NCBI GenBank assembly: GCA_026874595.1
Contig: CM049313.1
Location: 37,018,159-37,082,158, forward strand
DNA from: Sipunculus nudus
Taxonomy: Eukaryota > Annelida > Sipuncula > Golfingiida > Sipunculidae
Reading direction: 5' to 3'
Length of the DNA stretch: 64,000 bases
Below the pieces are notes generated by a model that searched no databases, was not told the origin of the DNA, and worked only from the letters and a program-made list of their open reading frames with translations. Below, one piece after another: positions 1 to 64,000 of the stretch (position 1 is the first letter of the stretch; each line of letters opens with the position of its first letter). The translations under genes and the position numbers were made by a program.

Positions 1-1852
1 CATACTAGAGGACTCTTTTCAAAGTGTGTCTTGCAATATAAGGCATTCATACTTGGGGATTCTTTTCTAAGTTTGTCTTGCAATATAAGACACTCATACT
101 GGATGACTCTTTTCTAAGTTTGTCTTGCAATATATGGCACTCATACAGGAGGACTCTTTTCTCAGTTTGTCTTGCAATATATGGCACTCATACTAGAGGA
201 CTCTTTTCAAAGTGTGTCTTGCAATATAAGGCATTCATACTTGGGGATTCTTTTCTAAGTTTGTCTTGCAATATAAGACACTCATACTGGATGACTCTTT
301 TCTAAGTTTGTCTTGCAATATATGGCACACATACAGGAGGACTCTTTTCTCAGTTTGTCTTGCAATATATGGAACTCATACTAGAGGACTCTTTTAAAGT
401 GTGTCTTGCAATATAAGGCATTCATACTTGGGGATTCTTTTCTAAGTTTGTCTTGCAATATAAGACACTCATACTGGATGACTCTTTTCTAAGTTTGTCT
501 TGCAATATATGGCACTCATACAGGAGAACTCTTTTCTCAGTTTGTCTTGCAATATATGGCACTCATACTAGAGGACTCTTTTCAAAGTCTGTCTTGCAAT
601 ATAAGGCATTCATACTTGGGGATTCTTTTCTAAGTTTGTCTTGCAATATAAGACACTCATACTGGATGACTCTTTTCTAAGTTTGTCTTGCAATATATGG
701 CACTCATACAGGAGGACTCTTTTCTCAGTTTGTCTTGCAATATATGGCACTCATACTAGAGGACTCTTTTCAAAGTGTGTCTTGCAATATAAGGCATTCA
801 TACTTGGGGATTCCTTTCTAAGTTTGTCTTGCAATATAAGACACTCATACTGGATGACTCTTTTCTAAGTTTGTCTTGCAATATATGGCACACATACAGG
901 AGGACTCTTTTCTCAGTTTGTCTTGCAATATATGGCACTCATACTAGAGGACTCTTTTCAAAGTGTGTCTTGCAATATAAGGCATTCATACTTGGGGATT
1001 CTTTTCTAAGTTTGTCTTACAATATAAGACACTCATACTGGATGACTCTTTTCTAAGTTTGTCTTGCAATATATGGCACTCATACAGGAGGACTCTTTTC
1101 TCAGTTTGTATTGCAATATATGGCACTCATACTTGAGGACTCTTTTCAAAGTGTGTCTTGCAATATAAGGCATTCATACTTGGGGATTCTTTTCTAAGTT
1201 TGTCTTGCAATATAAGACACTCATACTGGATGACTCTTTTCTAAGTTTGTCTTGCAATATAAGACACTCATACTGGATGACTCTTTTCTAAGTTTGTCTT
1301 GCAATATAAGACACTCATACTGGAGAATCCTTTCTGAGTTTGTCTTGCAATATAAGACACTCATACTCGAGGACTCTTTTCTCAGTTTGTCTTGCAATAT
1401 ATGGCACTCATAATGGGTGATTCTTTTCTGAGTTTGTCTTGCAATATAAGACACTCATACTGGAGGATTCTTTTCTGAGTTTGTCTTGCAATATAAGACA
1501 CTCATACTGGAGGATTCTTTTCTGAGTTTGTCATGCAATATAAAACACTCATACTAGAGGACTCTTTTCTCAGTTTGTCTTGCAATATATGGCACTCATA
1601 ATGGGGGATTCTTTTCTCAGTTTGTCTTGCAATATATGGCACTCATAATGGGGGATTCTTTTCTGAGTTTGTCTTGCAATATAAGACACTCATACTGGAG
1701 GATTCTTTTCTCAGTTTGTCTTGCAATATATGGCACTCATACTAGAGGACTCTTTTCAAAGTGTGTCTTGCAATATATGGCATTCATACTTGGGGATTCT
1801 TTTCTCAGTTTGTCTTGCAATATTTGGCACTCATAATGGGGGATTCTTTTCT
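1..1852. repeat. 47-bp minisatellite with 188-bp higher-order unit
   Basis: About 39 tandem copies of a 47-bp unit built around CTTGCAATATAAGACACTCA. In the first ~1,240 bases four diverged monomers (recognised by TGGATGACT, AGGAGGACT, TAGAGGACT and TTGGGGATT) alternate in fixed order, giving a 188-bp higher-order unit. The same landmark recurs at 78, 266, 453, 641, 829 and 1017; the single 187-base step comes from one missing C near 391. After ~1,240 the order breaks down into simple monomers. Short ORFs of 75 codons recur once per higher-order unit but are periodic artefacts. The array continues off the left edge. Confidence 0.97.
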
Positions 1853-1989
1853 CTGTCTCCTGCTTCCAGACTAGGTGGCACTGTGAATAACGAATGAAGA
1901 TGAAATTAACCTTTTGGTTATTATTTATCCTTCTTGAATTCAGGTTTTTCCCTGGTATAAGGAATAATCCAGAAGTTTCAACTTGTACG

Positions 1990-2100
1990 AACCTTAGTGC
2001 CAATATCTGAGGTTCTAATGATATTTTGTCAAAGACATTAACAAACTAAGGAGCCATGGATCCTCCAGAATACAACGAGTTAACTACCTTGGTAACAAAA
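1990..2100 (-). repeat. possible degraded tRNA-derived SINE
   Basis: Read on the minus strand this has a tRNA-like start (AAGGTAGTTAACTCGTTGTA) and ends near AGAACCTCAG. The segment at 14821-14935, also minus strand, shares the AGAACCTCAG tail and similar head spacing, which suggests two copies of one family. No clean cloverleaf is visible, so this is a weak call. Confidence 0.25.
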
Positions 2101-3012
2101 ATCATATCAAAAGGGTTTATTGTTTATATTTACCTTTGACTTTAAGTTTCTTCATGGGCAGCAAGTCCTAGATCTTTCTTACAAGTTCACTTGACCAAAT
2201 TTTTTTAAGTGAGCTGTTGTCTGTCTAAATCCCCATGTCATCCAATGGCTGGGGGAAACTAAATGGTCAGGATTTTATATGAAAGAGACCATTTTAATTT
2301 AATATCTGATCAGGGAATGCATTTGGATCAATAGTGTATCAACATGATTAAATCTCTGTGGCCTCTGTGGATATGATAAGGACTTTGATGTAAGTTCCTT
2401 TAGTTACACTTTATTGACATAAGCACCTGGAGATAAATCCATGAAATTACAAAATACCCCTGAATTGCCATGGCAACAGTATTTAAAAAAGTAGAAATAA
2501 CACAAGATATTAGTCAAGGAGACTTTGTGTAAGAGAGGTTTCATAATTTCCCCAAGGCATTTGCAACAAAAACAGATGGGTGAAATTTCCTGATACATTC
2601 AGGTACTCTCAGATGTTTCTTGTTATGAGGTATAAATACTCGTGGACAAATTTCCTGATACACTTTGAGACCCTCAGCAAAATGTGAAGATAATTCAAAG
2701 AAACTTAACAGTAGGTAAGGTAATAATATTATGACTCACCAATATTATACCTCAAGAGACTTTAGTCTGGCTAATGAGTTTTTGACTACCTCCCATTAAT
2801 CTGGTCCCCTAATGGCTAAAATCTAACAATAAGAAGAAATTCATGTATGACAAAGCTTGTGAAACAATGGATAGGCTCTAACATGATAAATAAAACAAAC
2901 ATGCTTTTGTCACTAATGTAGCTATATATGTCCCCAATAGCAAAGGAAATATTCAAATAGAATATTCCCAAAAGTTTGGACTTAAAATAATTATGAGCAT
3001 TTGAATAAAAAG
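2101..3012. other. no recognisable feature
   Basis: AT-rich single-copy-looking sequence. Only a short imperfect echo (TTTCCTGATACA at 2587 and 2650) stands out. No gene, RNA or transposon end is recognised. Confidence 0.6.
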
Positions 3013-3165
3013 CAGTGGCGGATCAGTGGGGGGGGGGGGGTCAAGGGGGTCCTGACCCCCCCCCCCCCCCTTTGGAGCTGAAACAATTTTTTTTGGGTTT
3101 CAAACCAAATTTTGTGACCCTGAACCTACCCCCCCCCCCCCCCCCTCCCCCAATTCCTCCAGCTT
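3013..3165. repeat. G/C homopolymer-rich segment starting CAGTGGCGGATC
   Basis: CAGTGGCGGATC is followed by runs of G, then C, then a poly-T stretch and a second C run. CAG-GGCGGATC-type starts are familiar as hAT transposon termini in animals, so this may be one end of a small hAT-type element. I could not find the matching inverted end, so the boundary at 3165 is arbitrary. The long homopolymers are also prone to assembly error. Confidence 0.35.
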
Positions 3166-3965
3166 TGTCAGTCAGGATATCAAACAGCCAAAAACCAATG
3201 GTGGTCTTGAATATAGGGTCATGGTCAGATTAATCAAACTGGACCTGCAGGTCTTATGTTTAAACCAAGCTGTCAATAAATTATACAGCTCAATTGAGTA
3301 CTTCCTGATGTGTACCCTGATTTTAAATGGTTAATCACCCAGTCTCCTTGAAAATTTGGTCCAGGTCCACCTGTGCATTTGAAATATGAACCTTGGATAA
3401 TGGTATAAAATGTGTACAATTAATTTTGAGATATAGTGTTAACAGAGAATAAGATTATTTTTCAATGCTGATCTAGTGGGTCAAGAAAACTAACACTGCA
3501 ATGTGTCCATCAACTGTGGAGATGTTAGCACCAAATATGAATGACATTATACAAGTAATTCTTGAGACACTGTATTAACAAACACTGGGGCATTATTGCT
3601 GATGGTGACCTGGAATTTTAGGTGAAGGTCATAAGAAGATGGGAGTTTAAGAATCCTCAGTATGGAAATTGATATCTGACCTGAAATCAGTCTCTTTTCA
3701 TTGAGAGTATCAACTCATATTCTGACAAGGAATTAATAAACCTTTTCATACATTTGAATGCTCAAATAATCACATCCTTCATCTGTGTTTGGTCAAATAG
3801 ATGATCTAAATCAGGAGTACAAGATTTTAGGTGTTTCATGATCATGAAAAAAATAAAGTTTTGGGAATTCTGGGCCCCTGACAATTCCATCTGTATTTAA
3901 ATAACAATGATATGGGGTGAGAAGATTTGGAAGAGGCACATTCAATGAGACTAAATGTAGGTTTA
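3166..3965. other. no recognisable feature
   Basis: Unremarkable AT-rich sequence without a supported ORF or repeat. Confidence 0.6.
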
Positions 3966-4045
3966 GGATATAGCCTTGTGGTTAACATTTTTTACTTCGA
4001 AGCAGAATTTCCATGGTTCAAACCCCACTGTTGCCTCAAAGGCTG
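3966..4045 (+). repeat. tRNA-like SINE head
   Basis: A box-A-like stretch (TAGCCTTGTGGTTAA, 3971-3985) and a box-B-like stretch (GGTTCAAACCCC, 4015-4026) stand at the spacing of an internal RNA polymerase III promoter. The acceptor stem does not pair well, so a real tRNA is unlikely and a tRNA-derived SINE remnant is more plausible. Confidence 0.4.
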
Positions 4046-4070
4046 CTGATAATGGTGAAATCTCATTAGA

Positions 4071-4144
4071 TACTCTCTGTAATGCCTTAACTTTAGGTAC
4101 AGACTACTCTCTGTATTGCCTTAACTGTAGGTACAGACTACTCT
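4071..4144. repeat. two-copy 34-bp tandem repeat
   Basis: TACTCTCTGT begins at 4071 and again at 4105, with nearly identical sequence between, and a partial third start at 4139. Confidence 0.7.
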
Positions 4145-4298
4145 ATTACACCTTGTACATAGATGTAAAACCTGAATCATTATTATTCCATGGTTTAACC
4201 CTCACCCTTAATTAATAGATAGGGCCATAAACAGCTCAAGCACCTATCCTTTATAAGGTACCAAAATAACCTTTGTTTGCTGAATGATGTTCTTCCAA

Positions 4299-5453
4299 AT
4301 ACCAGATAAACAAACAGGTAGCTCTGTGGTATGTGACTACCACTTATCTGGTATACAAACACGTAGCTCTGTGGTATTACCACCACTTATCAAATATACA
4401 AACACGTAGCTCTGTGGTATTACCACTACTTATCAGATATACAAACACGTAGCTCTGTGGTATTACCACCACTTATCTGGTATACAAACACGTAGCTCTG
4501 TGGTATGTGACCACCACTTATCAGATATACAAACACATAGCTCTGTGGTATGTGACCACCACTTATCAGATATACAAACACGTAGCTCTGTGGTATTACC
4601 ACTACTTATCAGATATACAAACACGTAGCTCTGTGGTATTACCACCACTTATCAGATATACAAACAGGTAGCTCTGTGGTATGTGACCACCACTTATCAG
4701 ATATACAAACACGTAGCTCTGTGGTATTACCACCATTTATCAGATATACAAACACGTAGCTCTGTGGTATTACCACCACTTATCAGATATACAAACACAT
4801 AGCTCTGTGGTATGTGACCACCACTTATCAGATATACAAACACGTAGCTCTGTGGTATGTGACCATCACTTATCAGATATACAAACACATAGCTCTGTGG
4901 TATGTGACCACCACTTATCAGACATACAAACACGTAGCTCTGTGGTATTACCACCACTTATCAGATATACAAACACGTAGCTCTGTGGTATTTGACCACC
5001 ACCTATCAGAAATAAAAACATGTAGCTCTGTGGTATTACCACCACTTATCAGATATACAAACACGTAGCTCTGTGGTATGTGACCACCACTTATCAAATA
5101 TACAAACATGTAGCTCTGTAGTACGTGACCACCACTTATCAGATATACAAAAACGTAGCTCTGTGGTATGTGACCACCACCTATCAGATATACAAACATG
5201 TAGCTCTGTGGTATGTGACCACCACTTATCAGATATACAAACACGTAGCTCTGTGGTATGTGACCACCACTTATCAGATATACAAACACGTAGCTCTGTA
5301 GTACGTGACCACCACTTACCAGATATACAAACACGTAGCTCTGTGGTATGTGACCACCACCTATCAGATATACAAACACGTAGCTCTGTGGTATGTGACC
5401 ACCACCTATCAGATATACAAACATGTAGCTCTGTGGTATGTGACCACCACTTC
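4299..5453. repeat. 43/45-bp minisatellite
   Basis: About 26 copies of a unit containing CACGTAGCTCTGTGGTAT and ACCACTTATCAGATATAC. Two length classes alternate irregularly: 45 bp with TATGTGACCACC and 43 bp with TATTACCACC. Runs of the 45-bp class keep a reading frame, which explains the repetitive ORFs on both strands; I treat them as non-coding. Decayed unit fragments continue to about 5,590. Confidence 0.97.
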
Positions 5454-5810
5454 CAGTGTAATTATGTTGCCATATGTCACACTGCGAAACTTTACATATA
5501 TTACCACATATTTCAGTGGAAAACTGTTATGAAGTTATTACCACTTCCCATGTGAAACTGTAATTATGTTACGACCAGTTCCAGTGTGTGATGCTTTAAT
5601 TAAACATGGATGGATACCCCAGTCTGGTTCATTCACAAATTCTGCCAGCTGTCTGTGTGGAAAGAGATCAATCTATCAGGCCTGGATGAATAATGAACTA
5701 TAGTAAATGAATGCTTTATCCTTTATTTATACAACACATCTGTGTACAAGCTCACTCAAAGGAACGTCATGGCTGATGATTCTAACCTCTACAAGAATAA
5801 CCATGACTGT
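5454..5810. other. decayed minisatellite flank, then nothing recognised
   Basis: The first ~130 bases hold degenerate echoes of the preceding unit (ATTACCAC, CCAGTGT). The rest shows no feature. Confidence 0.5.
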
Positions 5811-6015
5811 CCGCCACGAGCCACTACTTAGTACAACAAGTGTACATTATCTGGGGTACTTCCATACCATTCATTCATGTCTGCCACGAGCAAATACTTA
5901 GTACAACAAGTGTACATTATCTGGGATACTTCCATACCATTCATTCATGTCAGCCAAAGCCACTACTTAGTACAACAAGTGTACATTATGTGGGATACTT
6001 CCACACAATTCATAA
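5811..6015. repeat. 70-bp tandem repeat, three copies
   Basis: Units begin at 5811, 5881 and 5951 and share TACTTAGTACAACAAGTGTA and a following TACTTCCATACCATTCATTC block. The third copy is truncated. Each unit carries the near-palindrome AGTACAACAAGTGTAC. Confidence 0.9.
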
Positions 6016-7137
6016 AGTAATTTTTCTGCTGCGGCATTATTCTTGAAGTATCTTACTTCACCTTGACTGGTTACTGGCCTTGGTAGAAGAAGAAACCAGC
6101 ATTTTACTGGAGCTGTTCCTGTCTGAGGCTTTAAACTTATTGATCACTCAGAGTCTGGTCAATTCACCAGTCTCTGTCACAGATATTTAGTCTGACAGTC
6201 AAACATGTTAGTCATTCTGCCACTTAGAGAGACATTTGACTAATGACCTTCTTGACTCATCTATCATCCAGCTCTCTGTCTATCTAATAAGGCAATCTAG
6301 TCTGTAAAATCTAGAAACAGAAATATATATACGCATTTTCATATCTGTTGGTACTGTCTCATGAATGAAAAATGGACGATAGATAAAGTGAAGGCTCTGT
6401 CAATAAATTATATTATGTTGACCGGGGTGGAGGTTTTCTCGTCTTTTCAAGGTTGTGTATCCGCTGAAAATTCAAAGAGTCTGAATCTTAACATAAAAAA
6501 ATCAGTGGAGCCTTCTAATCTGAGCACCTGTCTATTCCTGACATCACAAGATAAATGACACAAATAACAGTCATCTGGTCTCACTGCACAACTCCCTACC
6601 AGGGCCTCTGTATCTGCTTCTTACAGTGTCTGTAATTTTGAATTTCTGCAGTTAAAGGGACCTATGCAGAGATCTGTCATCTAATAACTTAAGATGATCC
6701 CTTATACCTTTCATAAAAACAGGCCAGAAAATGCTGATCCTACTGCAAACAGGTTTTTTGTTTTGTTGATGTCCATGTGTATGTAATGTGGAGGGCCAGC
6801 AAAAAAAAAAAAATCCAGACACAAATTCTACGACGCAACCTGGTGGCAAATAAGACAAACATGAGTTTTGTAATGGGCATTTAGCAATGAGTGAAATTCT
6901 AGCTTTAGATGATATGCAACCAACAAATCTATATTAAATGGTTTTCCTGTTTGTCACAATGGGTGAATGTACCATGTAAATAAACAAGCCCATACACCAG
7001 TCACTGAGGTCTTATAAAAACAGGAACAGGAAGTACCTACAGTTAATTAATATGTATGCACAGCAAGCCAGAAATAACATAAAATCTGCAGGAAAGGTAG
7101 GTGAATAGCTAGCTTTAATACTGCGAAAAGAAACAAG
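6016..7137. other. no recognisable feature
   Basis: AT-rich, with one A13 run near 6800. Short ORFs only; none resembles a known protein. Confidence 0.6.
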
Positions 7138-8003
7138 AGCTGCTGGCAGTTTGGTTATTGTAACATCATTGTTAGAGACTGCTGGCAGTTTGGTTATTGT
7201 AACATCACTGTTAGAGACTGCTGGCAGTTTGGTTATTGTAACATCATTGTTAGAGACTGCTTACAGTTTGGTTATTGTAACATCATTGTTAGAGACTGCT
7301 GGCAGTTTGGTTATTGTAACATCATTGTTAGAGACTGCTGGCAGTTTGGTTATTGTAACATCATTGTTAGAGACTGCTGGAAGTTTGGTTATTGTAACAT
7401 CATTGTTAGAGGCTGCTGGCAGTTTGGTTATTGTATCATCATTGTTAGAGACTGCTGGCAGTTTGGTTATTGTAACATAATTGTTAGAGACTGCTGGCAG
7501 TTTGGTTATTGTAACATCATTGTTAGAGACTTCTGGCAGTTTGGTTATTGTAACATCATTGTCAGATACTGCTGGCAGTTTGGTTATTGTAACATCATTG
7601 TCAGAGACTGCTGGCAGTTTGGTTATTGTAACATCATTGTTAGAGACTGCTGGCAGTTTGGTTATTGTAACATCATTGTCAGAGACTGCTGGCAGTTTGG
7701 TTATTGTAACATCATTGTCAGAGACTGCTGGCAGTTTGGTTATTGTAACATCATTGTCAGAGACTGCTGGCAGTTTGGTTATTGTAACATCATTGTCAGA
7801 GACTGCTGGCAGTTTGGTTATTGTAACATCATTGTCAGAGACTGCTGGCAGTTTGGTTATTGTAACATCATTGTCAGAGACTGCTGGCAGTTTGGTTATT
7901 GTAACATCATTGTCAGAGACTGCTGGCAGTTTGATTATTGTAACATCATTGTCAGAGACTGCTGGCAGTTTGGTTATTGTAACATCATTGTTAGAGGCTG
8001 CAT
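7138..8003. repeat. 39-bp minisatellite
   Basis: About 22 near-perfect copies of a 39-bp unit (GCTGGCAGTTTGGTTATTGT plus AACATCATTGTTAGAGACT). Because 39 is a multiple of three, a 13-residue peptide repeat (VIVTSLSETAGSL) can be read on the plus strand, broken once by TAA at 7478-7480. Early units mostly carry TTGTTAGAG, while from about 7,675 nearly all carry TTGTCAGAG, so one variant has spread through the right half. No start context, splice site or flanking coding sequence supports translation. Confidence 0.97.
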
Positions 8004-9065
8004 GACATCAGAGCACTTGTGGCTGCATGGTCATGACAGCTATGAGTTATTAAGTTCTGAAACTTATCTTCAGCATTGTTACTGAAGCATTATTAATTAA
8101 CCAGCACACCTCACACAAACCCTCCATGGTATTGGTGAGACATGCTCAGGCTCCTCAATCAGTATTTTATGGAATCACCACTGATTATTTTTTTTTAAAT
8201 TTTTGTCATGAACAACAATTCCTTGGTAATGTTGAAAATTTATGTTCTTACCGCCATTCCTAAAGAGAATTGTTAAACCATACCCATGACTTTTGAATGA
8301 ACTACTTAGTTTAATTAATTATTTCACAAAGATACTAAGCTTACTAGCATGTCAAAGTGAGGGAATATTAACAGGCTTTAAACAGCTTTTGCCTAGTATT
8401 ATTAATTATTCTTCAGGGTTGAATACCTTATCTAAACCAAAATAAAATTGAAAATGCAAGAACAATATCAAAGACTTCCATCAAAATCTAAATTTCAAGG
8501 ACATTCTTTGCCTTAAATTTACAATAATTCAATAAAATTAAAATGAATAAAAGAAATTCCGATCATAATTTTAAAAATCTTCAATCACATTTAGTGACCT
8601 GTGGGATGATACAGATCTTCTGGAATTTTAGAGTAACAAAACACCAGCTGTTTTAACCAAAAAGCTACCACTAAAAAACACAAAACATATGATACAGAGA
8701 GAACAGCTGGGGACATACCAGAATAAGCTGTACCTTGGTTTCAGGAAATGCCAATAGGTGTCATCACTGATGTAGGGCCCATATGCAACATTCAGTGGTT
8801 GCTTCCAGTACAGGATTTTCAAAGCAGTACAAAATTAAATCCTTCAATAGCTGATCATACCCTCAATGTGTCTATGAGGTTGATAGCATCTTAATAACAG
8901 CAATAGCATTACCATATATAATGTGCATGCTTAACTTATGTTACAGTTACAATAATCTTTTAATTATACTTGCTTAAACTGCACGTTTTCTTAACTAAGT
9001 GACCTTTATGAGGATATAACCTGAAATGTAGATCTGAGCAGGATGCAAGTTTGAATATGGCAGCA
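8004..9065. other. no recognisable feature
   Basis: AT-rich sequence with no supported gene or repeat; ORFs are short and unconserved in appearance. Confidence 0.6.
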
Positions 9066-10399
9066 CAACAGTTGGCATGACTAATCAAATTCCTCAGGTA
9101 GCATACCTGATCAAATTTCTCAGGTAGCATGACTCATCCAATTCCCAAAGTAGCATGTCTGATCAAATTTCTCAGGTAGCATGACTCATCAAATTCCTCA
9201 GGTAGCATGCCTGATCAAATACCCTAGGTAGCATGCCTGATCAAATTTCTCAGGTAGCATGACTCATCAAATTCCCGAGGTATTATACTTGATCAAATTC
9301 CCAAGGTAGCATGCCTGATCAAATTTCCCAAGTAGCATACCTAATCAAATTACCCAAGTAGCATGACTCATAAAATTCCCCAGGAAGCATGCCTGTTCAA
9401 GTTCCCAAGGTAGCATGCCTGATCAAATTCCCAAGGTAGCATGCCTGATCAAATATCTCAGGTAGCATGCCTGATCAAATTTCTCAGGTAGCATGACTAA
9501 TAAACTTCCTCAGGTAGCATGCCTGATCAAATTCCCCAGGTAGCATGCCTGATCAAATACCCCAGGTAGCATGCCTTATTAAATTTCCCAAGTAGCATGC
9601 CTGATCAAATTCCCCAGGAAGCATGCCTGTTCAAGTTCCCCAGGTAGCATGCCTGATCAAATTCCCCAGGTAGCATGCCTGATCAAATTCTCCAAGGAGC
9701 ATGCCTAATAAAATTCCTCAGGTAGCATGCCTGATCAAATTCCCCAAGTAGCATGACTCATAAAATTCCTCAGGTAGCATCCCTGAGCAAATTCCCCATG
9801 TAACATGTTTGATCAAATTTCCCAAGTAGCATGTCTGATCAAATTCCCCAGGTAGCAGGCCTGATCAAATTCCCCAGGTAACATGCCTGATAAAATTCCC
9901 CAAGTAGCATGCCTGATCAAATTCTCCTAGTAGCATGCCTAATCAAATTCCCCAAGTAGCATGACTCAAAAATTTCCCCAGGTATTATACCTGATCAAAT
10001 TCACCAAGTAGCATGACTCATCAAATTCCTCAGGTAGCATCCCTAAGCAAATACCCTAGGTAGCATGTCTGATCAAATTTCTCAGGTAGCATGACTCATC
10101 AAATTCCCGAGGTATTATACTTGATTAAATTCCCAAGGTAGCATGCCTGATCAAATTTCCCAAGTAGCATACCTAATCAAATTACCCAAGTAGCATGACT
10201 CATAAAATTCCCCAGGAAGCATGCCTGTTCAAGTTCCCAAGGTAGCATGCCTGATCAAATTCCCAAGGTAGCATGCCTGATCAAATATCTCAGGTAGCAT
10301 GCCTGATCAAATTTCTCAGGTAGCATGACTAATAAACTTCCTCAGGTAGCATGCCTGATCAAATTCCCCAGGTAGCATGCCTGATCAAATACCCCAGGT
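9066..10399. repeat. 26-bp minisatellite with 832-bp higher-order duplication
   Basis: About 51 copies of a 26-bp unit (CAGGTAGCATGCCTGATCAA plus ATTCCC) with many point variants. The 346-base block 9221-9566 recurs almost unchanged at 10053-10398, exactly 832 bases (32 units) downstream, so a long segment was duplicated recently. Most units contain TGATCA and GCATGC palindromes. The array ends abruptly at a T run at 10400. Confidence 0.97.
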
Positions 10400-13039
10400 T
10401 TTTTAACAATATATCTAAACAGACACATTTCTGCAATCATTCAGTCTCTTGTATATTGGAAAACTGTGATTATACTGTTGATTTACAATAAAATAAATAT
10501 TAAGCATTTCTTTTTTCAGTCTGCTTGAGCTACCATATGAAGGAAAAATGTCTGATTTTCTATCCTAGATAAAGCCTATTGTCTTTTTATTACAGAACAC
10601 AATGGTGTTTTCATACAGAAGCCTGGTAACAAACCAGGATATTTAATTTCATGCAGACAGGAAAACCCCGGCTAAGCTTACCCCGTCTGGAAAACAAGAG
10701 CCATAAGCTTGAATTTGCTGACAGGGAAGATACATCAGGAATGCAAGGCAATGCTAGGAAGTGCTTAGCTATTCAGGAAGTAGCGTTTTAAACATGCTAG
10801 GGAGCTTTGTCCCGCTGTTCAGAATGTGTCTGTAGCTGATATTCTGTGCTGCAAAACTGGTCTTTAATTCGCTGTGGCCATCTCAATGACAAGGAGGATG
10901 GGCCAGACCCAGACATCGTAATTTGATCAATCCTAAATTTCCTGATCGACAGAAAACCCCTCAGATTGTAAGTCATTGAAGTAATGGCTACTGAAGTGCA
11001 GGTCACATGACACTGGCTCCCTTGGTAGAGACTAGTGTATCTGTCTTTGATATATGGTCTCAACTATATAAACTGCTGGCCAAGTCAGTGGTCAGTGCTG
11101 AGCTAACTACTCAGAGCTATGTGTATGAGCCTTTGAGTTTGCTTTCAATGGAATTAGCTGTAGCCTGTCTTCTGTGAATCCATTTGTAACAATAATTGAA
11201 TTGAAGCTAGCTTGGTGACTTTACCACATCGTAAAAGACTCTCGGGATTGTGCGTTAAAACACAGACCCAATCCACCCTGACTTGCCGCTCTCCCGCCGG
11301 GAGCATTTACTGCATATTTCACTCACAAAAGGCAAATTTATTTAGATCCAGTGAGTAAAGAGATTGCATTTTATTTGATGGTACTGGTCCATGTATGAAG
11401 AGAGCAATAATAATAAATGCTCCCATGGGACTGGCCAGGCTGATATCACTAGCTTGTTGCAGAAACATGGGGCCACCTGCTGTTATAAATTTGTGCATGT
11501 TAAATTTCCTTGATACAAGCAATTAACTCATCAATTAATCAGGCTACCACTCCGATAGAAATTATGCAATGGTATTGGTTGCTCTGAAGTCAGACTGGCA
11601 GGCAATTTGCAGAAGGGAGCCCTGTTGAGCCTGTTATTCCATCTCGTTTACTCAGACCACAGTCCCACAGATACAGGAACAGGATAAATTTTACAAATCT
11701 TTCACCTTCATGGAAGATCCATACACTATTATACAGTACTATGAGAGTTCCACTGACAATTCCAATATATTTTCTGCATGAGTGAGATTAAAACCCTATG
11801 ATTGGTTCTTGAATGATTTGAGGAGTTAATTAACATCCCAGCAAGCACACCAGTCCTCATTTGGGTAACTAAGTGTAAGTTAAAATATCCCTTTAATATT
11901 GATGAAAGATTTGCAATTTGTAATTAACTTAAATGATAAACCTCTAAAAATCATCGTCCCGAGCTGGCCTGCAAAACAATTTTCAAACCAGAGACTTATA
12001 AATCAGTCACTTGTCATCTATTTTATGATAAACTGCCAATCCGCATCTCTTAATTAACACAATACACGGATGTGCTTGGTAAACATTTAATTTATTAATA
12101 CTTTACACAAAAAATATTATGTAATAAAGTCAAGCCTACTGACTGGAATAGGTTAAGCAACAAAAAATGGCTTGCGGTTAAAATTTCCTATTTTCTTGAC
12201 AATTAATTGCCAATTTGTATGGATCATGATATAGTTCAATGTTGTTCCTGAACGCGAGACAAATTAAAACCAGTCATGAAAATTGCTCTTAAAGCTACAC
12301 GTTTGTTAAACCTGAACATGGACATAAGCCTGCCATACATTATTAACATAAAATTTGAGTCAAGGGTTGAATGTACATTCATTTTATATTTTCCTCCCCT
12401 GGGAGGGTATGCTTTCATCCTTGTTTGTGTGTGTGTTTGTACACAACATAACTCATGCAATTAAGAATGGAATCTCATAAAAATTTCAGGGCATTTTGGG
12501 AATGGGGCAATGAAGAATAGATTAGATTTTGATGTTCATCTGGCACATGATCTGGATTCAGGAATGCCATCAAGGAATATTCACAAATGTACAGTCATTT
12601 ATGAATGAATGAACATGGGAATAAGGGTCACATAAGTGAATGAAAACATGGTTTTGGATGCATCCCACAATAGGGACCTCCCACTTGGAGGAGGCTTGCA
12701 TTCCTTAGAATGCAGATTTCTAGTTGCAAATATATTTATCTCTGATTATGTATTTACATATTTTGATGCCTGTGGGTGACACTGTCTGCTGAATGAGGAA
12801 CAAGATATTCCTATGATAACGTGCCTGAAAAATGGTGTACTCTTTCTATAGACCAACTTCTTGTAGAAATAAATCAGTAAAATTGATAAATTAGCAAATT
12901 ACTAAATAAAAAGCTGCCATTAATGATGAACAGGACTGTTTACTGACAAGCTTGCTTAGTATGAAGGGATCATAGCTCCCAGGTGCGGAAGATGATCTTA
13001 CTTGAACAAGCATATTCATGGAATTTATGTCCTCCGCTT
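10400..13039. other. no recognisable feature (2.6 kb)
   Basis: Mostly AT-rich and single-copy in appearance. I see no exon with convincing coding character, no RNA gene and no transposon end. A TG microsatellite-like stretch lies near 12,425. This is one of the longer repeat-free stretches of the window. Confidence 0.55.
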
Positions 13040-14500
13040 CCCCCTCTTGTTGTCCCCTGCTTGACTTGACTTAAATATGTTTTAGTTTTTATTTTCCCCT
13101 GAAGATGACTCCTCTTGTCACAGTGGCTGTGTTTTAGTTTTCATTGTCTCCTGAAGATGTCTCCACATATCATAAGTTTTGTTGTGAATTGGGAACAAAA
13201 GGGGAAATTTGTTTTTGTTTTGGAGCCGGTGATCATAAATATCAGACAGACCCTCCAAAACTTATCCCAACCAAGGTATGCATGAGAGCAATCACTGAGC
13301 CAAATTTGAATGAAATCAGATAATATTTAGGTAATTTTTTGCATGGAAACAACTAGGATATCAGCAGAAGCTGACAAAAGCCCTCAGCCAAAACAACAGT
13401 GTTTAGAGGTGGTAACAGTAACAAGTACTAAATATCTGTTCTCATATGGATGTATATCTGTACATGTCTCAGTTATAAATTTAAAATGGAGAGGTATGTA
13501 CCATGAATCATAACAATCCACCAAATGCTTCCTGAAAAATAAGCTTCTAAGTTTTATTCTATTATAAGCTCTGTGACCTTGAAAAGTAGGTCAAGGTCAC
13601 CCATCTTTGAACTTGACCCAGATTTTGTAGATATACGTCTTCACCAAACAAATAAAATTCCTCTTGTGAATCCTTTTAGAGATATCCCGCTCACAAGGCC
13701 AAAGTTGAAAAATCCAAGAAAAATTCATTAAAAATCAGAAATTGCAGATGGCACCCCAAAACTTGTGCAGCAGTTACAGACCATCAGTCCCTATGATCAT
13801 AGTAAAAAAAATTGTGAAAATCCACCCAATGGTTTCTGAGAAATAAGCTTCTAAATGTTTTTTCTATAATCAGCTCTAAAGCGTAGAAAAAGAGGTCAAG
13901 GTCACCCATCTTTGAACTTGACCGAGATTGTGTCAATATACAACTTCACTGAAAAAATAAAATTCCTACAGTGAATCCTTTTAGAGATAGCCCGCTCACA
14001 AGCCCAAAGTTGAAAAAAAAAACGATAAAAATTCATTAAAAATCAGAAATTGTAGGTGGCGCCACCAAACTTGTGAAGCAGGTACAGACTGTCAGTCCCA
14101 ATAATCATAGTAAGTTTTGTGAAAATCCACCAAATGGTTCCTGAGTAATAAGCATCTAAGTGTTTTTCTATAATCAGCTCTAAAATGTAGAAAAATAGGT
14201 CAAGGTCACCCATCTTTGATCTTGACCGAGATTTTGTCGATATACATCTTTAACAAGGAAATAAAATTCTGACGGTGAATCCTTTTCAAAATATCCCGCT
14301 CACAAGGTAAAAGTTAACGGACGCCGGACGGATGGACAGACAGACGGATGGATGGACGGACAGCCAGCTTGGGTGACGACAATAGCCCATCAGCCTAATG
14401 GCTGAGGGCTAAAAACCTGATGGACAGACAGACAGACAGATGGATAGACAGACAAAACCCAAATCAATGTCCCCCATTCTGCGGAAAAGTGGGGGACAAA
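13040..14500 (-). mobile_element. family E repeat element, interrupted by family C
   Basis: The right end has a GACAGACAGACAGATGG tract and then a hairpin: GTCCCCCA (14472 region) pairs with TGGGGGAC, followed by AAAAAG. This resembles the right ends of the other families. The left limit is uncertain; a GTCCCC near 13,051 may be the inverted partner. The sequence to the left (GCATGGAAACAA, ending 13352) and right (CCTGATGGACAGACAG, from 14416) of family C reads as one continuous element, so C appears to have landed inside E. Confidence 0.4.
13353..14415 (-). mobile_element. family C non-autonomous Helitron-like element
   Basis: On the minus strand the 3' end is a small hairpin (TCAGC-ttct-GCTGA), then TATC and CTAG, with T as the next flanking base, which is the Helitron 3' signature. 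The minus-strand 5' end is TTTTTAGCCCTCAGCC; the same AGCCCTCAGCC occurs inverted just inside the other end (near 13380), giving asymmetric terminal inverted repeats. The 5' end itself can fold (AGCCCATCAGCC with GGCTGAGGGCT). The body holds 2.7 copies of a ~305-bp module, each with TCAAGGTCA (13591, 13896, 14200). One module carries GGTGGCGCCACC at 14055. No protein is encoded. Confidence 0.7.
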
Positions 14501-15436
14501 AAGTAAAGACATGCCATACTGGATATATCAACCTTATAGCAATTTAAATGCACCCTAGCTGTTGCATTCCTAACACCAGCCGGACAATGAGTTACACCAT
14601 TACATTAACCATGTTAAACCACATGGATCAGCACCTGCAGCAAAGACTTTTTTAACGGATGGTGCCCATGAGCTGTTGATGAGACTTTCCACTGAATGAG
14701 GATGAAGGTAGCCATATGATAAGAAAATTTTTGAATTTTTAAGCCTCCCTGATTTCATGTTTACATGTGCAGGGTCAAGAATAATCCAGAATGAAGTCAT
14801 TATCTGTTGTTAAAGCATTATAGCACTAATCACTGAGGTTCTATCAAGATTCCATCATTAGGTGTGAACCAGAGGCCTCCTGCTCCACAGTACAACCCCT
14901 TAAACAAGGCTCCTTGTAGGATTTCTACCACTGGATCAAATACTACAAGACATAAATTTAGTTTTACATCACCAAAATAGCCAAAAGATGTCCAATTTTA
15001 GAATGAGTATAATTAATATGCAAAACCATGATCATGCTGACAGCATTTTACTAAAGATATGGAGAGTTGGGGCTGCTAAGCTTTGCTGCATGGTGCTTAA
15101 CTTCATACATTATTTTTATATGCTGAGACCCCTGCTTCTTACAAAATGACTTGTCTAAGAGCCATAGGGTGGGGTCAACACCGTAGGCCTGCTACTGGAA
15201 AAGTGATCTCTATCGGCTCTCTGACCCATAGGGCACCAAACTTAATCATGCTGGTCTCAATGGGTTAGTCCTCTTATAGTGAAGGAAGGGTGTGTGTAGG
15301 CTACAGTATATATGGAATATCCTACATCCTGTCCAGACTGCAATACACAGTTTAAAGTGATGACTGAACTCAGTGATAAGACACATACACATCACCCAGT
15401 AACACCTGCATGACGTTGTTGTCTTCTCCACCAGGG
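14501..15436. other. mostly unrecognised; contains a SINE-like segment
   Basis: Apart from the tRNA-like segment at 14821-14935, no feature is recognised. Short ORFs on the minus strand have no visible domain. Confidence 0.5.
14821..14935 (-). repeat. possible tRNA-derived SINE
   Basis: On the minus strand, AGCCTTGTTTAAGGGGTT looks like box A and GGTTCACACC like box B, followed by a tail ending AGAACCTCAGTGATTAGTGC. The tail is shared with the segment at 1990-2100. Confidence 0.35.
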
Positions 15437-16950
15437 ATGGAACTGGTGGCCCATGGGCCATGACGCTCAGCTGAATTCAAGGAATGTTAAACAATGAGCA
15501 AATGATTGCCAGAGTGCAAATAATTCATGAATTTTGTGAAGAGTCCTTGGAAATGTCTGGTTTACGAGAAAACTCTCCAAGACGGATTAACATGCCAAAT
15601 TTCAGACCAATACTAGGAACCACTCCTAAAATATGAGCAATGTACCCCCAAAAAACCTGTATGGATAGACGCCACAAGAAAACTATTGAAGATGGCACCA
15701 CCAGTCTTGTTCACAAGATGTAGGTGTTGAGGATCGATGAACATGCACATAAACCCAATTCATTGAAGAACCACTAAGACGAACAGATGGCAAATGCACA
15801 GATGAACTCTTCGCTAAAAGTATTGTAGGTTGCGCCACCGGTCGCAATTATGAGATAGAGAGATCCATGGACATGCAGACTTTCAGCACAATACATTCAG
15901 CCACTCCTGAGATATGGGCTGTTATCTAAAAATCACCCAGATCTGTACTGCACAGAAAGGATTGCTGGTGGTGCCACCTGTCTTTGATAGGCACAACAAC
16001 ATAGGTGAAGGAACAACTATGCTGGGTTTCGGAAAGATCTGACCAAGGGTCTCAAAGGAGTTCTCTGGAAACTAAAGCATTTTTTTTGTATTACATTTTA
16101 TTTATTCTGGGGTAACTTACAAGACCCATAACTTTGACAATTTCCATGGAGACTTTCATGGACCTCCTTTGATGTCAAGTTAGAAAATTTCAGGTCCAGC
16201 GGTTATGATTTGTGCCCTGTTAACAGATGACAGATTCTTTAAAATTATAAAAAAAATAGACAAAAAAAACGAAAAAAAATTATCAAAATATAAGTGGGGC
16301 CACCAGTTTGCAGGAACTGATGGAACACTCCATGATCAATATTCATGCACAGAATCATGGTGATCAATGCATTAGTTATTCAGATACTTGAGCTTTTGTA
16401 TCAAAATTTTAATTATTCTGAGGGGTACTTACAAGCCCGATGGCTTGGAGGATCTGAGTAACAGAGACCTCATTTCAGGTTTCCATACAGACTTTTTATG
16501 GACCTCCTTTGATGTCAAGTTAGAAGATTCCAGGTCCAGCAGTTACAAATTGTGCCCTGTAAACAGATGACAGCTTCCTTGAAGGTATCAAAATTAGAGA
16601 GAAAAAAATCATAAAGATTAGAAAAAATTACCGGTGGCGCCACCAGTTTTTAGGAACGGATGGATGACTCCATGATCAAAATTCATGCAAAGAATCATGT
16701 TGATCAAGGCAGTAATTATTCAGATACTGAAGCTTTTGTATAAAAAATTTGATTATTCTAGGGGTACTTAAGAGACCCATAGCTCAGAAAAAAATAGGTA
16801 ACAGAGACCTCATTTCAGGTTATCAGGGAGATTTATCATGGACCTCCCTGGATGTCAAGTTAGAAGATTCCAGGTCCACCTGTTATGATTTGTGCCCTGT
16901 TAACAGACAGCAGGATGGACGACTGAAAAAGGGTGATCGCTATATATACA
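15437..16950 (-). mobile_element. family B element, right end lost
   Basis: The left end shows the palindrome GGCCCATGGGCC followed by ATGACGCTCAGCTGA, the family B left terminus. The right half has about 2.5 copies of the ~345-bp family B module (GGTAACAGAGACCTCATTTC; TTGTGCCCTGTTAACAGA). An exact GGTGGCGCCACC lies at 16633. Three related palindromes with substitutions lie at about 15694, 15833 and 15965. The usual right-end hairpin and CAGCTGAGCTAAAAA are missing after GGTGATCGCTATA, so the end is truncated. Confidence 0.6.
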
Positions 16951-17207
16951 GAAATATAGGAAAAATATAGGCTTCTCTGCACAACAATGATTTATTCTGT
17001 TATTTAAAATGACCATCCGTTCCCCAAGGAGAATCTAAAAGGAGAGATCTATATTTAACTGGTTTTGATGGTTGTACATGTATGACTGCAACATATAGAT
17101 GCACAGTTCTACAAAACAGCTGTTAGTTTTCAATACTTACAGGTCTCTATAACACAGATTATTCAGAATTAAGTTATACTGGAAACATGATTATGCAGTG
17201 ACAAATA

Positions 17208-17812
17208 TAGGAAAATATAGATCAAGGCCTAAATGCTAGAAAATATAGAAAATCAAGGCCTAAATGCTGTAAAATATATGAGATAAGGTCTAAATGCTGG
17301 AAATATAGGAGATCAAAGCCTTAATGCTGGAAAATATAGGAGATCAAGGCCTAAATGCTGGAAAATATAGGAGATCAAGGCCTAAATGCTGGAAAATATA
17401 GAAGATTAAGGCCTTAATGCTCGAAAATATAGGAGATTGAGGCCTAAATGCTGGAAAATATAGGAGATCAAGGCCTAAATGCTGGAAAATATAGGAGATC
17501 AAGGCCTAAATGCTGTAAAATATAGGAGATTGAGGCCTAAATGCTAGAAAATATAGAAAATCACGGCCTAAAGGCTGTAAAATATATGAGATAAGGTCTA
17601 AATGCTGGAAATATAGGAGATCAAGGCCTAAATGCTGGAAAATATAGGAGATCAAGGTCTAAATGCTGAAAATATAGGAGATCAAGGCCTAAATGCTGGA
17701 AAATATAGAAGATTAAGGCCTAAATGCTCCAAAAAAATAGTAGATTAAGGCCTAAAAGCTAGAAAATATAGAAGATCAAGGCCTAAATGCTGGAAAATAT
17801 AGGATAATATGT
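17208..17812. repeat. 31-bp minisatellite
   Basis: About 19 copies of GAAAATATAGGAGATCAAGG followed by CCTAAATGCTG. The pair of units near 17,220-17,300 (with AAATCA and GAGATAAGGTC variants) recurs near 17,545-17,625, which points to a multi-unit duplication inside the array. Short ATATAGGAAAATATAG fragments occur just upstream and may be the seed. Confidence 0.95.
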
Positions 17813-20800
17813 GTCAATTTTTTCAAAAGAAAATATTGGAATATATAGGAAATATAGCAGGAGTCAGTTGCAGTCCTGAAATAGTTTGAGAAATGAACAA
17901 AATTGAAGCCTGCCAGCCTGACGAGGATAAGCATTCCTGCCTCATGACTGTTTAACCGACACTTTAAGTCAGTTACCAAGGTTTGTAAAAACCTCATTTT
18001 GACTATATTTTCATTACAGGTATTTAAGGTAGAGGGGACCACAAGGATGCCTCCTGCGGAAGGCACCTCAATAATATAAGCCCTTACTAATAGTTAAGTA
18101 AGGATGAGTTGGTTATGTGATTCACAGGACTGCACCTTTATTTATAAACTGATGGTGGTGGCATGAAGTTGTTGTCACACAACTCTTCTGGGTCCAAACC
18201 AAAGAAATGCATCAGAACAAAGCCAAGTGTGGCTTAATTGCCCTTGTCCATTTCACTAGCAATACCTACTGGAGATATCTGACATGTATGATTCTGGGTT
18301 ATTAACACACATGTGCATGGCAGTCCACAGCAAAAATTTTTTTTTTGGCCCAGTTACAGTGACATAACTTATACTTTAAGTTATAGCATCCTTGGCAACT
18401 GCGAGAAAGGGTTCAAATTGGAAACACTGTATGTTTTGAATGAATATCTGTATCTGACAATCCATGCTTCATATGTCAACAAAATAATTATGTTAATTCC
18501 TTTATTTCTGGTCATATTACAAAAATATGTTGCTATGTTGCTTTAATATAGTGGCATTCTACCTAGTATTTATTAATAGTAGACACCTGATTACTTGATT
18601 TCATCACCAAGCCTGTTCTTTTAAATGCGGAGGTCAGATGACCCGAACCCTGCATACACAAACCCTGCCCAATCTTGCAGCAATGAGGTCTATTGAGAGG
18701 GTCATTTTCCATATTTTTCCCCATAGATCCTAAGGTGTAGGACATTATTTTGAGAAAAGTCTACCACAGAGACATATATCAGAAACTACACCAACTGCGT
18801 GTATCCAACAAGTGAGCTCAACCCCTGAAAAATCTGTAACCCAGCAAAGTTGAGTGGACCTGTCCTAATGCAGGAAAGGGTAATATTCTAGTCCTCCGGT
18901 ACAAACTGGTACCTGTAATTTGCAAGTTTCACTGTTCATGCAAAATGTTTAATATTATTTTGCCATGCTTCATTGTTAATATCAAATTGTATTCTAAAAT
19001 ATTGTAAATAAAGTACAAGCTTGGACAAATACATCACAATATTCCAGACCTCCACAGATGTCTTCAACAATCTGTCTTGATGACCAAATTAGAGGTTTCT
19101 GTGCCAATTTTAAGCAATTAAACATAAAAATCTAGACAAGGGCCAGCTGGTATCCTTGTTACATTTGAATCAAGTAAAAGAAGAACCACTTTACACAAAC
19201 AAACAAAATGAGAAATTACTTAGTTACATTACCACACAAGGTGTGCCATGGAGTACAGAAACTAACATACAAGACGTGGGATAATTAACATTTAACGACA
19301 AGGCAGTGTTCACAAACTTTCAGAAGATTGCTGGGACAATCCCATGTCAAGAGTAATAAGGAACTGCATGTATATACAATGCACTGAAACTCTTGATAAT
19401 TTTTGTAATGAAAGTTGCAGATGCAGTTTACTTCTGAATGAACAATGAAATAGGAATCTAATAAAATATTAATAAAACTATCCAAAAATAAAATAGTTCA
19501 TGAATTCTTTATGTCCTTTTCACCATTTTTTCCCAAAAGCTTTATGACTTATTGCGTACAATTTTCCAACTAAAATGTTATGATTTTTTCATAATTTGGT
19601 GGGTGTTAAAACCCTTGACATTACAAAACCAAACACTATGGACCAGAAGGTGTGCAGCTGAACTTTCCGATGTGTTCTCTGTGCTACACAAAACACTGGA
19701 TGAAGAATTTAAAGTGTTGGCATGGGAGACACAGCATCTCCATATATTACTCGCCTCTGGCTACTCTGAATGCTACACACTCCAGCCTCTGGACCAACAT
19801 TTTACTCTCTTATGCTTTTTCAATAAGAAAATGAAATTGGGTCTAATCAAGATGAAACTGTGATATCAGAGTTTTTGCCAGTAGGGCTGTCACAAGTATT
19901 AAGGGCTTATAAGCCTGGCCTGGAAGCCTGCACTCTTATGAATATGAAATCCTGGTCTGATGAGCCTACTGGGTTGCCCAACTGAGAAAGACGCAGGAAC
20001 AAACACATATACAACACTAGCCCAACACTTGTGTGAATCATAATAACATAATCTCACATATGGCTTATCATCCGATGCTTTTGCCGCACAGCATAAACAC
20101 AGCTGTTTAGGAAACATAGACGCAACACATAGGGGTCACAGAGGGTTGTAAGTCTGCCATCTCAGCCAAATAAATAGTTGTGACTGGGGTTATGAGTGCA
20201 AGTTTACGATATTCTTGTGACATCCTTCGCAGCTTAGTCAGAAATCACTCTCTGGCAAGATTACCTGGGGCGCTATATCCACATGTATGTGCAATAACCC
20301 AGGACGATACGGCGATATACGGTTACATCTCCCAAAAAAACTTGTACGCTACTGGGGTCCCATGCCACTGAAGTTGTGATTTATAGTTTTCGTGGACTGC
20401 ATGATCATTGCGCTTCCAAGACGCCTGGGTGTGAAAAATCAATGGGGCCATCCATAACGAACTCTGTGAATCCTAATCAAGGCCAAAATGAAATCACACA
20501 ACCAATACCTACCAGTTACGTAACAGATCTCCAAATGAAAGTTTTAATGAGCACAAACAGTACGTGTGATGATAAATAGATTAATTTAGTTAAAAGAGCA
20601 TTCCTTCAGTCAAAGCAATTACATTTTTAAGTAAGTGTAAAAAAGGGGCAGGCCTATTCATACATCTGAGTGGTAGTTTTTTGGCAGATAAAGTGATCTA
20701 ATTTGATGCTGAACTCTGGGGACTCTGTGATTCTTTTCCAGCTCAGCCCAATAGAGAAGCCGGCAAGAACCTTGTAATAAGACACGCTTTGATGGTATCT

Positions 20801-21165
20801 ATGTTGTTTAATTGGACAGGGATGCTATATTACAGGGTACGTAATATCAGCTTCACAGTAAACACAGATTGACTATCTGATCACCCTTTGATGATTTAAT
20901 GCTTGTTCCAAAGCATATGTATCACATGACACAGTTATATACCCAAGTCCCCGAGTATACCAACAAAAATAGAACTTTGAGAAAAATGTAGGTTCTCAGG
21001 TATTATTTGAATGTCTGCATTATTTGCTTATCAGGTTACAATTCTAAAAATATAGCCTACAACATCACAATTTGATAGAAAAATTACATATAGAACACAG
21101 TCCCTCAAGTAAAATTCTTATAGCATAAAGTATGATATCTACGGTTCCAGTGATGTTGTTGAGTC
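17813..21165. other. mostly unrecognised sequence (3.3 kb)
   Basis: No clear gene. One ORF at 19552-19863 has a weak reverse-transcriptase-like stretch, listed separately. The rest lacks recognisable repeats or RNA genes. Confidence 0.5.
19640..19800 (+). pseudogene. possible LINE reverse-transcriptase relic
   Basis: The peptide RRCAAELSDVFSVLHKTLDE resembles the segment between endonuclease and reverse transcriptase in many animal LINEs (a CA-EL-VF-LF-SL pattern). The following AWETQHLHILL could be a decayed WKTAHI-P block. The open frame spans 103 codons from 19552 and shows no catalytic motif. The similarity is by eye and weak. Confidence 0.22.
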
Positions 21166-23756
21166 AACATCATCCGAGTCTGAGTTCAAGTCTGAGTCCA
21201 GGCTCCATGAGTCTGAGTCTTTGAGGTTCCAGTCCAAGTCCAGTCTGAGTCCAGGCTCAATGAGTCTGAGTCTATGAGGTTCCAGTCCAAGTCCAGTCTG
21301 AGTCCAGGCTCAATGAGTCTGAGTCTATGAGGTTCCAGTCCAAGTCCAGTCTGAGTCCAGGCTCCATGAGTCTGAGTCTATGAGGTTCCAGTCCAAGTCC
21401 AGTCTGAGTCCAGGCTCCATGAGTCTGAGTCTTTGAGGTTCCAGTCCAAGGCCAGTCTGAGTCCAGGCTCCATGAGTCTGAGTCTTTGAGGTTCCAGTCC
21501 AAGTCCAGTCTGAGTCCAGGCTCCATGAGTCTGAGTCTTTGAGGTTCCAGTCCAAGTCCAGTCTTAGTCCAGGCTCCATGAGTCTGAGTCTTTGAGGTTT
21601 CAGTCCAAGTCCAGTCTGAGTCCAGGTTCCATGAGTCTGAGTCTTTGAGGTTCCAGTCCAAGTCCAGTCCAAGTCCAGGCTCCATGAGTCTGAGTCTTTG
21701 AGGTTCCAGTCCAAGTCCAGGCTCCATGAGTCTGAGTCTTTGAGGTTCCAGTCCAAGTCCAGGCTCCATGAGTCTGAGTCTTTGAGGTTCCAGTCAAAGT
21801 CCAGGCTCCATGAGTCTGAGTCTATGAGGTTCCAGTCCAAGTCCAGTCTGAGTCCAGGCTCCATGAGTCTGAGTCTATGAGGTTCCAGTCCAAGTCCAGT
21901 CTGAGTCCAGGCTCCATGAGTCTGAGTCTTTGAGGTTCCAGTCCAAGTCTAGTCTGAGTCCAGGCTCCATGAGTCTGAGTCTTTGAGGTTCCAGTCCAAG
22001 TCCAGTCTGAGTCCAGGCTCCATGAGTCTGAGTCTTTGAGGTTCCAGTCCAAGTCCAGTCCAAATCCAGGCTCCATGAGTCTGAGTCTTTGAGGTTCCAG
22101 TCCAAGTCCAGTCTGAGTCCAGGCTCCATGAGTCTGAGTCTATGAGGTTCCAGTCCAAGTCCAGTCTGAGTCCAGGCTCCATGAGTCTGAGTCTTTGAGG
22201 TTCCAGTCCAAGTCCAGTCTGAGTCCAGGCTCAATGAGTCTGAGTCTTTGAGGTTCCAGTCCAAGTCCAGTCTGAGTCCAGGCTCCATGAGTCTGAGTCT
22301 TTGAGGTTCCAGTCCAAGTCCAGTCTGAGTCCAGGCTCCATGAGTCTGAGTCTTTGAGGTTCCAGTCCAAGTCCAGTCCAAATCCAGGCTCCATGAGTCT
22401 GAGTCTTTGAGGTTCCAGTCCAAGTCCAGTCCGAGTCCAGGCTCCATGAGCCTGAGTCTTTGAGGTTCCAGTCCAAGTCCAGTCTGAGTCCAGGCTCAAT
22501 GAGTCTGAGTCTTTGAGGTTCCAGTCCAAGTCCAGTCTGAGTCCAGGCTCAATGAGTCTGAGTCTATGAGGTTCCAGTCCAAGTCCAGTCTGAGTCCAGG
22601 CTATACATGTCTGAGTCCTTGAGGTTCCAGTCCAAGTCCAGGTTCCATGAGTCTGAGTCCTTGAGGTTCCAGTCCAAGTCCAGTCTGAGTCCAGGCTCCA
22701 TGAGTCTGAGTCTTTGAGGTTCCAGTCCAAGTCCAGTCTGAGTCCAGGCTCCATGAGTCTGAGTCTTTGAGGTTCCAGTCCAAGTCCAGTCTGAGTCCAG
22801 GCTCCATGAGTCTGAGTCTTTGAGGTTCCAGTCCAAGTCCAGTCTGAGTCCAGGCTCCATGAGTCTGAGTCTTTGAGGTTCCAGTCCAAGTCCAGTCCAA
22901 ATCCAGGCTCCATGAGTCTGAGTCTTTGAGGTTCCAGTCCAAGTCCAGTCCAAGTCCAGGCTCCATGAGTCTGAGTCTTTGAGGTTCCAGTCCAAGTCCA
23001 GTCTGAGTCCAGGCTCCATGAGTCTGAGTCTTTGAGGTTCCAGTCCAAGTCCAGTCCAAGTCCAGGCTCCATGAGTCTGAGTCTTTGAGGTTCCAGTCCA
23101 AGTCCAGGCTCCGTGAGTCTGAGTCTTTGAGGTTCCAGTCCAAGTCCAGGCTCCATGAGTCTGAGTCTATGAGGTTCCAGTCCAAGTCCAGTCTGAGTCC
23201 AGGCTATACATGTCTGAGTCCTTGAGGTTCCAGTCCAAGTCCAGTCTGAGTCCAGGTTCCATGAGTCTGAGTCTATGAGGTTCCAGTCCAAGTCCAGTCT
23301 GAGTCCAGGTTCCATGAGTCTGAGTCCTTGAGGTTCCAGTCCAAGTCCAGTCCAAGTCCAGGTTCCATGAGTCTGAGTCCTTGAGGTTCCAGTCCAAGTC
23401 CAGGCTCCATGAGTCTGAGTCTATGAGGTTCCAGTCCAAGTCCAGTCTGAGTCCAGGCTCCATGAGTCTGAGTCTTTGAGGTTCCAGTCCAAGTCCAGGC
23501 TCCATGAGTCTGAGTCTATGAGGTTCCAGTCCAAGTCCAGTCTGAGTCCAGGCTCTACATGTCTGAGTCCTTGAGGTTCCTGTCCAAGTCCAGTCCAAGT
23601 CCAGGTTCCATGTCTGAGTCCTTGAGGTTCCAGTCCAAGTCCAGTCTGAGTCCAGGCTCCATGAGTATGAGTCCTTGAGGTTTCAGTCCAAGTCCACCTT
23701 CCTTGAGTCCGAGTGATCTGGAAATGCAGTCCAAACCTGAGTATGAGTCCAATGAA
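21166..23756. repeat. 53-bp minisatellite (2.6 kb)
   Basis: About 49 copies of a unit built from AGTCC/AGTCT words: GAGTCTGAGTCTTTGAGGTT, then CCAGTCCAAGTCCAGTCTGA, then GTCCAGGCTCCAT. A 42-bp form lacks 11 bases (CAGTCTGAGTC) and occurs singly and in short runs (around 21,700-21,800, 23,100-23,160 and 23,390). The minus strand has no stop codon in any frame of the unit, so overlapping ORFs of up to 391 codons appear; since 53 is not a multiple of three the frame rotates through three peptides, which argues against coding. Decayed AGTCC words continue on both flanks. Confidence 0.97.
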
Positions 23757-24046
23757 ATTCTCTTTATAAACAGAAATTTAAATTGAATTTTTAGATTAAC
23801 ATAAGTATTTTTATGTAAGTTTATGTAAGCCTTTTATTTTTGGGTTTAATAACATTGAGCTCCTGCAGGCTAAGGCTTGGATATAGTCATATTTGTAATA
23901 TTCTGTTATAATTATATAGTAGTTTGAACATTTATATAAAAGTCTTTATTACTTTATTATTCTGCCTGATTTTTTCAAAGCTATACCTCCGAGTCCAAGT
24001 ATAAGTCACATTCCAGACCCTCAAGTCTTAGTCCCTAAACTAGCCT
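23757..24046. other. AT-rich spacer ending in decayed AGTCC repeats
   Basis: AT-rich up to ~23,985, then GAGTCCAAGTATAAGTCAC and related AGTC words resembling the preceding minisatellite. The AT-rich part may be an insertion into the array. Confidence 0.4.
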
Positions 24047-24718
24047 GAGGGACCCATGGGTCTTGATGCTAAGCTGAATTTGACTATAAGGATAAGTCTA
24101 TGAGCTTTTTCAAAATATGGGTTCTGTGATCAGTTTGAAGCCAACTTGTCTACCAAAACTTGACTTATCATCCATAAACTAATCTGGGAAAAGATAGGCT
24201 CTGTGACCTTGCCCTTTGACCTAGTGATCCCAATATCAAAAGGAAACTTCCCCTATTGGCAGGTGCATCACATATGGATAATGGAAGATTTGAGATGAAA
24301 AGTTTGGCTTAAAATACATTCACACTCTTTTTAAAGAAGTGGGTCCTGTGACCTTGACCTTTAACCTCATGAACCCATATCAAAAGGGTTCTTACATTAT
24401 TGGTGGATCAAAAATAAGTCAAGATAGAAAACAATATGTCAATGCAAACTGGAGTTATAATCTGGAAATATATATGTGAACAGATGGCCCTTGTGACCTT
24501 GACCTTTGACCTTGTGACCCCAAAATCAATCAGGTTCTTTCCCAATTAGCAGGTCAGATATATAATTTTGGATGAATAGTTTGGGTTAAAATGCATCCAC
24601 AATTGCTCTAAATAAGTTGGTCCAGTGACCTTAACCTTTGACCTCATGACCCCAAAATCAATGGAGTTCAAGCATTAGAGGTGGGCCATATATAAGTCAG
24701 GTTTGAAATCCAACAAGT
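24047..24718 (-). mobile_element. family B-type left end with ~140-bp TGACCT-rich modules
   Basis: It starts with GACCCATGGGTC and GCTAAGCTGA, a variant of the family B left terminus. The body has four ~132-146-bp modules, each with a form of TGACCTTGACCTTTGACCT (24203, 24349, 24493, 24625) followed by CATGACCCCAAAATCAAT-like sequence. No right-end hairpin is seen before the next left terminus at 24719, so the element is either truncated or the host of that copy. Confidence 0.5.
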
Positions 24719-25674
24719 GACCCATGGGTCATGACACTCAACCAAATGACATGTTGACAAAATGTCCTTGCAGAGGCAACTAATGAAGATAATGTAGGTA
24801 TGTGGCATCATCATTCATGAATATAAACTTATGATCATCAAGACCCATAAGCACTCCAAATTTAATGACAATCAATTCAGCGTTCCTAAGGAATTTGTGT
24901 ACACAGCAATTTGTGTGTATTTTGCATTATTTCTTAAATTATGCCCCATAATTTGGAGAATATATTATAGGTCACAGTGACCATATTTCATGCTTATGAG
25001 GAGAGCTTTTGAGGAACTTTCAATGTTAGATAGAAGAATCTAGGTGCAATGGTTATAATTTGTGCCCTGCTTTGATATCAAATTTTCAATTATTCTTGGG
25101 AGGGAGGGGGGGGGGGGGGGAACGGTTATAAACCCCATAGCTCAGAGAATATGGGTAACAGAGACCTTGTTTCAGGTTTCCAAGGAGACTTCTCATGGAC
25201 CTCCCTGGGTGTCAAGTTTCTAGGACTACTGGTTGAGATTCATGTCCTATTAACAGACAACCACGTCTTTAAAGGTGTCAAAAATAGAGAAAAAATATGT
25301 GTTAAAATTAATAAAAAAAATTAAGGCAGCACCACCCCTCTGCAGGAACTGATAAAATACTCCTTGATCAATATGCATGCAAAGAATCCTGGTGATCATG
25401 CATGAGTTGTTCGGATACTGGAGCTTTTGTATCAAATTTTTAATAATTCTTGGGGTAATTCTGAGCCAGATAGCTTGGAGGATATGGGTAACAGAGACCT
25501 AATTTTAGGATTCCCAGGGGAATTTTTATGGACCTTCCTGCATGACAAATTAGAAGATTACAGGTCAAGCGGTTAAGATTTGTGCCACGTTAATGGACGG
25601 ACAAACAGAATGACAGATGGACAAAGAGTGGTCGCAATATCTCAGATGACCTTAAGTCTGCAAAGCTAAAAATA
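24719..25674 (-). mobile_element. family B element
   Basis: The left end is CAAGTGACCCATGGGTCATG. The middle has about two ~345-bp modules (GTAACAGAGACCTTGTTTC; TTGTGCCCTG), one interrupted by a G17 run near 25,110. The right end has GGACGGACAAACAGAATG, then CTCAGATGACCTTAAGTCTG, a decayed hairpin, and GCTAAAAA. No ORF. Confidence 0.6.
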
Positions 25675-25887
25675 TGTTTTTCAACACTGGAGTTATACAT
25701 CAGGAAAAAAAATTGACGGACATAAAGAAAGAAGAACAGATGAACAAACAGGGTGCTTAATATAGGGCACTTGCTTATTCAAGCAGGGCCCTAATAAACA
25801 TAAACACACAAGGTTTCAGGACACAGATGAAACCACAGTTGTAAATCTGATAGTATAATATAATTTGACAGTCTCAAAATAAAAGGA

Positions 25888-25960
25888 AACAAGGGACCCA
25901 TGGGTCACTGTGCTCAGCTGAAGTTGACCTTGAAGGTAAAAATCTAAAATTGTATCAAAT
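25888..25960 (-). mobile_element. solo family B left terminus
   Basis: CAAGGGACCCATGGGTCACT is followed by GCTCAGCTGAAGTTGACC, a good match to the family B left end. No right end was found in the following 4 kb. Confidence 0.45.
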
Positions 25961-27050
25961 GGAGATAAAGTGTAAGAGGAAGAGGTTATTAAGGCCATGG
26001 TTGGTTTATATGATTAGCTTGTATTGATGAGCAAGAAATTGTTGCAAATAATATTTTCTTGATCTTACCAAGTGTTTTCTAATGGTGAAACTGAAGCATG
26101 AGAGCAGTTTGTGAACAAATGATCTGTACTATTACCATGATCATTAGTTGGCTTTTTGATTAACTGGTGACATTTCAGTAGTTTATACATCTGTTCAATT
26201 GAATCTATTTTTTTGTAAAATATATATTATTAAATATATATGTATTTTTTTATGAAATGTATACAGTTGAAATATAACTAATTAACATCATAAAACAAGG
26301 CAAACAAAGCCTGATCTCGAATTCTGCCGAGGCAGGAAAATAATGAACAAATGTTTGTATTTAATCCTCATTCTTTTATCACATCAATTTTTTTTTTAAT
26401 TTAAGTTTATAATTCTAAAAATTCCAATATAACATATATATCTGAATATAAAAGTTGATTCATAATTCTCAATTGCATCATCATAAATCTCAATCTTGTC
26501 AGATAACACCACATCGTGCATACAAATGTTTATTTATTTTTTACCACAAAAATATATCTTTTAAATCTGCAAAACAATAAATATCTAAAAATAATACTTG
26601 ATTTAGATTTCACAATTTTTAATTGTGTCTTTATTTATCCATAATGTGCTTCATATTTTATAAATTTAAGCATACTGATGGGTTCAATTATATTTGTTAA
26701 AATCATTTAAAAGAAAACTGATTTCTTTAAAACATGCTACATTACACAATATTGCATCTTCTGGATTACACCTTGAAATACTTTTTCACGGAAAGTTTTT
26801 GCATATGGGAGTGAAACAGCATTATAATTAAGGAGATACAGTGAAAACAATAACAATTTCTGCATAACACTTGGTGGATTGGGCAGGGGGGGGAGGATGG
26901 GGTGATTGAGGTGGTGATATGAGAATAACTGTCACAGCATTTAAGGTACTGATTTTATTTTTATGCTTATAACTTAAAAATTTACAAAATTCAGATCTAA
27001 TTTTGGGTAAACAATTGAATCTTAATTAAACATAGGTATATACACTTACA
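25961..27050. other. AT-rich, no recognisable feature
   Basis: Very AT-rich, with a short purine tract GGCAGGGGGGGGAGGATGGGG near 26,885 interrupting it. No gene recognised. Confidence 0.6.
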
Positions 27051-27119
27051 AAAGTGTGTAACGTAATGGAACAAACCTTTTACAGGCTCATGCATATTTA
27101 TTTAGGTTGCATGAATACA

Positions 27120-27450
27120 ATGACCTGGTTGTTGCGCATGCGCAGATGTTTCTGGGTCGCTACCACTATTACCAAAACAATAGCTTCACGTGGTGTTTTC
27201 CACGTATCTGTCAACACATCGTATCGGATTCATTCTCGTTTGTTTTTCTGCCGGGATTTATTATGTCCAAGTATTGTTGATCATACTTCCTGCACCATCT
27301 CGGGTACGTAGAGCAAGGGATTATCAGTGATCAAGCGGGTACAACTACAAGTGCAGAGAGGGGAACGTGCATGGAATCAGACACCTGTCTGAGGCGAAAA
27401 CGCGGGACCAGTGTGCCGGCTTGCTGTCACTCTCAGACCTGGTTCCAAAG
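27120..27450 (+). promoter_or_regulatory. CpG-containing patch with NRF-1-type palindrome
   Basis: Within strongly AT-rich DNA this patch is rich in CpG and contains a perfect NRF-1 consensus TGCGCATGCGCA at 27133-27144 and a CACGTG E-box at 27187-27192. Such motifs mark proximal promoters of housekeeping genes in animals. A possible first exon follows but no protein is recognisable; several GT sites could be splice donors. Direction of transcription is unknown and plus is only a guess. Confidence 0.3.
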
Positions 27451-28180
27451 ATTTACACTGAAGATAATTTTGAGTTTGGTTCTGGATTTTCTTAACAGTT
27501 GGTTTATTCAAATTTGTGTGTCAGTGATAAAACCATTAGCACAACCCTCGTACCTACTTCCACTCAGTGCCTTCAGTTATAAATATTTTATGAGCCATGG
27601 GCAACTCCCCCCCCCCCCCCCATAATAATAAATTGTTAAACAAGTGTGCTCCATGCAATTATTTTTTATTTAATGATATTTTAACTCAACTTATTCTGAG
27701 TACTCAAAATAAAGTTATCAGTTGTGTTGTCAAAAAGCTGTGTAACCAGAGTTTCCTTGAATATTAATTTGTTAATTTAAATTAATATAATATTTAAGTC
27801 TGTCATGACCTTACTTTTCCACTAATAAATAATTAAGCCATAAAAAATAAAATAAGTGAATCCCAAAGGAAAATGATTTGCAGTATTTAGACCAATAGGT
27901 AATAAGACAGGGATAACATTATATGTGCCTAGAATGTTAAGACAATATTTCAGCTTGTGCAACCTGTGAATCACAGGACATAAAGATACCAGATGATTGA
28001 ACTTTGAATGTATGGTTGATTTTGTTAATACATATTTTATCAAATGTTAAAAGACCAAAGTGTTTCTTGTGTGATTAATGTATAAAACAAAACTGCATGA
28101 CAACAAATTTGCCAACATTGATAAGGATGTGGATACTTCTTTGTACACTTAAAATTACCTGAAATGTGTTTGTATTTGTT

Positions 28181-28229
<49 letters not shown>

Positions 28230-29939
28230 TGTTTATTTGAATACATAGACAAATGTATGAAATGCCTTATTATGAGTTGTGTAGTATAGGTAGTAATGTG
28301 TACAGCAAAGGTTAAGCCTGTCTTTGTTTGCAGTTCATGCTTTTCAAAATTAAATTAGGTGGTCCCAGGGCAAAGCTAGTCAAATAAATGTACATTGTCA
28401 GCCTTAATGTAGGTTCAAAGCCATTTCAGATCAATATAGTAGACACCACATTTTATGACATTCACATGGTAACTAATCATACACATACAGAGGCAAAAGG
28501 AAGATTGTGCAACACATGTGATTAAAAGACAGTAGAACATGAGATTAAACAAAATAATGATAATTTTATTGTACATATATTCTAGAGAACAAGTTCTATA
28601 GTATAGAATGGTCACATACACATAAACTTACCAGTTGTTTTTAATAAATATAAAATGTTCATGAAAATTCATATCACTGAATGAAATATATATTACACTA
28701 AAATATATTAGGGAATGCTTAACGAAATAGTAATTTTTTTTAACAAACCTGGAACTGTGAAAGCTGAGGGTTTACTGGTCATATGAACATTTAGACAGTG
28801 GATTACATCACTGAAAAAGGATAATTTTCTTTGTTCCAATGATCCTAATGCACTCCCAGGCAAACCCATTTCTTATGTATAAGTTTTTTAATTTCTGCAG
28901 ATGGGTTAAAAACTGACATTAGCTAAAATTGGCATATATGTATACACCATGTATTGAAAGATTTCTCTTTGATTATTTTCATACATGATATGCAACACTT
29001 TCTTTTTTAGTATATAACACTATAGTCAAAAGATTGAAATGATATGCCATTAGCAAATTTATATTGCCCCTGACATCATTGTTCAATGTCACCAAAAAAA
29101 TGAACATTAAGGGATTAACAGTCAGTACTAAGTAATGTCATCAGTTCAAACTTCTCCCTCAAATGAAGATGATTTATGCTGATATGTTTGCTGCCAGCTC
29201 GACAATGTAGATTCTGTTTTAAGGCAAAATCCATATCCAAACAAGACTTTTTTCTAAAAAGAAAGTAACAAACACATTGTGTATTCATTGAACAAAAAAT
29301 TCATTAATTGCATGAATAATCTTAAAATGAATAACAACGATCTTTAATTTCTGATGACTTTGAAAAAACATATTCACTTTTAAAAATCAAAACAAAAAAG
29401 TGGGACGATAACATAAAATTAAATTAAAAAATATACCTTCACAATTTTTCTTTCAGTCAAACAATATAGGTAAACCATAAATTATATTAATATGAGAAAA
29501 GAAGTGATGTTCTAGATAACTCGGTAATGGGCCTTCCCTCATATATAAATTTTGCTTTAAAATTTTAACTGGAACTATTAACTGAAAATACAAGTATACA
29601 TTATTACAACATTTTCACAGATTTGAATGAAACAAAGAAATAAAGTATAAAAATAAAATATGATAATAATTTCAATATATGGTAGAAGGGCACAGGTGAA
29701 ACTGTAGCACTGAAGTGGAGCACCCAGAACTGACGCTATAATAATATATTTGTCCAATAAAATATAAACAGTAATTAAGTTAAATTGTTATTGTTGTCTT
29801 TGAGCTATTCCATATATTATATCATTACCATAAATACAAGAAATATATGGGGAAATTGGTTTGTTTATGTTTTTTTAAGGAATATTAAACGGGATTGAAC
29901 GGGTTGTCGGTCAAGTATCCTGCATAATTTTGAACTTGA
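27451..29939. other. AT-rich, no gene recognised
   Basis: Holds a C14 run at ~27,607 and the TA microsatellite listed separately. ORFs are short and of AT-rich artefact type. Confidence 0.55.
28182..28228. repeat. (TA)n microsatellite
   Basis: An uninterrupted TA run of about 23 repeats. It creates a false minus-strand ORF of alternating Ile-Tyr. Confidence 0.97.
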
Positions 29940-30260
29940 AAACATACTCGACAGCTTACACCCGCCGGAGGTCACCGGAAAGAAACACTTACCGCTGAAA
30001 TGGTCCTGTCAACAGATGGTGTATCGTGATTATATGAGCAGTCATTCACGCTAATTGACGATCAAAACCGGGGCTTTTCCTTAATTGTGTCCATTTTTGG
30101 ACATCCCTGCCGTGTCATTTTGTTTACCTGAGCTCCCAGTCGTGTCAGCTGTGACTGCCCGCGCTGTTATCACACGTGACTGCCACAAATCAAGTAAACA
30201 ACTGATGAAGCGGTCGCCTGGAGTAATACCACGTGAGGCCGCCAGGGGTCGGGGTTATCC
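29940..30260. promoter_or_regulatory. CpG-containing patch with two CACGTG boxes
   Basis: A second local rise in GC and CpG, with CACGTG at 30173-30178 and 30230-30235. No TATA box or coding exon is evident. It could be a promoter or simply a GC-richer repeat fragment. Confidence 0.2.
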
Positions 30261-30309
30261 GTAACTAGGCCTCATTATGCAACTGGGTTTGTCCTAAGGG
30301 AATTTGTAT

Positions 30310-30614
30310 GTGATATACTTGGGAAAATAGATGAGTGGTTTTGATATTAGGCAGTCCTGTAGTTTGAAAACAGGATTTACCAAAAAATTGAGGTTTTTCG
30401 TTAATTTCTTAAAGGAACGAAGTCACAAAGACCCAGTTTTCGGCTTGGTAGGAGATCTTGGGGACATCTTACAATATGCCAAATTTTGGATTCCTAGTAT
30501 AGGTCTTACGGTTTCAAAACGTGCCACATCTACGGACGGACAGACAGACGGACGGACGATGGACAATGGACCACGACTATAGCTCAGATGACTTATAGTC
30601 AGCTGAGCTAAAAA
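30310..30614 (-). mobile_element. family B right-end fragment
   Basis: Ends with ACGGACGGACAGACAGACGG, then the hairpin CTCAGATGACT-tat-AGTCAGCTGAG (one mismatch in the stem) and CTAAAAA. The left terminus is missing. ORFs here read the GACGGACAGACGG tract and are not genes. Confidence 0.6.
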
Positions 30615-30621
30615 TGTATCA

Positions 30622-30842
30622 AAGATAAAAAAAAATACAGGTGGCGCCACCAGTCTTCAGGAACTGAAGAACCTGATCATAATCAATAAACACATATTTG
30701 GTTTCAAGACACTGGATCAACCACAGCTGAGAGACTGACATAACTGTGTCATTTGATGGCTACAAAACCCTGACACCCGGACGGATGATGGACAAAGCAC
30801 CATCCCTATACCTCAGTTGACTTTCAGTCAGCTGAGCTAAAA
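30622..30842 (-). mobile_element. second family B right-end fragment
   Basis: Begins inside a module with an exact GGTGGCGCCACC at 30640 and ends CTCAGTTGACTTTCAGTCAG, CTGAGCTAAAA. It directly follows the preceding fragment, suggesting a head-to-tail pair or an internal deletion of a dimer. Confidence 0.6.
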
Positions 30843-32162
30843 GGCAGACTAAAGTCTGGATTCCAGTCCAAGTCACATTTGTTATAATATTAATGAGTTT
30901 GTTCCCTGTGATCAATTGCATTTACTTTTAAATTTAATTATAGTATAGTTTATAACAAGATGAGGTTTTAGTATGAGATGATATACCATAACTATTAATT
31001 ATCAGATTTTACTTAACTGTCACATATACTAACAATAAAACTATGTGATTGTAGTCTTTAAAATTTAGGTAAATGTTAACCAAATGATTATTATTCTACA
31101 GAAAAAATAACATTTTTCTCAATTATGATGGATGTGATCCCAGTAAATAAAAGGAACTGTGACTTATGGGATACAATTTGAACCAGCGGTCTTGCACCTC
31201 AGACAAGTCTTTATTAATAATTTTCTCATCATCAAAAACTTCAGCAGCACACAGTGGGTCCTGTGGCCTTGTTGCTCGACCAAAATAAGTAATTCCAGTG
31301 TTATTTCATTTTGGACCAGTTCATCCAGGGTTGGGACAACATTACTGTTTTTGCCCGGGAAATGATAATGTTTTCTCAGTCTTTGTTGTATGATTAATGG
31401 AGGACGTCCTACCCCCTCTGTATCTAAGCGATGTGGTGTGCAACAGGCTAGATAACATTAAAATTGGCATCATCAGTTTGCGGCAACTAAAAGGCCAAGA
31501 GCCCTGCCCGCAGACTGCCTGGCAACGTGGAAGAACAATATTAGAAATCACAAAGCAAGACCCCGTCTTTGTGACAAGCACAAGAAAAGCTCCGATTTCA
31601 ATTAAATATCTCCTTGGCATTCTCTTGATGAGGTTTGCCATTTTATTAATTTCCCAGCATGCTTAGTTCATAGATACCACTATGAAAGGAGTATCATAAG
31701 GATTTAAAGATAAAATTTATGCTGATTGAAGTCAAAACCCTCTGACATGAAGATTCTGGCAATAACAGCAAAAGTAGTACCTGTACTCATAAGCACCTGT
31801 ATGATCTATTTTCCTTAAATTATACTAATTAATTATGAAAATAAAGAGGATAAGAGGAGCAATGTTTAGTTCAGTTATTCATGCACCTACGTCATTTCTG
31901 ACACCCCTGTCCTTATGTTTATCGCAATAAATTTATATATATTTTGTTCTCACCAAATATTCTGCTTTGTAACCAGGAGGTAACATAGCAGTTGATGTAT
32001 TTTTGCAAGTTTAATAAGTATAAAATAAATGTATTTACTATATGAAAGTTTTAAGAAAATATAACATCTGCTGATATTGTTGTTTGTTTGTTGTCCATAT
32101 GTAACATAGGTCATCATAATGGTCATCTCAATACTAATAAGAGGTTTAATACTATTGTTATG
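30843..32162. other. no recognisable feature
   Basis: AT-rich. Two overlapping ORFs near 31,342-31,666 (89 codons plus, 99 codons minus) show no domain I recognise. Confidence 0.5.
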
Positions 32163-35100
32163 TAATGTCTGGGCTGGGTTATATATACCTGGATAATGTC
32201 TTGGTAGAACTGTTTTGACCTTGATCATGTCCAGGTGGGGCTATACAGACCTGGATCATGCCTGGGTAGGACTGTATTGACCTGGATCATGCCTGGGTAG
32301 GACTGTATAGACCTGGGTCATGCCTGTGTAGGGATGTATAGACCTGGGTCATGCCTGTGTAGGACTGTACAGACCTGGGTCATGCCTGAGTAGGGCTGTA
32401 TAGACCTGGGTCATGTCTTGCTAGGACTGTTTTGACCTGGATCATGTCCAGGTGGGGCTATACAGACATGGGTCATGCCTGATTAGGGCTGTATAGACCT
32501 GGATCATGCATGTGTAGGTACTATATAGACCTTGGTCATGCCTGGGTAGGGTTGTATTGACCTCGGTCATGCCTGTGTAGGGATGTATAGACCTGGGTCA
32601 TGCCTGTGTAGGACTGTACAGACCTGGGTCATGCCTGAGTAGGGCTGTATAGACCTGGGTCATGTCTTGCTACAACTGTTTTGACCTGGATCATGTCAAG
32701 GTGGGGCTATACAGACATGGGTCATGCCTGATTAGGGCTGTATAGACCTAGATCATGCATGTGAAGAACTATATAGACCTGGGTCATGCCTGTGTAGGAC
32801 TATATAGACCTGGATCATGCCTGTGTAGGACTATATATACCTAGGTTATGCCTGATTAGGACTATATAGACCTGGGTCATGCCTGTGTAGGACTGTATAG
32901 ACCTGGGTCATGCCTGGGTAGGACTGAATAGACCTGGGTCATGCCTGTGTAGGTACTATATGGACCTGGGTCATGCCTGGGTAGGGCTGTATAGACTTGG
33001 GTCATGCCTGTGCAGGACTATGTTGACCTGGGTCATGCCTGGGTAGGGCTGTATAGACCTGGGTTATGTCTTGCTAGGACTGTTTTGACCTGGATCATGT
33101 CCAGGTGGGGCTATACAGACATGGGTCATGCCTGATTAGGGCTGTATAGACCTTGATCATGCATGTGTAGGTACTTTATAGACCTGGGTAATGCCTGGGT
33201 AGGGTTGTATTGACCTGGGGCATGCCTGTGTAGGGATGTATAGACCTGGGTCATGCCTGTGTAGGACTGTACAGACCTGGGTCATGCCTGAGTAGGGCTG
33301 TATAGACCTGGGTCATGTCTTGCTAGAACTGTTTTGACCTGGATCATGTCTAGGTGGGGCTATACAGACATGGGTCATGCCTGATTAGGGCTGTATAGAC
33401 TTGGGTCATGCCTGTGCAGGACTATATAGACCTGGGTCATGCCTGGGTAGGGCTGTATAGACCTGGGTCATGCCTGTGTAGGACTGTATAGACCTGGGTC
33501 ATGCCTGTGTAGGTACTATATAGACCTGGGTCATGCCTGTGTAGGTACTATATAGACCTGGGTCATGCCTGGGTAGGGCTGTATAGACCTGGGTCATGCC
33601 TGTGTAGAACTGTATAGACCTGGGTCATGCCTGTGTAGGTACTATTTAGACCTGGGTCATGCCTGGGTAGGGCTGTATAGACCTGGGTCATGCCTGTGTA
33701 GGTACTATATAGACCTAGGTCATGCCTGTGTAGGACTGTTTAGACCTGGGTCATGCCTGTGTAGGACTGTATACACCTAGGTTATTCCTGGACATGGCAG
33801 AATACACCTGGGTAGGGCTGTATATACATGGGTTATGTCTGGGTAGGGCTGAATAGACCTTAGTCATGCCTGGGTATGGCTATTTAGACCTGGGTCATGC
33901 CTAGGTAGGGCTATATACACCTTGGTCCTGCCTGGTCAGGGCTATTTAGACCTAGGTCATGTCTGGGTAGGTACTATATAAACCTGGGTCATGCCTGGGT
34001 AGGGCTGTATAGACCTGGGTCATGCCTGTGTAGGACTGTATACACCTAGGTTATGCCTGGACATGGCAGAATACACCTGGGTAGGGCTGTATATACATGG
34101 GTTATGTCTAGGTAGGGCTATATACACCTTGGTCCTGCCTGGTCAGGGCTATTTAGACCTGGGTCAAGCCTAGGTAGGGCTGTATATAGACCTTGGTCCT
34201 GCCTGGTCAGGGCTATTTAGACCTGGGTCAGGCCTAGGTAGGGCTGTATATAGACCTTGGTCATATGAGCCTGGTCAGGGCTATTTAGACCTGGGTCAAG
34301 CCAAGGTAGGGCTGTATACAGACCTGGATCATGCCTGGGTAGGACTGTATTGACCTGGATCATGCCTGGGTAGGACTGTATAGACCTGGGTCATGCCTGT
34401 GTAGGGATGTATAGACCTGGGTCATGCCTGTGTAGGACTGTACAGACCTGGGTCATGCCTGAGTAGGGCTGTATAGACCTGGGTTATGTCTTGCTAGAAC
34501 TGTTTTGACCTGGATCATGTCCAGGTGGGGCTATACAGACATGGGTCATGCCTGATTAGGGCTGTATAGACCTGGATCATGCCTGTGTAGGTACTATATA
34601 GACCTGGGTCATGCCTGGGTAGGGCTGTATTGACCTGGGTCATGCCTGTGTAGGGATGTATAGACCTGGGTCATGCCTGTGTAGGACTGTACAGACCTGG
34701 GTCATGCCTGAGTAGGGCTGTATAGACCTGGGTCATGTCTTGCTAGAACTGTTTTGACCTGGATAATGTCAAGGTGGGGCTATACAGACATGGGTCATGC
34801 CTGATTAGGGCTGTATAGACCTGGATCATGCATGTGTAGGACTATATAGACCTGGGTCATGCCTGTGTAGGACTATATAGACCTGGGTCATGCCTGTGTA
34901 GGACTATATAGACCTAGGTCATGCCTGATTAGGACTATATAGACCTGGGTCATGCCTGTGTAGGACTGTATAGACCTGGGTCATGCCTGGGTAGGACTGA
35001 ATAGACCTAGGTCATGCCTGTGTAGGACTGCATAGACCTGGGTCATGCCTGTGTAGGTACTATATAGACCTGGGTCATGCCTGGGTAGGGCTGTAGGGAT

Positions 35101-36480
35101 TTGGGTCATGCCTGAATAGGGCTATATAGACCTTAGGCCTGGGTAGGGCTGTTTAGACCTGGGTCATGCCTGTGTAGAACTGTATAGACCTGGGTCATGC
35201 CTGTGTAGGAACTATTTAGACCTGGGTCATGCCTGTGTAGGTACTATATAGACCTGGGTCATGCCTGGGTAGGGCTGTATAGACCTGGGTCATGCCTGTG
35301 TAGGTACTATTTAGACCTGGGTCATGCCTGTGTAGGTACTATATAGACCTGGGTCATGCCTGGGTAGGGCTGTATAGACCTGGGTCATGCCTGTGTAGGT
35401 ACTATATAGACCTAGGTCATGCCTGTGTAGGACTGTTTAGACCTGGGTCATGCCTGTGTAGGACTGTATACACCTAGGTTATTCCTGGACATGGCAGAAT
35501 ACACCTGGGTAGGGCTGTATATACATGGGTTATGTCTGGGTAGGGCTGAATAGACCTTAGTCATGCCTGGGTATGGCTATTTAGACCTGGGTCATGCCCA
35601 GGTAGGGCTATATACACCTTGGTCCTGCCTTGTCAGGGCTATTTAGACCTAGGTCATGTCTTGGTAGGTACTATATAAACCTGGGTCATGCCTGGGTAGG
35701 GCTGTATAGACCTGGGTCATGCCTGTGTAGGACTGTATACACCTAGGTTATGCCTGGACATGGCAGAATACACCTGGGTAGGGCTGTATATACATGGGTT
35801 ATGTCTAGGTAGGGCTATATACACCTTGGTCCTGCCTGGTCAGGGCTATTTAGACCTGGGTCAAGCCTAGGTAGGTCTGTATATAGACCTTGGTCCTGCC
35901 TGGTCAGGGCTATTTAGACCTGGGTCAGGCCTAGGTAGGGCTGTATATAGACCTTGGTCATATGAGCCTGGTCAGGGCTATTTAGACCTGGGTCAAGCCA
36001 AGGTAGGGCTGTATATAGACCTGGATCATGCCTGGGTAGGACTGTATTGACCTGGGTCAAGCCTAGGTAGGGCTGTATATAGACCTTGGTCATGCCTGGG
36101 TAGGGCTATTTAGACCTGTTTCAAGCCTAGGTAGGGCTGTATATAGACCTTGGTCATGCCTGGGTAGGGTTAATTTAGACCTGGGTCAAGCCTTGGTAGG
36201 GCAGTATATAGACCTTGGTCATGCCTGGGTAGGGCTATTTAGACCTGGGTCAAGCCTAGGCAGGGCTGTATATAGACCTTGGTCATGCCTGGGTAGGGCT
36301 ATTTAGACCTGGGTCAAGCCTAGGTAGGGCAGTATATAGACCTTGGTCATGTCTGGGTAGGGCTATTTAGACCTGGGTCAAGCCTAGGTAGGGCTGTATA
36401 TAGACCTTGGTCATGCCTGGGTAGGGCTATTTAGACCTGGGTCATGCCTGCATTGGTAGGGCTGTACGATCCTGGGTCAC
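32163..36480. repeat. 31-bp minisatellite with kilobase-scale internal duplications
   Basis: About 137 copies of a unit near GACCTGGGTCATGCCTGTGT followed by AGGACTGTATA, with length variants from TACTATATA and GTATATAGACC. Rare variants allow segments to be matched. The block with TTATTCCTGGACATGGCAG at 33781 recurs at 35478 (offset 1697); CCTGGGTAGGACTGTATTGA at 34333 recurs at 36031 (offset 1698) and also matches 32261 (offset 2072). The TTGCTA..ACTGTTTTGACC landmark recurs near 32412, 32665, 33068, 33318, 34487 and 34738. So the array grew by nested duplications of roughly 0.25, 0.65 and 1.7-2.1 kb. Unit variety drops in the last ~450 bases, where a two-unit dimer repeats. Confidence 0.97.
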
Positions 36481-36704
36481 CACTGGGTAAGGATAAAAAT
36501 TTTAAACCTCTGATGATAAATATGTATATTAAATAAAATATATAGCAAATTAATCAGATATTGCAATGTAATAAATACTGTTTTGCTATATTTCATATCA
36601 AAATTCATAATATGTTATTTATATAGGGAGAGTATTACCCCACTGTGACTTGATCACCTCCAATGAAATACTGCAATGTACTATACACTGTTTATTTATA
36701 TATA
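36481..36704. other. AT-rich spacer
   Basis: Short AT-rich sequence between the minisatellite and the TIR element; nothing recognised. Confidence 0.6.
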
Positions 36705-36706
36705 TA

Positions 36707-38526
36707 CTGTAAAAGTCGTTGCAGAAGTCGCGACTTGTACTAAGAAATCGAATTCTAAAAACCAGAATTTTCTTGCTAAATCGGGGTGCGCCTTGTAATA
36801 CGTACTTATCCCGTCTCAGTCAGCTTTTCCTGTACATGGAACCACGTCAGTTGAGCGATAATCAGCCATAAATTTAACCAGTGCTTTCTGTAACGTCTTT
36901 CCCCAATAATTTACATCTTTAACCATCTCTTATGAAAACCTGCCTTATGTTTGGTGAACTGACGGAATTTCCATTTTATTAACATGAAATGCAAATTATA
37001 AATTTGTCCAGTTCAAGGCCCACCTGTTCTGACAGGTCGCAATTCAAGTGACACTTCCTAATCTGCATTACTGTTATATCATGCGTCAATTTGACCCATA
37101 TGCCAGTCTGCCGCACTTTGATGTACACTTTCTCTCCGTTAAATCTTTATGGAGATGCGTGTCATTATTAAAACTCTCGGTGTCATAGCCGTTTATACAT
37201 GTAAAGTTGCGTCACATTCAAACGTGCCCCACTAAAGAAACATCATGAATTCTATTGCCTGCCCGGTTAAGCGCAGGGTACCAGCTGACCTTTGAAGCCG
37301 TGTAGCGGAAGTTGAAGCCCCGGGTCACCCGTGCAATGACCTTTACATCGCCAGGTCAAATGAGCCTTCCGTGACTGATATCCGCGGTTATAAACCCCCA
37401 TTTAAGGAACCATCAGGTCACCGTCACCGTGTATTGGATAACAATGTTGTAACATTTCACGTGAGCAGCAAATATACAATTTTCCTCGTGTTTTACGTGT
37501 CTCATTCATGACACTCGTATGCCCCGTCAACAGTATGGCGGTCCGCATGCATTACGGTCAATCGTGCGTCGACGTATTCCTGATTTTTTTAATGAAGACA
37601 CGTTTAAGTATAATGAAATAAACACCATACAGGTATAAAATTTATTTACTGAAATGGCCAAATGCGTACCTAAATTCCCCGGGAATCGACATCGTTTGGT
37701 GTCATGACGGATCTGGTTCAACAAAGCTGAATTTGCCAGACATTCAAGCAATCTGAACATAAACACTGATAACGATGGAAATTCCCATGATCCCATTGTT
37801 GACTGACAGATTTCAGGAATACCGTGCATGTGCCGCGCTTGATGGTCAGTTGCAACAATTAATTCAAGGGTTACCTTATTAAGTTTTAGAGCCCATTTCA
37901 TTCCATCCTTCAGTTGTCTTTAGTCGGTAAACATGTCCAATGCGGCGGATTGGGACTTGTCACGCGTGCGCAAACTAATTAAAGTCCAATGAAACCACAC
38001 TTCTTTTGATGATCTTTAAGGATTTAAACAGTTGCTTGATTGTGATAGTATTTTGCTCCAGACTCTTCTATTTTAATCAAACGATCATTTAACTTAATAT
38101 TTGCGTTCTAATGTTACTTAACCGAGGAAGAAACGGAAATAATGACATCGGTTCACAGCACAAAATGTTATCTGACGCAGCTGACTGGCACTGTACAAAT
38201 CTCACCTGACAACTGAACCCCAACTTTATATTTAATGATTTTGTTGTAATTCCTTAAATATAAGCATTGTATTTAAACTGTTTCATTTATTTTTATGTTT
38301 ATAAAACTCGTAAGTACTACAGGGACGTTGGTTGAAGACTTGCACCGCAGGGAATGATATTTCAATTCCAAAGGAATCAGGTGGTAAGGACGCCACTGAA
38401 GTCTGGGTGAAACTTATATTATGGGCTTTTCCAGAAACAAAACTTTAATGGCTATTCCCCAGGGGTATCTTTAAACTCAGGGTGCGACTTGTAATAAGGA
38501 TGCGACTTCTACAACGACTTTTACGG
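36707..38526. mobile_element. TIR DNA transposon, Tc1/mariner-pogo-like, non-autonomous
   Basis: Terminal inverted repeats of ~26 bp: CTGTAAAAGTCGTTGCAGAA plus GTCGC on the left, and the complement (GCGACTTCTACAACGACTTT plus TACGG) on the right, with two mismatches. Both ends are flanked by TA (36705-36706, 38527-38528), the target duplication of the Tc1/mariner superfamily. Subterminal GGTGCG-CTTGTAATA words near both ends recall pogo/Tigger-type elements. The 1.8-kb interior is richer in CpG than its surroundings and has one 124-codon minus-strand ORF (37527-37901) that I do not recognise; no DDE transposase motif is visible. Confidence 0.75.
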
Positions 38527-38528
38527 TA

Positions 38529-40264
38529 CTATTGTTCTATCATCGGGGCCAAATGTCCGAGTAACTTTAGTGCATTAAAAGAATTATAATGAAAATAACA
38601 TAGAGCTAGGGGTTGTGGATTGGAAAACATACATGTAACATACATTTAGTGAAACCTGTGTAATATGATCACTTGTGGCACCAGCAAAAAGTGGTCTTAA
38701 TTCACAGGTGGTATTATATGACAGGTCAGATTTAACCAATGTGAATGCTTTCAGTTCACTCATGTTTAGTCTTAATGGACAGGTTGTCTTAATTAATAGT
38801 TGCCCTTCCATAAAGGTTACATTGCACACACAAACATATATGACTTAGTTTGTTTTAACTTAATTTGCAGAGTTTTGTTTAAATAAAAAAGGAGCTGTAT
38901 GTTGTTAATTGTATATCATGGCTTTTGTCTTTATTTTAAGTTGGTTAGTACTGGTATGAAGCTGGGGTCATTTCACTTACTCCCTGACATTCACTTCTTA
39001 ATCAACCATGACTGAATGCTAATAAAATCAAGCAAGTTTCCTTACTTATCACTATGGTAAAGTAGTTCCAAGGAACCAAACATATTGTCATTTAAATGAA
39101 ATAAACAGCAGAATCAGATATTAACGTTGTTTAATATCATGTGTCTGTTGACATTTGTTTTTGTGGCTGATTACGATCAGCTCAGGTGCAATAATTGTGG
39201 TTCATTTTGTTTCCAGTACATGCTGGCAATATCCAGTACCTGGGCATTATGACAACAGCAGTGAGGCAGCATGCCTCATCATAGCGTGCCGTATAACCAC
39301 CAGGGGAGATTTTCACCACCTGATGACAAAACATATCACATTAAATCTCGTCCCCAGCTGTAGCCAAGAAAACAATTAATGGATAAAAACAGCAACACTT
39401 AATTTATTGCTCTTCTCCAGAAGAGTTAATAACAACATGGTTTGTATTTGTCTGTCAGTCAAAACAGTTCCTTATATACTTGCACATCAGAGAAAGAGAA
39501 AGAGAGACATGCAGAAGAATTCTCTATTTAGGGACATTTCTCTATGGCTGAATTTGTGCCACTCTATCAAAGACATTTGAAGTTTAAGAACCACTACTAA
39601 GTACTTTAAGTCTAATTTTGTAACTTGTCTGTCTTGGTATTTACCTTCTAACCAGCTGAAATGGTGCAAAGTAGTGGCACAATTTTTGTATCGGAGTCTC
39701 CAAACTTACAGAATATCTGACAGAATGTGTATTATTTAAGCATAATCCCACATAATTAAAATTCTTGGCAGAATCACAATTTTTATTTGAAAGATTTTTT
39801 TTAATACAAGATAGTACAAAATACACAGTGATCATGAATTGAGAGTATCAAAGGGATCGAGTAAAAGCCTGAAGCCTTAGGTTTGCCCGTTCCCATGACA
39901 TACAGAATTATTGATTATTGACAGTATTGACAAATGTTCACTTAATGGCAGTTGTTTACACACTGATGATAATGGTTGAAGTAATGTAGAGAGAGGATTG
40001 GATAAAAAAAAATGATTGATATAATGGCAGAGTGGCTTGCTGGGATGCAGAGGAGAGAATTTTTATATCGAAAGAAGAGGAAGAGGGGACAATAGATTGT
40101 TGTTTAAATGGTAGAGATTAATTACAAATGGAAGAGGTTAACCATAAATGGAGGTTTGCTGCGAGATTTAGCAATCTCCATTTAAATATTGTTATTACAA
40201 TTATTATTTTATATTTATATTTTGTTTATTTTATCTTAAAGTTCTTTGTTTTATCAATTAATAA
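38529..40264. other. no recognisable feature
   Basis: AT-rich; short ORFs only. A small purine-rich stretch with two copies of AAATGGTAGAGATTAA-like sequence lies near 40,100-40,140. Confidence 0.55.
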
Positions 40265-41401
40265 CTAGAATATGCTTATTCAACAAGCAACTAGGTGTAT
40301 CCGCCAAAATCAGAGTAGGATGGATGAAGTGAGGCATGGATTGAGTGGCAAGGGGAAATAGAGTTCAATGTGTTACATATATGCATGGATGTCTGCCATG
40401 TAAACATGATTGTAGGTGGCGCCACCTGTTATTTGAACGAGAAACTATCCAAGATGTATACACTACAAAATTTCAGGTGGAAAAGTCAAACCACTGCCGA
40501 GATAAGTGATTATTTCCCACAGCAGACAAACAGATGGACGCTGTACAAAAATGGTTGCTGGTGGTGCCACCAGTTTTGTGTATGATAAAGAGCTATTAGA
40601 GATCCAAACACATGCAATATGCATGGATATCCACAGCATGAACATTAATGTAGGTGGTGGCACCTGTCATAAAATTAAAAAAAGCTATCCAGGATGTATA
40701 CGCATGCCAAATTTCTGGTGAATATGTCAAACCACAGCCGAGATATGAGTGATTTTAACCCAAATCAAACAAACAGATGGACACTGTGCAAAAATGGCTG
40801 CAGGTGGCACCACCAGTTTCTTGTATCATAAGGAGCTATGCGAGATCTAAACACATGTAAATTTTCAGGAAGATATGTCAAACCAGTCTGGAGATAAAAG
40901 CATGGATGTCTGTAGCGTGAACATGAATGTAGGTGGTGCCACCTGTCACAAAATCAAAAAAAGCTATCCAGGATGTATACGCATGCCAAATTTCAGGTGA
41001 ATTAGTCAAAACACTGCAGAGATATGAGTGATTTTAACCCAAGGCAGACAAACAGATGGACGCTGTGCAAAAGTGGTTGCATATGGCGCCACCATTTTAA
41101 TGTATGTTATAAAGCTATCCAAGGGCTACATTTGTGCAAAATTTTTCCCAATTGGTCAAACGGTTCTCGAGATATTTGGGTTTATGTGTGGAAACAGATG
41201 CACATATGGATGCTGGGCAGAAAGGAGAGGTCAGAAGTCAACCAAAAATGAGGGCACATCAGTTCACATGTGATCCAATCATAATTCGAAATTTTAAAAA
41301 ATTCTGCCTAGTGGTTACAGATGTTTTCTCCAGAAACCTATGCGGCGGTGGCCTGCAAATGAAAACACAGTATCCGCAAAACTCTATTTTGGTGGATACA
41401 A
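40265..41401 (-). mobile_element. family A non-autonomous Helitron-like element, copy 1
   Basis: The minus-strand 3' end is a hairpin (TGCTT-gttgaat-AAGCA), TATT, CTAG, flanked by T; the 5' end is TTGTATCCACC, flanked by A. Insertion is therefore between A and T without target duplication, as for Helitrons. GTATCCGCC near the left end is the inverse of the right terminus. The interior alternates two palindrome-to-palindrome modules (GTAGGTGGCGCCACCTGT; GGTGGCACCACCAGTTT). An exact GGTGGCGCCACC lies at 40415, with one- or two-base variants at ~40560-41090. ORFs up to 126 codons here have no counterpart in the other copies' frames. Confidence 0.75.
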
Positions 41402-41721
41402 TAATGCTTGCTAAAATCGTTTGGTGTTGTATTCTTGGTCTTTTTCTACATCTCCAAAAAATAATGTTTGGACAGGTAAGTACACTGGTGAGCAGTCACT
41501 CCTTTGGGCAGTGAAGAGAGGACATTGCAGTCAGAAGTATTTTTCATCTTCTATTTGGTCACAGCATTGACAAGACTTAATTGTTCTCAGATAGATGACG
41601 TAGAAACATATGATGGTTTAAGTTGCTGCATTTCATTCTGGGACAGGTTTGAATTATTTTGGTGACCGTGTTCCTGTATTATAATATTGAGGCGTTTTGA
41701 TATTTCCAAGTATTTTTAGTT
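41402..41721. other. short unrecognised segment between Helitron and LINE
   Basis: May be the 3' untranslated part of the antisense LINE; no poly-A or tandem tail is clear. Confidence 0.35.
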
Positions 41722-41928
41722 TTATTGTTCTTGGTGATAATAAATTCCTCTTTTCACTATCAAGAGAGTTCCAAAGTCTGATTGATTCAGGAAGAAATGA
41801 TTCATAATATATTTAGTCCTGGCAAAGACTGGTGTAATTGTTTGCAGGTCTGTACGAGAGAAATAGTGTTGATACCTAGGAGTTGGTAGGTGTAGGTATA
41901 GATATTGGGGTACTTCTTTGTTGATCAT
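41722..41928 (-). pseudogene. LINE ORF2 C-terminal fragment
   Basis: The 68-codon open frame reads through TPRYQHYFSRTDLQTITPVF and then RTKYIMNHFFLNQSDFGTLL. This resembles the end of many animal LINE polymerases, where Arg-rich sequence is followed by SFFP-x-SxxxWNxLP. The W and P of that signature are lost here. It follows the endonuclease fragment by only ~45 bases. Confidence 0.45.
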
Positions 41929-41972
41929 TTAGTGAATATGGCATAACTGATTATATTCTCTTCTTTGTTTCA

Positions 41973-42160
41973 GTGTAAGCCACCTCTGTATCTGTTCCTA
42001 TCTTTCCTTATTGGTTCAATATAATCATGAATTTTAATTTGCTCATTATCAATAGTGTAATCTAGATGTGTTTCAGTGAATCCAAGAATATCAACTTCTA
42101 CTTCAGGAAGAATATCATCAATTTTTTTGTTAACCTACATATGTTCAGTTGGTATATGCT
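41973..42160 (-). pseudogene. LINE AP-endonuclease N-terminal fragment
   Basis: Peptide segments FSIYQLNICRL and, one frameshift later, VDILGFTETHLDYT and EPIRKDRNRYRGG. They match the opening of APE-type LINE endonucleases: the NIRSL block, the E of the ET-HL motif (a catalytic Glu in the family), and the R-DR-RGG block. The frame then hits TGA at 41970-41972. The downstream catalytic motifs are missing. Confidence 0.7.
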
Positions 42161-42174
42161 GAATGGTTTTTGTT

Positions 42175-42219
42175 TCCAGGATTAGTTTCAATATCTCCGA
42201 CATCATAAGTCTAAGTGAT
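42175..42219 (-). pseudogene. 2A-like ribosome-skipping motif upstream of LINE endonuclease
   Basis: In one minus-strand frame GDIETNPG is followed by N; in the adjacent frame the preceding codons read SLRLMMS. The two lie one base apart, as if a G had been lost from a TCGGGAGAT. Leu-rich sequence followed by GD-IE-x-NPGP is the hallmark of 2A-like sequences, reported at the N-terminus of LINE ORF2 proteins in sea urchins and some other invertebrates. Its position just ahead of the endonuclease is what that family predicts. The final Pro is replaced by Asn, so this copy would not be active. Confidence 0.6.
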
Positions 42220-42949
42220 ACCAATAGAAATGTTTTCAATAAAATATTGTGATAGGGGAGCTTGGTATCACTAATGGTAGCCTGTTGTATTTTACTTTTG
42301 GTTTCAGATAAGCTTCATTTCGGCAGTTAAAGAGGGCCTGATTTAGTCTGGGATGGCGAATTAAAAGATTGTTCAGACTGGCCAATACATACCTCCTCTG
42401 TTGTTTTGAATGCTTGATCCTGATGCTATTAATCTAGAGTTCAGTTGTGACAGTTTGTAGTCACACAAACAATTAAACTGCATGTGCTGCCGCCTGCGGC
42501 GGTCAGCTGCACTTCGTAAGCGCCAGGTCGCTTACGGTAATTTATTCATGCTAGGTGCTAAGTGGTAACATATTAATCATATTTATCATATATTAATGAC
42601 CAGGCTACCTAGGTTAAGACGGTTCGGTGATGGTGAAGCACTGGGCATGGATAAGGCACATTATAATTTATTTTTATGTTATAAATAAATTATATACTGT
42701 TTACTTGTTTGTTGTGACGTAGATTTGCTGAAATGAGTTATTGTTACTGTTGGTGTCGACGGGTTAAGGTTACAATTATAAATATTTGAGACATTCTGAA
42801 ATAGAAAAGCTGTTAAGGTCAATGAGACAGAAGTAAAGTGGCAATTGTTAAAAACGGTTAAATACATGGTTGTTGTGGAAGTCCAGAGATGTTGCGGTTC
42901 AGATCATTGCTTGTTGACATGATTGTCATTGTATCACATTGTGATTGTG

Positions 42950-43268
42950 GATGAGACAGTTCTGGACCTTTTCCCTAGGATTCTCTGTTGAATTTTCCAA
43001 TATTCCATTGATTAGAAAGTTTTTCATTTTAGTTTGCTTTTCGATGTTCATATAATTCAATTCCAGGGTGCCGAATTTCTTCTCTTATGTTTCATATTTT
43101 TGTTCCATCACAGAAATTTTTTTCTTCTATGAGGGAGACTTTTTCTTTAAGTTCTTCAATATTTTTTCCAATGATTCTTGCATAATTTCTTTGAGTTCTT
43201 CTTTCACTTCTCTATTTTTTAGAACTTTTAGAAATATAATAGAAAATGTCTCTTCATTGAAATTCATG
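42950..43268 (-). pseudogene. LINE ORF1-like coiled-coil fragment
   Basis: From ATG at 43268, minus strand, the frame is Lys/Glu/Leu-rich and heptad-like (REVKEELKEIMQESLEKILK), then NYMNIEKQTKMKNFLINGIL and ENSTENPREKV. The switch from coiled coil to a nnL-I-GI-En-tEn block is typical of ORF1 proteins with an RRM in L1/Tx1- and CR1-like LINEs. Two in-frame stops (TAG, TAA) break it. Confidence 0.45.
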
Positions 43269-43300
43269 TTGGTCCTTGACGAGTTGGTCAGATATTAATC

Positions 43301-43645
43301 ACAATGGCGGCAAACAGCAAAGATCATTATGTATTCTTTTAAACGTTAGTACCCTTCATTTTTGTTTGGTTTGTCCTGGCTGTCTGCAACTGGCCATTAT
43401 ACCTGGAGTGACATTTGATGGATAATTAATCTATTCGGATCACAATGTCCTCTAAATCCATAAACCAACAGGTCACTAACATCAACTTATATATATGTAT
43501 ACCCTTATTTACCCTTACTCTGACAAAACTTTTGACTGCTGGCAAAAAGCATATATATGTTGTCATCTGGATATCTTGACCTGTGTTGTCCAACAAATAG
43601 TGAACATAATTTTAGCTACAATCACTGTATCACTACCACCACCAA
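43301..43645. other. no recognisable feature
   Basis: AT-rich flank between the LINE and the next family B element. Confidence 0.5.
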
Positions 43646-44667
43646 CAAGTGACCCTTCGGTCATGGTACTCAGCTGACATGCATGACATTTTGGCCTATC
43701 ATTCATAACTGTTACGAGTTACATCTTCATAAAATTGAAGGCCAATTACCTGTTCCCTATAAGTACTGTAATAATATGGTCTGTTTAAAGCACTCACATT
43801 TTCTAGTTCAGGGCAACATATATGGTGGTTCAGACATTACTATGACCTGACTGATAAAGTCTAAAATAGCAATTAAGCTCATCAAGAATTTAAAAATATA
43901 GCTACGGTGGCATTACAAGTGTCATACAATGAAACAGTCTAAGATCAACATACACAAGCTGAGGTACAGGACTGACAGATTAGGTCTTTATCCGGTTTTA
44001 GCATCCAAAGTGAGACACATGAGTGCAGAGTTAAACTCTTACAGTTTGTGACACTGAATGTCAGGTGTCAGTCTTTAAATCAATCTTGAACATGGATCAT
44101 TTATGAAAGGATTACAATATATAGGTCGCAACACTAGTTTCATAAAACAGATAAATCTATCCAAGTTAAATATAGTAAACTTCAATACATTCCATACCTT
44201 CGTTATTGATCTCAGAATTGTAAAAAATTTTTTACAAAAAATGTACCATTTGCAGTGAAATTTACAAATTTTTGATTAAGTATTTTTGAAGAAATGTTAG
44301 GTCAATTTTGTTTAAATCTTACTGACAGGGAACTATGGGTAAATAAGGAACATAAATTCATTTTTTTTTAGATCCAGTTGTAAACATGTTCAAAAACACT
44401 GAGAGTTCAGAAGATTCTAATTTTCAAAGTGCTTAAAATCATGGTTTTACTGCACAGCTTGTAGAATAAAGGTCAGGTTGACCTAATTTCAGATTTGCTC
44501 AAAATTTTACCCAGATCTGCATGGATAACAACTTTCCAGATTAAGGGGTTATGATTTAAGTTTAGCCCTGCTAATGGATGACTGGTTGGCATGACAACCA
44601 GCTGGAAGGAGGACAAAGAGATTCATCACTTTAGCTAAACATGACTAAAAGTAAGCTGAGCTAAAAA
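43646..44667 (-). mobile_element. family B element, both ends present
   Basis: The left end is CAAGTGACCCTTCGGTCATG with CTCAGCTGA, and the right end is AAGCTGAGCTAAAAA. The usual GACCCATGGGTC palindrome is replaced by GACC-CTTC-GGTC, which still folds. The 1.0-kb body lacks the 345-bp tandem modules except for a decayed last one (ACTTTCCAGATTAAGGGGTT; GTTTAGCCCTGCTAATGGA). Confidence 0.6.
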
Positions 44668-47600
44668 CTGTATTAAAACATATAAGACAAAATAAGTCTA
44701 TTCCATAAAAATGAAGATGGCTTTGCATAACATTCAGCACTTGTCACTTAATGTTCAGGTATGTTTCAGTCTTAATTAATAAGAAAATTCCCACATGTGA
44801 AATAATATAATACATTTTGCTCAAAGATGTTAATGGCATTAAAAAAGTATCACATTTACTTTCTTGACTTCTATTCTATATAACTGATATATATTCATAT
44901 GATAGTAAACATGCAGCATCATATTTCAAAGTGATACTTTTCTATAAAAAATACTGGAACAGTTTATTTGACCTTTCACACCAACCATACAAGGCTTACT
45001 CTAATATGGAGGTAATGTATGGAAACTGGTTATGTGTAAGAACGAGAATGGGTAAAACCAACAATTTTGTCAAATGAAAAGTCAGTTTGGAAAAGCAGAA
45101 GTAAATAGGTTTTGACAGGTAATGCAACTCAAAGAGGAGAGATATTGCTCATTTCCAAACATGTTACAGTTCTCCAGTGGGAATGCTGCAAGTTTTGATA
45201 GTGGATGTCAAAACCAACAAGTTGTTCCATGCATCACTCAAAATGGCCATAACGCTGCCAAGAAAGCCTGGTCAGCATTACCCAACTAGTGTTTTATATT
45301 TACACAAAATCTGCAGAGGCCATTCACTGAATATGGCATTTAAAACCGGCAGGTGCCTACAACATACACCATCTAAACTTCTACAAAATGATGGGAATGT
45401 GATGTGGCTTGAGCCATGCTTAGTGAGGCAAAGCTCAATCACTGACGAGGCAGTTTGTCACCAAAGATAGATCCTCAAGAGGAGCGAGAACTCGTCTTTA
45501 ATCAATAGTCAAAACCGGCAAATAATCGGTAATATAACTGTCTCATAAAGCAGTCAACACTATGTAGCATCTGTATTCTTATTGGGGCCAAAAGATTTAA
45601 ACTTTGTCATGAAACACAAGGGAACAACATGCAGAAGAGCCTGAAAACATCAAGATACAGGCATTAAACCAAAAGAGGTAATCTCTTTGGCATTAACTCC
45701 TGCAACGATTACGATGAAAATAAAACAGCATGTTTGAGTGGTGTATTTGTCTCCTACGGGACACAGTTAAAAGACATAGGACAGTTTTGTATGATGATGA
45801 AGCAGGATTTCTAGTTGGATTCTAACCTCTTAAGCCTAACTATGGATGGTTGCATTGGAATGTCATACCCTAAAGAGGTCTGCTTATTATGGCACCTTTG
45901 TTCTTACAGGGCTGAAGTGTCATAGCTCATGAAATGGGATTCTGTTTTACACCTGAGCTGCAGACATCTTTGATTTCATCCATCTGTGATCACCAGGTTT
46001 CAATCTCCCTGTAAATACCAGCCTGAAGCATAAGAGAAGCTTTTACTGTACAAATGAGGTAAAACATTGCAACATCACACAAGTCTTAAAAAACTGGTCC
46101 CTTTGGGAGTAATTCTAACCTCCTGATTTTCAAGCACTCTCATTAAAGAGACAAATTCCATCACAATAATAAAGTCCTGAGAGGCAAGAACTCCTTGCTC
46201 TTATCTTGATCTTAATATTTAATGGACTAAAATCATGCAACACCAAAATCACCTGGAAAAAGGACATGAGATTAATTTAGTTTTGAACATAAGTATAGAT
46301 AAAAAGAAGAAAGGTATTTTGTATGTTTCAATCTCCCAATAATCTTCTTTTAAAGTTTGTTAGAAAAAAAAGCTAGAAATATAGACTTGTGAACTTTACT
46401 TTTTCTTATAAACTGCTTACAAATTTCAGGTCTAATCATTTTAAGTACAGTCATTAACACATTTTCCTGAACAACAAATGAGGTTTTCAGGAGTAAGAAC
46501 CAGAAAAGAAACAATGGAAATGGTATTTTGGAAGAAAGACTCTTGAATGTCCTTTAAATAAAGTTTGACACTGGCATCAACTGAAGAAGCAGTCAACTGA
46601 AGTCCCTGCTCAACAAATCAACTGAAGAACTGGAATATGTTAGTGTAAAGTGGTTAAAGTTTACATGCAGATGAAAAAACCAAACACTGATTTTAAATGA
46701 TATCTAAAAGATAAAATCTGTACTTAGCAACACAGTGCCTACATAAAAACATAAAGGTTACAAATAATTTGTGTTCACATTTTTTTAACATTATGCCTTA
46801 ACTTTAACTAGAAAACAATTTTGGCCACTGATGACAAAATATTCATTACATGCAATGGTTGCACCTTGAGAAAACATGGTTTGCTTCTTGTATAGGAAGC
46901 TTTAAAATATTTCAACATATCTCAAAAACGACAGACAAGGGACAAGAATACTCTTTGTACAAATAAAAAGATATATAGCATCAACGGTAAAAAGACAAGT
47001 GTGCACAGATATGATCTGCTGAGAAATACGTAGCCTATGGAGCTACATTTTGGGAGCCATTTTATGCATAATTGTTAAGTATTTCAAATGGTAAAAGTGA
47101 TGGCGGGGTAATCATGCTTTTAATAGGGACCATCAATTTTCATGGATCTGTCTGTTTCGGAGAGGTTGCAGAGCTGGGGAATGAAGGTTCCCGTAATGAC
47201 CAAGCCCAACGGCTGTATCAAGTGTCAAAATTGACAGGAAGTAACACAATACATCCGTATGTGATTGGCCTTGTTTGTGGTGACAATGACTGTAGCTCAC
47301 AGGCTTCACTTTTCTTACTGCCAGTTCAGCTGCCTGCGGACATAGAAATGGTTCGGCTCCTAACCTTTAGCTTTCAAAAAAATTTGAAACCCGCACTTAT
47401 AGCTGTTAACACCGAGGAAATGGGATTCTCCCTTATGGCCAGAGCAGATGCGATCCTCAAGGACTTATCTTGTGCAAAATTAATCATTATCACAAAACAT
47501 CACCATTCTCACCCATCTCACCAGCAATGCATCATTTTCTTTCACAAAAAAATATGTTATTACCGACACTACAAGGTGTATGCTATTATAAGATTAGGCC

Positions 47601-47816
47601 ATTTTCAGACTATAACCAGATGAGACAAATCTTATTTATATAAATCAACAGTGCAGTTTCATTTCAAAATGAATGATCATGGCTGTTCCCTGTTATCAAA
47701 ATCATTTCCCAAAAATGAAGCCTACCGACTGTAGATGGTGTTGTTCGGGGGATGACAATGAAATGGTCACAGATAGAGAACCATATTGTTTCTATCTGGA
47801 ACCAATTAATGTCCTC
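44668..47816. other. mostly unrecognised sequence (3.1 kb)
   Basis: No repeat family recognised. It contains a 97-codon ORF at 45177-45470 and the 183-codon ORF listed separately; neither matches a family I know. Confidence 0.5.
47072..47623 (+). CDS. unrecognised 183-codon ORF
   Basis: The longest open frame in the window outside tandem repeats. The composition is not obviously low-complexity: a hydrophobic start (GGVIMLLIGTI), a middle with NTEEMGFSLMARADAILKDL, and a His-rich tail (HHHSHPSHQQ). I recognise no domain, signal peptide or catalytic motif. No upstream splice acceptor or start context decides its reality. It may be chance, a transposon piece or an exon. Confidence 0.15.
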   Translation: MLSISNGKSDGGVIMLLIGTINFHGSVCFGEVAELGNEGSRNDQAQRLYQVSKLTGSNTIHPYVIGLVCGDNDCSSQASLFLLPVQLPADIEMVRLLTFSFQKNLKPALIAVNTEEMGFSLMARADAILKDLSCAKLIIITKHHHSHPSHQQCIIFFHKKICYYRHYKVYAIIRLGHFQTITR

Positions 47817-48547
47817 AACTTCTATAAATCCATTGATGGTTGGATTGTCCTCAACTTCTAAAAATCCATTGATGGTTGAATTGTCCCCAACTTCTATAAA
47901 TCCATTGATGGTTGGATTGGCCCCAAACCTCCTTAAATCCATTGATGGTTGAATTGTCCCCAAATTCTATAAATCCATTGATGGTTGAATTGTCCCCAAC
48001 TTCTATAAATCTATTGATGGTTAAATTGTCCTTAACTTCTATAAATCCATTGATGCCTGGATTGTCCTCAGCTTCTATAAATCCATTGATGGTTGAAATG
48101 TCCCCAACTTCTATAAATCTATTGATGGTTGGATTGTCCTCAATTTCTATAAATCCATTGATGGTTGAATTGTCCCCAACTTCTATAAATCCATTGATGG
48201 TTGAATTGTCCCCAACTTCTATAAATCTATTGATGGTTGAATTGTCCCCAATTTCTTTAAATCCATTGATGGTTGAATTGTCCCCTACTTCTATAAATTA
48301 ATTTATGGCTGGATTGTCCTCAACTTCTATAAATCCATTGATGGTTGGATTGTCCCTAACTTCTATAAATCCATTGATGGTTGGATTGTCCTCAATTTCT
48401 AAAAATCCATTGATGGTTGAATTGTCCCCAACTTATATAAATCCACTGATGGTTGGATTGTCCCCAACTTCTATATATCTATTGATGGTTGGATTGTCCT
48501 CAATTTCTATAAATCTATTGATAGTTGAATTTGGTTCAACTTCTATA
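47817..48547. repeat. 36-bp minisatellite, left part
   Basis: About 20 copies of AAATCCATTGATGGTTGAAT followed by TGTCCCCAACTTCTAT, with G/A (TTGGATTGTCC) and CCT/CCC variants. 36 is a multiple of three, so repeated 12-residue frames appear on both strands; judged non-coding. The array resumes at 49249 after a LINE insertion. Confidence 0.95.
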
Positions 48548-49248
48548 TAGATCTAAATAATATTTGTAATTTGGCTTTTTACCATCTGCGTAATATAGCT
48601 AGGATAAAGGGTTTCCTACCTCAAGATTCACTAATAACATTTATTCATGCCTTCATCAGTTCAAGGATTGACTGTTCCAACTCTTTGCTATGTGGTCTTC
48701 CTAGCAAGTTACTGGACCGGCTACAGAGAGTGCAGAATGCAGCTGCTAGGCTTGTAACTGGTGCCAAGAAGCGCAACCATTACTTAAAGATCTCCACTGG
48801 CTCCCAGTGGGACAGCGCATTGATTTTAAAATTGTATTATTAGTATATAAAGCCATAAATGGTCAATCGCCTATTTACATTAGGAACCTCTTAACTTTTT
48901 ATGTTCCAGTCAGGCAGCTTAGGTCATCTGACCAAGGGCTTTTAGTGATCCCTAAAGCATGAAGTGAGATGTGTCGTTCGAGAGCTTTCTCAGCTGTGGC
49001 ACCAAGGTTGTGGAAGGAACTTCCGCACTCAATCAGAGCTTCACCATCTTTAGCTTCTTTTAAAAGAAACTTACCTTTTTATATTAGCTTTTGGTAGTTC
49101 TTAGAAATTAGGGTTTTCTTTAAGGAATCTTTGCTTTAGTAGGAATCTACATTTTATGTTTTAGTAAAACTGTGTCTTGTAAAGCGCTTTTGATAACTAT
49201 TTTGTTGAATTTGCGCTATATAAATTAAATATATTAAATATTATTATC
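48548..49248 (+). mobile_element. 5'-truncated LINE, C-terminal RT end
   Basis: Frame 1 reads FYHLRNIARIKGFL, FISSRIDCSNSLLCGLP and LQRVQNAAARLVTGAKK. After a small deletion near 48780 the next frame gives LLKDLHWLPVGQRIDFKI, VLLVYKAINGQSP, VPVRQLRSSDQGLL, a TGA near 48961, and SRAFSAVAPRLWKELP. This is the well-known C-terminal region of Jockey/CR1/L2-type LINE polymerases. The 3' tail ends GCGCTATATAAATTAAATAT, as in L2/Crack-type elements. It lacks the endonuclease and RT core, as expected for an aborted reverse transcript. It lies inside the 36-bp minisatellite. Confidence 0.85.
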
Positions 49249-49294
49249 TTTTGATGGTTGGATTGGCCTCAACTTCTATATAAACCTATTGATG
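49249..49294. repeat. 36-bp minisatellite, right remnant
   Basis: TTGATGGTTGGATTGGCCTC, AACTTCTATA and a final TATTGATGGTTGG continue the array beyond the LINE. Confidence 0.85.
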
Positions 49295-49682
49295 GTTGGG
49301 GTATGATGCTGCACAAACTTGAAACACATTATTATTAAATTGATTCCCAATAATCCATATACTGTATTTCCTTGAATAGAAGCCTGGGTGTTAATTTTTT
49401 CAGACACTGCATTCACTTGGCCGGCTTCTATTTAAGGCTGGAGTTAATTAATAAATGACAGTATCTGGCTCATCAGACAAAACTAAAAACAAGGCCTACC
49501 GGCCTAATGCGAACCTGTGCAATGAGATTTCACCAGGTATAATGCTTCAATGCTGGACCATTACTTTTTAAAAACATGTGTAACATGTATATGAACAATG
49601 CAAGTACTAAACACTTAGAACAATAAACAATTAAACAAACATCACTGCTGAAATTCTAGCATGGGTGAACACAACACAAAAA

Positions 49683-50480
49683 CTAGAATACAGGTAGTCA
49701 ACAAGTGACTACTTGTATGCGCAAAAATCAGAGTGGGACGGGTGAAGTGAGGTATGGATTGAGTGGCATGTGGAAATAGAGTGAGGTGTGTTGCATAACA
49801 GCCTGGATGTCTGCAGCCTAAATGTGTATGTCGGTTGTGCCACCTACCACAAAATCCAGAAAGCTGTCCAAGATGTATAAACATGCAAAATTTTAGGCAG
49901 ATAAGTCAAACCACTAATGGGATATGAGTGATTTTAGCCCACGGCAGACAAACATACGGACGCTGTGCAAAAATGGTGGTAGGTGGCGCCACCACTTTTG
50001 TGTATGATTAAGAGCTAAGTGAGATCTATAAATTTAAATGTAGGTGGGGCCACCTGCCATAAAATCAAGAAAGCTGTCCAAGATGTATAAACCTGCAAAA
50101 TTTTAGGTGGATAAGTCAAACCACTGCTGAGATATGAGTGATTTTATCAAAAGGCAGATGAACAGATGGATGCAGTGCAAAAATGGTTGCAGGTGGCGCA
50201 ACCAGTTTTGCGTATGATAAAGAGCTATGGGAGATCTATACACATGCAAAATTTTGGCCCAACTGGTCAAAAGGTTCCCGAGATATGAGCTTGGATGTCT
50301 GCAGCTTAAATGGGATGTAGGTGGCGCCACCTTTCATAAAATCAAGAAAGCTTTTCAAGATGTATACACATGCAAAATTTCAGGTCATGAGTCCAACCAA
50401 TGCAGAGATATGAGGTTTTTTATCACAAGGCAGATGAACAGATGGACACTGTGCAAAAATCTAAGAAAATGGGGTTAGAA
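49683..50480 (-). mobile_element. family A Helitron-like element, copy 2, minus-strand 5' end lost
   Basis: Minus-strand 3' terminus: hairpin GTAGTC-acttgtt-GACTAC region, CTGTATT and CTAG, flanked by T. It has exact GGTGGCGCCACC at 49982 and 50320, plus GGTGGGGCCACC at ~50044. The TTGGCGGATACAA end is absent; after ~50,480 the sequence becomes family D. Confidence 0.65.
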
Positions 50481-50499
50481 AAAAAATAAACAAATGATG

Positions 50500-50772
50500 A
50501 CTGATTATTTGTAAAAGATTTGGTGATGCTAGCTCCTGCCAATTTTTTAGATAGTTTTGGTTAACTAGAGATGACGCACGATGCACTGACGCATGATGGA
50601 CGGTGCAGCAACATTGCACAAGCTCACATGTTCACTAAAAATCTGATAATTGTTTAGATGACAAATCTTTTGCAAAAAAATTGGTGATGCTTGCTCCTGC
50701 CCTTTTTGAGATCCCTATGACATAAGACAGATGAAGGAAGACGGACAACGCCACACTATTGCATTAAGCTCA
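50500..50772 (-). mobile_element. family D repeat fragments
   Basis: Two copies of TTTGGTGATGCTAGCTCCTGCC / TTGGTGATGCTTGCTCCTGCC with GACGGACAACGCCAC and AAGCTCACAGATTTGCTAAA. The segment at 55113-55258 is the same family. Confidence 0.5.
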
Positions 50773-51083
50773 CAGATTTGCTAAAAATGCAAACCAAGAT
50801 TTTTCAAACAGCTGATATAGCTCCAATAATCTTGGAATTCTGCATCTAGACATTATGTCTAGACATCTAGACGCTGTGTAGAAATTGACATCTAGACGCT
50901 GTGTCTAGACTCTGCCAGGGCCAGGTCAGATTTGCTAAAAATGCAAACCAAGATTTTTCAAACAGCTGATATAGCTCCAATAATCTTGGAATTCTGCATC
51001 TAGACATTATGTCTAGACATCTAGACGCTGTGTAGAAATTGACATCTAGACGCTGTGTCTAGACTCTGCCAGGGCCAGGTCAG
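50773..51083. repeat. perfect 154-bp tandem duplication rich in TCTAGA
   Basis: 50773-50926 and 50927-51080 are identical to my reading. Each copy contains GTCTAGACATCTAGACGC and three further TCTAGAC words, so nested palindromes could form. Absence of any difference means either a very recent duplication or an assembly duplication. Confidence 0.95.
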
Positions 51084-51693
51084 TTACCATGGTGATGTCT
51101 GGACCCACCTGGTTGCACTGAGTGACCTCTTGACTTGGCTGCTGAAACTCAGCATGTTGTCAAATCTGTTTTCAAACACAGAAAGCCTTTTTCAATTTGC
51201 TACAATGCTTTTCTAAAGCTGTATTTACCAAACTTATCTTTATAAAACTGGCAGAATCCTACCATAGAATAATTCTTGTAAAGTTTAAACCAATCAGCTT
51301 AACAGTTTCATCATAAATCAGTGTATAAGCTAGAAGAGTTTAAAATTACATTTTCGCTCCATGATCTATGTTGGTGGTGCCACCTATACCTCAATTTCAG
51401 GTATGACATATGTGACAAACATTGGTATAAAATTTGGTGCTTAAAGCTCTAGCCATTTCTGAGATTTTAATTTTAGTGTGCTTTTTTGGACAAATGACTA
51501 AGTTCAACTTCCTGTAACTCAGCCAAAAATCTCCGAACTAGAACCATTTGAATAAACTTGAAAAAAATTGTTTTAGGGATCATTTCTGTGAAATATTGGA
51601 CAATTTGGCTGGACAGTTTCGGAGAAGAAGATTTTTAAAGCTTTTTTAGCTTTTTCCCTATAAAATCTCAGAAAATGGAGTTAGAAGAAAAAA
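51084..51693. other. unassigned repeat-like sequence
   Basis: Contains GGTGGTGCCACC near 51373 and a tail CTCAGAAAATGGAGTTAGAA that is also found at 50459-50485. It probably belongs to another element family; no ends recognised. Confidence 0.35.
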
Positions 51694-54600
51694 CAAGTGA
51701 CCCATGGGTCATGACGCTCAGCTGACTGGGAAGAGATTCGCAAAAGGAAATTTTATCATCAGAATGGTAGTATATACCCATTCAACTGAAGCATCAAACA
51801 GATTAACCAACAGGCCAAGATTTAGTCTGTATTTATATATCTCAAAAATAGAGAAAAATGTGTAAACTTTTAAAACTAGAATACAGGTAACCGACAAGTG
51901 ACTACATGTATCTGCCAAAATCGGATAGTGAGGCATGGATTGAGTGGCAAGGGGAAATAGAGTGAGGTATGTTGCATATTAGCATGGATGTCTGCAGCCT
52001 AAATGTGTATGTAGGTTGTGCCACCTACCACAAATCCAGAAAGCTGTCCAAGCTGTATACACCTGCAAAATTTTAGGCAGAAAAGTCAAACCACTACATG
52101 TATATGAGCGATTTTTGCTCATGGCAGACAAACAGACAAACACTGTGCAAAAATCTTTGCAGGTAACCCCTCCAGTTTTGTGTATGATAAAGACCTATGT
52201 GAGATCTAAACACATGCACAATTTTGGCCCAATCGGTCAAATGGTTCCTGAGATATGGGCTTGGATGTGTCCAGCGTTAACTAGAATGTAGGTGGCGCCA
52301 CCTGTCATAAAATCAAGAAAGCTGTCCACGATGTATAAACCTGCAAAATTTTAGGCAGTTATGTCGAACCACTACAGAGAAATGAGTAATTTTAGGCCAC
52401 GGCAGACTAACAGACAGACGCTTTGCAAACATTGTTACAGGTGGCGCCACCATTTTTTGTGTATGTTACAGAGCTATCAAAGGGCTACATTTGTATAAAG
52501 TTTATTTCCTGATCGGTCAAACGGTTCCCGAGATATAAGCTTGGATGTCATCAGCGTGAACGTGAACGTAGGTGGCGCCACCTGTCATAAAATCAAGAAA
52601 GCTATCCTGGATGTATACACATGACGAATTTCAGGTGAATTAGTCAATTCACTGCAGAGATATGAGTGATTTTAACCCAAGGCAGATGAACAGATGGACA
52701 CTGTGCAAACATGGTTACAGGTGGCGCCACCATTTTTTGTGTATGTTATAAAGCAATCCAAGGGCTACATTTGTATCAATTTTATTTCCTGATCGGTCAA
52801 ACGGTTCCCGAGATATGAGGGTTTATGAGTGGAAACAGACCCACAAATGGACACTGGATAGAGAGGAAAGGTCAGAGGTCAATGCAAATTGGTTAGGCAC
52901 CAGTTCACATGTGACCCGATAATAGGTGTAAGTTTGGGAAAAATCGGTCCATTAGTCTCCGAAGAGTTCTCTGGAAACGAACGCCGCCGCGGCGGAGGAA
53001 CTCGGTCAAAAACATAGTATCCGCAAAACTTCTTTTTGGCGGATACAAAAATACAGGTGGCTCCACCAGTCTGCAGAAACTAATAAAAACACTTAATGGT
53101 CAATATCCATGCAAAAAATCATGGTGACCTCTGCATTAGTTGTTCAGATACTTCAGTTTTTGTATCAAATTGTCCATTATTCTGAGGGATACTTCGGAGT
53201 CCTATAGCTTGAAGGATATGGGTAACAGAGACCTAATTTCAAGTTTCCACAGGCACCTTTCATGGGCCTCCTTGCATGACAAGAATGAAGATTCTAGGTC
53301 CAGTTGTTGCGATTTGTACCCTGTTGACAGATAACCACATCTTTAAAGGTCTCAAAAAAAAGAAAAAAAATTCATAAAAATTTGAAAAAAAAATAGAGGT
53401 GGCACACCCAGTCTGCAGAAACTGATGGAACAGCTCATGATCAATATGTATGCCGAAAATCATGACCATCAGTGTTGTAGTTATTGAAATACTGCAGTTT
53501 TTGTATCAAATTTTCCATTATTCTGGGGGGGGGGGGGGTATTTTGGACCCATACAGCTTAAAGAATATGGGTAACAGAGACCTAATTTCAAGTTTCCATG
53601 GAGACTTTTCATGGGTCTCCCTGTGTGTCAAGAATGAAGATTCTTGGTCCAGTTTATATGATTTGTGCCCTGTTAACAGATGTTCATATCTTTAAAGGTC
53701 TCAAAAATACAGAAAAATTTCGTAAAAAAAAACGAACAAATACAGGTGGTGCCACCAGTCTGCAGAAACTTATGAAACACTCCATGATCAATATCCATGC
53801 AAACAATTATGGTTATCTCTGCATTAGTTGTTCAGATACTTTAACTTTTGTATCAAATTTTCCATTATTCTGAGCTGTATTTTGGAGTGCCATAGCTCAA
53901 AGGATATGGGTAACAGAGACCAAATTTCAGGTTTCCATGGAGACTTATCATGGGTCTCCCTGTGTGTCAAGAACGAAGATTCTAGGTCCAGTCGTTACGA
54001 TTTGTACCCTGTTGACAGATAAGTACATCCTTAAAGGTCTCAAAAATGGAGAAAACAATTCGTGAACATTGAAAAATACAGGTGGCGCCACCAGTCTGCA
54101 CAAACTGATGAAACATCTCATGATCAATATGTATGTCGAAAATCATGACCATCAGTGATGTAGTTAATGAGATATTGAAGTTTTTGTATGAAATTTTTGA
54201 CTATTCTGGGGGGTAATTTTGGGCCCCATAGCTCGAAGGATATGGGTAACAGAGACCTAATTTCTGGTTTCCATGGAGACTTTTTATAGGTCTCTCAGTG
54301 TGTCGAAAATGAAGATTCTGGGTCCAGTCCTTACGATTTGTGCCACGCTAACAGATGACAGCATCCTCAAAGGTCTCAAAAATAGAGGAAAAAATCGTAA
54401 AAAATCAAACAGTACAGGTGGCACCACCAGTCTGCAGGAACTGATCGAACATCTCATGATCAATATGTATGCCAAAAATGAAGACCATCAGTGATGTAGT
54501 TATTGAGATATTGAAGTTTTTGTATGAAATTTTTTACTATTCTGGGGGGTACTTTGGGGCCCCATAGCTCAAAGGATATGGGTAACAGAGACCTAATTTC

Positions 54601-55110
54601 TGGTTTCCAAGGAGATTTTTCATGGACCTCTCAGTGTGTCAAGAATTAAGATTCTAAGTCCAGTCTTTATGATTTGTGCCTTGTTAACAGATGTTCTCAT
54701 TTTTAAAGGCCTCAAAAATAGAGAAAAAAATTCGTAAAAAATCGAAAAATACAGGTGGCGCCACCAGTCTGCAGGAAGTGATGTAACATCTCATGATCAA
54801 TATGTATGCCAAAAATCATGACCATCAGTCAAGTAGTTAATGAGATATTGAAGTTTTTGTATGAAATTTTTGACTTTTCTGGGGGGTACTTTGGGGCCAC
54901 ATAGCTCGAAGGATATGGGTAACAGAGACCTAATTTCTGGTTTCCAAGGAGATTTTTTATGGACCTCTCAGAATCCCAAGTTACAAGGTTCTAAGTCAAG
55001 CGGTTACGATTTGTGCCTGGTTAACGGACGGACAGACGGACAGACGGACGACGGACAAAGAGTGATCGCTATAGCTCAGATGACTTTCAGTCAGCTGAGC
55101 TAATAAAAAA
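51694..55110 (-). mobile_element. family B element, hosting a nested family A copy
   Basis: The left end CAAGTGACCCATGGGTCATG, CGCTCAGCTGA is complete. The right end is GACGGACAGACGGACAGACG, then the hairpin CTCAGATGACT-ttc-AGTCAGCTGAG and CTAATAAAA. The body from 53049 holds six ~340-bp modules (CAGTCTGCAG-AACTGATG; GGTAACAGAGACCTAATTTC; TTGTGCC-TGTTAACAGA). Exact GGTGGCGCCACC lies at 54081 and 54753. Family A (51876-53048) sits inside the A-rich linker that joins modules; removing it restores a normal linker. No protein is encoded. Confidence 0.75.
51876..53048 (-). mobile_element. family A Helitron-like element, copy 3, nested
   Basis: Left CTAGAATACAGG (minus CTAG|T) and right TTGGCGGATACAA ends are both present. 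Exact palindromes at 52291, 52440, 52571 and 52720. Near the right end CCGCCGCGGCGG (about 52985) forms another palindrome. The right terminus can fold (TATCCGCAAAAC with TTTTTGGCGGATA). Confidence 0.75.
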
Positions 55111-55112
55111 AA

Positions 55113-55258
55113 CCGATAGAGTTTTTCAGATGACTGATTATTTGCAAAAAATTGGGTGATGCTAGCTCCTGCCGTTTTTGAGATAGCTATGGTTAACGTA
55201 CAGACGATGCACAATGCACACCGCCGCACCATAGCATAAGCTCACAGGTTCGCTAAAA
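55113..55258 (-). mobile_element. family D right-end fragment
   Basis: GGTGATGCTAGCTCCTGCC, a short GCAC-rich tract, then CATAGCATAAGCTCACAGG and TTCGCTAAAAA. It ends in GCTAAAAA like families B and C. Confidence 0.5.
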
Positions 55259-56664
55259 AAGAACACATCAAAACAATAAACCTGTCAGTCACTACTCCAG
55301 GACACATGGGAAAACATCGCTAGTACAAGGTTTGTGTTTATAAAATTTCAATAGATGCCATGGAGATATGGGACACAGGTAATCTCCACAATCACGCACC
55401 ATAAAAAGAATATATAGGGAATCATGGCGAGAGATTGCAGTTGTCAACAAGAATCTGTCTGTGCTGCCTCTCGAAACTAGGTACTCCAGTGTTTCATGTT
55501 GCTGTTCCCTTGAATTTACACCGCATGCAGTTGGTAACATTGTTTCCCACTGAACATGGGGTGGCTCTTCCATTAAATGTGCACCATGTACAACATAACA
55601 TTGGTTCCATCGATATACCTGGGGTTAGTTCTTGTAACGGCACAGCGTAATTCATTTTCATACACTTTCCTCCACTTTCATACACTTTCAACTGATTCAG
55701 CTTGACACAGCATATTGAAGCGTTTACAATCTTCTATACACCAAACATGGGAAGGCTCTTCCATAAACTGTACACCGTGTACAACTTGTAATATTGGTTC
55801 CATCGAAATATGTGGGGTTGGTATGTATAACAGCAGTGCGTAATTTGTTTTCATGACATTGACACTTTCTTTCCAACTTTAACTGAGTCAGCTTGACACA
55901 GCCTTCTCAAGCAATTCCTACCTGGTATATAGCATATACTGGTATGTGACATTTACTGCCGAGAATATACCACTGAATTTATAGTTGTCTACAAGAGTAG
56001 ATACTATTTTAACTATAAAGGTTATCTCAGAAGCAAGGTTTCGGTAACCATGGGGACGCACTTAAAAGCACTTCAAAAAAGAAAGCAAGAAGTGTAATTT
56101 GGCTCGACAGTAGCTTCAAACTGTACTACTTCACATCATCACTTGGTACCTTCATGCTACACAAGAAATATGTGTCCAACATATTGGAACAGTTGGGTTC
56201 AACCAGAGGTAGACTCTTGCCGTACCAGCTTGTCCCACTTGTGGCAAGTGGTACTATTTTTACTTAGCTTGACAGCACTGATAGGGTTAGCCTTTATTAG
56301 TGATAGTGTAGCGTTTATTAGAACCGGTGATTGGCTCCAATTCTAATGGACAAATCGGGAACATTTGGTGTCTCTTATGGAAATATGCATACACATAAGA
56401 AGGATTAATAGAGGAATTAAACATATTATCAACACAAACCAAAATTCATACATTCTCCGGTAAATTTGAATGGTAAATGCACCCACTATAGTGACGGGAA
56501 AAGACATCTCGCAGCAAACATGGAAACTACTCTGACACCAGACCTCTGAACAAGACCTGCGTCTATTTAAGACTGGCGTTTATTTTTCTGGGACATTGTT
56601 TTGTCCTGGCAACTAATTAAGGCAAGCTACTATTTAAGGCCTGGCATCTGTTAAGGGAAATACA
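55259..56664. other. interior of the candidate TIR element, with degenerate direct repeats
   Basis: GGCTCTTCCATTAAATGTGC at 55563 and GGCTCTTCCATAAACTGTAC at 55755 head two ~190-bp degenerate copies that share ATTGGTTCCATCGA; a third partial copy lies near 55,500. The overlapping small ORFs are not convincing. The last ~130 bases carry the subterminal inverted words of the TIR element. Confidence 0.5.
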
Positions 56665-56744
56665 GTAATACATTAATAAAATTTTTGTGCTACACCTAAC
56701 TGAGGAAAATCTGTTTTGATTCAGATGAAAAAAACAGATGATAC

Positions 56745-56960
56745 TACACCAATGGCTGAGCGGTTTAAAAATCTTGGACTACTGATCTGACAGACTGGGT
56801 TTGAGTCTGACATAAGCATGCACAAAGTGGGACATTAACTATCAATCAGTCTCACTGACCATGATGATGCTGGAGGGGCCATGCTACCTGGTATTAAGGT
56901 AGACACATGCAATGCTGTAAACAGGCAACTGGACAGATAAACAGGGGGATCACAGCAGAG
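56745..56960 (+). repeat. tRNA-derived SINE, Leu/Ser-like head
   Basis: Box-A-like ATGGCTGAGCGGTTTAAAAA (from 56754) and box-B-like GGGTTTGAGTCTG (from 56799) stand at tRNA spacing with a TTGGACTACTGATCTGACAG middle resembling a type II tRNA anticodon arm. Mismatched stems argue against a working tRNA. The downstream ~130 bases are a plausible SINE body with an uncertain end. Confidence 0.5.
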
Positions 56961-58699
56961 GAATAACACTTCATTTATAAGCTATGAATACATGACTTAG
57001 TAGGCATTTATATTGGATTGGCAAGCTAATTTCAATCATGACACAAGTCATTCAAGGAAATGCTCTGCAATGGCCATCCATCCTATTGCATTATTATAAT
57101 GGTAAACAGTTGGTAATCTTGAGATTAGGCTATAAGTGGTGAATAAACACAAAAGAATACTTTTGAAATATAGAACCAAAGTGTAAATCCATCTGTATGG
57201 TAACAGTAATTTCCTGTGTTGCATACAAGTTGACTATTGCCCAATAACCCATTTGAGACATGCTTGTATTCATGAGGTAAGAAATTCAACAGGCATGCTG
57301 GAGGATTTACCAATATGCTGATCAAGTTACAATTGAACATTTCTGTGATTAGATGTTATTTTCCTGGTGGTAGTTGTTGTTTAAAGAGTAGTGAAACATA
57401 TCTAACAATTTGCCTGGTTTATTTATGTGAAAATATCTCTGTAAAAAATAGCAAAAAATATTTGTATAGTCATCCATGGAGCCTTACAGTGCAGTTCTCT
57501 TTATTACTGAGTGTGGCACTCTGACATCTTGATAGACTCTCAGATGCTTGGTGGGCAGAATGCTAACATTCATTTATATGCAGTTGTAACACATCACAAG
57601 TCTTCATTTGATAAGGACATGATAAATTCTGACAGGCTTAAATAATAGTAATATAACAGATATGACAGAAATTAATGAGAGCACAACAGCATTTTTATAT
57701 TTAACCTTAGAATAATCCATCAGCTTGTGGAACTTGGGTCTGTGATGTCCTTTACCTAACACATGCTTCAAGTTCTTTTCATATGTTTACAGCCATTACC
57801 AGCTGTTTCAACCTGAGCTGAGAATCCTAAGCCTTTTGTGGCAGAATGTACAAGATTATGAAAGAACAAGACTGCTCGATTGCTGTGGGGATCTACAATG
57901 CCTTTTGTTTGAGCATGAGGAAACAAGGACAGCCAGACACCTGAATGTTCAGACAGGATGAGTTCAAAGTAAATGAACATAACATACTCGGCAGGCTGAC
58001 TTCACATGAGGTTCTATGCATGCTCACTGGACTTTGAAATGACGACACAAAAAGTAACATATTTATTAATGAATAGATTATTTAAGAAAGACTCTTTATT
58101 CATTTATTGATACACCACTGTAAACTATTGGTTAGGGCATTCAGAATTAATAAATTAATAGTTACAAAGAATATATCTGCTTTAACAACTAATTTACTTA
58201 AGTGAGTAAAAGGTATGTTCAGGTCAGGTTTTCGATGAGCTAAGTTCACCCACATAGTTTCTGATAGATGGCACTGCCATAGACCCTTCACAGAAATTTC
58301 AAAATAATGTCAAATGCTTCAGGATTAATGGGGTACTGAACACCTTCAGGACACACTTGACATTGTTCTCAAAACCTTGTGACCAGCCGCTAACAATTCC
58401 CTGGCATGCTGACAGAGGAGTTAAGATACAATGATGTAGTGTCACTGTCAATTATACAAAACCTGTAACCATTAATTCTCCTTCAGCATTGAAATATTGA
58501 GATTGAAAATATATCTGAGGTACCTGAGACAGCATATAAACTGGGTTCAAATTAACAATTGTCCACCCAATGCAGGAACATTACCCCATTCCACAACCTT
58601 CTCCTGCTATGACAGTCTACACTATTAATTTGTTCTTTGATTTAAACACCTCTGGATTTGCTAGACTTTGTTATCTCACTAGACTTAATCTTTTTTTTC
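56961..58699. other. no recognisable feature
   Basis: AT-rich sequence with only short ORFs; no repeat ends recognised. Confidence 0.55.
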
Positions 58700-59497
58700 T
58701 CTCCAGGTTTGCAAGTATGGAAAACCAGGAAAATCAAAGACTTCAAACCAATCTCTCATCAATTATCAGAAATATAGAAGACTTCAAAACAATACATCAT
58801 CAATTACCAGAAATATAGAAGACTTCAAAACAATCTCTCATCAATTATCAGAAATATAGAAGACTTCAAAATAATACATCATCAATTATCAGAAATATAG
58901 AAGACTTCAAAACAATCTCTTATCAATTATCAGATACAGAAGACCTCAAAACAATACATCATCAATAATCAGAAATACAGAAGACTTCAAAATAATACAT
59001 CATCAATAATCAGAAATATAGAAGACTTCAAAACAATACATCATCAATAATCAGAAATATAGAAGACTTCAAAATAATACATCATCAATAATCAGAAATA
59101 TAGAAGACTTCAAAACAATCTCTCATCAATTATCAGAAATATAGAAGACTTCAAGACAATCTCTTATCAATAATCAGATACAGAAGACCTAAAAAAAACA
59201 CATCATCAATAATCAGAAATATAGAAGACTTCAAAATAATACATCATAAATAATCAGAAATATAGAAGACTTCAAAACAATACATCATCAATTATCAGAA
59301 ATATAGAAGACTTCAAAACAATCTCTTATCAATTATCAGATACAGAAGACCTCAAAACAACACATCATCAATAATCGGAAATATAGAAGACTTCAAAATA
59401 ATACATCATCAATAATCAGAAATATAGAAGACCTGAAAACAATACACCATCAATAATCAGAAATATAGAAGACTTCAAAACAATACATCATCAATAA
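58700..59497. repeat. 41-bp minisatellite, left part
   Basis: About 19 copies of CAGAAATATAGAAGACTTCA followed by AAACAATCTCTCATCAATTAT. A diverged CAGATACAGAAGACCTCA unit returns at intervals (58931, 59173, 59337), indicating multi-unit duplications. Interrupted by family A copy 4 and resumed at 60651. Confidence 0.95.
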
Positions 59498-60651
59498 CTA
59501 GAATACGGGTAGTCGATAAGCGACTACGTGTATCCGCCTAAATCAGAGTGGAACGGGTGAAGTGAGGCATGGATTGAGTGGCAAGGGGAAATAGAGTGAA
59601 GTGTTGCATATTAGCATGGATGTCTGCAGCCAAATGGTGTATGTAGGTTGCGCCACCTACCACAAAATCCAGAAAGCTGTCCAAGTTGTATACAAATGCA
59701 AAATTTGGGGCAGATAAGTCAAACCACTATATGTTTATGAGTGATTTTAGCCCGTGGCAGACAAACAGAAGGACGCTGTGCAAAAATGGTTGAAGGTGGC
59801 GCCACCAGTTTTGCCTATGAAAAAGAGCTATGTGAGAACTATACACATGCAAAACTTTGGCCCAATCGGTCAAACGGTTCCCAAGAAATGAGCTTGGATG
59901 TTTGCTGCATAAACTAGAATGCAGGTGGCGCCACCTATCATAAAATCAAGAGAGCTGTCGGGGATGTATAAACCTGCAAAATTTTAGGCAGATATGTCAA
60001 ACCACTGCCGAGATATGAGTGATTTTATCCCATGGCAGACAAACAGATGGCAGCTGTGCAAAAATGGCTGCAGGTGGCGCCACCAGTTTTGTGTATGATA
60101 AAGAGCTATGTGAGATCTATACACATGCACATACACGAGATATGAGCTTGGATGTCTGCAGCGTAAACGTGAATGTAGGTGGGGCCACCTGTCATAAAAT
60201 CAGAAAAGCTATCCAGGATGTATACGCATGCCAAATTTCAGGTGAATTAGTCAAATCACTGCAGAGATATGAGTGATTTTAACCCAAGGCAGACAAACAG
60301 ATGGACACTGTGAAAACATGGTTGCAGGTGGCGCCACCATTTTTTGTGTATGTTATAAAGCTCTCCAAGGGCTACATTTGTGCAAAAAAATTTTCCTGAT
60401 CCGTCAAACGGTTCCCGAGATATGGCATGTGGGTTTATGTGTGGAAACAGACACACAAACGGACGCAGAGCGCAGAGGAAAGGTCGGAGGTCAAAACAAA
60501 ATTGGGGCGTAGCAGTTCACATGTGACCCGAACATAATCCCTGGTTTCGTAAAATTTCCGCCCAGCGGTTATGGAGGAGTTCTCCGGACACCTAAGCGGC
60601 GGCGTAAACTGAAAACATAGTATCCGCAAAACTCTGTTTTGGCGGATACAA
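59498..60651 (-). mobile_element. family A Helitron-like element, copy 4, best preserved
   Basis: Minus-strand 3' end: GTAGTCG-cttat-CGACTAC hairpin, CCGTATT, CTAG, then T. Minus-strand 5' end: TTGTATCCGCC after A. The flanks (CATCATCAATAA and TCAGAAATATAG) join to give an intact minisatellite unit, so insertion was between A and T with no duplication or loss. GTATCCGCC recurs 30 bases inside the left end as the inverse of the right terminus. The right end also folds (TATCCGCAAAAC with GTTTTGGCGGATA). Exact GGTGGCGCCACC at 59795, 59923, 60073 and 60327. No ORF encodes a Rep/helicase. Confidence 0.85.
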
Positions 60652-60778
60652 TCAGAAATATAGAAGACTTCAAAACAATCTCTCATCAATTATCAGAAAT
60701 ATGGAGACCTCAAAACAATACATCATCAATAATCAGAAATATAGAAGACTTCAAAACAATACATCATCAATTATTCTC
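60651..60778. repeat. 41-bp minisatellite, right part
   Basis: Three more units of the same 41-bp repeat continue directly after the Helitron. Confidence 0.93.
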
Positions 60779-61913
60779 CCTACTTTCACAGGAAGCAACA
60801 CAACCTACAGTCCATGGTCTAAACCATTAGATAATAATAATAATTAAACATGACTGTTTATTATAGGTATATCATTTCAGTTGTAAACTGGAAGACAAAA
60901 AGGCATCTATATGTTTAAGTTTCAATGATTTTCAATAATCATTAGCAAACCCTCTTTGTGGGAACTATTGAAAATTTGATAAAGATACAAAAAAGCTTGA
61001 AAAGATATGGCTGTTAGTGTAAATATAAATAGTGTCAGAATTTGTCGGAAATCTAAAAATAATGTAAACATATTAAACATAATTTAATTAGGGAAGACAA
61101 ATGAAAAGTTGAATTCATATAATAACTAAAGAAATCTTGAAGGGGATCAGTTACTTGTATCTACAGTATTTATCTTGTTGATTTTGAGAATATATAAAGC
61201 AAGGTATTCATCTAGGGAACACCTGTCTAGACATGGACAGAAGGTGTGAAATTAATCATTTCTTTCTGGATCTGATATACACAGTTACATCTGACAACAT
61301 GACAATGATCAGCGACAATGTTATCCTAAAGTTCTACATGAAAAGTGATAAAATATTGTGTCTGATACAATTACTTAATATTCTAAATGAATCTTCAACA
61401 AACAAGGGAAGATACAGCTGCCACAATATAAAATGACTATGTCTGATGACATTACATGGAAAATATACTGTACTTGGTCGGGAAGGGGCTTGTCTATTAC
61501 AACAATTAAACATTCATGAGGTACCGGCTTGCTCTCAGTTACAACAGCATTTTATGAAGACACAAATGAATATGAAATTATAAAGGAACACATACCTGTA
61601 AAAGTGACAAAAAGTGCAACAATATAAATGCTGTGTAGCACTCGGGTATCTACATGGCAAACTGTGCTGATTCCCGCGCTTCACTTCTACTGATATTATC
61701 TAACCTCTGACCTTTAATTAAAATAACAAGAACTGGGTAGCCCCATTCACTGTAAAAGTATCACATTTCACAACCCTCTGCGTGTGCAGCCAACTCTAAC
61801 AGTAAAACATTAAATACACAACAATAGTATTGTGGTCGGGCAAGTGATCTGTATCTAGATCTACTCTGTGACATATATATACATATAATTAATTAATGTA
61901 CGGTTAGTTTGAC

Positions 61914-61956
<43 letters not shown>

Positions 61957-64000
61957 CATATATATATATATAAACAATCAAGCCAGCTTATTGTCACATC
62001 ACTGGTGCATGCTTAAATTATGATAATAACTGCGATGTGATATTATACGGGCTTCATCATTGATGTCCTTTAGAGTCATAGAAAAAGCATCATTTCTTAC
62101 ATGATATTAAATAATCATCAGTAAAAAGGAAACAGAAACATTAATGAATATTTTTATTGCACAAGGGTATATTAAATTACATTTATGCACACCTGACAAT
62201 TAATTTCCTGTATTTTTTGTGCTGCATGTCCCAATAACTGACTAAAATCAGACTTTCCAACAAAAAAAATAAGACATAACCTCTGGGTCATGAGGTCAAA
62301 TGTCTGGAAATATTCGGCATAGTTATAACGTTATGCAAAGTGCCCTATTTTACGGATGTTTTATTAATGACTGGAACTTCCAAGATTGTCTTTAGATAGG
62401 ACTGTTCTGGGAGCAGGCACTGTCAAGCCATGGTCAACATTTTGAAGTTACATGGTGATTGAGGTTTTGGATCAGGTATCTCCTCCAGTGCTATCAAAAC
62501 CTCCAGCTTTTCATGGACCCCTAAGGGGATTTCCAGTCATAAGCACCTTTAACAGCTAGTGCTGTTAAAAGTCACTGAGGTGTAAACCGCGGCCTTGCAA
62601 AGGTCAGGAGTTCTATATGTATGAGATGTGATCTCAAAAATCCCTCTTGTTAACGTACGAAGAAACGCAATGATCTAGATTAGCCTGATTTCTTAGGACG
62701 TTAATTAGCTATGTGATGGTAAGTGACTCGCATGCATCACTGCACTTGCCTGCTGCACACAAGAGGGAGATGTTGTCACCAGAGGACTGCGACTCAGTTA
62801 TTGTATTATATGTTCTAGTAGGATGAATAGCCAGATGATTGTTTTGATATTTTACTGTACATTTATATGGAGTACGTATCATGTTTAGACATTAGCGTAA
62901 GAACTCTGGTTGATGTTAATTTCAGTACAGCTTAATTCCCTGAAAGCAATCTCTGTTTGGCAGTCTTAATAGTAATAATTGTTTGTTGTAGACTTCAAAG
63001 GATCAGCACCTTGGTTTTCTCAGAGTTTTGTCTCAAGAGGCGTGTCCATTTAAAAATGCAATAATTAGCAGTCGGCATAATAGGGAATAGTGACTGTCCA
63101 GAAAACGATCAGGACATGTGATGTAAGCAAGCAGATACAAGTCATGATTAAGTTGCAACAAATGCCATATCAGCGCACCAGTTTGTGTAGCCTGATGATA
63201 TCTGCAGTCCAGGTTCAGGTCTGCATGCATCAGAGTTTAGCAGCTGGGACATGATGTCTATAAGCATAGACTGTCTGTGTCTGAGGGAGGGCCTGGCGAT
63301 TTTTCTCTGTAACAGACTTCAGAGCGAGTATCGCATTTTTCCTACGGACTGGTAATCTGGCGAATTTATACCTGTTGTGAATGCTTCCAGGAACAGACCG
63401 AGGATATTATTTAAACACCTAACTGTGGAGGTACTGGATATCACTGTGTGGAAGCTTATTTGGTTACCCAGAGATGGATGATTCCAGGACACTTCAGCTG
63501 TAAAAGACATTTATTCCGAATCAAGATAGAATCATCTGCGTGCTATAATTAGTGAGTACTGCGCGAACTGTGCCTTGAGAGTTAAACCAGTAAACAAGCA
63601 AAGTCCTGTTTGTGGTCGGAGCTCAGTGTATCTCAAAGTGGACTGATTGAACTGTGAACACAGCATTAGCAAACGGTGAGCCGGGCAGTGCAACATTCTG
63701 ATGTCAGGTGTGTCATGTGATCAGGAGAAGTGTAAACAAGGGACTCCTCTGTGTACTGTGGTTAACAGACTCGGTGGTTGTCTCTGTGATTATTATAATT
63801 GATCTTATATTATCATCATTGCTTGTTTGTATGAAACACCTTGCCAGAGAAACATAAGTGTATGTTTTCCTCAATAAATTTTTTTATTTTTTTTTTAACT
63901 CTTTTTTTTAACTATTTATCTTTTTGAGTGTACGTATGCATTAGTTTCAGCCGGTTGGTTTGACAGTTAAAAAAACTTGGTCATTCACATCCCTAGTCGT
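60779..64000. other. AT-rich, no gene recognised (3.2 kb)
   Basis: Contains the AT microsatellite listed separately and a weak tRNA-like GGTTTACACC (minus strand, near 62588). A stretch near 63,600-63,680 ends AACGGTGAGCCGGG, which could be an exon with a GT donor, but nothing else supports that. Confidence 0.5.
61917..61972. repeat. (AT)n microsatellite
   Basis: An AT run of about 16 repeats, a short TATATGTACAT interruption, then further AT repeats. Confidence 0.95.

Follow-up and report, generated by a model that had tools for sequence, protein, structure and literature searches.

The closest described counterparts of the elements reported here are the Cg_HINE elements of the oyster Crassostrea gigas, together with Pearl CvA/CvE/CvG, MgE and DTC84. 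As far as the cited passages describe them, these share with our elements non-coding Helentron ends that bear a hairpin and subterminal inverted repeats, the GTCC-type microsatellite and the central tandem repeats (~140-180 bp), and in both cases related ends can enclose differing repeats and one element can hold two arrays (PMC7492417, PMC11136912). Two conserved segments of the Cg_HINE clusters CL1/2/10/13 are common to the otherwise different CL4; unlike here, neither the palindrome GGTGGCGCCACC nor any other common palindrome is described in those passages (PMC7492417, PMC11136912). In DINE-1 and HINE-Mo, too, in the portion cited, the subterminal inverted repeats are palindromic and lie 2-4 bp inside the 5' end, a palindrome is located near the 3' end, and central repeats are optional (PMC4067079). 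Where HINE tandem repeats come from, and which coding Helentrons move them, is left open in the cited part of the oyster HINE paper (PMC7492417). The HINE class is already known; the GGTGGCGCCACC motif and its pattern of selection were not found in print, as literature searches gave no published description of the two, and a search on the 12-mer gave an unrelated chitinase paper. Literature matches exist for AGGTGGCGC together with CTCF.

HINE carriers and their tandem modules

The window, i.e. the whole stretch of 64,000 nt that was analysed, holds 16 exact copies of GGTGGCGCCACC where 0 are expected, and 29 sites with at most one mismatch. A sequence-only reading of the window had listed all 16 copies, 14 at the correct position and two one base off (54754 not 54753; 59924 not 59923). 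The exact copies are:

14055..14066, plus strand, family C module, in an array of 305-bp units (13515-14306)
16633..16644, plus strand, B-like module downstream of three D-type modules, array 16141-16907
30640..30651, plus strand, lone B-like module
40415..40426, plus strand, A1 module
49982..49993, plus strand, A2-like module
50320..50331, plus strand, A1 module
52291..52302, plus strand, A1 module
52440..52451, plus strand, A3 module
52571..52582, plus strand, A1 module
52720..52731, plus strand, A3 module
54081..54092, plus strand, B module
54754..54765, plus strand, B module
59795..59806, plus strand, A2 module
59924..59935, plus strand, A1 module
60073..60084, plus strand, A2 module
60327..60338, plus strand, A3 module

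That such a 12-mer is not to be expected by chance in 64 kb, as the same reading had held, is borne out by 100 dinucleotide-preserving shuffles, which gave 0 exact copies and a mean of 0.04 sites with one mismatch per shuffle; among the palindromic 12-mers of the window, only two phases of (AT)n rank ahead of GGTGGCGCCACC, which is third. The genome-wide count that it had suggested (1.43 Gb) gave 111,729 exact copies and 218,178 sites with at most one mismatch, compared to 14 and 575, respectively, for the reversed motif. For Cg_HINE, 32,582 monomers are given for the 13 largest clusters in the cited passage (PMC7492417), the present genome being the larger. An Rfam search of the window at gathering thresholds returned 0 matches.

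GGTGGCGCCACC is carried by minus-strand HINEs (non-autonomous Helentrons) in which tandem modules occupy the centre, a repeat arrangement that is itself a HINE feature:

13515..14411 (low end approximate), minus strand, family C modules with GGAC-type microsatellite and terminal hairpin
15441..16945 (high end approximate; possibly including the B-like array), minus strand, D-type HINE, 3' end with GGCCCATGGGCC
40265..41401, minus strand, family A HINE, CTAGAAT at 40265, GGTGGATACAA ending at 41401
49683..50460 (high end approximate), minus strand, family A HINE, CTAGAAT at 49683 and modules
51692..55102, minus strand, family B HINE, taken as one element hosting a family A HINE, 3' end TCAGCTGAGCGTCATGACCCATGGGTCACTTGTT, 5' hairpin TAGCTCAGCTGACTGAAAGTCATCTGAGCTA
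51876..53048, minus strand, family A HINE nested in the family B element, CTAGAAT at 51876, GGCGGATACAA ending at 53048
59498..60651, minus strand, complete family A HINE, from 5' TTGTATCCGCC... to ...TATTCTAG 3', inserted in a 41-bp minisatellite

When the 35-bp flanks of the last element are joined, 67 of 70 positions match the minisatellite, and there is no target duplication. It sits between A and T (the junction AA permits A|T or A|A), as does, by eye, a second family A element at locus L094, so that the insertion-site pattern comes from these two family A elements. Its subterminal inverted repeats (59529-59542 and 60637-60650) are 93% complementary over 14 bp, and within its 1,154 bp there is no coding capacity, the longest frame begun inside being 85 aa. 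The 5' terminal hairpins fold at -10.9 kcal/mol in family A and -10.6 in family B, and the 3' hairpin of family A at -5.8 (z -4.2); the 3' palindrome of family B folds weakly (-3.2, z -0.2), and in this family a HINE hairpin is found at the 5' end only. We considered family A as a canonical Helitron (5' TC, 3' CTRR, A|T insertion), which the CTAG end and the A|T site would fit, but the element starts with TT and has subterminal inverted repeats. The CTAG end between A and T differs from DINE-1 and HINE-Mo, being like the proto-Helentron of P. infestans and unlike typical Helentrons in the cited account (PMC4067079). A 29-bp stretch spanning the junction of the nested family A HINE with its family B host (51876..53048) is found at 15 places genome-wide. 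A suspected general rule of HINE orientation at the Mb scale failed beyond C1:5.3 Mb.

The palindrome had been assigned to three unrelated element families. While the termini of A, B and C do differ, the modules are homologous across families even with the palindrome removed, which the sequence-only reading had itself named as counting against it. The consensuses of eight module families, all defined from palindrome-bearing copies, align nearly gap-free, and seven of them hold exact GGTGGCGCCACC, the eighth (D) differing by a CpG transition. Among 62 exact copies examined (loci L047-L087 excluded), 61 fall within the module families, and the other is by eye a B module cut by the end of its locus; loci L003, L006, L019 and L020, which overlap others, were excluded from family, copy and variant counts. 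A1 and A2 modules alternate inside one element. One ancestral module of ~130-340 bp, with GGTGGCGCCACC as its conserved core, forms the central tandem repeats of many HINEs in this genome.

Shared and private change in the palindrome

In the 43 stretches including the window there are 37 copies with one mismatch, and in 21 of them the mismatch is a transition of the central CpG (12 GGTGGTGCCACC, 9 GGTGGCACCACC), pointing to ordinary CpG decay. The remark that variants alter one half only is true, but it holds for any single change. None of 25 two-mismatch sites in these stretches is still palindromic and, since by estimate fewer than one would be expected, this says nothing about compensatory change between the halves.

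Conservation was assessed in samples from contig C1 for A1, E and F. The A1 sample consisted of 40 modules chosen by the directly adjacent 26-mer flank and not by the palindrome. Exact GGTGGCGCCACC was present in 24 of the 40, while control windows of 12 columns averaged 27% (best 57.5%) and 0 of 182 reached the level of the palindrome. Non-CpG substitutions shared between copies, which are non-independent events, occupied 3 of 399 cells (0.75%) in the palindrome vs 712 of 7,559 (9.4%) in the flank, i.e. they were 12-fold rarer, whereas private ones were equal (7/399, 1.75%, vs 127/7,559, 1.68%). The two halves fared alike (4 and 6 substitutions in GGTGG and CCACC, respectively, by column counts). 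On the other side, 5 of 172 ten-column windows had equally few shared changes. In family E, shared substitutions numbered 2/198 in the palindrome vs 134/2,938 in the flank, with 13 of 20 copies exact and 4 of 127 windows equally good; the 11/198 private substitutions in its palindrome are inflated by retained truncated or misaligned rows (L097, L112). In family F the shared counts, in the same direction, were 0/195 vs 40/2,779; weighing against the site there, 80 of 113 windows were equal or better, with only 13 of 20 copies exact and CpG loss contributing. These flank-ascertained samples came after smaller flank-HMM sets, whose members had been taken from motif-ascertained loci, random stretches and the window itself and whose outcome was mixed: conservation of the palindrome was 0.74 vs 0.76 in E and 0.896 vs 0.906 in C, and equally good windows numbered 29/113 in A2 and 21/113 in B. 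Taken family by family, other blocks are sometimes conserved as well as the palindrome or better.

On contig C1, then, the palindrome resists change that is shared between copies, i.e. passed on by multiplying copies, and landed copies lose it at the rate of the flank. Since shared changes are 12-fold rarer and private ones equal, the palindrome is retained by the mobile lineage, drift setting in once a copy has landed. Decay as fast as the flanks, which was to have told against a kept function, is seen after insertion and not in the multiplying lineage. Maintenance by more than chance is supported, with a dimeric protein site as the best fit.

It could be argued against a protein site that gene conversion among arrays would likewise hold the block uniform. 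An explanation with no protein at all, in which unequal crossing-over, template switching or gene conversion moves sequence between tandem modules and between element copies, with the palindrome as a favoured junction, draws on the tandem arrays with their nested and composite copies and on the alternation of A1 and A2 modules, and such exchange or stem-loop amplification is proposed in the cited parts of the oyster papers (PMC7492417, PMC8268682). We regard it as unlikely, as equal private substitutions inside and outside the palindrome imply that landed copies are uncorrected, and the conservation spans families whose flanks retain weak similarity only.

Coding Helentrons and folding

While the Cg_HINE authors were unable to tie their elements to a coding Helentron (PMC7492417), two HINE types here match coding Helentrons at the 3' end: family B (51692..55102) with L040, L088 and L089, and the D type (15441..16945) with L090, L091 and L093. 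No such partner was found for family A or C, and L092 and L095 had neither the 3' end nor the frame of a coding Helentron. L040, a candidate autonomous Helentron, for which Rep, helicase and an endonuclease-type domain would be expected, has an open frame of 2,342 aa in which PF14214 and PF05970 both pass their cut-offs; Exo_endo_phos is below cut-off in L040 (20.5 of 24.5 bits) and above it in L039, and Exo_endo_phos_2 is above cut-off in L041. No GGTGGCGCCACC of their own was found in the coding Helentrons with HINE 3' ends (the body of L040 and, in L088-L091 and L093, 2.2 kb at the 3' side), L093 having one two-mismatch site past its 3' end, nor in 10 kb each of the related L039 and L041. 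At L094, a coding frame is interrupted by a complete A-type HINE, which brings the 7 exact copies found beside the frame. The earlier suggestion of a use in mobilisation is weakened accordingly: coding Helentrons with B-type and D-type 3' ends lack a copy of their own in these stretches, so mobilisation probably does not require GGTGGCGCCACC.

Module amplification, also suggested, loses ground in a hairpin form through the poor folding of the 12-mer (-1.3 kcal/mol, with 90 of 200 shuffles equally good). With flank, the values were -3.4 for A1 (10/200 shuffles as good) and -2.4 for B (73/200), and a hairpin function is disfavoured by these energies. That the Helentron Rep-helicase uses the palindrome as a cis signal, in mobilisation or module amplification, would agree with conservation confined to the multiplying lineage and with the occurrence of the palindrome in mobile elements only (the 61 of 62 copies and the B module by eye). 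Nevertheless, we find it very improbable, given the coding Helentrons with the same 3' ends and no own copies in the stretches seen, the origin of the seven copies at L094 from an inserted A-type HINE, and a single-stranded 12-mer that is unfolded when compared to the 5' terminal hairpins.

Candidate protein sites in HINE modules

An all-against-all comparison seeking a non-HINE control repeat brought up a sister HINE class with one AGGTCAnnnTGACCT per module. Genome-wide, AGGTCAnnnTGACCT has 13,608 exact copies vs 93 for its reversed control, and with a 4-bp spacer 131 (control 171). AGGTCAnnnTGACCT, a candidate site, is the exact oestrogen response element consensus, an IR3 of AGGTCA; the sister modules match that consensus with its 3-bp spacer and GGTGGCGCCACC itself does not. 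In two IR3 arrays of 19 modules, a subset selected after the sites were seen from 39 homologous rows by leaving out 17 of other loci and 3 array-end fragments, identity was 0.93 in the half-sites, 0.60 in the spacer and 0.77 in the flank, and 0 of 88 equally masked windows were as good. Pooled with B-type modules (39 rows), the half-sites reached 0.79 vs 0.70 for the flank, with 17 of 87 windows equal or better, the weaker figure being due to the degenerate GGGTAACAGAGACCT of the B modules. Conserved AGGTCA half-sites at a fixed 3-bp spacing with a free spacer are thus found in the two arrays and not in B-type modules; in the arrays they are, at the level of sequence, the signature of a nuclear-receptor dimer site. 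Homogenisation by exchange would not keep half-sites while letting the spacer go. The genome has 67 matches to zf-C4 nuclear-receptor DNA-binding domains. The IR3 and GGTGGCGCCACC modules are separate classes, so the analogy between them is indirect.

The dimeric-site reading is preferred because this sister class has a nuclear-receptor palindrome that also occurs once per module. It can be hypothesized that HINE modules carry GGTGGCGCCACC as the core of the ancestral module and as a putative double-stranded target of a symmetric (dimeric) nuclear protein of the host that aids propagation, a proposal whose chances we judge to be evenly balanced. Such a protein would help the HINE propagate, e.g. 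by keeping the chromatin of the donor copy open or the copy active in the germ line; after landing the element would no longer need the site. As a precedent, Helitrons hold 61.4% of the heat-shock elements of C. elegans; these Caenorhabditis Helitrons are, in the portion cited, likewise rolling-circle carriers of clustered transcription-factor sites, although there HSF-1 and its binding were demonstrated and here the site is a predicted one (PMC6927752).

A named host factor is offered by reading the palindrome as two CTCF-type cores, with YAGGTGGCGC on one strand and a near match on the other, in which case HINEs would spread sites for CTCF, the architectural protein of the host. Y-A precedes GGTGG in 8/8 family consensuses and in 49/53 exact copies (43 stretches), and YAGGTGGCGC agrees at 10/10 positions with YAGRKGGCRS, a part of the cited human consensus CCASYAGRKGGCRS (PMC6746451). 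A CTCF relative is encoded in the genome; it shows 55-56% identity across 11 fingers, its recognition helices 3 and 5 match completely, and one position of helix 4 differs. However, when the full CCASYAGRKGGCRS was tried on the family consensuses, it fitted from YAG onward and the CCA part was missing; the terminal ACC, superfluous for one CTCF site, is kept equally well, the overlapping cores could hardly be filled at once, and the unprotected landed copies mean no visible host use. We consider CTCF improbable.

Returning to a dimeric site in each module, we tentatively extend it to the central repeats of these HINEs as a whole, which may be docking-site arrays for host transcription factors: each module would hold a single dimeric site, namely an IR3 for a nuclear receptor in one class and the GGTGGCGCCACC of a symmetric factor in the others examined, and selection on the elements would keep these sites during multiplication. 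The GGTGGCGCCACC case offers a concrete candidate reason for HINE repeats, namely that selection on the element preserves a protein site, and separating shared from private substitutions gives a means of detecting such selection from sequence, while two HINE types are linked to coding Helentrons through their 3' ends. Should a host factor turn up, this genome would have a very large transposon-borne set of one exact binding motif. If the repeats are indeed docking arrays, that would explain the persistence of satellite-like repeats in HINEs, and more than 100,000 exact sites would have been sown in one animal genome, unprotected after landing and available to host regulation.

Palindrome copies and their carrier elements

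The 12-bp palindrome GGTGGCGCCACC occurs in 16 exact copies in the window and in none of the shuffles, so the count of the sequence-only reading was real, with 14 of its coordinates right and two one base off. Across the 1.43-Gb genome, in which the window occupies C8:37,018,159-37,082,158, there are 111,729 exact copies against 14 of the reversed motif and, with one mismatch allowed, 218,178 against 575.

On the minus strand, family A starts with TTGTATCCGCCAAAACAGAGTTTTGCGGATAC, a hairpin (-10.9 kcal/mol), followed by tandem modules, and its 3' part consists of ACTCTGATTT(A/T)GGCGGATAC, a second hairpin (-5.8) and TATTCTAG. Where one copy interrupts a minisatellite, the joined flanks show no duplication and agree with the minisatellite in 67 of 70 positions. 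Because hairpin ends, modules and duplication-free insertion are all features on record for HINEs, i.e. non-autonomous Helentrons (in passages of PMC4067079 and PMC7492417), family A is a HINE. In families B and C the hairpin ends are different, and a GTCC/GGAC microsatellite is present, as in oyster HINEs. A 29-bp piece of the junction between a B element and the A element nested in it recurs at 15 places genome-wide, which suggests that the composite moved or was duplicated. The window is also rich in long minisatellites.

HINEs and minisatellites (26-53-bp units) in the window
59498-60651, minus strand: family A HINE, inserted within a 41-bp minisatellite
51692-55102: B element, read as a single element hosting a nested A element
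51876-53048: nested A element, inside the B element
1-1853: minisatellite
4303-5452: minisatellite
7136-8001: minisatellite
9075-10399: minisatellite
21189-23696: minisatellite
32182-36450: minisatellite
47810-48531: minisatellite
58737-59497: minisatellite

At least 143 genomic matches to Helitron_like_N (PF14214) were counted among the 150 candidates scored out of 195. One locus (L040, on contig C17) holds an open frame of 2,342 aa that encodes Rep and PIF1 helicase domains among others; its 1,027-bp 3' non-coding part is 98.6-98.8% identical in loci L088 and L089, the similarity breaking off at ...TCAGCTGAGCATCATGACCCATGGGTCACTTGTTT. The B element of the window terminates ...TCAGCTGAGCGTCATGACCCATGGGTCACTTGTTTT. 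Loci L090 and L091 contain the terminal part of a related frame, with 58-78% identity; their 3' ends, like that of L093 (read at its 3' end only), are of the GGCCCATGGGCC version; the D element at 15441 in the window has the same GGCCCATGGGCC end, and the match extends to the preceding CTTGAATT. Since these 3' ends match two HINE types of the window, the two coding types (L040/L088/L089 and L090/L091/L093) are candidate autonomous partners of those HINEs. Among the coding Helentrons read, none was recognised as a partner of the A or C HINEs, and no palindrome of their own turned up in the L040 body, in the 2.2 kb read at each of L088-L091 and L093, or in 10 kb each of L039 and L041. At L094 (C6:53647700-53649900) seven exact palindromes adjoin a related coding frame; a complete A-type HINE is inserted there, interrupting that frame, and all seven lie inside it. 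The exact palindrome upstream of the L040 frame also lies within an A-type element.

Homology of the modules

The palindrome had been assigned to three unrelated element families, a view that the modules do not support once the palindrome is removed: the flanks of different module families then align beyond shuffles in linked chains (105 pairs, 200 shuffles each, many single pairs being non-significant), and eight module consensuses give a near gap-free alignment.

Flank alignment z between module families
A1-D: 19.9
G-B: 17.5
A2-C: 6.7
A3-E: 6.6
H-G: 6.3
A2-H: 5.9

In the aligned consensuses the GAG of a second box lies +71 to +78 past the palindrome; 3 of 2,000 shuffles reached the combined score of the five non-A families, and B and E taken alone were non-significant against shuffles (6/10 matches each). 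This box, (T)GAGATATnAG, stands about +76 bp after the palindrome at a nearly fixed distance across module families, and in A1 its conservation is just below that of the palindrome. Among 62 exact palindromes examined, 61 fall in these module families; the remaining one has too little flank on its + side and is B-like in appearance. Since the families had been built from copies bearing the palindrome, its presence in all of them is partly by construction; their homology is not. Judged by their sequences, the palindrome modules are one family.

Conservation in mobile and landed copies

Copies picked by the palindrome itself are unfit for a conservation test, so A1 modules were picked by the directly adjacent 26-mer (40 modules, 40 of 100 places listed). 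Of these modules, 24 of 40 have an exact palindrome, a level equalled by none of 182 other 12-column windows (mean 27%, maximum 57.5%). Changes in a single copy mostly arose after landing, and those in two or more copies were passed on by multiplying elements. In non-CpG cells, private changes amount to 1.75% in the palindrome versus 1.68% in the flank, and shared changes to 0.75% versus 9.4%, with 5 of 172 ten-column windows equally low; in CpG columns the shared class makes up 12.5% versus 31%. Two further samples, each covering 20 of 100 listed places, were ascertained 39 bp (family E) and 25 bp (family F) away; both point in the same direction, with shared changes of 1.0% versus 4.6% in E and 0 versus 1.4% in F. 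Exact palindromes stand in 13 of 20 E modules, where 4 of 127 windows are equally good, and in just 13 of 20 modules of the young family F, with no gain over the flank (80 of 113 windows equal or better). All 80 copies come from contig C1. Because shared changes are rare in the palindrome and private ones equal those of the flank, the plain reading of these alignments would be that selection acts on the mobile element and not on the landed copy. The earlier proposal that the palindrome is kept by function would thus stand for inherited changes, and gives way for landed copies, which decay as their flanks do.

Over the first 5.3 Mb of C1, HINEs of A, B, E and F are co-oriented in domains of about 0.1-1 Mb. 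Pairs from different families 20-200 kb apart on C1 share orientation in 71-78% of cases versus 52% when shuffled (0 of 400 shuffles as high), in a set of the first 100 places per family that extends to 11.4 Mb for A and 8.9 Mb for B. Among places past 5.3 Mb, a boundary set after the data were seen, cross-family agreement is 47-58%, with no domain effect. In IS200/IS605 elements, also with single-strand intermediates, orientation is described as replication-dependent in the portion of PMC5371812 consulted.

A sister class and candidate binders

A sister HINE class with related terminal hairpins lacks GGTGGCGCCACC at the two loci below and carries one AGGTCAnnnTGACCT per module of about 156 bp, the consensus of the nuclear-receptor IR3 or oestrogen response element. 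Window position 44470 is a further place of this class.

Nuclear-receptor-like sites
L012:1700-3050: sister HINE class, AGGTCAnnnTGACCT modules
L016:7447-9420: sister HINE class, AGGTCAnnnTGACCT modules
window 13588: AGGTCAAGGTCACC, one per family C module
window 13893: AGGTCAAGGTCACC, one per family C module
window 14197: AGGTCAAGGTCACC, one per family C module

Exact IR3 sites, in HINEs or not, number 13,608 genome-wide versus 93 for the control, and the same half-sites with a 4-bp spacer 131 versus 171, so IR3 is spacing-specific. In 19 of the 22 modules of the two arrays (three end fragments dropped), identity is 0.93 in half-sites, 0.60 in the spacer and 0.77 in the flank; in 39 pooled rows, among them B-type modules whose IR3 is degenerate, the site is unremarkable (17 of 87 windows equal or better). 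The spacers CCA and TGG, mutual reverse complements, coexist in one array. The AGGTCAAGGTCACC of family C contains TCAAGGTCA, an ERR/SF-1-like extended half-site, with TTGACC 11 bp further on. Nuclear receptors are encoded in the genome.

The HINE class and its central repeats are already known (passages of PMC7492417, PMC8268682 and PMC11136912), as are Helitron-spread transcription-factor sites (part of PMC6927752). The open-access literature searched yielded no description of either palindrome from HINE repeats, and both may be new there.

CTCF is a weaker candidate binder of GGTGGCGCCACC: the core YAGGTGGCGC agrees with the consensus given in the part of PMC6746451 consulted, and the CTCF relative of this genome has fingers 3-5 nearly unchanged, but the module lacks the CCA of that consensus. 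Among the matches listed, C2H2 zinc fingers concentrate on contigs C16, C9, C7 and C11, and a lineage-specific binder may come from such clusters. As a single strand GGTGGCGCCACC folds poorly, and column counts in A1 show its two halves equally kept. The dimeric-protein site of the sequence-only reading survives in part: its use in mobilisation is disfavoured by coding partners without the palindrome in the stretches read, and since modules of the superfamily hold recognisable dimer-type sites, a dimeric host protein would be the likeliest user of GGTGGCGCCACC.
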